Of a stretch of 44,963 bases of DNA, positions 1 through 44,963 are shown in pieces. The stretch is from contig NZ_CATNVB010000020.1 in assembly GCF_951230165.1 (NCBI RefSeq), positions 1 to 44,963 of the forward strand, in the 5' to 3' direction. The stretch's first letter is position 1, and each line of letters opens with the position of its first letter. The position numbers and the translations under genes are program-made. Under the pieces are notes generated by a model that saw nothing but the letters and a program-made list of their open reading frames with translations, had not been told where the DNA came from and ran no database searches. The stretch comes from Lentilactobacillus sp. Marseille-Q4993 (GTDB taxonomy: Bacteria; Bacillota; Bacilli; Lactobacillales; Lactobacillaceae).

Positions 1-240
1 CGAAAAGAAATAAGGTCGCCATCGTTGCTTGTATGAACAAAACAGTTCATTGTCTATTTTCGATGATACAAGCGAATCAAAGGTATGAATACACATACCA
101 CGAGCTCAAGGCCCAATAAGATCCGGAGATCTTATATTTAAAGTATAACTGGTCAAGCTGTTTTTTTAAATAGGAACGGGTTGGCTTATTAAGTATGCTT
201 TAATTACATAAACAAGGACCTTGACTAATCGTAGGAACAA
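1..240. other. Intergenic region with nested inverted repeats, no gene seen
   Basis: No credible coding frame was found. Several perfect inverted repeats are visible. GCTTGTAT (27-34) pairs with ATACAAGC (66-73), and inside it ATGAAC (33-38) can pair with GTTCAT (45-50), sharing two bases. GGTATG (82-87) pairs with CATACC (94-99). TAAGATC (117-123) pairs with GATCTTA (128-134) around a CGGA loop. The density of hairpins could mean a structured leader or a small RNA, or the tail of a feature that begins outside the window. I do not recognise it as a known RNA family. Confidence 0.3.
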
Positions 241-445
241 GGGAGTGGGACAAAAAGCATACGAAGATGCTTTTGTCGTCTCACCCCCGCGAGACCAACA
301 GTAACTGAGATCCATGAATAATGGGTCTCAGTCCTGATGGTTACTGCGTGTAGCAAGGATTTGGATGAAAGCAAAAAAGCAACGATAAATTTCAAGAAAA
401 TGAAATTTATCGTTGCTTTTTTTAGATTTACCTAGTTATGTCCCA
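241..445 (+). repeat. ~205-bp structured intergenic repeat, copy 1
   Basis: First of three copies of the same intergenic element (others at 37760-37963 and 38622-38825), all in the same orientation. It contains stem I (GTGGGAC 245-251 with GTCTCAC 278-284, enclosing AAAAGCAT/ATGCTTTT), stem II (CTGAGA 305-310 with TCTCAG 326-331), and a 22-bp perfect terminator-like hairpin (373-394 with 401-422) followed by T residues. It ends with GTCCCA (440-445), complementary to TGGGAC at its start. It lies just beyond the 3' end of the minus-strand hydrolase gene, so the last hairpin could also stop that transcript. Strand is given relative to the T-tailed end and is an inference. Confidence 0.75.
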
Positions 446-533
446 ACCACTTGTTTGTCTAATGTTTGATACCGGTAGTAGGTATTAGAACAGAGTGCCA
501 TTATTCCATATCTACTTACATTTTCTAATGATC

Positions 534-3374
534 CTAATCAAAGATTACTAGCTTCTTATTGGCAGTAATGTACTTGTCATTAGTCAATTGGAATCGGTTG
601 ATTGATCTATTAAGGATAACTTTTTTAACTCTAAGGACTGAGTTCCGCTTGTAATGCTTTTGCTTGTCAGTAAGTCCTTTAGTTTGGTAAGAATTGATGC
701 CTGACTTACTAATTACCTTAACTTTCTTGTTTGTAGGGATAGTTGAGTAATAACCAGGTTTAACGTAGTTTTTATTGTAAGTAATGTAACCCTTTTGGGA
801 TGTTACTTTCCCTTTTGCGTTAATAACGGATACGAAGTAACGCTTTACTCCGTTTTTGTTAGTTGTAACTTTCGTAGCTAGGAACATTTGGCGATTAGTA
901 CGTTTAGCCAATGGATAAGATTTCACCGCGTTGCTGGCCTTGAAAACTGGATTGTTGTACAGCTTGATTCCTTTGACAGCATAAACAGCTTTATGAATTG
1001 ATTTTGAAGTTGGTTTAGCTGGTTGAGGAGTGACGGTAGAAGAACTAGATGAGTTAGATTCGGATGAAGAATTGTTTGGAGTGGAACTGATTGAGACGGT
1101 TGAACTAGTTGAAGATGAGCCATTTGTTGATGGAGTATCTGGCTTTTCAACCTTATTTGATACCCTGACTACAGAATTCTTTGGAACGGTGATGGTGATT
1201 GTTCCATCGTGATTGTTGGTATATTCGACCTTGTCATTGTTTGCTACCCACTCGTTTGACTGAGCATCCTTATATTGGCCATTTTCTACCTTTGTTGCCT
1301 TGCCGAATCCTTTAATAGTGAAGGTGGCGTCACTGTCCAGTGTACTACCAAGAAGAATATTATTGTCATCCTGTTTTTCAGCAATTCCCATACTCTTCAA
1401 AGTGTCAGTCTTATAAGTAACCGAAACGTTGTCACCAAATTTCTTGGTATCCGTAAAGTTATTATTTGAGGAAGGAACAGCGTTGAAGAACAGTAAGTTT
1501 TTACCACCAGCACCATCAGCTTGCTTGGTTGCGAGGTCGTAGCCAAGCTTGTTAACGAAGCTGTTAGTTGCTCTGACGTAAGAGATGGCAGATTCACCGT
1601 TGACTTCGTGTGGTTTCCAGGTTCCGTCTGCATTTTCACTATCATATAAATCAAAACCATCGCCACTTCTAAAGTCGTAGTAATTATGAGTGGCTCCACC
1701 CGCTAACGAAGTGATAATTCTAGCACCGGCATCAATTGGTTTATAGTTATTATGTGCCCAAGAACCCTCAATCCCTAATCCGTCTTCCATAACCATTGGC
1801 ATGTTATTGCCCTGAGCGTAGTTGCCGGCATGACCGAACTTGTAGATTCCTTCATAATTGTGAGTGTAGGGATCAAGACCAACTGTATCTAGGTAGGTAC
1901 CACCATTTTTTCTAGCCTCTTCATTTAATGCAACAATTTGAGATCCCTTATCGCCGGAAGCGTTATTTACTCTTGTCCAAACTGAGTATTGAGATTTTTT
2001 GATATGGCTATCTAAATTGTTAGTGTAGTTCCATAGAGTCCAAACTGTGAAGTCTGCTTTGCCATGGTAGTTCTCCTTGGCCTTCTTGCTTGCTTCAGAT
2101 TGTGAGTTATCAGTTGCTGGTTCGTTTGGCTGTTGAGACCCAATAATGGTGTTGGAGTAGTTATGCTCGGCATTGTCAGTAGCGATATGGTTGAATGTTT
2201 TGCCAAGAGCAGCTCCTTCATCAGTTTGCAAGTTCTGATCGTTTTTATCTAGAACAAAATTGTATTGTCCCATTCCTGAGGTTGGACTACTGCGTTTAAA
2301 ATGAATGGGGTTGCCATTTGAATCAACTTCCCACTGATAATTTTGGGCTGCGTATGTGGGAAGCCTTTTTTCTGTTGAAACTTTAGTTGTATCACTACCA
2401 AACCATAACAGTTCCATTTTGATGCCTGCTTGTCTTGCGGCTGATATGACTTTATCTAAGTACGAGAAGTCGAAAGCGTCCTTTTTAGATAGTGAAAGAG
2501 TGGGGACTTCATCCAATGGCTTTTTGGTGGCAGAGCTATTTTTAGTCCCAAAATCTTGACCACCTCCAATGGTTATGGAATTACCCTTATCTGTCCCTAA
2601 TGCTAAGGTAACAGTGCCATGGTTTTGTTGATTTACAAAATCCTTAACGTTAAAGTCATAATAATTTTCGCCCTTGATAGGATCGTATTTAGGGGAAACA
2701 GTGATTTTTGTTTCATCTCCACGTAAACTGCCAGTTTTATCCCAAGTTGAATTTGAGTCCCAGTTATCCTTATCCGCACCGTAAATCGTTAGATTGGTGT
2801 TAGTTTCTGATTTTGCATAGATTCGTAACTTTACACCGTCATAATTGCCAGATTTAAAATCCGAACTAGTTAGGTTTGCTAAGTTATACTTCAACAAGAC
2901 TTGGGATTGAGTATTGCCATCATTTGAAATTTTTAATGATTGTGCTTTTTCGTCAAAGTTTTTGGTTGCGTCACTCCCACCTTTGATATAAGCAATATCA
3001 CTTGGCTTTAGCGATTTATCAGGTTGAACATCAGACCATAAAATTTGTGAGTTAATAACTGTGAAACCATCTCTTTTTGCTTGTTTAAAAGCGTTGGTAA
3101 TGTCATTCATGTTGTAGCCAAAAATGTCACGCAATTTATCAATCCTAATCTGCACTCCATTGTAGAAAAATGGTTGGTAGTCAGAAGAATTGCCTTTTCT
3201 TACCTCTAAAATCTGATTTTTGTCCTGGTTTTTTTGATCTGTTTTTTGGACAATTTTAGAAATTGGTAATGAATCAGCGTGAACTGAGACATCACCGTTG
3301 GATATTCCACCGAGGATTACGACTGGCAAAGCTAAAAGGCTACTGGTTAGTAGACTGCTGTAATTCATTTTCAA
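534..3374 (-). CDS. Secreted clan GH-A glycoside hydrolase-like protein with inserted DNRLRE-type domain and DUF5776-like anchor
   Basis: Probable extracellular polysaccharide hydrolase. The start chosen is TTG at 3374, eight bases after GGAG; the open frame runs 50 codons further upstream, but across the promoter. Visible parts in order: signal peptide ending near SVHADS; first half of a TIM-barrel-like domain (GVQIRIDKLR, TVINSQILWSDVQP); an inserted beta-rich domain at about residues 125-297 resembling DNRLRE/CBM96-type domains (LLKYNLANL, VKLRIYAKS, NLTIYGADKDNW); then the rest of the barrel (LDKVISAARQAG, LLWFGSD). The QQPNEPA motif (Glu about 418) fits a clan GH-A acid/base. The Glu of MVMEDG (about 530) is a candidate nucleophile. 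A Ser/Thr-rich linker and a ~145-residue Lys/Tyr-rich DUF5776-like tail follow. It resembles GH35/GH42-type barrels, but the exact family and substrate are unknown. It is transcribed separately from kdgK. Confidence 0.75.
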   Translation of the reverse strand: MKMNYSSLLTSSLLALPVVILGGISNGDVSVHADSLPISKIVQKTDQKNQDKNQILEVRKGNSSDYQPFFYNGVQIRIDKLRDIFGYNMNDITNAFKQAKRDGFTVINSQILWSDVQPDKSLKPSDIAYIKGGSDATKNFDEKAQSLKISNDGNTQSQVLLKYNLANLTSSDFKSGNYDGVKLRIYAKSETNTNLTIYGADKDNWDSNSTWDKTGSLRGDETKITVSPKYDPIKGENYYDFNVKDFVNQQNHGTVTLALGTDKGNSITIGGGQDFGTKNSSATKKPLDEVPTLSLSKKDAFDFSYLDKVISAARQAGIKMELLWFGSDTTKVSTEKRLPTYAAQNYQWEVDSNGNPIHFKRSSPTSGMGQYNFVLDKNDQNLQTDEGAALGKTFNHIATDNAEHNYSNTIIGSQQPNEPATDNSQSEASKKAKENYHGKADFTVWTLWNYTNNLDSHIKKSQYSVWTRVNNASGDKGSQIVALNEEARKNGGTYLDTVGLDPYTHNYEGIYKFGHAGNYAQGNNMPMVMEDGLGIEGSWAHNNYKPIDAGARIITSLAGGATHNYYDFRSGDGFDLYDSENADGTWKPHEVNGESAISYVRATNSFVNKLGYDLATKQADGAGGKNLLFFNAVPSSNNNFTDTKKFGDNVSVTYKTDTLKSMGIAEKQDDNNILLGSTLDSDATFTIKGFGKATKVENGQYKDAQSNEWVANNDKVEYTNNHDGTITITVPKNSVVRVSNKVEKPDTPSTNGSSSTSSTVSISSTPNNSSSESNSSSSSTVTPQPAKPTSKSIHKAVYAVKGIKLYNNPVFKASNAVKSYPLAKRTNRQMFLATKVTTNKNGVKRYFVSVINAKGKVTSQKGYITYNKNYVKPGYYSTIPTNKKVKVISKSGINSYQTKGLTDKQKHYKRNSVLRVKKVILNRSINRFQLTNDKYITANKKLVIFD

Positions 3375-3401
3375 AACAAACAACTCCCATAGATAAATAT
3401 T

Positions 3402-3421
3402 TTGATATATTAGTATTTCAA
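3402..3421. promoter_or_regulatory. Putative uronate-regulon operator 1
   Basis: TTGATATATTAGTATTTCAA is an AT-rich imperfect inverted repeat with TTG/CAA arms, just downstream of the -10 of the hydrolase promoter. Its core ATATTAGTAT (3407-3416) matches ATATTAATAT in the kdgK and kdgA promoters (4616-4625 and 4693-4702). A shared GntR- or LacI-type uronate repressor is inferred; no such regulator gene lies in the window. Confidence 0.5.
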
Positions 3422-3426
3422 ATGTG

Positions 3427-3455
3427 AGGATACATCTTTTTGAAAGCGCTGTCAA
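3427..3455 (-). promoter_or_regulatory. Promoter of the GH-A hydrolase gene
   Basis: On the minus strand a perfect -35 TTGACA (3450-3455) is followed after 17 bases by TATCCT (3427-3432). A cre box overlaps the -35 and a candidate operator lies just downstream, which fits repression by glucose and induction by a uronate. Confidence 0.6.
3441..3454. promoter_or_regulatory. cre box (CcpA site) upstream of the GH-A hydrolase gene
   Basis: TGAAAGCGCTGTCA matches the cre consensus TGNAANCGNTNNCA at every fixed position. It overlaps the -35 hexamer of the minus-strand promoter, a position where CcpA normally represses. Confidence 0.75.
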
Positions 3456-3490
3456 CGTAACCAATATGTTACAGCGAGCTGCTTTAGAGC

Positions 3491-3530
3491 AAAAAAAGAA
3501 TGTGTTCTCATTTTGAGTACACATTCTTTG
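3491..3530 (-). terminator. Terminator of kdgK
   Basis: The inverted repeat AAAGAATGTG...CACATTCTTT forms a 16-bp stem with one mismatch. On the minus strand it is followed by seven T residues. It separates kdgK from the hydrolase gene, so the latter depends on its own promoter. Confidence 0.8.
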
Positions 3531-3546
3531 AAATGTCTATATTAAA

Positions 3547-4563
3547 CTAACGATTCATTGCTGAACCACCAGCGATAATACTACTGATTTCGGATTCACT
3601 AGCTAAGTTCCAGTCGCCACTGATGGTTAATTTATAGACACTAGCAGCAATTGCAAAATTAATTTGGTCTTGAGGTGCAAAATTGTTCATAATACCGTGC
3701 ATTAATCCAGCACCGAATGCATCACCACCAGCGACACCTTCATACACATGCATATCATAACTGCCGCCTTGGAAGAATTGGCCATTGGTATAAAGGATTG
3801 CAGTCCAGGTACTTTTCTCAACAGATAGGATATTACGAAGCACAGATCCAACTGATTCGATATTTGGATATTGATTGACTAGTTCTTCAATTGCGGTTTT
3901 AAACGAGTCCATTTGATTGATTCCGTTAGTCATATCACCATCAAAAGCTTTGATCCCAAAAGATTGTTCAAAGTCTTCATCATGTGCTAGGACGACGGAG
4001 ACGTATGGAAGAAATTTCTTTGAAAATGTTTGAGCTTCAGCCTCAGACCAAAGTTTTCCCCTATAATTAGCGTCAAAAATAACTTTGATACCATTTTCAT
4101 TGCAGTACTTTGCGGCTTCTAGAGTTGCCTGTTGGAGCTCCTTAGAAAGGGCAGTGGTGATTCCTGACACATAAAAATAGTCTGAACCAGCTAATAGTTT
4201 AGGCCAGTTGTATTCTGACGCGCTTGATTCTGCAAATGAACTGAATTTTCGATCGTAAACCACATCGGTACCACGGACACTAGCGCCTTTTTCAAAAAAG
4301 TAGATTCCTAATCTATCTCCACCACGAATAATTTTATTAGTATCAACGGATAATCCTCGGAGCTTTCTAAGTGCGGAATCACCAAGGGTGTTGTTAGGTA
4401 GTTTTGTAATGTAAGCAGCCTCATCGCCCATTATTGATAACGATACAGCTACGTTTGATTCAGCACCACCAAATGATGCTTCAAAAACATCAGACTGATT
4501 TATTCTTTTTGCTGATTCTGGCTTGAATCTTAACATTAATTCTCCAAACGAAGTTAATTTCAT
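3547..4563 (-). CDS. kdgK: 2-keto-3-deoxygluconate kinase, PfkB family
   Basis: Cytoplasmic sugar kinase that phosphorylates 2-keto-3-deoxygluconate (KDG) to KDPG with ATP, the step before KdgA in uronate degradation. The 338-residue length is normal for PfkB kinases. The N-terminal signature is GELMLRF then GGAESNVAVSLSIMG (substrate loop). The C-terminal PfkB motif VAGGDAFGAGLMHG carries the catalytic Asp and anion hole. The ATG is preceded by AGGAG. It is divergent from kdgA, with which it shares a regulatory region of about 175 bp, and has its own terminator. The context makes KDG a better substrate guess than fructose or ribose. The call rests on family motifs plus neighbours. Confidence 0.88.
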   Translation of the reverse strand: MKLTSFGELMLRFKPESAKRINQSDVFEASFGGAESNVAVSLSIMGDEAAYITKLPNNTLGDSALRKLRGLSVDTNKIIRGGDRLGIYFFEKGASVRGTDVVYDRKFSSFAESSASEYNWPKLLAGSDYFYVSGITTALSKELQQATLEAAKYCNENGIKVIFDANYRGKLWSEAEAQTFSKKFLPYVSVVLAHDEDFEQSFGIKAFDGDMTNGINQMDSFKTAIEELVNQYPNIESVGSVLRNILSVEKSTWTAILYTNGQFFQGGSYDMHVYEGVAGGDAFGAGLMHGIMNNFAPQDQINFAIAASVYKLTISGDWNLASESEISSIIAGGSAMNR

Positions 4564-4593
4564 GGTTTCATTTCTCCTGTTTATATGTTATTA

Positions 4594-4607
4594 TGATTGC
4601 GCTTACA
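4594..4607. promoter_or_regulatory. cre-like box in the kdgK leader
   Basis: Read on the minus strand the site is TGTAAGCGCAATCA, matching 13 of 14 positions of the cre consensus (T replaced by A at position 10). It lies just downstream of the kdgK -10, so CcpA roadblock or repression is plausible. Confidence 0.5.
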
Positions 4608-4610
4608 AAT

Positions 4611-4638
4611 ATTGTATATTAATATATCAATTTGTCAA
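4611..4638 (-). promoter_or_regulatory. kdgK promoter with overlapping operator 2
   Basis: Minus-strand -35 TTGACA (4633-4638), 16-bp spacer, -10 TACAAT (4611-4616). The AT-rich element TTGTATATTAATATATCAA (4612-4630) covers the spacer and -10. Its core ATATTAATAT recurs in the kdgA promoter and, with one change, beside the hydrolase promoter. Confidence 0.6.
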
Positions 4639-4677
4639 ACGCTGAGTGTATCGGAAATAACAAATTAAAAAAAGCAT

Positions 4678-4705
4678 TTGACTTTAACTAATATATTAAT
4701 ATACT
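4678..4705 (+). promoter_or_regulatory. kdgA promoter with overlapping operator 3
   Basis: -35 TTGACT (4678-4683), 16-bp spacer, -10 TATACT (4700-4705). The shared core ATATTAATAT (4693-4702) lies in the spacer and -10, so a bound regulator would block RNA polymerase. The promoter points towards kdgA and away from kdgK. Confidence 0.6.
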
Positions 4706-4738
4706 TAAAGACAAATAACTATAGTGAAGGTGAATTTT

Positions 4739-5371
4739 TTGAAACGTGTAGAGATTTTAGATAATATCAAGAAAACTGGTGTGGTTGCCGTTGTTCGTGG
4801 TGACTCAAAGGAACAAGCCATTAAGACGGTTGATGCAATCGTTGCTGGTGGGGTTAAGGGAATTGAATTAACTTTTACTGTTCCTAATGCTGATCAAGCA
4901 ATTAGTGAATTAAATGAAAAGTATGCTGGTACTGATGTAATGGTTGGTGCAGGAACTGTGTTGGATCCCGTTTCAGCAAGAATTGCAATTATTGCTGGAG
5001 CTAAGTTTATTGTTAGTCCATCATTCAATGAGGAAGTTGCTAAGATTTCAAATCTTTACCAAATTCCATATATCCCTGGAACATTTACGAATACCGAAAT
5101 CCAATGGGCACTCGAAGCTGGTTCAGATATTGTTAAGTTGTTCCCAGGAAGTATTGCCCAACCAGGTGCTATCAAAGAGATTCACGGACCATTCCCATAT
5201 GTTAGTGTCATGCCTTCAGGTGGTGTTAATGCTGATAATATTAGTGAATGGAAAGCAGCTGGTGCACTGATTGTTGGTGTCGGTGGCTCTCTTAGTGCTC
5301 CGGCAGCTGAAGGTAATTTTGCAGCTGTAACTGAAAACGCTAAGAAATTATCCGCAGAATGGAATAAATAA
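4739..5371 (+). CDS. kdgA: KDPG aldolase
   Basis: Cleaves 2-keto-3-deoxy-6-phosphogluconate into pyruvate and glyceraldehyde-3-phosphate, the last step of the uronate branch. The preferred start is TTG at 4739, five bases after AAGGTGA, giving 210 residues (MKRVEILDNIKKTGVV). A GTG fifteen bases upstream would lack that spacing. Class I aldolase features are visible: VVAVVRG near the N-terminus, ELTFTVP, GAGTVLD, SPSFN, and the Schiff-base Lys in DIVKLFPGS. PSGGVN is the phosphate-binding region. The length is typical. It is the first gene of a kdgA-uxuB-uxaC series, with a hairpin between it and the next gene that may attenuate rather than end transcription. Confidence 0.92.
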   Translation: MKRVEILDNIKKTGVVAVVRGDSKEQAIKTVDAIVAGGVKGIELTFTVPNADQAISELNEKYAGTDVMVGAGTVLDPVSARIAIIAGAKFIVSPSFNEEVAKISNLYQIPYIPGTFTNTEIQWALEAGSDIVKLFPGSIAQPGAIKEIHGPFPYVSVMPSGGVNADNISEWKAAGALIVGVGGSLSAPAAEGNFAAVTENAKKLSAEWNK

Positions 5372-5373
5372 TG

Positions 5374-5397
5374 AAAGGCCGTATTTGCGGCCTTTTT
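5374..5397 (+). terminator. Terminator or attenuator after kdgA
   Basis: AAAGGCCG (loop TATTTG) CGGCCTTT followed by five T residues, directly after the kdgA stop codon. It lies before the next two genes of the same pathway and may lower, not abolish, their expression. Confidence 0.8.
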
Positions 5398-5409
5398 AAC
5401 TAATTGGGT

Positions 5410-5423
5410 TGTAATCGCTTTCC
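5410..5423. promoter_or_regulatory. cre-like box upstream of the uronate reductase gene
   Basis: TGTAATCGCTTTCC matches the cre consensus at 13 of 14 positions (final A replaced by C). It lies between the kdgA hairpin and the AGGAGGA ribosome binding site of the reductase gene. Confidence 0.4.
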
Positions 5424-5457
5424 AGCGCAATGATTATTTAGGAGGATCATTTACCAA

Positions 5458-7083
5458 ATGGTAAAAATTACTGACAACTATTTAACGAATAAAACGGCCT
5501 TTGAAAATGCAGGGATCAAGGTCCCCAATTATGACATCTCTAACAAAACAGGGGATATTAAGTGGGTCCACTTTGGGGGTGGAAACCTGTTTAGAGCGTA
5601 TCACGCGGCAATTGCTAATACGCTGATTGAGAATGGTGATTTAGATGCTGGGGTTGTTGTAGCTGATACCCATAATGAAGCGGTGATCAACAAAGTTTAT
5701 GCTCCTTTTGAAAATCGAATTCTACGTGTAATTACCAAAGATAATGGTGACTTTGACAATGAGTTACTAACTCCAGTAGCGGATGCCTTTTTCTTAGCTC
5801 CTGACCACAAACAAAATTGGGCTAAGATGCAGAAATTGTTTGAATCCCCTGCACTACAACTAGTATCATTTACGATTACCGAGAAGGGTTATGGATTATG
5901 GCAATCAAATGGTGAGTTTACTGATGAAGTAGCTGCCGACATTAAAAACGGGCCTTCAGCGCCAAAAAATAATATGACTGGCCTAGTTGCACTGATGTAT
6001 GCCCGCTTTAAGGCGGGTAAACTACCGCTTGCATTATTAACTACCGATAATTTCTCTCAAAACGGAGATAAGTTGAAGAAAAGCGTCAATACAGTGGCAA
6101 AGCAATGGGCTAATAATGGCAATGTTGAGCCAGAATTTGTTGATTATCTTGATGATTCAACTAAGGTCAGCTTTCCGCTATCAATGATTGACCGGATCAC
6201 GCCAAATCCTTCAAAAGAAGTGGCAGACAAATTGAAGGAATCCGGTTTTCAAGATAGTGAAATTATTAGCGTTGGCAGAACAGATTTTGCTGCTTTTGCT
6301 AACACAGAGGAGTCACACTACCTAGTTATTGAAGATGCCTTTCCTAATGGGCGACCTGCTTTTGAAAAGGCGGGAGTCATTATGACTGATAGAGACACTG
6401 TTAATGATGCAGATGAGATGAAGGTTACGACTTGCTTGAATCCGTTGCATACAGCTCTTGCAATTCATGGTGATCTACTTGGATTTGAATCGATTGCTGA
6501 AGAGGTTTCTGACCCAGATATGCTTAATTTAATTAAACAAATTGGTTACGTTGAAGGGTTGCCAGTTGTTAAAGATCCTAAGGTTATCAGTCCAAAGAAG
6601 TTTATTGATCAATTAGTTACTAAGAGGTTGCCAAATCCTTATATTCCGGATAAACCTCAAAGAATCGCCGCGGATACTTCGCAAAAAATTCCGGTACGGT
6701 ATGGCGTAACAATTTCGCATTACCTAAACGACGCTGACCGAAAAGTGACTGACTTAACGTTCATTCCATTAGTTCTGGCTACTTGGTGCCGCTACTTAAT
6801 GGCTGTTGACGATAATGGCAAATCATTTACCCCTAGTCCAGATCCGCTATTAGATGAGTTACAGCCAAAAGTTGCTGACATTCATCTTGGAGATAAAGAT
6901 GTTGATGTTCACGGCCATTTGAAGGATATTTTGAGTAATAAAGCAATTTTTGGCCACGACTTATACGAAATTGGATTAGGTTCTAAGGTGGAAGATTTCT
7001 TTGCCAAACAAATTATCGGAGTGGGTGCGGTTCGGAAAACACTCCATGATACGTTAGCTGAATATGCCAAGCCAATAATTTAA
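5458..7083 (+). CDS. uxuB: Fructuronate/tagaturonate reductase (long-chain mannitol dehydrogenase family)
   Basis: NAD(H)-dependent oxidoreductase that reduces the keto-uronate made by UxaC to D-mannonate (or D-altronate). It has 541 residues, longer than the roughly 480-residue E. coli UxuB/UxaB. The nucleotide-binding region is KWVHFGGGNLFRAYH (about residues 34-48). SFTITEKGYG (about 138-147) and KVTTCLNPLHTALAI (about 322-336) are the conserved mannitol dehydrogenase-family segments; the latter carries the Lys, Asn and His expected in the active site. The ATG at 5458 is preceded by AGGAGGA. It sits 14 bp before uxaC. I cannot tell fructuronate from tagaturonate preference by sequence, so the uxuB symbol is provisional. 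The missing dehydratase would decide it. Confidence 0.8.
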   Translation: MVKITDNYLTNKTAFENAGIKVPNYDISNKTGDIKWVHFGGGNLFRAYHAAIANTLIENGDLDAGVVVADTHNEAVINKVYAPFENRILRVITKDNGDFDNELLTPVADAFFLAPDHKQNWAKMQKLFESPALQLVSFTITEKGYGLWQSNGEFTDEVAADIKNGPSAPKNNMTGLVALMYARFKAGKLPLALLTTDNFSQNGDKLKKSVNTVAKQWANNGNVEPEFVDYLDDSTKVSFPLSMIDRITPNPSKEVADKLKESGFQDSEIISVGRTDFAAFANTEESHYLVIEDAFPNGRPAFEKAGVIMTDRDTVNDADEMKVTTCLNPLHTALAIHGDLLGFESIAEEVSDPDMLNLIKQIGYVEGLPVVKDPKVISPKKFIDQLVTKRLPNPYIPDKPQRIAADTSQKIPVRYGVTISHYLNDADRKVTDLTFIPLVLATWCRYLMAVDDNGKSFTPSPDPLLDELQPKVADIHLGDKDVDVHGHLKDILSNKAIFGHDLYEIGLGSKVEDFFAKQIIGVGAVRKTLHDTLAEYAKPII

Positions 7084-7097
7084 AGGAGATATCTTAA

Positions 7098-8516
7098 ATG
7101 TCATTGCTTAACGATGATTTTCTATTAACAACTGAAACTGCTCGTAAATTGTTTCATAATCATGCTGAAAAAATGCCAATTATTGACTTTCATTGTCATT
7201 TGGAACCCAAAGAAATTTATGAGAACAAGAATTATGACAACATTACCCAAATCTGGATTAATCAGGGCAATTCTGGGGATCATTACAAATGGCGCTTGAT
7301 GAGAGCAAATGGGGTTCCAGAAGAGCTTATTACTGGTGATGGTAATGACTATGATAAGTTTATTGCTTGGGCAAAAACAATTGAAAAGGCGCTTGGCAAC
7401 CCACTTTATGAATGGACCCATTTGGAATTAAAACGATTTTTTGGTATTGATGAAGTGTTTAATGAAAAGTCAGCACCAGCTATCTGGGAAAAAGCTAACA
7501 AAATGCTTGCCACGACTGACTTCAAGCCAAGAAACCTTATTAAACGTTCAAACGTTGAGGTGGTTTGTACGACAGATGATCCTGCCTCTGATCTTAAGTA
7601 CCATAAGCTTCTTAAAGAAGATGAAGCCCAAAATGGGTTTAAAGTGTTACCAGCGATGCGCCCCGATGCGATTTTTAACCTAAATGCGGATGACTTTGAC
7701 GAGTATTTAAAGTCATTGAGTTCAGTTTCGGGCATTAGCGTTAATTCATTTAAAACGATGATGGAGGCCCTTGACCAACGGTTTGATTTCTTTGAAACTT
7801 TAGGTGGTAGTCTGTCGGATCATGGCCTAAACTTCTTTAGGTTTAACAAAGCAAGTGAAGATCAAATTGATGAGATCATTGATAAGGCAAGAAGAAACGA
7901 ACAATTATCGGCCGAAGAAGTTGATAAATACCAAACAATGGTCGTTGAAGAGTTGATGCGTCTTAATAAGAAACATAATTGGACAATGCAATTTCATATG
8001 AATGTTATTCGGGATGCGAATAAGCCAATGCTGAAGTCGTTTGGCTCCAACGGTGGTTTCGATTCGATGGGAACCCAGGCTGATATTGCTGATCAATTTA
8101 TGAAACTCTTGATTGATATGCAAAGCGAGAACCAACTACCAAAGATGATTTTGTATTCACTTAATCCTAATGACTGGATGCAGCTTGCAACTGGAATGGG
8201 TGACTTCCAACAGGATGGAGTTCAAAAGATTCAACTAGGTGCCGCTTGGTGGTTTAACGATACCTTCTCAGGGATGACAAAGCAGTTGACCACAATGGCT
8301 GAGCAGAGTTTACTATCGAACTTTGTTGGAATGTTAACTGATTCACGGAGCTTCTTATCATATCCACGACATGAATACTTTAGACGAGTTTTATGTAATT
8401 TTGTTGGTACCTTAGCAGAAAGAGGCCAAGTACCAGATGATGAAGAAATACTGGGTAAGATGGTGGCGGATATATCTTATAACAATGCTCATGACTACTT
8501 TGGTTTTTATAAATAA
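7098..8516 (+). CDS. uxaC: Glucuronate isomerase
   Basis: Uronate isomerase: converts D-glucuronate to D-fructuronate, and D-galacturonate to D-tagaturonate, the entry step of the pathway. It has 472 residues, the usual length. The amidohydrolase-like metal motif [14 protein letters not shown] is at about residues 27-40. Further conserved segments are [25 protein letters not shown] and [19 protein letters not shown] near the C-terminus. The ATG follows AAAGGAGAT. It is the last gene of the plus-strand catabolic series and shares a bidirectional terminator with the convergent ABC transporter operon. Confidence 0.94.
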
Positions 8517-8523
8517 TGGATAA

Positions 8524-8568
8524 AAAGCGTCTCATTAACTCTAGAAATAGGGTTGAGTGAGACGCTTT
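8524..8568. terminator. Bidirectional terminator between uxaC and the ABC transporter operon
   Basis: AAAGCGTCTCA pairs with TGAGACGCTTT, and AACTCT...AGGGTT extends the stem with wobble pairs. It lies between two convergent genes. Confidence 0.7.
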
Positions 8569-8576
8569 AATTAATT

Positions 8577-9656
8577 TTAATCAATACGGGTACCAGTATT
8601 TTTATCAAATAAAAGTATGCAATCTTGATCAAATTTCATGTATGCGGTAGCTGCATTACTATTCCAACTGGGAGTCAAGGCCTTTAGGTTAACTTCTGGG
8701 CTGACTTTAATTGTTAATTGCTTAAACTTCCCGTAGTCTGTCACTGCATCAATTTTTACTGGAATGGATTCTGTTTCCTGTTTCTCGGAAATTGAGATAT
8801 TTTCAGGGCGAATACCTAGTAATAATCTTTTATCTTTTTGAACTATATTTTTATAGTTTGAAATTAGTTTCATACCGTCTAGGGTAATCAAGTTTGAATC
8901 ATTATACTCAACTTGAATTACATTGATTTGAGGACTACCAACGAACTTAGCAACGAATAAATTTGACGGATTGTGGTACACGTTTTCAGGAGTATCAATC
9001 ATTTGAACTATTCCATTGTTGATGACGGCAATCCTGTCTCCAAGGGCCATTGCCTCTTGCTGGTCGTGGGTGACATAAAGAATAGTTTGACCATTCTGGT
9101 TATGGAGCTGTAACAACTGATCTCGGGCTTTTTCTCGGAGCTGAACGTCAATATTCGAAAGGGGCTCATCTAAGAGAAAAATATTGGTTTTTTTGGCCAT
9201 TCCTCTTCCAAGGGCAACTCGTTGTTTTTGTCCTCCAGATAACTCGGCAGGAAAACGGTCTTTGTACTTAGATAAGTTTAGAGATTCCATTATTTTTTCA
9301 AGCCGCTGTTTGCGTTCTTCTTTTGGTACCCTATGGACCTTTAGAGCGTATTCCAAATTTTGATACACAGTCATGTTTGGATACAATGCGTAATCTTGAA
9401 AAACCATTGCAATACTGCGCTGCTTATTATTCAAATTCCTAGAATCTTTATTGTTGATTATGATTTTACCGCCAGTTGGGTCCTCCAATCCTGCAATCAT
9501 CCTTAGTGTTGTTGATTTTCCACATCCAGATGGTCCGAGAAAGACAAGGAGTTCCCCTGGGTAAATTTTGAGATTCATATTCTTAATCACGTTGGTTGAT
9601 TTATCGTAGTCTTTTGAAACATCTTCAAGTACGATCGAATATCCATTGCTTTCCAT
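8577..9656 (-). CDS. msmK: ABC transporter ATP-binding protein, MsmK/MalK/UgpC type
   Basis: Cytoplasmic ATPase that powers a carbohydrate importer. Walker A GPSGCGKST (residues 41-49), Q-loop VFQDYALYP, signature LSGGQKQR (139-146), Walker B IFLLDEPLS and the switch VTHDQQEA are all intact. The C-terminal TOBE/MOI-type regulatory domain (about 240-359) is typical of CUT1 systems. It is the last gene of a four-gene operon, 11 bp after the permease gene. MsmK-type ATPases can serve several importers, but here each component has its own partner. Its place beside the uronate genes suggests import of uronate-containing oligosaccharides; the substrate is inferred. Confidence 0.88.
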   Translation of the reverse strand: MESNGYSIVLEDVSKDYDKSTNVIKNMNLKIYPGELLVFLGPSGCGKSTTLRMIAGLEDPTGGKIIINNKDSRNLNNKQRSIAMVFQDYALYPNMTVYQNLEYALKVHRVPKEERKQRLEKIMESLNLSKYKDRFPAELSGGQKQRVALGRGMAKKTNIFLLDEPLSNIDVQLREKARDQLLQLHNQNGQTILYVTHDQQEAMALGDRIAVINNGIVQMIDTPENVYHNPSNLFVAKFVGSPQINVIQVEYNDSNLITLDGMKLISNYKNIVQKDKRLLLGIRPENISISEKQETESIPVKIDAVTDYGKFKQLTIKVSPEVNLKALTPSWNSNAATAYMKFDQDCILLFDKNTGTRID

Positions 9657-9667
9657 ATATTAATACC

Positions 9668-10489
9668 TCACTTTAATCCACTACTACTAATGCTATTTAG
9701 GATATATTTTTGGAAAATAACATAAATCAATAACGGTGGAATAATCATAATAGTTGCCAATGCCATTGCTAATGGAAAGTTTGTTCCACCTTCACTGGAA
9801 ATATAGTTTTGAAGTGCTAATGGCAGGGTAAAGCTGCCTTTATCTTTTAGTATTAGGGTTGGCCAAACGTATTCATTCCAACTGTTAATAAAGAATATAG
9901 CTCCAATACTGATAATGTTTGGTTTTAAAATAGGGATGATAATATTCATTAGAATTTTTCGTTCTGGGATGTCATCAATTCGAGCACTTTCAACCAAACT
10001 AGTCGGTACTTTCTCCATAGCCTTTAAAAAAAGCATTATTCCAGCTGCATCACACATTTGTGGTAGTGCGACTCCAAGCATATTATTCAGTAAGTTCATT
10101 TTTGAGATTACTAAGTAGTTTGGAATCATTATGGTTGTGAACGGCACAAAGATAGTTGCAATAAAGATAAAATAGACGATTTTTTTACCATGAAATTTAA
10201 AGTTATGAAATGCGTATGCGGCTAGCAATCCAGTTGAAATTTTCCCTAAAGTCACTAGTGTAGCCATCCCAAACGTGTTTAAAGTTACTCTAATCAAGTT
10301 GATCTGATGATTTAGCGTGATGTAATTAGCTAGAGTGGGGTGACTTGGAATTAAGCTTAGAATTGAATTGTAAGAGTCATGCAAAGTTTTGAAAGAGTTA
10401 GAGATCATGAACAAGATTGGTAAGATTATTACTAATACGATTAACAAAAGCGGGATATGCCATACTAGGCTTTTTCGATTAGTCTGCAT
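9668..10489 (-). CDS. ABC sugar transporter permease, MalG/MsmG type
   Basis: Inner permease of a CUT1-family carbohydrate importer. The start chosen is ATG at 10489, preceded seven bases earlier by AAGGAGGGAG; an in-frame ATG seven codons upstream lacks this site. About six hydrophobic helices are visible, starting with HIPLLLIVLVIILPILFMI. The EAA-type loop that docks on the ATPase is SARIDDIPERKILMNIIIPI. The gene start overlaps the end of the upstream permease gene by 11 bases, indicating translational coupling. Confidence 0.85.
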   Translation of the reverse strand: MQTNRKSLVWHIPLLLIVLVIILPILFMISNSFKTLHDSYNSILSLIPSHPTLANYITLNHQINLIRVTLNTFGMATLVTLGKISTGLLAAYAFHNFKFHGKKIVYFIFIATIFVPFTTIMIPNYLVISKMNLLNNMLGVALPQMCDAAGIMLFLKAMEKVPTSLVESARIDDIPERKILMNIIIPILKPNIISIGAIFFINSWNEYVWPTLILKDKGSFTLPLALQNYISSEGGTNFPLAMALATIMIIPPLLIYVIFQKYILNSISSSGLK

Positions 10490-11420
10490 GCTTTCTCCCT
10501 CCTTCAACAAATTTTATTTCAAGTGCAAGTAGTATCAAGAAAATTATGAAAGTGACTGTAGCTAATGCTGATGCATTACCAGTTTTGTATAAAACAAATC
10601 CATTTAGGTAAGTGTGGTAGAGAATGTTTGAAGAACCATAATTTGGCCCACCTTGAGTAATAACGTTTAGAGGTGTGAAAACATATTGAAGTCCTTCGAC
10701 AATTGTTAAAATCAAAACATAGACTGAAACACTCTTATTCATTGGCAGGACAATGTCCCATATTACTCTCCATTTTGGGATACCATCAATTTTTGCTGCT
10801 TCAATTATATTTTTGGGGATGGAACCTAAACCAGTTAAGAGGAGAATAAAGTTATATCCGAAAACTTTCCAGTTGGTAATTAGACAAATAACGATAATCG
10901 CTAGTGAACCAGAATTAGTCCATTGAGGCAGTTTCATTCCGTAGTCCCTTAAAATCAATGCAACAGGTCCGGAAACTGGATTTAAAATCCAAGAGAATAG
11001 CATTGCACCAACTACAAGGGAGAACAAACTAGGAATGAAAAATAATATCTTGTAAGGCCCTTTAGTTTTACCAATAAAGAAGTTAACAATTATTGAGATT
11101 AAATAAGGGATGACAAAGTTTAGAATTACTAAAATACCAATATAAATAAGGGTATTAAACATCACCTGTCGGTTGGTTGGATCTGTAAATACGTTAATGT
11201 AGTTATTAAACCCCACAAACTCTTTGGTTGGTGATATTAGATTCCAGTTAAAGAAGCTTAAATAAAGAGTATAGAGCACTGGAAATCCTATGAATATTGA
11301 AATAAGAATTCCTGATGGTAATAGGTAAAAAAATGGTTTGATATTCATTTTCTTGCCCCTTTTGACGGGACCAGAGCGAGAGCTTATTTTTTCCTTGGCT
11401 TGGATGTTATTGCTTAACAT
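10479..11420 (-). CDS. ABC sugar transporter permease, MalF/MsmF type
   Basis: First permease subunit of the CUT1 importer, 313 residues. The N-terminus is cytoplasmic and basic, followed by FFYLLPSGILISIFIGFPV and about five further membrane segments. The EAA-loop equivalent is AAKIDGIPKWRVIWDIVLP. The ATG at 11420 follows GGAG with an eight-base spacing and overlaps the binding-protein gene by 14 bases. A later in-frame ATG (residue 25, KKMNIKPFF) also has a weaker GGGG upstream. Confidence 0.85.
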   Translation of the reverse strand: MLSNNIQAKEKISSRSGPVKRGKKMNIKPFFYLLPSGILISIFIGFPVLYTLYLSFFNWNLISPTKEFVGFNNYINVFTDPTNRQVMFNTLIYIGILVILNFVIPYLISIIVNFFIGKTKGPYKILFFIPSLFSLVVGAMLFSWILNPVSGPVALILRDYGMKLPQWTNSGSLAIIVICLITNWKVFGYNFILLLTGLGSIPKNIIEAAKIDGIPKWRVIWDIVLPMNKSVSVYVLILTIVEGLQYVFTPLNVITQGGPNYGSSNILYHTYLNGFVLYKTGNASALATVTFIIFLILLALEIKFVEGGRKHAD

Positions 11421-12690
11421 TTATCTTCTCCTGAGCTGATTTTAGGGTTTGATTAACGTTCTTTCCTGATAGAATTTGGTCTCTAGCATCAATCATACTT
11501 TGTTCTGCATCAAGTCCATTTTTAGGGAACGAAGTCCATGGAACTGCATTTCCAAGCTCATCGACAGCAGGCTTTATCATCGGATTCTTATCTAAGTATG
11601 TCTTAAAGATAGTAGAATTGAGAGCAGTTTTTGTTGGTGGAAGGTATCCAGTTCCTTTATCCCAGGTCATGAGGGAACTGTTCTTATACATAAATTTTTC
11701 AAACTTCCAAGCAGCTTTTTGCTGTGGAGTTGATTGCGCAGTAATTGTCAGCATCGAGCCTCCAACTGGAACTGTAAGTTTTTTGCCTTTGAAGGTGGGA
11801 GCAACGATTGCTGATGCATCAAAATTAGCACTTTGCTTAATGTGAGATGCTTGGGCAACAGTAGTGAATGCCATTGCAACTTTTCCATTGATGAAAGCAT
11901 CCATACCTTGATCCCAAGGAGCGTGGAGAGCGGTTTTTTCTTTAACAACCATATCTTGGTAGAGCTGGTATGCTTGTTGTCCTGCCTTTGAGTTGAAAGC
12001 CGCTTTACCGTCATTCGATTTAATTTGTGCTCCATTGCTTAACATCATAGCTTGTTGAGCCCAGGTATCAGCTGGTTCCTGAATGTAAACACCATAGTTA
12101 CCACTCTTTGATTTGATTTGCTTTGAAGCTTTTTCAACACCTTGCCAAGTAGACAGTTCTGAAGGATCGATTCCATATTTTTTCAAAATAGTTTTGTTGA
12201 TGTAAAGGATGGGAGTACTTAAAGAATAAGGCAACCCAACAAGTTTTCCATTAGCGTTTTTTGCGAAGCTTAAAGTTTTAGGAGAAAAATTTTTGGTGAT
12301 TGAATTTGTATTTTTATCAAACTTTTGGGCGGCATCGTTTGGATTTAAATATTTAAAGTTATCAGAGAAGTAGTTTGTGTAAGCCCAACCCACTTGAACA
12401 ACATCTGGTACCTTACCCGATGCTTGAGCGGACTGGAGATTTTGCATCAGGCCTTGATACATATTTGGATTAAATTTTGCGGTCACTTTAATGTTTTTAT
12501 GAGTTTGATTAAACTCCTTTACCAGCTTATTAACAGAAGCCCCTCCCAATGTTTGAGCGTTGACGTGCCAGTATGTTATATGCGTTACTTTGTCGTTTGC
12601 CTGGGATTTTGAGCATCCTGCAAACAAGGCTGCCATTCCAATGATTGCGGTTATTCCAGCTAACCGTTTCAAAGTGTGCTTAGTATTCAT
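11407..12690 (-). CDS. Sugar ABC transporter substrate-binding lipoprotein
   Basis: Extracellular solute-binding protein family 1 (MsmE/MalE-like), 427 residues. The signal peptide ends in the lipobox LFAGC (Cys about 26), so it is lipid-anchored outside the membrane. The mature start ITYWHVNAQTLGG is typical of family 1 proteins. GLPYSLSTPILYINK and AWKFEKFMYKNSSLMTWDKG are further conserved segments. It is the first gene of the operon. It delivers an oligosaccharide to the permeases; the nearby uronate enzymes suggest an aldobiuronic acid or similar fragment, but that is inferred. No clear cre box or -10/-35 pair was found in the 140 bp before it. Confidence 0.88.
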   Translation of the reverse strand: MNTKHTLKRLAGITAIIGMAALFAGCSKSQANDKVTHITYWHVNAQTLGGASVNKLVKEFNQTHKNIKVTAKFNPNMYQGLMQNLQSAQASGKVPDVVQVGWAYTNYFSDNFKYLNPNDAAQKFDKNTNSITKNFSPKTLSFAKNANGKLVGLPYSLSTPILYINKTILKKYGIDPSELSTWQGVEKASKQIKSKSGNYGVYIQEPADTWAQQAMMLSNGAQIKSNDGKAAFNSKAGQQAYQLYQDMVVKEKTALHAPWDQGMDAFINGKVAMAFTTVAQASHIKQSANFDASAIVAPTFKGKKLTVPVGGSMLTITAQSTPQQKAAWKFEKFMYKNSSLMTWDKGTGYLPPTKTALNSTIFKTYLDKNPMIKPAVDELGNAVPWTSFPKNGLDAEQSMIDARDQILSGKNVNQTLKSAQEKINVKQ

Positions 12691-12783
12691 CTTGATTCCT
12701 CCAATATATTTGATACTTGAAGAATAACAATTGTTTGTAAAAAAGCATTATGGATAGCGTAATGAACGTGTAAATATTTAAGC

Positions 12784-12818
12784 TTTAGTACTATAAATTA
12801 CATTTAGTTCTATAATTA
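12784..12818 (+). repeat. Tandem direct repeat upstream of the small secreted gene
   Basis: TTTAGTACTATAAATTA (12784-12800) and TTTAGTTCTATAATTA (12803-12818) are near-identical tandem copies. The second contains TATAAT, a perfect -10 hexamer at 12811-12816. It may be a promoter with a tandem activator or repressor site; no good -35 was seen. Confidence 0.45.
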
Positions 12819-12847
12819 ACGTATCTACATATTTGGAGGGGATTACA

Positions 12848-13273
12848 TTGAAACATTTCAAGATTAAGTTGGGGCTAACTATTGCGACTGCTAGCTTCTT
12901 GACGTTTGTTCCGGTATCAAACACTGTTCATGCTTCGGCCTGGCATCATGGATGTCCGAAGTTTTTAAAGGGTTCATGGCGGAGTAGTAAATTCAAAGGT
13001 GGCATTGGGAATAAAAAGATTCGGGCCCATCTGTTTTTTAGCAACGGGGGGCTAAGTATGGTTTTAGATGGTGGTAATGGTCTTGGTGTAACTAACGGAA
13101 TTGGGTATAAGCATCTTTCAGGTCACAATTATCGATTTAGAACGCACTATAAATATGGAAACGATTACGGATACTACACTATAAAAAATACTAGCCATAA
13201 ACGAATCTACCAACGGTTTAATGGTGGCTGGCTTCGTTATCACAAAATATCCAACAAACTAGCTCAATACTAG
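12848..13273 (+). CDS. Small secreted protein, function unknown
   Basis: Exported protein of 141 residues from TTG at 12848, which follows GGAGGGG with good spacing; the open frame begins 15 bases earlier at another TTG that lacks a site. The signal peptide is hydrophobic (LGLTIATASFLTFVPV) and ends near VHAS. The mature part is rich in Gly, His, Lys and Tyr, with one Cys (HHGCPKF). A short beta-rich fold is suggested by alternating FRTHYKYG and YGYYTIKN segments. I do not recognise a family. It is divergent from the transporter operon and has its own terminator, so a surface role linked to the locus is possible but not shown. Confidence 0.7.
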   Translation: MKHFKIKLGLTIATASFLTFVPVSNTVHASAWHHGCPKFLKGSWRSSKFKGGIGNKKIRAHLFFSNGGLSMVLDGGNGLGVTNGIGYKHLSGHNYRFRTHYKYGNDYGYYTIKNTSHKRIYQRFNGGWLRYHKISNKLAQY

Positions 13274-13282
13274 TTGAAATAA

Positions 13283-13334
13283 AAAAGCACCGAACTACCA
13301 ATGTAATTCCTACAATTGGTAGTTCGGCGTTTTT
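13283..13334 (+). terminator. Terminator of the small secreted gene
   Basis: A perfect 13-bp stem CCGAACTACCAAT/ATTGGTAGTTCGG (13290-13302 with 13315-13327), flanked by A-rich and T-rich runs, 10 bp after the stop codon. Confidence 0.85.
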
Positions 13335-13621
13335 GATCTAGGGTTAAACTGTCACTGTTTTAACTGTTTTTAACTTTCACTAATAACTAAGCTTTCCCCT
13401 ATTTTTACTTGCTTGTTAGAGACTCATTTCGTTTCATTTGGAACAAGCGTTCTTTTATTTGATTTTGGTAAAACAACTGGTATTTCTGATATTCATCGAT
13501 ACCAGAAAGTATATACATATCTAAACAAAGTAAAATTTTAATTATAAATTTAGTCAGGATAGCGATGGTGGAAAATTAAGGAAAAAATGCTATTCTTTTT
13601 GACTGATTTTTTTAAAACGTA
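13335..13621. other. Intergenic region without a recognised feature
   Basis: About 290 bp between a plus-strand terminator and the 3' end of the minus-strand 1258-residue gene. It is AT-rich with T-runs. I see no gene and no strong hairpin. Confidence 0.5.
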
Positions 13622-16600
13622 CTAGTACTGCAATATGAGTTTTTTATTACCTGTGACATACTTGCCGTTGGTCAACACAAATCTAGTTGTTAAGTGATAT
13701 TTAACGATTTTCTTAACTTTAAGATGTGCTCCTTTTTTGTAGTGCTTGTACTTACCTGTAAGACTAACTTTCTTGTATGAGTTAGCTCCAGATTTAGATA
13801 TAACCGTAATTACTTTAGACTTATTTAGCTTTGAGTAATAAACAGGACGAATATACTTAGCATTGGCTGTGATATATCCAGTCTTTTTATAGCTTCTGCT
13901 ACGATTATTTAAGTCGATTACTTTATATCTAAGAGTTCCTCTGTCAGTTTTTGCAGTTGACAGGATTTTAAACATTGGTCGGTTAATGCGCTTTTGCTTC
14001 TTGAATGTAGAAATAATGTTCTTCTTATTGAAATCGACTTTTTTGTACAAGTTTATCTTTTTAATAGCATAAACTACAGATCCCTTAAGCTTACTTGTTT
14101 CTGCGTTTGACCCTGGGGTGCCTGTTTCGATGGAATTCGAGGATCCAGTAATATTTGATGAAGAATTAACTTGATTGCTGGAAGAACTACTAGTTGATGA
14201 TGTTTCCGATCCAGTTGAGGTGCTTGAACTGCTTGAGCTATTTGAACTGTTTGAGTTACTTGAACTACCCGAATTTTCACTTGGGTTAGGGTTTGGTTGG
14301 GTTCCCTCTTTGACAATTTGTAACTTTCCGTTGGTAGCAGTTACAGGGATTGAAAGATCAATATCTGTTTGCGATTTTCCGTCGAAAGTTTGGACCTTTT
14401 TGTCATTGAATAGAACATCAAACTTGCCGTCAAAGCCTTTGCCATTGTGAATTTTCAGGTCAACGTTATGCTCAGATTTGGAAACGTTTTCAAAATCGAA
14501 TATTGCTGAGTTGCCATCTTTTGATATATCAGCATGGGTATATTTGTCACCATCAAATGTGTATGATAGTTTGTCTGAAACGAGATTCAATTTGGTTTTT
14601 AGACCATCTTCAGGAGTGATTGAAAGGTTGTTACCACTCTCTGATACGTCTGCACCATAGCCTGTTAACCCAAATATTGGGTCATTTACAACGTCAGCTG
14701 ATAATACCTGCAAGGCACCGAATACTGATAAGTCAGCTTCACCTGATAATGAACGCCAACCATTGTGAAGTTTTCCAGTACCAACTCCATATAGTGCTTG
14801 GGTTGGACTTCCAAGTTCTGCTTGATAAGTCCAAGAAACTGCACCAATATTCTCAGCAGAACTGTCGATTTGACCACTATTGATATGGGTCAAATTAGCT
14901 AACTTTGCTCCATAATTTGCCCGTTCAGCAAGGCCTAATTGCTCGTCTGATAATCCATTATCCTCGTTTACTAGCCAGTCGTTCATTGCTGTATCAGCCA
15001 ATGATGCGGTGTATTGGAATTGCCACCAGTTTTCACCGTTGATAGTGACAGGATCATCGTATAAATACCATACGGGCTGAACGCCCCTACAAGCTCTTGT
15101 TTTCATATCAACCATTTGCATCATCTGCTTATTGCTATATTGCTTTCCAAGCATGTAAACGGCTTCTTCACCTGTGTTGTCGTATGGATACTCTGATGTG
15201 TATGGATATGGATCTTTAGAAAAGTTGGTATATTTCTTTTGGAAGTAACTAGCTAAATTTTCTGCTTCGTTTTTATACCCGTTTTCTTTCAAAGCATTAA
15301 GAATTTCAGTACCAGTTGACTCACCTTCAAGACCATCCATTGAGTAGGCTATGTCACCTGAATACAGAGTTTTCATAATGTTGTAAGCTTTCTCAAGATA
15401 CCAAACAGCAGGGTGTTGATAGCTCATTAGTTTTGGATAATTATGCTCGATTTTATACATTTCAAAGAATGTATTGTAAACGTGAGGATAAGCAAATCCA
15501 CGCCACGAATAATTATCTGTATCAGTGGTACCAGTTGATTTCTTGTCTAACCAGTCTGGAACGCGATAGTCATTATGGTGGTTTTTCATAAGCCCGTTCC
15601 AAATGCCAGTATTGACATACGATTCTACACCTCTTATTTGTTCTTTGTTAGGGTTCTCTGAATTTTGGGCTGCTAGGAATAAACCGTGGGTCAACCCCCA
15701 ATCATCACCCCAGCCAAGGCTATTCCAGTCGGGACCATTGAAGTTGCCTCGTTTTGCCTTTGTGTTAAAGTCCCAATCATCAAAGATTTTGTCATAAAAT
15801 TTACTTGAGTCGTTCCATTGAGTTTTGAGCATAAAGTTAGCATGAGATTCCAATGCATTCTCAGGGTTGTCGATAACGTAATATTGAAGGGTAGTCTGCT
15901 TCGTGGTTTGTTGGCCGGGTAGTTTGTAATTTACGATAATATTATTTCTACCCAGACTATGGAATTTAATGTTGTAAATATGGTATTGTTCGCCATTCTT
16001 TACTACTGTTTTGTCAAAGATTGCAGTCCCGGTTTGTTCGCTACCAATATTTGAACTGGTGTCGTTATTTGAATTTGTTCTTTGAGAGACGTAATCATTT
16101 TTTTGGTTTTGGTATTTAAAACTAATGTCGCTAGCGGGAACCTTAGTATGCAGGTACATCTTTCCAGTTGCAACTCCGTCTTTATTCTTAGGAATCACCA
16201 TTCCTGGTACTGAAACGGCGTCCATAATGTTGTTTTTATATAAAACGGATTTCAGTTGACTTTCATACTTCGTAATAGTCATATCGCCTTTTTTGGTCTG
16301 GCTATCGCCTTTTGCAGAATTTTTGACACCAGCACTGTCAAAGTTAAATGAATATGTTTTTGTTTGACCAGGATCTAATTGAAGGGCGGTGTTAGGCAGA
16401 TATCCTCTGTTACCGGATTGAATTGCTGCCGAGTTGATGTAGTAGACGTTGAGACCGTTATCCCATTTGCCACCATCAACATCCCAAGCTGCCTCATCCC
16501 CAGTGTGTGAACCCCAACCCCAGCGATCTTGGTATTCAAATTGAGTGTCTGTATTGGAATCCGGAGTCATCACTAAGAAATTTCCAATTCCGCTGGGACG

Positions 16601-17398
16601 GTTAGCATATACGTATGAAGAATTTTGGCCAACAAAACTATGAAATAACACACTTTTTTCATATGCTTTTTCAGTTTTATCTGCACCACTGTAGCCCCAA
16701 TATTCTTTGAACGGAAGGGGAATACCAACATCGCCGACTGTTAATTTTTGGTCAGTGGTGTTTTTGATACTAATATCCCATTTAAGATTATCTTTGTCAT
16801 CGATATAATAAGTTTCTGTAACCGCCACGTTTTTAAAACCGTTTTGGGTCGTCCCAGGTGTATATGAAACAACGACTTTGTTGTCACTTATAGTTATTTT
16901 CCTAGTAGCATCAGAGTAGTTTGTGTATTCCTTTTGCCAAGCTGTACCATCATTAGAACTTTGGTCGCCTGAATGAGTTCTTAACATTAAGTCACCAACC
17001 CATTTATGAGCTGAGTTTGCTTGATCTGGATTGTCTTTTGCATTCAGTACGTAGTTTGTGTCATGGGAGTCATTTTGAAGATATAAACCTTGAATAGTAC
17101 CATCCTTATCAATTTGTACTTTAAATGTGTTATTTGCAATTTCGTAGCCACCGTCAGAAGTTGCTGTTGGCTTGGCCACACCACTGCTTTGTAATTGATC
17201 AACGGCAACTTTGTTACCTAAATTCAAATTATGTAAGTCAACAGCTGACTTACTCGTGGTTGTCTTTGTAGCATTTTGAGAAGCAATACTGTCAATTGTA
17301 GGGGTTAATTGACTAGTAGAGTCAGCGTTAACATTTGAAGCTAACAAGATAGTGGACAGTATCGCAGTTCCTGTCCCTATTAATAATGATTTTCTCAT
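13622..17398 (-). CDS. Large secreted DUF5695-like protein with DUF5776-like anchor, paralogue A
   Basis: 1258-residue surface protein, probably acting on an extracellular glycan. Signal peptide at residues 1-25 (ends NVNADS). Residues about 80-500 are beta-rich, with FHSFVGQNSSYVYANRPSG (252-270). Residues about 510-920 are helix- and Trp-rich, like an (alpha/alpha)6 toroid: GWGDDWGLTHGLFLA (562-576), MKNHHNDYRVPDWL (604-617), EYPYDNTGEEAVYMLG (736-751), VTINGENWWQFQYTASLADT (784-803), and GAVSWTYQAELGS. Conserved Asp, Glu, His and Trp could form an active site. A Ser/Thr linker (about 1035-1110) and a DUF5776-like tail follow. The layout resembles DUF5695 proteins, whose activity I do not know. 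The paralogue at 41005-44820 shares all these blocks. Neighbours suggest a uronic-acid glycan; hydrolase versus lyase is open. Confidence 0.7.
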   Translation of the reverse strand: MRKSLLIGTGTAILSTILLASNVNADSTSQLTPTIDSIASQNATKTTTSKSAVDLHNLNLGNKVAVDQLQSSGVAKPTATSDGGYEIANNTFKVQIDKDGTIQGLYLQNDSHDTNYVLNAKDNPDQANSAHKWVGDLMLRTHSGDQSSNDGTAWQKEYTNYSDATRKITISDNKVVVSYTPGTTQNGFKNVAVTETYYIDDKDNLKWDISIKNTTDQKLTVGDVGIPLPFKEYWGYSGADKTEKAYEKSVLFHSFVGQNSSYVYANRPSGIGNFLVMTPDSNTDTQFEYQDRWGWGSHTGDEAAWDVDGGKWDNGLNVYYINSAAIQSGNRGYLPNTALQLDPGQTKTYSFNFDSAGVKNSAKGDSQTKKGDMTITKYESQLKSVLYKNNIMDAVSVPGMVIPKNKDGVATGKMYLHTKVPASDISFKYQNQKNDYVSQRTNSNNDTSSNIGSEQTGTAIFDKTVVKNGEQYHIYNIKFHSLGRNNIIVNYKLPGQQTTKQTTLQYYVIDNPENALESHANFMLKTQWNDSSKFYDKIFDDWDFNTKAKRGNFNGPDWNSLGWGDDWGLTHGLFLAAQNSENPNKEQIRGVESYVNTGIWNGLMKNHHNDYRVPDWLDKKSTGTTDTDNYSWRGFAYPHVYNTFFEMYKIEHNYPKLMSYQHPAVWYLEKAYNIMKTLYSGDIAYSMDGLEGESTGTEILNALKENGYKNEAENLASYFQKKYTNFSKDPYPYTSEYPYDNTGEEAVYMLGKQYSNKQMMQMVDMKTRACRGVQPVWYLYDDPVTINGENWWQFQYTASLADTAMNDWLVNEDNGLSDEQLGLAERANYGAKLANLTHINSGQIDSSAENIGAVSWTYQAELGSPTQALYGVGTGKLHNGWRSLSGEADLSVFGALQVLSADVVNDPIFGLTGYGADVSESGNNLSITPEDGLKTKLNLVSDKLSYTFDGDKYTHADISKDGNSAIFDFENVSKSEHNVDLKIHNGKGFDGKFDVLFNDKKVQTFDGKSQTDIDLSIPVTATNGKLQIVKEGTQPNPNPSENSGSSSNSNSSNSSSSSSTSTGSETSSTSSSSSNQVNSSSNITGSSNSIETGTPGSNAETSKLKGSVVYAIKKINLYKKVDFNKKNIISTFKKQKRINRPMFKILSTAKTDRGTLRYKVIDLNNRSRSYKKTGYITANAKYIRPVYYSKLNKSKVITVISKSGANSYKKVSLTGKYKHYKKGAHLKVKKIVKYHLTTRFVLTNGKYVTGNKKLILQY

Positions 17399-17480
17399 TT
17401 TGATGTTCTCCTTTGTAGGTTGAAGAAAATGAATGATAGATTATTGGCCAATAATCCGTGAGTATAAACGACCTAATTTA

Positions 17481-17494
17481 TGAAATCGCTTACA
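17481..17494. promoter_or_regulatory. cre box upstream of paralogue A
   Basis: TGAAATCGCTTACA matches the cre consensus at all fixed positions. It lies about 83 bp upstream of the start of the minus-strand gene. A TATACT hexamer follows at 17461-17466 on the minus strand, without a good -35. Confidence 0.7.
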
Positions 17495-17569
17495 GATTCC
17501 ATTTTTATTCAAAATTAACTAAATTGGAATATAATTATTTACTGATTTTTTATGTAATCTCACAATATA

Positions 17570-17606
17570 AAAAAGCCTAGTCGAAATTTTTGACTAGGCT
17601 TTTTTT
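17570..17606. terminator. Hairpin terminator between paralogue A and a secreted protein gene
   Basis: AAAAAGCCTAGTC/GACTAGGCTTTTT is a perfect stem with an A/T loop. It lies about 150 bp after the stop of the minus-strand gene 17759-18577 and can end that transcript. The rest of the 360-bp gap holds the paralogue A upstream region and nothing else recognised. Confidence 0.75.
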
Positions 17607-17758
17607 AGTGGTACTCATTTTTTCATGTTTGAAGTGACTTTTTATAAATCGCTATAGTTCCAAAAAGATAACAGGAAAAGCAACGAAAAAAATATGTTGA
17701 TTGTGTTTTTGGTAATCATACTAAAAACCAATTATCGATACAATCCTGTGCTCTTTCC

Positions 17759-18577
17759 TTACTTATTCACTTTCCACACAAATGCGGTCATAATTCCCGT
17801 CGGATTTGCAGTATTATCATTCGAATCCGAAATGATGTTTGTTGAGATTCCCATGGTTCCCATCAAGTTGAAGTGATGACTCAAGATTGCATGAGCAAAT
17901 TCTGTGCTGGTGCCAGTAGTACCATAACCGTCCTCAGCAATGTTGATAAACTCCGAACCAGTGATTTTCACCACCGCCACTTTTAAATTGGTGGAATCAA
18001 AGTGGTATTGATTTGCTAATTTATATAATGTGTTTTGATTAGCTTCAGTTACGTCAAAATTAGGATTTGCACGGTACTGTTCTAATTCATAATTAGCAAC
18101 AATCTGGGCAATGTTTGTCATGGCGCTATCTTTGATGCTACGCGATAAGGAGATGTATTTATCTGAAATTAGTTCAGGTGAAACATGCTTTGAAGCAGTC
18201 ACCATGTCAACCGCTTTATGAGCAGCTCCTGCCTTCAAGTAATTATGCCAAACCACACCTTGGTTGCCCTTACCATCTTGAACGTAGTAAAACAAATAAC
18301 GGTTTTGGGTATTGCTTGGCCGCATTGAGATTTTCTTAGTTACATACCAAGTGGTGTGCGGGAAGTTACTAAGTTTGTGTACCTTTTGAGTGTGAGTGGC
18401 GTTGTATATATAGCCACCCGGTACTGTGTTGTCCGTATGGAACGGTACGTTTTTAACTTGCTTAGTTTTCATCCAGTAATATCTTTGTGATGCGTTCGCA
18501 GTAGTTGGGTTTATGCTGGTGGCTCCGAAACCAAGTGCCAACAGACCCAACGTTATTATCAATAATCTTTTTTTCAA
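17759..18577 (-). CDS. Secreted protein with possible degenerate CAP-like C-terminus
   Basis: 272-residue exported protein. It starts with TTG at 18577 after GGAGGTG. Signal peptide: LLIITLGLLALGFG, cleavage near ANASQ. Residues about 30-120 contain basic, aromatic surface repeats (YYWMKTKQVKN, WYVTKKISMRPS, YLFYYVQDGKGNQG) like Lactobacillus SH3/SLAP-type repeats. The C-terminal half contains TEFAHAILSHHFNLMGTMG, whose spacing resembles GHRDALLNSKYNVIGVGG of the CAP protein at 26130-26997, but the family's key residues are not all there. A diverged CAP/SCP domain is an inference. Function unknown. It has its own terminator and is divergent from the folate operon. Confidence 0.65.
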   Translation of the reverse strand: MKKRLLIITLGLLALGFGATSINPTTANASQRYYWMKTKQVKNVPFHTDNTVPGGYIYNATHTQKVHKLSNFPHTTWYVTKKISMRPSNTQNRYLFYYVQDGKGNQGVVWHNYLKAGAAHKAVDMVTASKHVSPELISDKYISLSRSIKDSAMTNIAQIVANYELEQYRANPNFDVTEANQNTLYKLANQYHFDSTNLKVAVVKITGSEFINIAEDGYGTTGTSTEFAHAILSHHFNLMGTMGISTNIISDSNDNTANPTGIMTAFVWKVNK

Positions 18578-18878
18578 AACGATCCACCTCCAATTACTTA
18601 TTATAGAAGTATTTAGACCAGAAAGAGTTAAAAAATATGAAAGAAGTGTGATTTGCTGGGGAAATTATCAAATGTTGGCCAATATACGAAAAATAACTAA
18701 AAATAATTTAAAAATATCCGCGTTTTACCCCAAAACGGATGAAAAATATATTACAATATAAATTATTCAAGCTGTTTTCCGGATGTGGATTGATTCTTTC
18801 GTTCGGCTACCGGAAAAGGTTACAATTGACTTGTTAAGTAAATCCCAAATTCACTGGATAGTAAGAGAGGACGATTAC
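18578..18878. other. fhs 5' region with two hairpins
   Basis: Two perfect inverted repeats precede fhs: CGTTTT (loop ACCCC) AAAACG at 18721-18737, and TTTTCCGG (18775-18782) with CCGGAAAA (18810-18817). An open frame starting at 18783 overlaps the second and continues into fhs, but has no ribosome binding site. The region could be a structured leader; I could not match it to the THF riboswitch consensus. Nothing else is recognised here. Confidence 0.35.
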
Positions 18879-20543
18879 ATGGCATCAGATATTGAAATTG
18901 CTCAAAGTATTCAACCAGAAAACATTAAAAAGATTGCTGAAAAGGCAGGCATCAGTGAGGACCGACTCCAAATGTACGGGACTAACAAGGCCAAAGTTGA
19001 TGCCCATAGTTTTAAGGACGCTAAACGTAAGGGAAAGTTGATTCTGGTAACAGCTATCTCACCAACTCCAGCCGGTGAGGGAAAGACTACTGTTGGAATT
19101 GGGTTAAACGATGCCCTTAACGTAATTGGTAAGAACTCGATTGTTGCCATTCGGGAGCCATCAATGGGTCCCGTGTTTGGAATGAAGGGTGGGGCCGCTG
19201 GTGGTGGCTATTCCCAAGTCATTCCGATGGAAGATATTAACCTGCACTTTACTGGTGACCTCCACGCAATCGGAGCCGCCAATAACCTGTTAGCTGCAAT
19301 GATTGATAATCACATCCACCAAGGAAATGCTCTTAATATTGATGTTAAGCGGGTAACTTGGAAACGAGTGCTAGATATGAACGACCGGCAGTTGCGCGAT
19401 ATCGTTGGGGGCCTTGGCAATCACGGTAGTGGAATTCCTCGTGAAGACGGGTTTGAAATTACGGCCGCTTCAGAAGTAATGGCAATTCTTTGTTTATCGA
19501 CTGACTTGATGGACTTGAAGCAGCGTCTTGGCAATATCGTTATTGGTTACGATTGCAGTAATGCTCCAATCAAGGCAAGCCAATTACATGCCCAAGGAGC
19601 AATGGCCGCAATTTTGAAGGACGCAATCAAGCCTAACTTAGTTCAAACGTTGGCACATAACCCAGCCTTTGTTCATGGTGGCCCGTTTGCTAATATTGCT
19701 CATGGTTGTAGCTCACTTACGGGAACTGATCTTGCCCTCAAACTTGGCGATTACGTGGTTACCGAAGCTGGGTTTGGTGGCGATCTTGGAGCTGAAAAGT
19801 TCCTTGATATTGTTGCTCCTAAACTCGGTCAGACCCCGGATGCAACCGTAGTTGTTGCCACGGTTCGGGCATTGAAGATGCATGGTGGCTTGGGTAAAGA
19901 CGAACTTGATAACGAAGATTTGGATGCCCTGAAAAAGGGGATGCCTAACCTATTGAGACACGTCCACAACATGCACGAAGTTTACGGCCTTTCTACAGTC
20001 GTTGCCATCAACAAGTTCCCCACAGATATTGATGCGGAAGTCGAACTGGTAAAGCAACAATGTAAGGAACAGGGAATCGAAGCCGTGCCAATTGACGTTT
20101 GGGGGAAGGGTGGCGAAGGAGCCACTGAACTTGCTGAAGAAGTTGTCAAACTGACTGAACAGCCAAGTGATTTCCATAAACTATACGACGTTGAAGAACC
20201 AATCGCAGATAAGATTGAAAAGGTGGCAACTAAAATATATGGTGCCGATGGAATTTCTCTAAGTGCTAAGGCTAAAACTGAAATCAAGCGACTTGATAAG
20301 AATGGATTTGGTAAGTTGCCAATCTGTATTGCCAAAACCCAGTATTCATTCTCGACTAACAAGAATTTACTGGGAGCGCCAACTGGGTTTAAGGTACCGG
20401 TTGTCGACGTTAAAGTTAGTGCTGGAGCTGGTTTTGTCCTAGTTTCGACTGGGTCGATCATGACGATGCCTGGTTTGCCAAAGGTACCAGCTGCTGAAAA
20501 CATTGATGTGACGGAAGACGGTAAGATTACTGGTTTATTCTAA
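18879..20543 (+). CDS. fhs: Formate-tetrahydrofolate ligase
   Basis: ATP-dependent ligation of formate to tetrahydrofolate, giving 10-formyl-THF for purine and fMet-tRNA synthesis. The start chosen is ATG at 18879, preceded by GAGAGGA; it gives 554 residues, the family length. An upstream in-frame ATG adds 32 unlike residues. The N-terminal phosphate-binding motif is [12 protein letters not shown]-like ([16 protein letters not shown]). [22 protein letters not shown] and [17 protein letters not shown] are highly conserved family blocks. It is the first gene of fhs-fchA-folD, with 12 bp to the next start. Confidence 0.95.
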
Positions 20544-20555
20544 GAGGTGACAATT

Positions 20556-21170
20556 TTGGAAAAGATAACGGTTCAGGATTTCGTAGCTCAGTTAAGTTCA
20601 TCAGAACCAACGCCTGGGGGTGGGGCAGCTTCAGCAATGGCTGCCACCCTTGCTAGCAGTTTGGGTTCGATGGTTGGTAATATCAAACGAGAAAAGGCTG
20701 AAACGGCCGAACTAAAAGACCTGTTGAACCGGCTGGAAGTGAGTCGGACCAAGTTGATGAACTTGGTTGATGAGGACCAAGCTGCGTTTGCAAAACTCTC
20801 CGCTGCTTTCAAAATGCCTAAGCAAACCGAAGAGGAAAAGCAATCCCGTCAGGACCAGTTGGGTAACCGACTGCTTAAGGCCGCTTCAGTTCCCCTTGAA
20901 ATCAGTCGGACAATCGTTGATGTTTTACACGAGGTGCAGGAAATGCAACACTTTTCCACTAAGTCATTGATTAGTGATATTGGCTGTGCTGCTGCTTTGG
21001 CGGCTGGAGCTATTAAAGCAGCTGTTTTGAATGTTTACGTAAACACGAAGCTGATGAAGGACAAGGAAGCTGCTCAGGTTTTAAATGAGCAAACGGAGGC
21101 TCAGCTTGAAGCTGGGCTGACTATTAGTGATCGAATCTACCAAGAAGTTCTGACAAGCGTGAAAGGATAA
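20556..21170 (+). CDS. fchA: Methenyl-THF cyclohydrolase / formimino-THF cyclodeaminase family protein
   Basis: FTCD_C-type cyclodeaminase/cyclohydrolase, all-helical, 204 residues. It probably interconverts 10-formyl-THF and 5,10-methenyl-THF. The preferred start is TTG at 20556, five bases after AGAGGTGA; a GTG nine bases upstream overlaps that site. Family motifs are PTPGGGAASAMAATLASSLG (about 15-34) and KSLISDIGCAAALAAGAIKA (about 135-154). It lies between fhs and folD with near-abutting spacing. The neighbouring FolD lacks the usual cyclohydrolase residues, so this protein likely supplies that activity. No histidine-degradation genes are nearby, which argues against a formimino role. 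Confidence 0.85.
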   Translation: MEKITVQDFVAQLSSSEPTPGGGAASAMAATLASSLGSMVGNIKREKAETAELKDLLNRLEVSRTKLMNLVDEDQAAFAKLSAAFKMPKQTEEEKQSRQDQLGNRLLKAASVPLEISRTIVDVLHEVQEMQHFSTKSLISDIGCAAALAAGAIKAAVLNVYVNTKLMKDKEAAQVLNEQTEAQLEAGLTISDRIYQEVLTSVKG

Positions 21171-21174
21171 TCTG

Positions 21175-22047
21175 ATGGTAACAGTAATGAAGGGCCGTGA
21201 AGTGGCTCGGGCAATTCAGGATACAACTAAGGCTGAAGTTGAACGACTGACTGAACTTGGTCACCAACCCCGATTGGTTATCATCAGAGTTGGCGATGAT
21301 AAGGGTTCGATTGGGTATCAGCACGCTGCAGAAAAATTAATGGGCAAACTAGGTATTGAGGTTGAGGTTGCCGAGTTTGATGCGGATATTTCAATGCCAG
21401 CGTTTGAAAACGAGTTTTTAGCAATCAACGATAGTGAAAACGTTGATGCAATTTTGATGTTGAGACCTCTTCCTGCTCAACTGAATGAGAATCGAATTCA
21501 GCAGCTGATTGATCCTAGCAAGGATATTGATGGGATGAGTCCAATCAATCTGGGCAAGAGTCTTGATCCTAATACCACTGATTTTGTGCCAATTACTCCG
21601 GCTGCGGTGATGCAGATGATGGCCTATTATGATATTTCGCTGGTTGGTAAACGGGTGACGGTTGTTGGCAATAGTTTGGTAGTTGGCCGGCCGTTGGCGG
21701 ATATGCTGATGGCTAGAGAAGCTACGGTATCAGTATGTAATATTGATACCCCAGACAACGCTGAGTTTACCCGAAACGCAGATATTGTAATTGCTGCGGT
21801 TGGTAAAGTTGGTCTGATTACGGGTTCGATGGTCAAAAACGGTGCCATCGTGATTGATGTTGGAACTAATTATGATGAAACTGGACATCTGACCGGGGAT
21901 GTGATGTATGATGAGGTTGCGGCTAAGGTGGCCTTTATCAATCCCGTAACGAACGGAGTTGGCTCCATTACAACATCACTGCTAGCGAAGAGAGTGGTGC
22001 AGGCGGCGAGGGCTAATGTGGTAGTGACTGGAATGGTCGAAAGATAA
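21175..22047 (+). CDS. folD: Methylene-THF dehydrogenase, FolD family, probably lacking cyclohydrolase activity
   Basis: NAD(P)-dependent interconversion of methylene- and methenyl-THF; 290 residues, normal length. GNSLVVGRPLADML (about 164-177) is the nucleotide-binding motif and DPSKDIDG (113-120) keeps the conserved Asp. The canonical active-site Lys, four residues after the conserved Tyr (YVxxK in bifunctional enzymes), is Ala52 here (GYQHAAEK). The Gln of the LVQLPLP motif is Leu96 (MLRPLP). In characterised bifunctional enzymes these two residues support the cyclohydrolase reaction, so a monofunctional dehydrogenase is inferred, with FchA next door doing the other step. It starts four bases after fchA ends, with AAAGGA seven bases before ATG. 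Confidence 0.92.
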   Translation: MVTVMKGREVARAIQDTTKAEVERLTELGHQPRLVIIRVGDDKGSIGYQHAAEKLMGKLGIEVEVAEFDADISMPAFENEFLAINDSENVDAILMLRPLPAQLNENRIQQLIDPSKDIDGMSPINLGKSLDPNTTDFVPITPAAVMQMMAYYDISLVGKRVTVVGNSLVVGRPLADMLMAREATVSVCNIDTPDNAEFTRNADIVIAAVGKVGLITGSMVKNGAIVIDVGTNYDETGHLTGDVMYDEVAAKVAFINPVTNGVGSITTSLLAKRVVQAARANVVVTGMVER

Positions 22048-22064
22048 TCTTGAATGATTAAAAT

Positions 22065-22107
22065 AATAGGTTGATGACAAGCGTAAAAGCATTGTTGTCA
22101 ACCTATT
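22065..22107 (+). terminator. Terminator of fhs-fchA-folD
   Basis: AATAGGTTGA...TCAACCTATT stem with further inner pairing, followed by a T-rich stretch, about 18 bp after the folD stop. Confidence 0.75.
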
Positions 22108-22248
22108 TTCATTTTAGTTTCATTTTTTTGAAAATAGGTGTATGCTTTTATAGTAATTATATTATTGTTAATATGTTTTAAATTTTCTGGGGATATTGTC
22201 CAACTACTGATGACAATAAAAGCTGAATATTTTTTGGGGGATTTTATT

Positions 22249-22587
22249 ATGCACGTAAATTTGGTTAACTCTGCAACGAATCAAGTCAAGCAGACGAAGG
22301 TTGGTTATTCTTGGACTACTCTCTTCTTTAGCTTTTGGCCAGCTTTATTCAGAGGGGATTGGTTATGGTTCTTTGTTCAATTAGCGATTGGATTATTTGC
22401 TGGATTTTCAACTTTTGGAGTTGGATTTGGGATTTCAACAATAGTCTTTTCATTTATTTACAACAAGATTTACATCAACGAATTGTTGACGAAGGGATTC
22501 CAAGCAGCTGATAAGAGTGACCACGATATTTTATTGAGTCATGGTTTCATTGTCGATAATATGAATCATACTGCTCCAACTCATTAA
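22249..22587 (+). CDS. Small membrane protein, DUF2628-like
   Basis: 112-residue protein from ATG at 22249, preceded by a GGGGG motif; the open frame extends 37 codons upstream through the previous terminator region. Two hydrophobic segments (SWTTLFFSFWPALF, WFFVQLAIGLFAGFSTFGVG) flank a charged FRGDWLW turn. The C-terminal YNKIYINELLTKGFQAAD is typical of DUF2628/HrgC-like proteins. Function unknown; probably membrane-embedded. It is monocistronic with its own terminator. Confidence 0.7.
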   Translation: MHVNLVNSATNQVKQTKVGYSWTTLFFSFWPALFRGDWLWFFVQLAIGLFAGFSTFGVGFGISTIVFSFIYNKIYINELLTKGFQAADKSDHDILLSHGFIVDNMNHTAPTH

Positions 22588-22606
22588 GAAATAGCAATAA
22601 TTATGG

Positions 22607-22640
22607 AAACAGTTTTCCGGTAACGGAAGGCTGTTTTTTT
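22607..22640 (+). terminator. Terminator of the DUF2628-like gene
   Basis: AAACAG...TTCCG (GTAA) CGGAA...CTGTTT stem followed by a T-run. Confidence 0.8.
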
Positions 22641-22733
22641 ATTGGCTTAGTGGGTACTAATGTTGCTACACATTACTATTTTTGGTAAAATTCAAACCAA
22701 ATTGGTGAACTTATCACCAGACGGAAAGGAAAT

Positions 22734-22793
22734 ATGTATATGTTGGGCATTGTAATAAACGTTGCTACGTCACTGGAGGACTACGCGCGTTAG
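22734..22793 (+). CDS. Putative 19-residue leader peptide upstream of rsgA
   Basis: Short frame MYMLGIVINVATSLEDYAR with ATG at 22734 and TAG at 22791-22793. It is preceded by AAAGGAA at ribosome-binding distance. Its last codons cover GGAGGACTA (22775-22783), which pairs with TAGTTCTCC (22791-22799). TTCTCC (22794-22799) can instead pair with the rsgA ribosome binding site GGAGGA (22808-22813). The frame and the competing stems suggest translational attenuation; that it is translated is an inference. Confidence 0.4.
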   Translation: MYMLGIVINVATSLEDYAR

Positions 22794-22805
22794 TTCTCCC
22801 GAATT

Positions 22806-23882
22806 TTGGAGGACAGAAAAATCGAATTAGAATTAAAAAAATATGGCTCAAACCAAACTACGCCTGCTAGTAACGGGCTAACTTTAGCCAGAGTGATCAC
22901 GACTAGTCATTTAAATTACTCAATAATAACTGATGAGGGACAGTATAAAGCCCAGGTCGCCGGTAGAATTGCTAATATGGCTGTGGGACCGGAAGATTTT
23001 CCAACGGTTGGCGACTGGGTACAGGTGCGATTACCCGAAAATGTTGAGGATTTCGCGATTATTGAACGGTTAAATGATCGGAAGTCAGTATTTTTAAGAA
23101 AAGCTTCGGGTCAGAAATCGGTCGCTCAGTTAGTTGCTGCAAATATAGATTGGCTCCTTCTGTGTATGGCATTAGATGATAATTTCAACGTTCGAAGAAT
23201 GGAACGTTATCTAGCGGTGGCTGCCGCATCTGGCTCTGATCTTGCGATTGTTTTGACTAAAGCTGATAAATCGGATAATATCGAAAAACAATTATCTGAG
23301 CTCACTGAAATTAGTGGTGAAAGTCGCATAATCATTTGTGATGCCACAAGTGAAAATGGTTTGTCAGAATTGAAATCGTTTATGAAATCAGGCCAGACAT
23401 ACGCCTTTCTTGGTTCATCAGGAGTCGGCAAGACAACGCTGATTAATCACTTACTTGGTAGTCATGATTTAGCGACCAAGGAAGTTCGGCAAACTGATTC
23501 TCATGGGAGGCACACAACCACTGCCCGCCAATTAATGCTACTGCCGAACGGGAGTGTTGTTATTGATACCCCGGGGATGCGGGAGTTAGGACTGTTAGAT
23601 GCTGATATTGATTCAACGTTTAAGGATGTTCAATTCTATGCAAAACAGTGTAAATTCAAAGATTGTTCGCATCAAAATGAACCTGGATGTGCAGTTCAAG
23701 CTGCTGTTGCAAATGGTGAGTTATCAGCAGATAGAGTAAACAGTTATTTGCAACTTTTACAGGAAAAGAGCCACAACAACGAGTTGCGCGGTAAGGCTAG
23801 GGAGAACGCTAAAGTTAATCGAATGTTTGGTAGTAAGAATCAGATGAAGAACTTTAGAAGAAATTTGAAGAAGAAACGATAA
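22806..23882 (+). CDS. rsgA: Ribosome small-subunit-dependent GTPase A
   Basis: Circularly permuted GTPase that checks late assembly of the 30S subunit. About 350 residues: an N-terminal OB-fold (ARVITTSHLNYSIITDEG), then G4 LTKADKS before G1 GSSGVGKTTLIN and G3 DTPGMRELGL, the permuted order typical of RsgA. The zinc-binding domain CKFKDCSHQNEPGC follows. The start is unclear. TTG at 22806 has no ribosome binding site upstream. GGAGGA (22808-22813) points, with a seven-base spacing, to ATC at 22821 (IELELKKYGSN), and no ATG/GTG/TTG occurs in frame for many codons. An AUC start is therefore possible. The leader upstream looks regulatory. Confidence 0.88.
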   Translation: MEDRKIELELKKYGSNQTTPASNGLTLARVITTSHLNYSIITDEGQYKAQVAGRIANMAVGPEDFPTVGDWVQVRLPENVEDFAIIERLNDRKSVFLRKASGQKSVAQLVAANIDWLLLCMALDDNFNVRRMERYLAVAAASGSDLAIVLTKADKSDNIEKQLSELTEISGESRIIICDATSENGLSELKSFMKSGQTYAFLGSSGVGKTTLINHLLGSHDLATKEVRQTDSHGRHTTTARQLMLLPNGSVVIDTPGMRELGLLDADIDSTFKDVQFYAKQCKFKDCSHQNEPGCAVQAAVANGELSADRVNSYLQLLQEKSHNNELRGKARENAKVNRMFGSKNQMKNFRRNLKKKR

Positions 23883-23932
23883 GTAGATTGAAGTAAATTA
23901 TTTTATAAATATGTGTGTGAATTTTGCACAGC

Positions 23933-23967
23933 ACCTTACCGATGAATTTATTGGTGAGGTGTTTTTA
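23933..23967 (+). terminator. Terminator of rsgA
   Basis: CACCTTACC/GGTGAGGTG stem with one wobble pair followed by five T residues. Confidence 0.8.
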
Positions 23968-24049
23968 GTAACGGTAGCTTTTAACAATTAACAAAAGCTG
24001 AAAAAAAAGCTTATACTCAAACTAACTACACTACCGAAAGGAAACCGTC

Positions 24050-24442
24050 ATGAAACAACCCAACTGCATTTTTTGCCAACGTACCGATATTCCCATTGTC
24101 CTTGAAAACGACCTTGCTGTAGCCTTCTGGGACATTCACCCAGTTAGGAAAGGGCATTTGCTAATTGTTTTGAAAGATCATAAGCAGGATTACTTTGACC
24201 TTGATCAACAGGATCTGTTGGCAATGGATAGCCTGTTACGTGAGGGCAAACAGTTGATTGACGACAAGTACCACCCAGAGGGATATAACATTGGTATCAA
24301 TGTTGGTGAGTATGCCGGTCAAACGGTGATGCATTGTCACTGGCACCTGATTCCAAGGTATAAAGGTGATGTGAAAAATCCGGCTGGTGGGATAAGAAAT
24401 ATGTTGCCAAAGGCGGCAAGGTGGTTGCGAGATAAAAGATAA
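24050..24442 (+). CDS. HIT family hydrolase
   Basis: Histidine-triad nucleotide-binding protein, 130 residues, probably hydrolysing Ap4A-like or AMP-linked compounds in the cytoplasm. The N-terminal CIFCQR is a zinc-ribbon-like start common in this subgroup. The catalytic triad motif HCHWHLIPRY is at about residues 97-106. The ATG follows GAAAGGAAA. Monocistronic, with a short terminator. The exact substrate cannot be told from sequence. Confidence 0.9.
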   Translation: MKQPNCIFCQRTDIPIVLENDLAVAFWDIHPVRKGHLLIVLKDHKQDYFDLDQQDLLAMDSLLREGKQLIDDKYHPEGYNIGINVGEYAGQTVMHCHWHLIPRYKGDVKNPAGGIRNMLPKAARWLRDKR

Positions 24443-24461
24443 TTTTAATAGATGAAATAAA

Positions 24462-24487
24462 AAAGAAGGCTATTCAGCCTCTTTTTT
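24462..24487 (+). terminator. Terminator between HIT gene and convergent iminopeptidase gene
   Basis: AGGCT (ATTC) AGCCT core with A-rich 5' and T-rich 3' flanks; it can act on both convergent genes. Confidence 0.65.
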
Positions 24488-24492
24488 TGAAC

Positions 24493-25371
24493 CTAGTCAT
24501 TTTCCGACAACCAGTTCTCCAACACACTCAAAAATTCTTCACGTTGATCTAGTAAAGCGAGATGCCGGCTATTGGCGAATAAGTGCCACTTGGCCCCTGG
24601 AATGTTGTCATACACCGTCTTAGCAATCAATGGTGTACAAAGGTCATCAGTTCCGTTTGTGACCAGAACTGGAACGTGAACCTTATGAAGGTCATCGGTA
24701 ACGTCAAAGTCACTGATGGTTCCGTTTTCGGTAAATTCATTCGGACCTTCCGCAATCAAACTAGCCCGTTTTCCATTAGTCTCACGTCTCATTGGTTCTG
24801 GTGAATTTTCATTTGGCTCGTCCCAACAATAAGCTTCCATGTAGCGGGAGTTGGCTGCCAGGTAACGAGGGCCGGTAAAGTCACCAGTTCGCTCAGCCTC
24901 GGCAATGGCCTCGCGGTCTTCGTAACTGAGGTATTTAATTAGGCGGTGCTGTTCTTGCACCCAGAGCTTGATGGACGAAGGTGAGCCGTCAATCATGACA
25001 CTCTTGATTCCTTCTGGGTCAAATTGAGTTAGGTAGTACATTTCCAACATTCCGCCCCAGGACTGGCCGAGCATGTGAACGTGGTCAAGATGCAGATATT
25101 TCCGTAATTCAATCAATTCTTCTGCCCAAGTTTCTTTAACGTAAACTGATTCGTCTTCGGGGAGGGATGACTTTCCACAACCAACTTGGTCATACATAAT
25201 CAATTGGCGACCACTAGTTTCAGCGAAATCGTCCATCATCTCAAAGTAATTATGAGATGACCCTGGACCACCATGAATTAACAATAACGGTGCCTTATCA
25301 CTTGGTTCACCAACAATTCGGTAGTACGTTTTATACTCTCTGAATGGCATGTAACCTTCTTCAATCTTCAT
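24493..25371 (-). CDS. pepI: Proline iminopeptidase-type alpha/beta hydrolase
   Basis: Cytoplasmic aminopeptidase that removes N-terminal proline from peptides. About 292 residues from ATG at 25371 (MKIEEGYMPF), which lies nine bases after GAAGG; a TTG three codons earlier abuts that site. The oxyanion-hole motif HGGPGSSH is near residue 33, MYDQVGCGKS follows, and the nucleophile elbow is GQSWGG (Ser about 103). Catalytic Asp and His are expected in the C-terminal NGTDDLCTP and NSRHLALLDQ segments. These motifs fit the proline iminopeptidase subfamily (S33). Monocistronic. Confidence 0.85.
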   Translation of the reverse strand: MKIEEGYMPFREYKTYYRIVGEPSDKAPLLLIHGGPGSSHNYFEMMDDFAETSGRQLIMYDQVGCGKSSLPEDESVYVKETWAEELIELRKYLHLDHVHMLGQSWGGMLEMYYLTQFDPEGIKSVMIDGSPSSIKLWVQEQHRLIKYLSYEDREAIAEAERTGDFTGPRYLAANSRYMEAYCWDEPNENSPEPMRRETNGKRASLIAEGPNEFTENGTISDFDVTDDLHKVHVPVLVTNGTDDLCTPLIAKTVYDNIPGAKWHLFANSRHLALLDQREEFLSVLENWLSEND

Positions 25372-25542
25372 ATGTATCAACCTTCTTTAATAGTGTTATT
25401 GTCTTCGATTGTACTCCTTGATTAACCGTTTGTGAGAGAAAATTTAATAATTGGTTAAAACTAGTAGTTGAATTATCAACTTAGATGGCTTATTGTTAAA
25501 ACTATATTGACCACAATCTATTAACTAAGAATAGGGATAACC

Positions 25543-26049
25543 GTGACAAAATTTAACTTTGATTATTCAGACGACGCAACGCTTAATTATGGCAATCAAG
25601 ATGCAAAAACAGAGCTGACCTTGATTTTGAACTTAGGCTGCCCAGACACCCGTGACTGGTTTAACGCCAACAAGGATGACTTGGAAGCTGCAATCGATGA
25701 TGGCAAACTAAAAATTCACGTGAAGTTCTGGAACAAGGATAAGGAAGACCTTGCGAACGGCAACGTGGCTAACGGTTACGTTGATTATGACGATCCAAAG
25801 GCTGCTTGGAAGTTTATCGTGGCTGACTTTGAAAACCAAGATGAGTTAGACGCTCAGAATCTTGCAGATGTTCCTGCATACCTTGCTGATAAGTTTGGCG
25901 TTAAGCAATTTGCTGATCGTGAAACGGTTGCGGCTAAAACACTTGCAGAAGTAGAGGCGAATGACATTGTCAGTGTGCCAACTGTTATTAAAGGTGATGA
26001 GGCCTACTTTGATGACTCATTAAAGACGGTAACTGAATTGTTGGGATAA
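25543..26049 (+). CDS. DsbA/thioredoxin-like fold protein without CxxC
   Basis: 168-residue cytoplasmic protein with no signal peptide. It starts with GTG at 25543, preceded by AGGGAT. TELTLILNLGCPDTRDWF (about 23-40) resembles the first strand and active-site helix of a DsbA-like fold, but the CxxC pair is reduced to a single Cys (GCPDT). VPTVIKGDEAYFDDSL near the C-terminus holds the cis-Pro equivalent. The acidic composition is striking. A redox role is doubtful; glutathione-transferase-like or binding functions are possible. It has its own perfect terminator. Confidence 0.6.
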   Translation: MTKFNFDYSDDATLNYGNQDAKTELTLILNLGCPDTRDWFNANKDDLEAAIDDGKLKIHVKFWNKDKEDLANGNVANGYVDYDDPKAAWKFIVADFENQDELDAQNLADVPAYLADKFGVKQFADRETVAAKTLAEVEANDIVSVPTVIKGDEAYFDDSLKTVTELLG

Positions 26050-26052
26050 AAG

Positions 26053-26088
26053 AAAAAGTCCAGCACTGAATTTTGTGCTGGACTTTTT
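26053..26088 (+). terminator. Terminator of the DsbA-like gene
   Basis: AAAAAGTCCAGCAC/GTGCTGGACTTTTT is a perfect 14-bp stem. Confidence 0.9.
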
Positions 26089-26129
26089 GATATGCCTATT
26101 CATGCTCTGAACGCGTTTTATTATTGGAT

Positions 26130-26997
26130 TTACTTCTTTCCCAGTTCAGCCGTAGTATACACCATCTCATTCTTCAATGTTCCGCCCACTCCAATCACGT
26201 TGTACTTGGAATTTAGGAGGGCATCACGATGGCCCCAATTACTGCTAGCATCGTTGTAAATGTATTCGTGCAGATTGGATAGGGCGATACTCTTTTCTGA
26301 GCGGCCACCCTTGATCTGGTTTGAGTTTGGTAGGTTCCAGCTTTCTTTTGCTATACACTCGGAGCGGTAACCGTCATAGCCATACTTCTTGAAAAGTTGG
26401 TATGCTAATCCCTTACCGTTGCTGGCACCACTATTTGCCTTGTTGTAATGGGAAAAGTTGGTAATGATTTGTTGCGAACGTTTTTGGGCCATTTTGTTAA
26501 ACTCAGCGTCTTGGGTTAGGGGGGGGTAACTTTCGCTTGGCTCGTTCAGCGTTTAATGCTTTTATAAATTCATTTCTATATTCGGTTAGTGAAAAGTGGC
26601 TTAGGCTCGACTTGGAGGACTTAGTCGACTTCACCCGTTTGATGGTATCAGCCTTCTTAACGTACTTCGAAGCGACATAACCCTTTACCTTGCCGTTTTG
26701 TGACCTAAGGTACTTGTAAATGGCGTGCTTACCACTTGCCAGTTTGACTGTGACGGTCTTACCAGTCGTAAATACAGTCTTTTTGTACTTAGCCAGATTG
26801 TGATTTTTCTTGGTTAATTTATAGTTAGTGTACATTGGGCCTTTGGTTGCCTTAACCTTGGTGGCGGGGGAAAACGTTTTTACCTTCACTAGTTGGGCAG
26901 GCTTGGTTTTGGCACTTGCGCTATCGGTGGTAGTATAAAAGCCGATACCAAGAGCTAGTCCGCATATGATTCGGGTAATTATTCTGGTTGTCAGCAT
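26130..26997 (-). pseudogene. Secreted CAP-domain (SCP-like) protein gene split by a frameshift at a C8 tract
   Basis: One gene in two frames. The N-terminal part (26997 to about 26503) has a signal peptide ending near DSASAK, a basic SH3/SLAP-like repeat region (HAIYKYLRSQNGKVKGYVAS), and the start of a CAP domain (FIKALNAERAKRKLPP). The reading frame breaks at eight consecutive C residues on the coding strand (26519-26526). With seven C the protein would continue LPPLTQDAEFNKMAQKRSQQ into the second part (26492-26130), which carries YNKANSG and the CAP segment NWGHRDALLNSKYNVIGVGG. ATG at 26997 has a good GGAGG site. It may be a true pseudogene, a phase-variable gene, or a sequencing error. 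Confidence 0.85.
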
Positions 26998-27159
26998 TAG
27001 ATTGCCTCCTTCATGCTGGATAAATATGATTGTTAGGTTTAAAATTCTGCCGTTAGTATACCATTATTGTTAATCCGATTCACGAACGGAGTATCCAGTT
27101 GCGATTCTTGGTGGCTGGTGTATATTTATGAATAGAAAATGGAAAGTGGAGGTTTCATC

Positions 27160-27828
27160 ATGAGAATCAATGTTTTGCAACACACGCCAAATGAAGGCCC
27201 TGGGGCGATTCAAAGCTGGTCAAACGACAATGGTCATGAGATGTATGTGTATCATCCTGCCCAGTTCAATGGTGTCTTGCCAACGGCTGATGAGACCGAC
27301 ATGCTAATAATTCTAGGCGGACCAATGAGTCCAAACGATAATGACGACTGGATTCTAAACGAACGAGAATTGATCAAGGAACTACTGTCTCGCGATACGC
27401 CGATGTTTGGTGCTTGTTTCGGCGCTCAGCAGATTACCAAAACCCTTGGCTACCCAGTTACCAAGGGGCCCAAGGAAGTTGGCTGGGCCCCAGTTTACCT
27501 TCAAAATGATGTGATACCGAACTTACCTGATGAAGTTACAGCATTGCACTGGCATGAGGAAACGTTTGAGATTCCGGAGAACGCACAGTTACTATTCTCA
27601 AGTGATTGTCTAAAAAACCAAGGATTTGTGATGGGGCATCACGTAATCGGGTTGCAATTCCATTTTGAACCACTAGCAGACAATGTTCGCGAGATGGTGG
27701 TGAATGATGGGAGTTATACGAAGGGAAGTTTGCTGAATCAAACGCCGGCTGATATTCTGCAAGTGAAAGTGCCGAGTGAGAATAAGCAAGTGATGTATAA
27801 GTTGTTGGATTATATAAGTGAAAGGTGA
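27160..27828 (+). CDS. Class I glutamine amidotransferase-like protein
   Basis: GMP-synthase-like GATase (type 1) standing alone, 222 residues from ATG at 27160, preceded by GTGGAGG; the open frame starts seven codons earlier without a site. LIILGGPMSPND is the oxyanion region. The nucleophile is the Cys of FGACFGAQQI (about residue 85). His and Glu of the triad lie in GLQFHFEP (about 165-172). No synthetase domain is fused, so it probably acts on a small-molecule substrate, as in gamma-glutamyl peptide hydrolases. Substrate unknown. Confidence 0.82.
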   Translation: MRINVLQHTPNEGPGAIQSWSNDNGHEMYVYHPAQFNGVLPTADETDMLIILGGPMSPNDNDDWILNERELIKELLSRDTPMFGACFGAQQITKTLGYPVTKGPKEVGWAPVYLQNDVIPNLPDEVTALHWHEETFEIPENAQLLFSSDCLKNQGFVMGHHVIGLQFHFEPLADNVREMVVNDGSYTKGSLLNQTPADILQVKVPSENKQVMYKLLDYISER

Positions 27829-27868
27829 GTGCTGATAACGAAGATGCCAGGACGTACCTAGGCATGTC

Positions 27869-27901
27869 AAAAAAGCAATGAAAATTATCATTGCTTTTTT
27901 T
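27869..27901 (+). terminator. Terminator of the GATase gene
   Basis: AAAAAAGCAATGA (AAAT) TCATTGCTTTTTT stem with T-run; its GCAATGA...TCATTGC arms resemble the terminal hairpin of the 205-bp repeats. Confidence 0.85.
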
Positions 27902-27986
27902 GCTCATATCCAAATTTTTGCTACACTTCATATACATCTAGTAATGTTCCATAATTTTATTGATTACCTATATTTAGTTATCTTAC

Positions 27987-28388
27987 TTAATTAGTTTTAT
28001 TTTCAGTAATATGGCTCGCAAATTTATCAAATACCAAGTCGTGGTTAAGGGAAGAATCCTCGGTTTTTGCTACAAATAATGCCAATTCCTCGATTTCTTT
28101 ATTGGTAAAAGTTAAAACCATGTTGTTCATTGTAGTCATAAGGTCGGCGGCAAGTACTGCAGTCCTCTTGTTGCCATCTTCAAATATATGGAGTTTTATA
28201 ATTTTGATAAAAACTATTCCAACTTTTTGATGAAAGGTTGGATAAAGTTCTTTTTTTGAAACAACTTGTTTTGGCAGTGTTACTAGTGAGTTCAATCCTT
28301 TAGGGTTTCGAATGAACGGAGTTTCGCCACTTTCGAGGATAATAGCAGTATTAATGGGCATTATTTCTTGCTCAGTGAGGTACTCCAT
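27987..28388 (-). CDS. doc: Doc-type toxin (Fic/Doc family)
   Basis: 133-residue death-on-curing type protein. The Fic-fold core motif is HIFEDGNKRT (residues 67-76). The Lys in place of the second Gly is the hallmark of Doc, whose characterised phage P1 member phosphorylates EF-Tu rather than AMPylating. No inhibitory helix motif was noticed. The start overlaps the AbrB-type antitoxin gene by 17 bases, so the two are translationally coupled. A type II toxin-antitoxin role is inferred from this pairing. Confidence 0.82.
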   Translation of the reverse strand: MEYLTEQEIMPINTAIILESGETPFIRNPKGLNSLVTLPKQVVSKKELYPTFHQKVGIVFIKIIKLHIFEDGNKRTAVLAADLMTTMNNMVLTFTNKEIEELALFVAKTEDSSLNHDLVFDKFASHITENKTN

Positions 28389-28623
28389 TTTGGTCTCCTT
28401 CCTTCAAGGCATTTAGAGCATCTTTATATTTATTCATACTTTCAGCTAACATTGCTTCAAAGTTTTCAGGTAATTGCTGAGTTGGTTTGATTTGAATTCC
28501 ATCCTTGTTTTTGGAAATTGAAACTCGATCTCCTTCTGAAAGATTCAATTCCTTTAAGACTTTTGATGGTATTACGACTCCATTAGAGTTACCGATTTTT
28601 ATAACCTTTTTTATTGAATCCAT
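28372..28623 (-). CDS. AbrB/MazE-type antitoxin
   Basis: 83-residue SpoVT-AbrB-domain protein. The N-terminal swapped-hairpin DNA-binding domain is KKVIKIGNSNGVVIPSKVLK (about 5-24). The acidic C-terminus (ENFEAMLAESMNKYKDALNA) is likely the toxin-binding tail. It is the upstream gene of the pair, as expected for an antitoxin. ATG follows an AGAGGTG site. A tandem 8-bp repeat overlaps its promoter and is the obvious candidate for autoregulation. Confidence 0.8.
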   Translation of the reverse strand: MDSIKKVIKIGNSNGVVIPSKVLKELNLSEGDRVSISKNKDGIQIKPTQQLPENFEAMLAESMNKYKDALNALKEGDQNGVPH

Positions 28624-28652
28624 GGTTAAACACCTCTTTTATAAGTAACTAT

Positions 28653-28673
28653 ATTATAACGTAATAACGTAAT
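28653..28673 (-). promoter_or_regulatory. Toxin-antitoxin promoter with tandem operator
   Basis: On the minus strand a perfect -10 TATAAT (28653-28658) abuts two tandem copies of ATTACGTT (plus-strand AACGTAAT at 28658-28665 and 28666-28673). The operator sharing bases with the promoter fits autorepression by the antitoxin complex. The -35 is weak. Confidence 0.55.
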
Positions 28674-28775
28674 TACATTTTTACACAACATAATTTGAGA
28701 TAAGGGGAAACCAGTTTACTTTAAAATTTTTATAAATGAAACGAAACAAAGAGGCGAAAAATGAATAAGTATATG

Positions 28776-28825
28776 AAACCACCCGGTAAAAGTTAGATTT
28801 ATGTCTAACTCGTACCGGGTGGTTT
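28776..28825 (-). terminator. Long hairpin downstream of the lepB-secreted protein unit
   Basis: AAACCACCCGGTA/TACCGGGTGGTTT with inner GTTAGA/TCTAAC forms a long stem. It lies about 55 bp beyond the stop of the minus-strand gene 28880-29719. A short stretch after it (28826-28860) resembles the right half of the 205-bp repeats' final hairpin. Confidence 0.7.
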
Positions 28826-28879
28826 AAGTTTAAGAAAATGAAATTATCACTATTTTTTGGTTGTTATTGTGATATTTCA

Positions 28880-29719
28880 CTAATCTCCATTATTCTGATA
28901 TGGAATTGGCAATGTGTAATACCTATACCCACCAAACTTATACATGCTGGCAGTTTGGGTGCTTCTACCAACGTATTCGTAAGGCGTGTGTAAGTTTTGA
29001 ATTGTTAGCCGATACCTGTAATTACCAGTTGATCTAACCTTCTTGTCATTCACACCCTTCAGATTATTTCTGAAGTAGAAGTAAATCTTACCGTTCTTAC
29101 GAATGGTTTTTCTGATTTTTGCAAACGAAGTTGGTTTTTGACGGTAAAGCCATCTACCATCGTAGCCTACCAATTGTTTGCCCTTATACTTATAGAATTC
29201 TGCAAATCCATCAGAGGTAAACTTGATGGCGTTTTGCTTGAGCTTAGCTTTTGAACCGTTGATTGCCTTGTCCTTGAATTGAGCAGGACCACCAGTAACA
29301 AAGACGTTATTGTTATATGGGGTAACCATATAACTTGGCGTTTTAACCCTGGTGTAGCGAGACTTCATATAAGTTTGCCAGGTATTAAACTGGTGCCATG
29401 GTTTGGCAAAACCTTGTTTTTTTAATAGGTAGTAACTTAAATCTGGACCCATATTTTGTAGAGCGTCAAGGGTTTTGCTAGCACTGTCACCGGAATGAAA
29501 ACCACTGATAATGGTTCCCTTTGGTAGAATGATTTTTTTACCTTTGAAGGGACCAGCCTGGGTATTCTGATTGTACCGATAGTATTGGTTTGGTTTCGCA
29601 GTGTTGGTGATAAAGCTACTCTTAATCCGGTGAAAGTCACCCGCGTGAGCAGGCTTAGCTGGAATGGCAAATAATGCCATTGCTAAAGCACCGATAAAAA
29701 TACCAGTTGTTTTTTTCAT
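28880..29719 (-). CDS. Secreted protein of unknown function, cotranscribed with signal peptidase
   Basis: 279-residue exported protein, signal peptide ending PAHAGD. The mature part is basic and aromatic (KPNQYYRYNQNTQAG, KIYFYFRNNLKG, YRYRLTIQNLH), and I do not recognise a domain. It begins 24 bp after lepB ends, with a GGGGGAG site before ATG, so the pair is probably one operon. That suggests a dedicated link between this peptidase and this cargo, or simply shared control of export. Surface location is inferred from the signal peptide. Confidence 0.65.
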   Translation of the reverse strand: MKKTTGIFIGALAMALFAIPAKPAHAGDFHRIKSSFITNTAKPNQYYRYNQNTQAGPFKGKKIILPKGTIISGFHSGDSASKTLDALQNMGPDLSYYLLKKQGFAKPWHQFNTWQTYMKSRYTRVKTPSYMVTPYNNNVFVTGGPAQFKDKAINGSKAKLKQNAIKFTSDGFAEFYKYKGKQLVGYDGRWLYRQKPTSFAKIRKTIRKNGKIYFYFRNNLKGVNDKKVRSTGNYRYRLTIQNLHTPYEYVGRSTQTASMYKFGGYRYYTLPIPYQNNGD

Positions 29720-29743
29720 TGTAATATCTCCCCCAATGATTAA

Positions 29744-30319
29744 TTATTGCTTAGATGCGTTGACTAACGTTGCGTTTTTGCTAAATGGCAACACCTTCAT
29801 TACACCGACAATTTTGTTCTTAGGAACAAAGCCCCAATAACGTCCGTCCATTGAAATTGAACGGTGGTCACCTAGGACAAAGTACTTACCCTTTGGCACG
29901 ACCGTCACTCCGTTATCACGGGGCCACGATTTAGAAAGGGAGTGGAGGGTCCAATTGCCGGTTCCGGTAGTTCGTTGGTATTTGCCGATGTAGCCTTGAT
30001 AAATCTTTTTATGGTTCACATAAATGTTACCATTTTTACTCTCAACTGTATCTCCAGGCAACCCAATCACCCGTTTCACGTAATCGGTATGTTTGTGAAC
30101 GCTGGGATCTTCACCGTTAGCGTCAAAAATAATGACAGAATTATGATTGATGGCTGTGGGTTTGACGGCAACCCCCAGTTGTTGATTTTCCAAATTTGGT
30201 TGCATGGAATTACCATCGACCCGAATGGGTGTCATGACGAAATTGTTGATGACAAGGACAAGAGCTACCGCTACCACGATTGGGATAACGTAACTCATAA
30301 TGCTTTTTATTGTTTTCAT
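29744..30319 (-). CDS. lepB: Signal peptidase I
   Basis: Membrane-bound type I signal peptidase, 191 residues. One N-terminal membrane helix (YVIPIVVAVALVLVINNF) precedes the catalytic Ser38 in GNSMQP. The general-base Lys82 lies in DYVKRVIGLPGD (79-90). The box GDHRSISMDGRYWGFV (150-165) completes the family signature. It cleaves signal peptides of exported proteins at the outer face of the membrane. It is followed directly by a secreted protein gene, an arrangement seen where a peptidase has a preferred substrate. Confidence 0.93.
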   Translation of the reverse strand: MKTIKSIMSYVIPIVVAVALVLVINNFVMTPIRVDGNSMQPNLENQQLGVAVKPTAINHNSVIIFDANGEDPSVHKHTDYVKRVIGLPGDTVESKNGNIYVNHKKIYQGYIGKYQRTTGTGNWTLHSLSKSWPRDNGVTVVPKGKYFVLGDHRSISMDGRYWGFVPKNKIVGVMKVLPFSKNATLVNASKQ

Positions 30320-30435
30320 TAAAGTAGCCTTTCATAGTTATGTATTTAGCATAGGTTGATTATACCAACCTCAACGTTGAACTTTAAGGGGGAAAGTGTA
30401 GAATGAAACTAAAATTTAAGGTGTGGGGTGATTAA

Positions 30436-30954
30436 ATGCAATTAAGGTCCGTCTTGATGTTTCCAAAGCTTGATGATTCAAAAACGATAAGTGATTACCG
30501 AACTCGCTATGATGACTTGGTAGAGCATATTCGTCCCCACGTTCAATTAGTGTTTCCGTTTGAAAGTGAAATGAGTGACCAACGAATTGGTAACGCCGTG
30601 GCTAAAGTAATCGAGCGGGTTCGACAAATGAAGGCGGTGTTGGGGGATGCGTATACAATTCCCAGCGCTAGGACGGTTGAGGTCGAGGTATTGTTGGTGA
30701 AGCAGGAGATTATTGATCTTCACGACGCTTTGTATAAAGAACCTGAGTTTGCCAAATTTCTCAATAAACAAATTCCGTACCGGCCTCACGTGACGATTGC
30801 CAGAAATGTAACTGATTCAGAGGCAAAACAAATCGTTAAAAAGTATAATGCTGAGGGAAATCGCCAGGAGATGATCATTGATTCGGTTTCAATTGAGAGA
30901 ATCTTGGAGAATGGTGATTCAGATGAATTCTTCAATCATGAATTAGGTAGTTAA
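30436..30954 (+). CDS. 2'-5' RNA ligase-like (2H phosphoesterase) family protein
   Basis: 172-residue LigT/2H phosphoesterase-type protein. Two His motifs expected of the fold are HVQLVFPF (about residues 34-41; the usual Thr is Gln) and PHVTIAR (about 116-122). Gram-positive YjcG-like members are annotated as putative phosphoesterases with no firm substrate. The start ATG follows GTGGGGTG. It is convergent with the acetyltransferase gene, only three bases apart, and no terminator was seen between them. Confidence 0.75.
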   Translation: MQLRSVLMFPKLDDSKTISDYRTRYDDLVEHIRPHVQLVFPFESEMSDQRIGNAVAKVIERVRQMKAVLGDAYTIPSARTVEVEVLLVKQEIIDLHDALYKEPEFAKFLNKQIPYRPHVTIARNVTDSEAKQIVKKYNAEGNRQEMIIDSVSIERILENGDSDEFFNHELGS

Positions 30955-30957
30955 GAA

Positions 30958-31401
30958 CTAAATTTTCATTGTATATCCCACTTCACCAGTCTCGCCATCA
31001 ATTTGTTTGCTAACTATTTTAAATCCCAGGCGTTTGTACAATTCAAATGCCCTGGGATTTTTTTCGTATACGTGGAGGGTTAGCGTTTTATAGTCCGCAA
31101 TTGCCCGCTTGAATAGTGCAGTCCCAATCCCATTATCACGATACTTACGGTCAACAAATAGACCAGCGGCGTAAGTATCAACAATTCCCAGAAAGCCAAC
31201 GATTTGGCTGTCAATAGTGGCCGTGTAAACGACTGATTCCTGAATTGCGTGACGAACCTCGGTGATGGAGCTAATCCAATAATTGCGGTCAATAAACGAA
31301 TGACCGTCGAGGTTCCCCGCTAGCCAAATGGTCATGATTTGATCCATTTGAACTTGGTTGAGCGAGTTGGGCCGACTGATTTGAAACTGAGTATTTGTCA
31401 T
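30958..31401 (-). CDS. GNAT family N-acetyltransferase
   Basis: 147 residues from ATG at 31401, directly after AGGAGGAAAA; the open frame extends 22 codons upstream without support. The acetyl-CoA-binding motif A is LFVDRKYRDNGIGTALFKRA. The C-terminal YEKNPRAFELYKRLGF is motif B. The acceptor substrate cannot be told from sequence; YiaC-like protein or small-molecule acetylation is possible. Confidence 0.82.
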   Translation of the reverse strand: MTNTQFQISRPNSLNQVQMDQIMTIWLAGNLDGHSFIDRNYWISSITEVRHAIQESVVYTATIDSQIVGFLGIVDTYAAGLFVDRKYRDNGIGTALFKRAIADYKTLTLHVYEKNPRAFELYKRLGFKIVSKQIDGETGEVGYTMKI

Positions 31402-31572
31402 TGTAATTTTCCTCCTTGCATAGCTAAGTATATCGCAGAGTAAAGTTTTTATATAAAACACGGACAATAAAATTATATTTGTTAATAAAGTTTGGCTTTA
31501 ATTGCTCATTTGCTTGCTTTAGTGTAAAATCATACCAACACTTAATAAAATACGAATCGTGAAAGGATTATT

Positions 31573-31842
31573 ATGAAAGCAATTGTTACCGTAATCGGTC
31601 ATGACCAAGTTGGCATTATTGCCAAGGTTTCTCAAAAACTAGCAGATCTACAAGTAAATATTATCGATATGTCACAAACTCTGATGCATGGTGATTTCAC
31701 CATGATGCTTAACGGTGAGTGGGACGAAACCACAACCTCGTTTGAACAAGTGAAAGCTGGATTGAAGGAAGTTGCTGATGAAACTGGATTAACAATCAAT
31801 ATCCAACGCGAAGAATTGTTTGACGCAATTCAGAAATTATAG
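31573..31842 (+). CDS. ACT domain protein, UPF0237 family
   Basis: 89-residue stand-alone ACT domain. The sequence begins [20 protein letters not shown], the beta-alpha start typical of ligand-binding ACT domains. The ATG follows GAAAGGA. It lies 11 bp before a PFL-family (UPF0210) gene, its usual neighbour, suggesting it regulates or binds the same amino-acid-like ligand. The partner is broken here by a stop codon. Confidence 0.85.
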
Positions 31843-31853
31843 GGGGTGCCGGT

Positions 31854-33197
31854 TTGGAATCAAAACAAATTATCGATACCATTCATATGATTTCTGAAGA
31901 ACGACTTGATATTCGGACGATTACGATGGGAATCTCTTTATTTGATTGTATTGACAGTGATGGGGCCAAGGCTCGTCAGAAGATTTATGACAAACTAACT
32001 ACGTCTGCTCAGGACTTGGTTAAGGTGGCTGACCAGATTGAGTCAGAATACGGAATTCCAATTGTGAATAAACGACTTTCCGTAACCCCAATCTCAATGA
32101 TTGCGGCCGCATGTCATGATGATAACTACGTCGAATACGCAAAGACGATGGAAAAAGCTGCAGAAACTGTTGGCGTTGACCTAATTGGCGGTTTTTCGGC
32201 CTTAGTGCAGAAGGGGTACCAAATTGGGGATGAAAAGCTGATTGCTTCAATCCCGGAAGCTTTGAGTGAGACCAGTCGGGTATGTAGTTCAGTTAATGTT
32301 GGTTCAACTCGTTCTTGAATCAATATGGATGCCGTTCAGCAGATAGGTAAAGTAGTTAAGGACTTAGCTGAGATTGACGTTGCTAGCTGTATGAGTTTGG
32401 TAGTCTTTGCAAACGCCGTTGAGGACAACCCATTTATGGCAGGTGCTTTCCACGGCGTTGGTGAAGCTGATAAGGTAATCAATGTTGGTATTAGTGGCCC
32501 AGGAGTTGTGAAACGGGCATTGGAAAAGATTCCTGGCGCATCAATGGACGTTGTTTCTGAAACAATCAAAAAGACTGCGTTCAAGGTAACTCGAATGGGT
32601 CAATTGGTTGGAAACGTGGCTGCGAAGGCTTTGAACGTTCCGTTTGGAATTGTTGATCTATCACTAGCTCCAACTCCATATGAAGGCGATTCAGTTGCCG
32701 AAATCTTGGAAGAGATTGGTTTGGAAAGTGTTGGTGCACCAGGAAATACTGCTGCATTGGCAATGCTTAATGACGCCGTTAAAAAGGGTGGCGTTATGGC
32801 CTGCGAACGGGTTGGTGGTTTGTCAGGGGCATTCATTCCGGTGTCTGAAGATGCAGAGATGATTCGGGCAGTTGAAAGCAGTAATTTGAATATCGAAAAA
32901 CTAGAAGCAATGACCGCAGTTTGTTCTGTCGGCTTGGACATGATTGCCGTTCCTGGCGATACGTCAGCTGAAACGCTGAGTGGGATGATTGCTGATGAAG
33001 CAGCAATTGGCGTAATCAATAATAAGACGACTGCGGTCCGGGTGATTCCAGCAATCGGCCAAACGGTAGGTGACTACGTGGATTTTGGTGGGATATTTGG
33101 AAAGGCTCCAGTAATGCCGGTGAATACAAATAGTCCGGCGAAGATGATCCATCGTGGTGGTCATGTGCCGGCACCGATTCATTCGTTTAAGAATTAG
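31854..33197 (+). pseudogene. PFL-family protein (UPF0210/DUF711) interrupted by an in-frame TGA
   Basis: A roughly 447-codon frame starting with TTG at 31854 after AGGGGGTG, interrupted only by TGA at 32316-32318. The flanking sequence reads VNVGSTRS-stop-INMDAV; intact members read SGINMDA there as I recall, so a GGA Gly codon has become TGA by one base change. The frame resumes without shift to 33197, and an ATG six bases after the stop (32325) could restart translation. No ribosome binding site precedes that ATG, although termination-reinitiation is possible. Function unknown; the family is linked to ACT regulators and glycyl-radical-like folds by name. Pseudogene, split gene or sequencing error remain open. 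Confidence 0.82.
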
Positions 33198-33210
33198 ATT
33201 GTTTATATCA

Positions 33211-33255
33211 AAAAAGCGGTGACAATTTCAAAAAATGAAATTATCATCGCTTTTT
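33211..33255 (+). terminator. Terminator after the PFL-family gene
   Basis: AAAAAGCGGTGA...AATTTCA/TGAAATT...TCATCGCTTTTT stem followed by T residues. Its loop-proximal part matches the final hairpin of the 205-bp repeats. Confidence 0.85.
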
Positions 33256-33290
33256 ATTTTACGTTCAATGAAGCATTTTTAAGGGAATCC

Positions 33291-35111
33291 TTATTTACTC
33301 TCCCCCAACTGCTGATACAGTTTTTGGTAGTTAACAGTTCCTAATCCAGTCGCCTGGTTGTACAACTTACCTGGCTGACCGGTGTAGTACAGGTTGTCAT
33401 TATTGTCCGCATCATCCAGCACATTCATTGGTGAATCGGTCGATTGGGCCATTCGATAAATTTGGGGATTCAAGAAACCGACGTTTTGTTTTAACCCACT
33501 ATTCAAGACGGCGTTTGCTCCGGCCATTTGGGGAGCTGTAAAACTAGTTCCACCTGAGACCATCCATTCTTTAACGGGGGTCTTTTTTAATTTACCCTTA
33601 CTTACTGAAAGGTTAGTTCCTGATACGTAAACGGCGTAACCGGTCTGCTTATCAGCGTTCCCGGAAATATCAGGTAGGTTCCGACCTGACCCAGTTCCAA
33701 ATATGATGTGAGGATTTTTGTTAAGAACCATTCGTCCCTTTGAATACTTAATGTAGTCGAGGGCTCTGAAGGTGTTTACGCCTGGCACGCCAACTTGAAA
33801 CCGCGGAGTAGGGTCGAGGTTTGAAAAACCACCGCCACCGCCAGGAAATGCACCCGCTTTTTCGCCTTGTTTGCTGATGGCAGCTAGGCCACTCCATGCC
33901 CGTTCCTTAGATACAGTTACCAGCTTTCCGTTTATCAGTTTTTGGTATGGCAGGGTCGTTCCCCCAACTGAGGTTAGGTATGGCGAAACGGCAAGTAAGT
34001 GGTTCTGCTGTTTCATTGGTTTTTGCCAAGGGCCAAAGTCACCACTAGCTGCATAGATGGTTTGGCCTTGGGCTGCTGCTTGTTGGAAAATCAAATTAAG
34101 AGCGTCGTTATACTGGTTCAAAGTTTCACTAGTTCCTGAGAACCACTTTGAAGTAATGTCGATGTTTGGGGCAAAACTGGTACTGAGTTGTTTGGCATCA
34201 TTATCGGCAATAGCTCGGGCAAACGCACCGAAGAATAATTCTGAGCCAAACGTATTGTCATCAACCGAGTTAGCAATGTAGGCTGTCACCTTCGCGTCTG
34301 GCGCAACCGCTCCAGCTTGGTCGACGTCAAGGGTCGCTTCGGTTTGAGGCCCAGTCCCCTGATCAAGAATTGTGTCGGCCTTCTTCTGGGAGTCGTCCGC
34401 ATATACGCGTTTGATTCGAGAAGTATCAGCATTAACGCCACTTTGAAGCCAGAACTTTTGCACATCACTATTCTTGAACGAAGCGTTGGTCATGATGATT
34501 CCAATATTCTGATTAGCTCCTGTTGCCCCTTGATTGTAGACCTTATCTAATTGGTAAGCCTTGGCAAACTTGTTAGCTCCGTATTTATCGGAGAACCTAG
34601 TTGGTGAAAAACTCAGATTGGGCTTTTCAGAACTAGTATCAACATCAGAACTAAATAAATTTTTATGACTGCTCTTGGTGGAAGTGAGCCCAATCACGCT
34701 TTGAACTTTGCTAGCCATTGACTTTGGTAGGTTAGTGTCAACACGGTTAGTTTTCTTGACCAGTTTTGCCTTGAAAGCCTTATTAAGATTGGTCTTTGAT
34801 CCACGAATCTTCATGACTAGGTTACCACTCAGCGGGGTGGCACTCACTTTGTACTTCTTAAAGTAATTTTTGAATGAACTGATTGTTGTTGACGTTGCTC
34901 CAAATTTGTTGGCAAACTCGTCCCCTGACAAATACTGATGATAGTTCGCTGACGCTGGATCAACGGTATCGTAAACGTAGTCTGTCAACTCGCCACTGTT
35001 TGTTGGGTTGAAAACAAGGCTAACGGTGGTTTTTGACTGAGCCGCCACTGACAGTGATCCTGCAGCGAACATTACCGCTCCAGCTAAAAATGACAACATT
35101 GCTTTTTTCAT
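33291..35111 (-). CDS. Secreted S53 family (sedolisin/kumamolisin) serine protease with pro-domain
   Basis: 606 residues from ATG at 35111 (MKKAMLSFLAG), preceded by GGGGGAG; the open frame runs 85 codons upstream into the regulator gene. Signal peptide ends near SVAAQS. Pro-domain about 25-165. The catalytic Glu258 and Asp262 lie in QTEATLDVD, the oxyanion Asp358 in AASGDFGP, and the nucleophile Ser523 in SGGTSFTAP, all as in the family. A C-terminal Ca-site region DDADNNDN is present. S53 enzymes work at acidic pH, which suits an acid-producing bacterium. It likely releases peptides outside the cell. Confidence 0.9.
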   Translation of the reverse strand: MKKAMLSFLAGAVMFAAGSLSVAAQSKTTVSLVFNPTNSGELTDYVYDTVDPASANYHQYLSGDEFANKFGATSTTISSFKNYFKKYKVSATPLSGNLVMKIRGSKTNLNKAFKAKLVKKTNRVDTNLPKSMASKVQSVIGLTSTKSSHKNLFSSDVDTSSEKPNLSFSPTRFSDKYGANKFAKAYQLDKVYNQGATGANQNIGIIMTNASFKNSDVQKFWLQSGVNADTSRIKRVYADDSQKKADTILDQGTGPQTEATLDVDQAGAVAPDAKVTAYIANSVDDNTFGSELFFGAFARAIADNDAKQLSTSFAPNIDITSKWFSGTSETLNQYNDALNLIFQQAAAQGQTIYAASGDFGPWQKPMKQQNHLLAVSPYLTSVGGTTLPYQKLINGKLVTVSKERAWSGLAAISKQGEKAGAFPGGGGGFSNLDPTPRFQVGVPGVNTFRALDYIKYSKGRMVLNKNPHIIFGTGSGRNLPDISGNADKQTGYAVYVSGTNLSVSKGKLKKTPVKEWMVSGGTSFTAPQMAGANAVLNSGLKQNVGFLNPQIYRMAQSTDSPMNVLDDADNNDNLYYTGQPGKLYNQATGLGTVNYQKLYQQLGESK

Positions 35112-35205
35112 TGAAACTCCCCCAATATCTAAAAGTAAGTTCGTATTCTTAACTACCATTTTACCATTACTATTGCTGAAACGACGGGCGGAACGCTGAC
35201 AATAT

Positions 35206-35637
35206 CTAGTTTGATTGTGAACTTCTGAGGAGGATGCCGTCAATAATGCTCTGCAAACTAATCTTGTGCATTTCATTATTAGCGGCATTCTGGACTTGTT
35301 CATATGCCTTGGTAAGGGTATCTTGAATGTTTGCGCCAATGACGCAGTCAGGATTCGTAGCATCATCTACGTGTAGGATAGGCGTACTCCCCTCGATAAT
35401 TTGATAAATGTCTAAAAGAGAGATGTCTTTAGCACTTCTGCTTAATTTGGGTGAACTTTTTCCAGCTTGAGTGGTAATTAGACCTGCTTGAGATAATTCA
35501 GACATCATTCTTCTAATCAAGCTAGGATTAGATTCGATACTACTTGCAATTGTTTGACTGGAAAGGTTTCCGCCTTGGTTGATCTCAATAAATGCCAGTA
35601 TGTGGACGGCATCACTTAGTTTGTGCGAGTATTTCAA
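35206..35637 (-). CDS. Rrf2 family transcriptional regulator
   Basis: 143 residues from TTG at 35637, eight bases after GGAGTGG; an ATG 23 codons upstream lies inside the previous gene. The winged helix is KYSHKLSDAVHILAFIEI...SSIESNPSLIRRMMSELSQAG. Only one Cys (NPDCVIG) is present, so an iron-sulphur cluster of the three-Cys IscR/NsrR kind is unlikely. It begins 13 bp after the NmrA-like gene and is its probable operon partner and regulator; tandem operators precede that gene. Confidence 0.82.
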   Translation of the reverse strand: MKYSHKLSDAVHILAFIEINQGGNLSSQTIASSIESNPSLIRRMMSELSQAGLITTQAGKSSPKLSRSAKDISLLDIYQIIEGSTPILHVDDATNPDCVIGANIQDTLTKAYEQVQNAANNEMHKISLQSIIDGILLRSSQSN

Positions 35638-35650
35638 AATAGACCACTCC

Positions 35651-36508
35651 TTACTCTGAAAGAACTTCCCTAATAGCGTTGGGAAGTGGAGTGAGATCAT
35701 GGCCAAGGATATCGGTTAAGTCGTTTGTATTTTCATCCAAATTCCCTTCACGAATCAATGTTTGAGTCATTGTGATAAATCCAGCAGTTCCTTCATCAAT
35801 CCCAGCATTGATGAGGCCCTGTTTATATTCATCATCGGTTACTTGATTTACCTTAAAGTCGGTTCCAAAGGCTGCCTTAATTCCAGTAAATAATTCAGGG
35901 TAGTTTCTAGAATTACCAGCAAATTCATAGATGGGCTTGGGAGCATCCTTCAGCAAAACGTTAATTGCAGCTTCAGCGTACTCTCGTTCCAGTGCCCAGC
36001 CAGCCTTGCCGTCCTTTGCAGAGTAGTTGATTGTTTGAGCCTTGCTTCCAGCAACCAGAAAGCTAGTTTCGTTTTCTAAGTACCAATTATTTCTCAGGTT
36101 AGAATGAGCGATACCACTGTCGGCTAACATTTTTTCCGTTGCGACATGATCGGCTGCGAGTGGGGTATTAGCATTTTCTGCTTGAGGAAAACTAGTATAG
36201 GCGATGAATTTAACTCCGGCTTGTTTAGCGGCTTCGATTACATTATGATGTTGATTTTGGCGGGCAATTTTGCCACCGGGTACGGATGAAATAAATAGAA
36301 GCTTGTCGATTCCTTCGAATGCGTTAGTTAAATCGGCAATGTTTTCATATGTAGATTGATGAATTCCAATACCAGCTGGTAATTTGTTCTCTGCTTTTTT
36401 AGGGTCGCGAACGATAGCGATAATGTCGCTGGGGTCTACCTTTGTGGCTAAATAATTAGTTGCAAAAGTACCAAAGTGACCGGTAGCTCTGGTGATTCCA
36501 TATTTCAT
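35651..36508 (-). CDS. NmrA/QorB-like NAD(P)H-binding oxidoreductase
   Basis: 285-residue atypical SDR. The N-terminal nucleotide loop reads GITRATGHFG, a GATGxxG variant. IAIVRDPKKAE is the second strand and NADP-contact region. AYTSFPQAEN and NLRNNWYLENE fit the QorB/NmrA subgroup, which includes quinone oxidoreductases. It is first in a two-gene unit with an Rrf2 regulator. Upstream lie two abutting 19-bp TGTTA-N9-TAACA elements. A quinone or electrophile response is plausible but inferred. Confidence 0.8.
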   Translation of the reverse strand: MKYGITRATGHFGTFATNYLATKVDPSDIIAIVRDPKKAENKLPAGIGIHQSTYENIADLTNAFEGIDKLLFISSVPGGKIARQNQHHNVIEAAKQAGVKFIAYTSFPQAENANTPLAADHVATEKMLADSGIAHSNLRNNWYLENETSFLVAGSKAQTINYSAKDGKAGWALEREYAEAAINVLLKDAPKPIYEFAGNSRNYPELFTGIKAAFGTDFKVNQVTDDEYKQGLINAGIDEGTAGFITMTQTLIREGNLDENTNDLTDILGHDLTPLPNAIREVLSE

Positions 36509-36540
36509 AATAGATGACCTCTTTATTTAAAGTAATTACG

Positions 36541-36578
36541 TGTTACTTTTTAGATAACATGTTACTTACATAGTAACA
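36541..36578. promoter_or_regulatory. Two abutting 19-bp operators upstream of the NmrA-like gene
   Basis: TGTTACTTTTTAGATAACA (36541-36559) and TGTTACTTACATAGTAACA (36560-36578) share TGTTA-N9-TAACA arms; the second is a perfect 7-5-7 palindrome. Their exact end-to-end placement and location 33 bp before the gene suggest a dimeric repressor, most simply the Rrf2 protein encoded downstream. Confidence 0.65.
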
Positions 36579-36650
36579 GCATTTCCCACTAAACGGTAGA
36601 ATACTTTCAAATTAATAGCCAGGAGATAACTGAATTTCATAATTCTTTTA

Positions 36651-36681
36651 TTGACCTCTAGTCCACTCTAAGCGTTACCAT
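36651..36681 (+). promoter_or_regulatory. MerR-type promoter of the alcohol dehydrogenase gene
   Basis: -35 TTGACC (36651-36656) and -10 TACCAT (36676-36681) are 19 bp apart, the overlong spacer used by MerR-family activators. The spacer carries AGT-N2-ACT (36661-36667 region), the usual operator centre. No merR-like gene lies in the window. Confidence 0.5.
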
Positions 36682-36718
36682 GATAAGTGTAATCAAATTA
36701 TTTGAGGAGGAATTAACT

Positions 36719-37756
36719 ATGAAAGAAGCCGTATTTGCCAAACCAGGTGAAATGGAAATTAAAGATACCGAAATTCCAACCATCCAACAACCAGGGGACG
36801 TAATTCTTAAAATCGTGCGGACCTGTGTCTGTGGTTCAGATCTCTGGAATTACCGGGGAATTAATGAAGTCAAACCAGGGGAAGAAAATTCCGGTCACGA
36901 GGCTCTTGCCATTGTTGAAAGTGTTGGTAGTGATGTGACTACTGTCCAACCAGGAGATTTTGTAATTGCGCCGTTTACTCATGGATGTGGTCACTGTGCC
37001 GCTTGTTTGGCAGGATTTGACGGTTCATGTCTTAACCATCAAGATAACTTCAGTGCGGGAGTTCAAGCAGAGTACGTTCGATTCCAGCACGGTCAATGGG
37101 CATTAGTTAAAGTTCCAGGCAAACCCGAGGATTACAGCGAACCAATGTTGAAGTCATTATTAACTTTGGCTGATGTTATGGCCACTGGCTACCACGCTGC
37201 TCAAGTTGCTAATGTTTCCAAGGGTGACACAGTTGTCGTTATGGGTGATGGTGCCGTTGGTTTGTGTGCAATCATTGCAGCTAAAATGAAGGGTGCCAAG
37301 AAGATTATTTCAACGAGTCGGCATGAGGACAGACGAGCTCTCGCTGAGGAGTTTGGAGCGACTGATAACGTTGCAAGCCGTGGTGATGATGCCATCAAGG
37401 AAATCATGGACCTTACTAATGGTCAAGGAGCTGACGCCGTGCTTGAATGTGTTGGAACTGAACAATCGACTGACACGGCTTTACAAGTTGGCCGTCCTGG
37501 TTCGGTCGTTGGTCGAGTGGGGTTACCTCATACTGCTAGCCAAGATATGACCGGATTGTTTTACCGGAACCTTCAGGTAGCCGGTGGACCAGCTTCAGTA
37601 ACTACGTATGACAAACGGGAGTTGTTGAAAGCAGTCCTTGATGGTGAAATCAACCCAGGTAAGGTATTTACTAAGACCTATTCACTTTCAGAAATAGACC
37701 AAGCATATAAAGATATGGATGACAGAAAGACAATTAAATCGTACGTTGTAATGTAA
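36719..37756 (+). CDS. Zinc-dependent alcohol dehydrogenase family protein
   Basis: 345 residues from ATG at 36719, after GAGGAGG; the open frame starts 13 codons earlier at the promoter. Catalytic zinc ligands are expected at Cys38 (CVCGSDLW) and His60-Glu61 (SGHEALAI). The structural zinc lobe has Cys90, 93, 96 and 104 (GCGHCAACLAGFDGSC). The Rossmann motif is GDGAVGLCAIIAAKMKGA. It oxidises or reduces an alcohol/aldehyde with NAD(P). A MerR-type promoter suggests induction by an aldehyde or other electrophile. A 205-bp repeat follows and may end the transcript. Confidence 0.88.
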   Translation: MKEAVFAKPGEMEIKDTEIPTIQQPGDVILKIVRTCVCGSDLWNYRGINEVKPGEENSGHEALAIVESVGSDVTTVQPGDFVIAPFTHGCGHCAACLAGFDGSCLNHQDNFSAGVQAEYVRFQHGQWALVKVPGKPEDYSEPMLKSLLTLADVMATGYHAAQVANVSKGDTVVVMGDGAVGLCAIIAAKMKGAKKIISTSRHEDRRALAEEFGATDNVASRGDDAIKEIMDLTNGQGADAVLECVGTEQSTDTALQVGRPGSVVGRVGLPHTASQDMTGLFYRNLQVAGGPASVTTYDKRELLKAVLDGEINPGKVFTKTYSLSEIDQAYKDMDDRKTIKSYVVM

Positions 37757-37759
37757 AAA

Positions 37760-37963
37760 GGCGGTGGGACAGAAAGCATACGAAGATGCTTTCGTCGTCC
37801 CACCCCCGCAAGACCAACAGTAACTGAGAACCATGAATAATGGGTCTCAGTCCTGATGGATACTGCGTATAGCAAGGATTTGGATAAAAGCAAAAATGCA
37901 ATGATAATTTTCATGAAAATGAAATTATCACTGCATTTTTTCGATATGATTATTTATGTTCCA
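37760..37963 (+). repeat. ~205-bp structured intergenic repeat, copy 2
   Basis: Same element as 241-445. Stem I GTGGGAC/GTCCCAC (37764-37770 with 37797-37803) is fully paired here, where copy 1 has a G-T wobble. Its inner hairpin GAAAGCAT/ATGCTTTC has G-C where copy 1 has A-T. The final hairpin carries a few mismatches. It begins three bases after the alcohol dehydrogenase stop and reaches to the bioY 3' end. Confidence 0.75.
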
Positions 37964-37977
37964 GCTTCTTTGTCTAT

Positions 37978-38517
37978 TTAAACCACTAAATGATTATGCT
38001 TTCTAAGTCTTCTTGCCAAAATTACCGCAATCCCTGATTTGATCGTATCACCGGGAATGAATGCTAGCCCTGAAATTAAAGCGGTAGTCAGTGGAATGTG
38101 GTTAGTGACACTAAGCCAGACAATTCCAAACAGATTCATGACTAGAACCCCGGCAATCCAAACGATTAGCCATTCTGACCACCATTTGGTTGTTGCTTGT
38201 CCTAGTTTTAGAGATAATCCAACTAGAGCGGGAGTGAATAACCACGCTATTAAGTAACCGGCAGTTGGCCCAACGAAGACCGCAATCCCGCCAGTCCCAC
38301 CTGATAGGAATGGAAAACCGATGGTAACAAGTAACATGAACAGCCAGACGGAAAGGGTCCCAATCTTAGGTCCAAACAATTCACCAGCGAGGACGATTCC
38401 TAGGTTTTGAAGCACGATGGGAACGGGAATGAATCCGAGGGGAATTCCAGGTACTAACCCAAGGACGATAATAACGGCCGTCATTAGGGCGGTAAGGGTA
38501 ATTTCTTTAACTTTCAT
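37978..38517 (-). CDS. bioY: Biotin ECF transporter S component BioY
   Basis: 179-residue integral membrane protein with about six helices. The N-terminus KEITLTALMTAVIIVLG and the segments PVPIVLQNLGIVLAG, GGTGGIAVFVGPTAGYL and FIPGDTIKSGIAVILARR are diagnostic of BioY. It binds biotin and works with the EcfA/A'/T module, not found in this window. It stands alone and is flanked by two direct copies of the 205-bp repeat, which could allow its loss or movement. No BirA box was recognised upstream. Confidence 0.92.
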   Translation of the reverse strand: MKVKEITLTALMTAVIIVLGLVPGIPLGFIPVPIVLQNLGIVLAGELFGPKIGTLSVWLFMLLVTIGFPFLSGGTGGIAVFVGPTAGYLIAWLFTPALVGLSLKLGQATTKWWSEWLIVWIAGVLVMNLFGIVWLSVTNHIPLTTALISGLAFIPGDTIKSGIAVILARRLRKHNHLVV

Positions 38518-38621
38518 TAGTCACAATCCTTTACGACGTTGATTGTTTAATTGTACAAGCAATTGAGAAATTAGTAAATGGCGTAAACAAATTTGACTAT
38601 TTGGAATTAGTTGGAAATAAA

Positions 38622-38825
38622 AGGCGGTGAGACAGAAAGCATACGAAGATGCTTTCGTCGTCTCACCCCCGGAAGGCCAACAGTAACTGAGGGTCATGAA
38701 TAATGGGCCTCAGTCCTGATGGCTACTGCGTGTATCAATAATTTGGATGAAAGCAAAAAAATAACGATAAATTTCAAGAAAATGAAATTATCGCTACTTT
38801 TTTCGATTTACCTAGTTATGTCCCA
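38622..38825 (+). repeat. ~205-bp structured intergenic repeat, copy 3
   Basis: Same element as 241-445. Stem I GTGAGAC/GTCTCAC (38627-38633 with 38660-38666) is fully paired with A-T where copy 2 has G-C. Stem II has G38692-C38708 where copies 1 and 2 have A-T. Its final hairpin is partly mismatched. It lies upstream of bioY and downstream of the YhgE-like gene. Confidence 0.75.
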
Positions 38826-38848
38826 TGCTTTTTTTATTTAGATACTAC

Positions 38849-39991
38849 TTAAGCTTTTAGCTGACGGTTTTTCTTTGGTGAGAATGTTTCAAGGAAGAAG
38901 AGTACAGCTCCGGTGACCATCACAATCAGTAAATGAGTAGTGGCTGAGTTCCAGAGACCTGAATGGTAGTAGAGCATACTTCTAGTTCCGTCGTACAGGA
39001 ACTTCATTGGCAACCAAGGAAGAACGTAGTCTTGGTAGAAGTGAGGAAGTAGTTGTGGTGCTAGTGTCATTAGTGGAATTGAGAAGAACAGTAATAGGAC
39101 AAATATGATTATGGCAGGAAAACCGAACCATGATATGAATCCTGAGAAGAGCATGATGAATGCGAATGAAGCGATTGATAGGAAACTGGCGATTTGAATA
39201 GGATCGCTGAAGTTATATCCCAAGATCCAGGTTACGTACCCGGTAGTCAGTGAGCCAATCAAGAGGGCAATGATGGCTGCCCCAACAACTTGTGCCGATT
39301 TAAGACCAATGATGTGTTTTCTTGACCGCCACGACTTTCTGTCATTTACCGCAAAGTACAACATTAAGCTTGATACTAGGCTGGTAAGCCAGATTGGTTG
39401 AAAGAATACTGAACTGGCAGAAGCTAATTTTGAATAAGAATGGGTGACAGTAACCTTTGGGATAATTGGATTTGCTAGTTTGTTAATGGTAGCTGCTGGT
39501 AATTGAGCATGAGCAGCGGTCAACTTACCGACGATTTGGCTTCGCATTCCACCACCTATTTTAGTAACGATGGTAGTCAGAATGGTTTGAACTGAGGTGG
39601 CAAGGGTACTGTTCTTTTGTTTATTGATTAGGACTTGAACTGTGGCTGATGTAGCTTTGGGGTTCGAAACTAATGTTGAAATCTTCTTTGAAAAATTCTT
39701 TGGAATAACGATAGTTCCGTAGTAGTGTTGCTTGTTCATAGCAGCCTTTACGTCTCTTTTACTATCGAGTTGCTTCCAGTTAAGAACTTGATCAGACTTA
39801 CTTGATTTGTTTGAGGCAACCTGGATTTGTTGGACAACCTTTGATCCTAACTTGCCTGTATCTTCGTTGACTATGGCAACGGGAATATCCCGTGGCTTTG
39901 ACTTAGCGATTGGAATCTGAACCGATACCATTACTAGAGTCAAAATTAATGAAGCAATAATTGCTAACCAGAAAAATTTATTTTTAAACAT
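38849..39991 (-). CDS. YhgE/Pip-like ABC-2 family membrane protein
   Basis: 380 residues from ATG at 39991, directly after AGGAGG; an upstream in-frame ATG lacks a site. One N-terminal helix (FFWLAIIASLILTLVMVSV), a large extracellular domain (about 30-200, DIPVAIVNEDTGKLG is characteristic), then about five C-terminal helices. The layout matches the YhgE/Pip and ABC-2 permease family. It may export a toxic compound or lipid; no ATPase gene is adjacent. It is divergent from a TetR gene, its likely repressor. Confidence 0.8.
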   Translation of the reverse strand: MFKNKFFWLAIIASLILTLVMVSVQIPIAKSKPRDIPVAIVNEDTGKLGSKVVQQIQVASNKSSKSDQVLNWKQLDSKRDVKAAMNKQHYYGTIVIPKNFSKKISTLVSNPKATSATVQVLINKQKNSTLATSVQTILTTIVTKIGGGMRSQIVGKLTAAHAQLPAATINKLANPIIPKVTVTHSYSKLASASSVFFQPIWLTSLVSSLMLYFAVNDRKSWRSRKHIIGLKSAQVVGAAIIALLIGSLTTGYVTWILGYNFSDPIQIASFLSIASFAFIMLFSGFISWFGFPAIIIFVLLLFFSIPLMTLAPQLLPHFYQDYVLPWLPMKFLYDGTRSMLYYHSGLWNSATTHLLIVMVTGAVLFFLETFSPKKNRQLKA

Positions 39992-40013
39992 TTTGAATAC
40001 CTCCTGAATATTG

Positions 40014-40024
40014 AACACTGTGTT
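40014..40024. promoter_or_regulatory. Possible TetR operator in the divergent region
   Basis: AACACTGTGTT is a perfect 5-1-5 palindrome between the YhgE-like gene and the TetR gene. GTGTT recurs at about 40090-40094, near the TetR start, as a half-site. The link to the TetR protein is inferred from position. Confidence 0.4.
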
Positions 40025-40117
40025 GCACTTATCTCCACAAAAGAATATACTCTGCTCACGGAGTTAAAGCGATAGTCAAAATGAATCAAAGTGTTACATT
40101 TTCAAAAAGGAGAAATC

Positions 40118-40708
40118 ATGGGGTACGATAAGAAAAACGAAGAGACTAACAATAAAATAATTAAGGCATTTCTAGATACGTTGGCTGAGAAGTCATTCGA
40201 AGAGATTTCGGTTAGAGATATTTCGACAAAAGCGGGTGTCAATCGAGGGACGTTTTACCGCCACTTTTTAGATAAGTATGATTTGCTTGATAAAATTGAA
40301 GATAGATTTTTACAGGTGTTGGAGCAGATTCCCCGAGGATTTATTAATCGAAATATCCCAGATTCACAAATGAAAGCGAATTTAAGAGACTACTTACGGT
40401 CACTTTTTGTTATCGTTAAGGATAATTCGGAGATGTTGGCTCGGTTATTTAGCGATAATGGTGATCAGCGATTTAAGACGAAGTTTAAAGATCACTTGGC
40501 TGAACGAATTAGAACTGGTCTCAATCATACGGTTAATGCTGAAAATACCCTTAATCTTGATTTAGCAATTGAGTTTATAAGTGCGGCTGATACCGCAACA
40601 GTGGAATATATCATTGACCATCCTGAACTAGATAGTGATGAAATCTTTAATACGTTCTTTACACTATTGGTAAATGGACCGTTGAGTACGCTGTCGGAGT
40701 ATTGGTAA
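40118..40708 (+). CDS. TetR family transcriptional regulator
   Basis: 196 residues from ATG at 40118, after AAAGGAG. The helix-turn-helix is SFEEISVRDISTKAGVNRG then TFYRHFLDKYDLL, typical of TetR. The C-terminal domain (YLRSLFVIVKDNSEMLARLF) resembles the TetR_C_7/DhaS-like group. It is divergent from the YhgE-like membrane gene and probably represses it; the ligand is unknown. Confidence 0.85.
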   Translation: MGYDKKNEETNNKIIKAFLDTLAEKSFEEISVRDISTKAGVNRGTFYRHFLDKYDLLDKIEDRFLQVLEQIPRGFINRNIPDSQMKANLRDYLRSLFVIVKDNSEMLARLFSDNGDQRFKTKFKDHLAERIRTGLNHTVNAENTLNLDLAIEFISAADTATVEYIIDHPELDSDEIFNTFFTLLVNGPLSTLSEYW

Positions 40709-40750
40709 CTATTTATAATATTTTAATGGTAGTTATAAAAAGTAACATAA

Positions 40751-40797
40751 AGGGCCTGAATTTTGCCATTCTGACGGGAAAATTTGGCCCTCTTTTT
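40751..40797 (+). terminator. Terminator of the TetR gene
   Basis: AGGGCC...AATTTT pairs with AAAATT...GGCCCT around a small internal loop, then T5. Confidence 0.8.
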
Positions 40798-40822
40798 GTC
40801 CAAAAAAATACCTGTTCGTCAT

Positions 40823-40836
40823 AGAAAACGGTTTCA
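40823..40836. promoter_or_regulatory. cre-like box 1 upstream of paralogue B
   Basis: AGAAAACGGTTTCA matches the cre consensus at 13 of 14 positions (first T is A). It lies about 64 bp upstream of a second, perfect site. Confidence 0.5.
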
Positions 40837-40899
40837 TTTTATAAAAAATACCTCACTTATTTGATTCTATTTAGACGAGTAGATTGATATCATCTTTAT

Positions 40900-40913
40900 T
40901 GAAAACGATTTCA
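40900..40913. promoter_or_regulatory. cre box 2 upstream of paralogue B
   Basis: TGAAAACGATTTCA matches every fixed cre position, about 90 bp before the start codon. Two sites suggest cooperative catabolite control. Confidence 0.7.
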
Positions 40914-41004
40914 TAAGTTGGCTTAGGAGGAGTGCTTTTAAAAAGCAGTAGCAACTTGGCGATTGTTTACTTTTTTTAGGGGAAAAGGCAAGGAGTAGGT
41001 AGAA

Positions 41005-44000
41005 ATGAAAAGAAGATACAAGGTAATTGGTGGTTGTGCGACAGTACTTGCAACGACGATTCTATGCTTGACTGCGATGCCAGCCGCTATGGTTAGTGCA
41101 AGCTCAGAATCGCAACAAGCGACAGCAAGCGCTAGTGTAAATAATAGTGGTAAACAGTCTCTCAACGGGATAGAAGTTGATAAGAATGCTACTGTTACCA
41201 AGAACAATGATGGTTATATCCTCAACAATGACAAGTTTAAGGTTGAAATTGGTGGCTCTGGTGAAATCGATGGTTTGTACTTAGCCAACGATGCATTTGA
41301 TACTAACTATGTTATGAACTACAAGGATAACCCTAAACAAAATAATGCTGCTCATCAATGGATGGGTGAATTGATGTTCAGGACTAAAAAGGGCGACGCT
41401 AACTCAACGATGCCTTGGACGAAAGAATATACATCTCAATCGCCAGTATCAGTTAGAAAACTGAGTGTAAATAATAATTCTGTTGTGGTTACGTACACAC
41501 CCAATTCTAGTAGTACTACTGGTGATGGAATTAAAAACATGGTAGTGACAGAAACCTATACTTTAGACGCCAGTGGTCATCTTCACTGGGGCATTACACT
41601 AAAAAATAATACTAAGGATAAGTTGACGGTCGGGGACTTTGGATTACCAATGCCATTTAGAGAGTACTGGCATTACAAACCAACAAATGGTAAGTCACAG
41701 CTTGATATGGCTTATGAAAACTCAGTTATTTTCCACAGCTTTGTTGGCCAAAACTCATCGTACATTTATACAACCAGACCAAGTGGAATTGGGAATTTTT
41801 TGACTTTCACTCCTGATCAATCAACGGATGCAAAGTTAGAATACCAGGATCACTGGGAAGATGATGGTACTAAGACTACGGATGAAAAGCAATGGAGCAT
41901 GCCAAGGTTTGGTGCTAATGTGGCTGGTACTACTGGCTGGGATAATGGCTTAAATGTGTTCTATGTTAACTCAGAGGCAATCAGCCCAACTGGTAATCGA
42001 GGCTATTTACCAAGTACCGCAACGGTGTTGAATCCTGGCGAGAGTAAGACATACGCTTTCAACTTTAGCGCGTCTGACTTGCAATCTAATAAGCAAACAA
42101 CTCATCAAACGAATAGCAACTCAACAGCTGTTTCAGGTGATATGACAAGTACTAAATATGAAACTAACTTGAAGAAAGCGTTGTACGATGAGGGATTAGT
42201 TGATGCGGTTTCAGTTCCAAGTATGGTTTTGACCAAGGACTCAACTGGAATTGCAAAGGGTCAAATGTATCTTCATACTAAGGTGCCAAAGGATAAAATC
42301 AGCTTTAGTTTCCAAAATCAGCACAATGATGAAGTTTCTAAGCAAAAGAGTTCTGATCAAAACAAAATTAGTGCTGATGGATTATCAGATGAATTAGGAA
42401 CTGCCACTTATAAAAAGACAGTTACTAAAGATGGTGAAAATTACTACATTTACGATATTGCGTTTAAGGCCGAAGGTCGTAACAATATTATTGTGAATTA
42501 TGAATTGAACGGTCAAGCAAAAAAGACAACGTTACAGTACGATGTTTTACAAAATCCTGAAAAATCGTTAGAAAAACACGCCCAATTTCTATTGAAAACT
42601 CAAATTCAAAATTCAGGTAAATTCAACGACCAAATTTTTGATGACTGGTCGATGGATAAAAAAGCAACTGTAAATGACTTCACCACCGCTTACGGTGGCT
42701 GGGGTGATGATTGGGGCTTGACTCACGGTCTCTTCCTTGCGGATATGAACACAAAAATTCCTAATAAGGACCAAGTTCAAGCCCTTGATAAGTACTTACA
42801 CACTGGAATTTGGGATAACTTGATGAAAAATCATCATAGTGACTATGGTGTTCCAGATTGGTTACGTGAAAAGAACGATAATCTTTCGTACACTTGGCGT
42901 TCATACTCATATATTCACATTTATAATACGTTCTATGAGATGTATAAAATTGCTAAACAGAATCCAGATTTGATTAAGTATGATGTTAGCTCATACCCAG
43001 TTGCCAAAGATAAAGATGTTAAAAATGCAGCCGATGCTTATTTGAAGATGGCCTACAATATCTTCAAAGCTTGCTACACTAATAGCGGAATTAGATATAA
43101 AGATGATGGTTTGATGGGCGAATCAACAGTTCCTCAATTTATTTCTGCTCTGAAATCGGAAGGGATGACTGAGCAGGCAGGTAATGTCGAAAATTGGATG
43201 AAGCAAAAGTACACCACTTATACTTCCCAGAAATATCCATTTGGTTCAGAAATGAACTACGATAATACTGGTGAGGAATCTGTATACATGCTTGGTAATA
43301 TGTATAATGACAAGCGACTTATGGCCATGGTAGATATGAAAACAAGAGCGGATCGTGGTGTTCAACCATTGTGGTATCAATATGGCGTTCCTGTAACGAT
43401 TGATGGTGAAAATTGGTGGCAATTCCAGTACACGACATCACTTGCAGATACAGCAATGAACAATTGGCTAGTTTCTCAAGATAATGGTTTAACCGCTGAT
43501 CAAAGAGGAATTGCTCAACGTTCAAATTACGCAGCTAAGTTGGGTAACTTAACTCAAATTAACACTGGTCAAATTGATTCTGATCAAGAAAACAATGGTG
43601 CTGTTTCATGGACTTATCAGGCTGAGTTAGGCAACTGGGCACAACCAAACCAAAACTCAGTTGCTAAGACCGGAGCTGGCTCTCTTCATAATGGTTGGAG
43701 ACAAACATCTGGTGAAGGGGACTTGGCACTATTTGGAGCCCTTCAAGTTCTTTCCGCTGATGTCGCAACTGACCCAATTTTTGGAACTGTTGGTTACGGT
43801 GCTAACGTTAATAGTACTGATAAGACTTACGAAATCACACCAGAAGATGGAATGAGACAAAAACTTAATTTGATTGACTCTCAAACCGCCTACGAATTTG
43901 CAGGAGACCGTTATACAAAGGCTGTTACTAACAAAGATAATTCTGCAATCCGGTTCGATGTTGAAAATGTTACGAGAAAAGATCATACGTTACAATTGAA

Positions 44001-44820
44001 AATCACTTTACCAACCGCTACTGGTACTCAATATAACGTCCTCTGGAACGGTAAAAAGGTTAGTGAATTTAAGCAGGATGATACAGATAAAACCATCGAT
44101 GTTAAGGTTGGTACTGGTAATGGACAATTAGAAATTGCTAAGCCAGGCAGTTCAATTGAACAATCAACTAGTGGTACAGGTAACGGGTCGACGGTACCTA
44201 GTGGATCAACTAGCAGTAGTAGTTCACAGATTGACTCATCACAGGTAACTTCTTCATCTTCATCTGCAATTAATAGTTCAAGTTCAGATGCTAATGGGAA
44301 TCAGTCTAGCAGTAGTGTGGATAACAATACTGTATCAAAAGACAAAGGTTACAAAAAGGGAACGATGTTGTACGCAACTAAAAAAGTTCGTCTTTATAAG
44401 GGAACCAAGTTCGATAGCTCAACTCGAATTGTAACTTATAAGAAGCAAAGTCGGACTAAACGACCTGAATTCAAAGTAATCTCTAAAACTAAGAATGCTA
44501 ATGGGGTTGCTCGCTATAAGGTCGTTGATATGAACAAGCATACTAAGAACTATAAAAGGACGGGTTACATTACCGCAAGTTCTAAGTATGTTCAACCACT
44601 TTACTATCAATCATTAGCTAAGCATCATGTAAAGGTAATCTCAAAGACTGGAATTAATTCATACAAGAGTAAGAGTTTTTCCGGTAAGGTTCATCATTAC
44701 AAATATGCAACTAAGCTCAAGGTTAAGAAGATTGTTAAAACCAAACTAAGAACAACATTTGTTCTAAATAATGGTAAGTTCATTACCGGTAACAAGAAAT
44801 TTATCATGGAAATCAACTAA
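41005..44820 (+). CDS. Large secreted DUF5695-like protein with DUF5776-like anchor, paralogue B
   Basis: 1271-residue surface protein, paralogue of 13622-17398. Signal peptide at residues 1-35 (ends MVSASS). The N-terminal beta-rich part contains FHSFVGQNSSYIYTTRPSG and PSGIGNFLTF. The toroid-like part carries GWGDDWGLTHGLFLAD (about residue 565), MKNHHSDYGVPDWL, EMNYDNTGEESVYMLG and VTIDGENWWQFQYTTSLADT. A long Ser-rich linker (about 1050-1115) leads to a Lys/Tyr-rich DUF5776-like tail. ATG follows AAGGAGTAGG. Same architecture and cre control as paralogue A, but with different upstream operators. The enzyme activity is not known to me; an activity on a uronic-acid glycan is inferred from A's neighbours. 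The gene stands alone, with its own terminator. Confidence 0.7.
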   Translation: MKRRYKVIGGCATVLATTILCLTAMPAAMVSASSESQQATASASVNNSGKQSLNGIEVDKNATVTKNNDGYILNNDKFKVEIGGSGEIDGLYLANDAFDTNYVMNYKDNPKQNNAAHQWMGELMFRTKKGDANSTMPWTKEYTSQSPVSVRKLSVNNNSVVVTYTPNSSSTTGDGIKNMVVTETYTLDASGHLHWGITLKNNTKDKLTVGDFGLPMPFREYWHYKPTNGKSQLDMAYENSVIFHSFVGQNSSYIYTTRPSGIGNFLTFTPDQSTDAKLEYQDHWEDDGTKTTDEKQWSMPRFGANVAGTTGWDNGLNVFYVNSEAISPTGNRGYLPSTATVLNPGESKTYAFNFSASDLQSNKQTTHQTNSNSTAVSGDMTSTKYETNLKKALYDEGLVDAVSVPSMVLTKDSTGIAKGQMYLHTKVPKDKISFSFQNQHNDEVSKQKSSDQNKISADGLSDELGTATYKKTVTKDGENYYIYDIAFKAEGRNNIIVNYELNGQAKKTTLQYDVLQNPEKSLEKHAQFLLKTQIQNSGKFNDQIFDDWSMDKKATVNDFTTAYGGWGDDWGLTHGLFLADMNTKIPNKDQVQALDKYLHTGIWDNLMKNHHSDYGVPDWLREKNDNLSYTWRSYSYIHIYNTFYEMYKIAKQNPDLIKYDVSSYPVAKDKDVKNAADAYLKMAYNIFKACYTNSGIRYKDDGLMGESTVPQFISALKSEGMTEQAGNVENWMKQKYTTYTSQKYPFGSEMNYDNTGEESVYMLGNMYNDKRLMAMVDMKTRADRGVQPLWYQYGVPVTIDGENWWQFQYTTSLADTAMNNWLVSQDNGLTADQRGIAQRSNYAAKLGNLTQINTGQIDSDQENNGAVSWTYQAELGNWAQPNQNSVAKTGAGSLHNGWRQTSGEGDLALFGALQVLSADVATDPIFGTVGYGANVNSTDKTYEITPEDGMRQKLNLIDSQTAYEFAGDRYTKAVTNKDNSAIRFDVENVTRKDHTLQLKITLPTATGTQYNVLWNGKKVSEFKQDDTDKTIDVKVGTGNGQLEIAKPGSSIEQSTSGTGNGSTVPSGSTSSSSSQIDSSQVTSSSSSAINSSSSDANGNQSSSSVDNNTVSKDKGYKKGTMLYATKKVRLYKGTKFDSSTRIVTYKKQSRTKRPEFKVISKTKNANGVARYKVVDMNKHTKNYKRTGYITASSKYVQPLYYQSLAKHHVKVISKTGINSYKSKSFSGKVHHYKYATKLKVKKIVKTKLRTTFVLNNGKFITGNKKFIMEIN

Positions 44821-44870
44821 GTATAAGAAAAAAAGAGGAACTTAGTCAAATCGTATTGATGAAGTTTCTG

Positions 44871-44899
44871 AAGCATCGCCGAAAGGTGATGCTTTTTTT
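44871..44899 (+). terminator. Terminator of paralogue B
   Basis: AGCATCGCC (GAAA) GGTGATGCT stem, then a run of T. The remaining 64 bases of the window show nothing recognised. Confidence 0.85.
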
Positions 44900-44963
44900 G
44901 TCTAATCATGAATCAATCTGATTCTGATGAATAAATGGGCCATATTTTTAAAGCCATAACAAC

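Follow-up and report, generated by a model that had tools for sequence, protein, structure and literature searches.

The window analysed here, a stretch of 44,963 nucleotides that makes up contig C20 of a Lentilactobacillus genome (2.28 Mb in 75 contigs), carries genes of uronate catabolism next to a CUT1 importer and two large secreted proteins. Does this arrangement represent a single locus for a uronic-acid glycan, and which of its products would release the uronate?

Gene content of the window

Pfam models were scanned against 31 of the 37 non-overlapping ORFs of the window. The features that matter for the question are the following.

534–3524 (likely start 3368), minus strand: secreted DUF4978/DUF5776 protein (Pfam)
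3402–3421: operator copy; it precedes the DUF4978 gene with a start at 3368 and falls within the ORF with a start at 3524
3441–3454, plus strand: cre-like site with 0 mismatches, upstream of the DUF4978 gene only if the start is 3368
3547–4563, minus strand: PfkB kinase of the 2-keto-3-deoxygluconate kinase type, kdgK (Pfam, NCBIfam)
4612–4630: operator copy in the divergent kdgK/kdgA promoter (pattern match)
4687–4705: second operator copy of the kdgK/kdgA region, 2 mismatches (pattern match)
4724–5371, plus strand: KDPG aldolase, kdgA (Pfam, NCBIfam)
5458–7083, plus strand: oxidoreductase of the mannitol dehydrogenase family, scoring below NCBIfam cut-offs and presumed from context to be fructuronate reductase
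7098–8516, plus strand: glucuronate isomerase UxaC (Pfam, NCBIfam)
8577–12690, minus strand: Ugp-type CUT1 cassette of ATPase, two permeases and binding protein (11407–12690) (NCBIfam)
13622–17398, minus strand: secreted DUF5695 protein with C-terminal DUF5776 and PL27-like fold (Pfam, structure comparison)
17481–17494: cre-like site upstream of the DUF5695 gene (consensus match)
40900–40913: cre-like site of the second DUF5695 gene (consensus match)
41005–44820, plus strand: second long DUF5695/DUF5776 gene, 52% identical to the other (Pfam)

The gene list of the sequence-only reading (uxaC, a uronate reductase, kdgK, kdgA, a CUT1 importer and two secreted proteins) was recovered in full by Pfam and NCBIfam. 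The statement that no classical uronate-releasing enzyme is visible holds for the 31 scanned ORFs, which have no match to GH67, GH88, GH105, GH115 or a known lyase family. The secreted proteins had also been called wall-anchored; a C-terminal DUF5776 domain is present, and the last 120 residues contain no LPxTG motif. No RNA families or tRNAs were detected in the window, and plasmids contain no near-identical DNA for positions 3525–13300.

The window is best explained as three neighbouring units, with a probability of roughly 0.7 for the explanation as a whole: unit A (534–8516) with the uronate genes and the DUF4978 gene, unit B (8577–12690) with the importer, and unit C (13622–17398, with a copy at 41005) with the DUF5695 gene. 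Its observed part consists of the gene content, the sharing of an operator, the relationship to PL27 and the linkage to GH127 among relatives.

Elsewhere in the window, genes for formate-THF ligase, formiminotransferase-cyclodeaminase and FolD follow one another at 18783–22047, just past the studied region. A protein with a pro-kumamolisin activation domain is encoded at 33291–35366, and a DUF711 protein is apparently split at 31854–33197, where a 154-residue ORF precedes a 290-residue ORF that covers profile positions 148–412 of 413.

Uronate catabolism genes

The dehydratase UxuA is absent from the window and is encoded on contig C54, where it was identified by 76% identity to a Pfam-scanned UxuA. 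Judged from the sequences, the UxaC-UxuB-UxuA-KdgK-KdgA route is complete in the genome, with UxuB assigned by context only. None of the 24 genomes of the genus yielded a member of the altronate dehydratase family (controls were positive in 5 of 14), so the isomerase and the reductase most likely serve glucuronate; a galacturonate route was rejected on the same result. The same four uronate genes, 75–91% identical, occur in another genome (G001) together with a Sugar_tr transporter and a GH78 gene, and no CUT1 cassette is present in the stretch read there. A second type of uxaC/reductase locus, with an FGGY kinase, a 2-hydroxyacid dehydrogenase, an epimerase and an MFS_2 transporter, lies on contig C36 (locus L031) and was seen in many genomes of the genus.

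A shared operator and candidate regulators

The region upstream of the DUF4978 gene (with Met53 as its start) and the divergent kdgK/kdgA promoter have in common an imperfect palindrome, ATAYTAATATATCAA (one strand). With up to two mismatches allowed, the window holds five matches against 0.63 expected, a number reached in 1 of 100 shuffles. Four of them fall in the DUF4978 and kdgK/kdgA regions, where one palindrome is counted on both of its strands, and the DUF5695 coding sequence holds the fifth. Perfect matches number four in the whole genome: the two regions just named, C54 and C44. The C54 site lies between a GntR-family gene and a gene of 153 residues that is followed by UxuA and GH115 genes; UxuA itself is immediately preceded by a further site, with 2 mismatches. 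The C44 site lies about 90 bp before a transporter gene that runs to the contig end. With one mismatch, the genome has five matches (the fifth in a coding region) versus two for the reversed control pattern, and in genome G009 two of the four such matches are away from uronate genes.

A weight matrix built from six sites of this genome was run over 14 loci, including the window, that had been chosen for their genes. It yielded ten more sites scoring 17 bits or above in four genomes (G001, G009, G011 and G021), all located before uronate-catabolism genes or before transporters beside those genes or GH115. In 21 other loci (397 kb) no site reached 17 bits, the maximum being 14.7; against this null maximum the candidate operators of G008 are weak (14.7 and 11.7 bits). 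No strong site was found for the GH115/transporter pairs on C32 (best 11.0) and in G009 (L211, 10.3) or for the second uxaC locus on C36 (9.8). By pattern and matrix, the CUT1 cassette and the DUF5695 gene likewise have no strong site in front of them.

The C44 transporter is 97% identical to the MFS_2 transporter beside the C32 GH115 gene, and 75–79% identical to the transporters beside GH115 in G009 and G011. The GntR protein of C54 is 45% identical to its G008 counterpart, in which GntR and FCD domains were identified. The shared operator is probably bound by a protein of this GntR/FCD type, encoded beside UxuA. The cre-like sites were called with the CcpA consensus; the one at the DUF4978 gene is probably bound by CcpA, and the DUF5695 gene is probably catabolite-repressed. 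A perfect 18-bp palindrome at 17439–17456, upstream of the same gene, is possibly another operator.

The secreted DUF4978 protein

This protein consists of a signal-like start, a CBM96 insert, DUF4978, a Ser-rich linker and the C-terminal DUF5776. The first ATG of its ORF is at 3524; the start is probably Met53 (3368), where the signal-peptide-like stretch begins. It shares weak local similarity with the barrels of GH35-type enzymes and possesses, as do four relatives, the Asn-Glu and second Glu of clan GH-A; yet it scores far under the GH35 cut-off of NCBIfam (32.4 bits versus 500). Matches of its profile to GH35-type structures in the PDB are marginal (E 0.0085 or worse), no GH family model passes its cut-off, and an AlphaFold2 model made from the single sequence without relatives has a pLDDT of 31.7 and leaves the barrel unconfirmed. 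Residues N467-E468 and E580 (P0001 numbering; N414-E415 and E527 in A3 numbering) are invariant in 4 of 4 relatives. We regard the protein as GH-A-like and these residues as a candidate catalytic pair, in which Asn-Glu is presumably the acid/base and the second Glu the nucleophile.

Among the matches listed for 397 genomes of the family, only this genome, G008, G009 and G011 have a relative that covers the catalytic part, and the remaining listed matches cover the C-terminal part. Among those listed for 398 genomes drawn from the class, this genome and G666 have a DUF4978 relative (G008, G009 and G011 are not listed); in G666 a GH4 gene adjoins it. No relative was confirmed in viral contigs, and none appeared in 46 DUF5695-holding genomes, in a search that gave no match anywhere. 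The gene may be decaying in the genus, since it is broken in G009 (two frames, L163:8596–11471) and in G011 (three internal stops, L164).

The neighbourhood of these relatives recurs. On one side of the DUF4978 gene are GntR, UxuA and esterase genes in G008, and GntR, UxuA, kdgA and kdgK in G009, with LacLM at the other side in both; in G011 a GH115-transporter pair takes this place, with GH78 at the other side. GH115 occurs in this genome, G008, G009 and G011 alike, versus 10 of the 24 genomes of the genus. The window genome has two GH115 genes outside the window, the one on C54 beside UxuA and the operator, and one on C32. A beta-helix protein with DUF5776 (L210:12412–14889) is encoded near the C32 GH115 gene and esterase-like genes.

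The shared operator and the recurring neighbours support, at the level of sequence, the assignment of the DUF4978 protein to the uronate genes, as had been proposed for the secreted proteins. The further proposal that a secreted protein must release the uronate itself is not supported, given the two GH115 genes. Its alternative, the making of fragments, fares better: the DUF4978 protein probably makes them from the glycan, although their import by the CUT1 cassette is not supported. The substrate is most likely acetylated glucuronoxylan, because GH115 and esterase-like genes travel with the DUF4978 gene or with GH115 (BD-FAE scores above its cut-off; a GDSL match of 27.9 bits is under its cut-off of 32.9). 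Arabinogalactan is a less likely substrate, kept in view since a title cited by PMC11036162 calls one GH115 specific for decorated arabinogalactans.

In the scheme that we infer, including every substrate, every catalytic activity, the identity of the regulator and the direction of transport, unit A would belong to a glucuronoside regulon whose genes are dispersed across the genome. A glucuronic-acid-bearing plant glycan would be cut into fragments by the secreted DUF4978 enzyme, and the GPH-type (MFS_2) transporter on C44 would import them. The C54 GH115, which has no visible signal peptide, would then remove (4-O-methyl-)glucuronic acid, and UxaC, the reductase, UxuA (C54), KdgK and KdgA would convert it to pyruvate and glyceraldehyde-3-phosphate. 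The catabolic steps, shared operator, GH115 and transporter are like those of the glucuronate (uxaC-uxuAB-kdgKA) regulon under GntR/FCD control with GH115 or GH67. In contrast to it, the genes are spread here over at least three contigs, and the secreted protein among their products is of the CBM96/DUF4978 type and reaches no GH family cut-off.

The CUT1 cassette

The importer had been thought to serve the uronate locus, an idea not supported in view of the Ugp type of the cassette and the position of the operator before another transporter. For all four proteins the best NCBIfam match is a Ugp model, under the cut-off in each case (362.7/432, 128.6/297, 122.1/335 and, for the binding protein, 104.7/411 bits). 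At E ≤1e-40 the binding protein has relatives in 18 of 301 genomes, this one included, and the orthologues in the 17 others are 66–76% identical. In 16 of 16 loci fetched from these 17, the four genes form one cluster, with a gene of about 270–315 residues behind it; this last gene was Metallophos in 8 of the 8 scanned. The solved structures closest to the binding protein are UgpB. Owing to these matches, the Metallophos gene of related loci and the closeness to UgpB, the cassette was judged, on sequence grounds, not to be part of the uronate unit. Unit B would be a Ugp-type importer, perhaps for phosphate esters; it differs from the UgpABCE glycerol-3-phosphate importer in its scores below the cut-offs and in that the phosphoesterase gene of the related loci is absent from the window.

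The DUF5695 protein

A profile of the DUF5695 family (81 rows) finds PL27 with E 3.8e-10, the only PDB match with a meaningful E-value; the single sequence alone does not find PL27. Structure comparison agrees (Foldseek E 6e-24). The N-terminal beta-sandwich and (alpha/alpha)6 barrel of the L-rhamnose-alpha-1,4-D-glucuronate lyases BACCELL_00875 and BT0263 are shared, those of BACCELL_00875 having been located in the DUF5695 protein; it differs from the lyases in its low identity (15–18%), an extra C-terminal beta-rich part with DUF5776, and a linkage to GH127. The modelled fold makes an action on glucuronate-containing gum side chains possible.

Among 80 DUF5695 loci, 46 contain GH127 (34 have none in the stretch examined) and 50 contain relatives of CUT1 permeases, while neither the uronate nor the GH115 references gave a best label at 1e-15 in any of them. 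The five other Lentilactobacillus genomes with a long DUF5695 gene have GH127 in three cases and a uronate gene in none within the stretch read. In the window genome the GH127 genes are on C37, and none adjoins the DUF5695 gene in the window. The Glu, ExC and CC elements, given in PMC10850190 as the catalytic and zinc residue pattern of a GH146 enzyme of the same clan, are kept in 43 of 43 members of the GH127 cluster, including that of C37. The sequence-only reading had placed this protein with the uronate genes as well; its GH127 company among the 80 relatives speaks against this, and from sequence we judge it to lie outside the uronate unit. In unit C, a DUF5695 surface enzyme would trim an arabinofuranose-bearing plant glycan and so feed the C37 GH127 cluster.

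A 795-residue protein with no Pfam match (L009:10618–13002) travels with GH127 and transporters in several Lentilactobacillus genomes, and it is apparently to this family that the genus's weak DUF5695 matches, about 790 residues long, belong.

Alternative explanations

A more specific form of unit C would make the DUF5695 protein the functional counterpart of the GH121 enzyme HypBA2, releasing from plant glycoproteins beta-L-arabinofuranosyl oligosaccharides that would pass to an importer and to GH127 in the cytoplasm. The frequency of GH127 and permease relatives and the conserved GH127 residues are consistent with it, as is the arrangement of many DUF5695 loci (large secreted enzyme, CUT1 importer, GH127 nearby), the same as in the HypBA1/HypBA2 (GH127/GH121) system of Bifidobacterium longum (PMC7263609). 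We hold it somewhat less probable than its negation, since the fold is far closer to PL27 than to HypBA2 (6m5a: rank 33, E 6.6e-4, TMq 0.20). For a HypBA2-like fold, and so for a GH121 identity, this Foldseek match is weak, and in the window genome GH127 is on another contig.

The three-unit explanation can also be set against readings that join its parts. A joint DUF5695/uronate locus as such was rejected on the 80 relatives. In a single locus for gum arabic or arabinogalactan, DUF5695 would be a PL27 lyase taking rhamnose off Rha-alpha-1,4-GlcA caps, after which DUF4978 would free (unsaturated) glucuronate or short side chains, both feeding the uronate genes. PL27 enzymes do cut Rha-GlcA caps by beta-elimination (PMC8377490); the relationship of DUF5695 to PL27, the alpha-rhamnosidase (GH78) genes that lie close to DUF4978 in G011 and to the uronate genes in G001, and the cre-like sites before both secreted genes also fit. 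We nevertheless find it unlikely in view of the 80 loci and the five Lentilactobacillus genomes described above, the missing operator of the DUF5695 gene, and the lack of GH88 and GH105 among the 25 listed of 99 families (73 sampled neighbours), single cases among the rarer families being possible. Far less probable still is a recruitment of the Ugp-type cassette for aldouronic or other acidic oligosaccharides, with 534–12690 as one functional unit: the cassette stands directly behind uxaC and scores under the Ugp cut-offs, but its orthologues, the phosphoesterase gene that follows them, the UgpB relatives and the want of a strong operator all argue otherwise.

Implications

In the literature searched (subscription journals and CAZy being outside its scope), 'DUF4978', 'PF18951' and 'PF16349' are not mentioned, and 'DUF5695' is named only in work titled for another subject. 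What is new here is that two unnamed families receive an assignment, with their activities inferred, and that an operator sets them apart. More tentatively, both of the following may hold together: DUF5695 would be a large unrecognised surface-enzyme family of PL27-related fold, adapted to cutting arabinofuranose-bearing plant glycans and partnering GH127 from outside the cell, and the CBM96/DUF4978 protein would found a new GH-A family of glucuronoglycan endo-enzymes that feed GH115 inside lactic acid bacteria. Each family gains a testable assignment: for DUF5695, kinship with PL27 and a link to GH127; for DUF4978, the role of secreted member in a glucuronate regulon. The operator offers a means of seeking further regulon members, and the use of glucuronate-bearing plant glycans by Lentilactobacillus is suggested.
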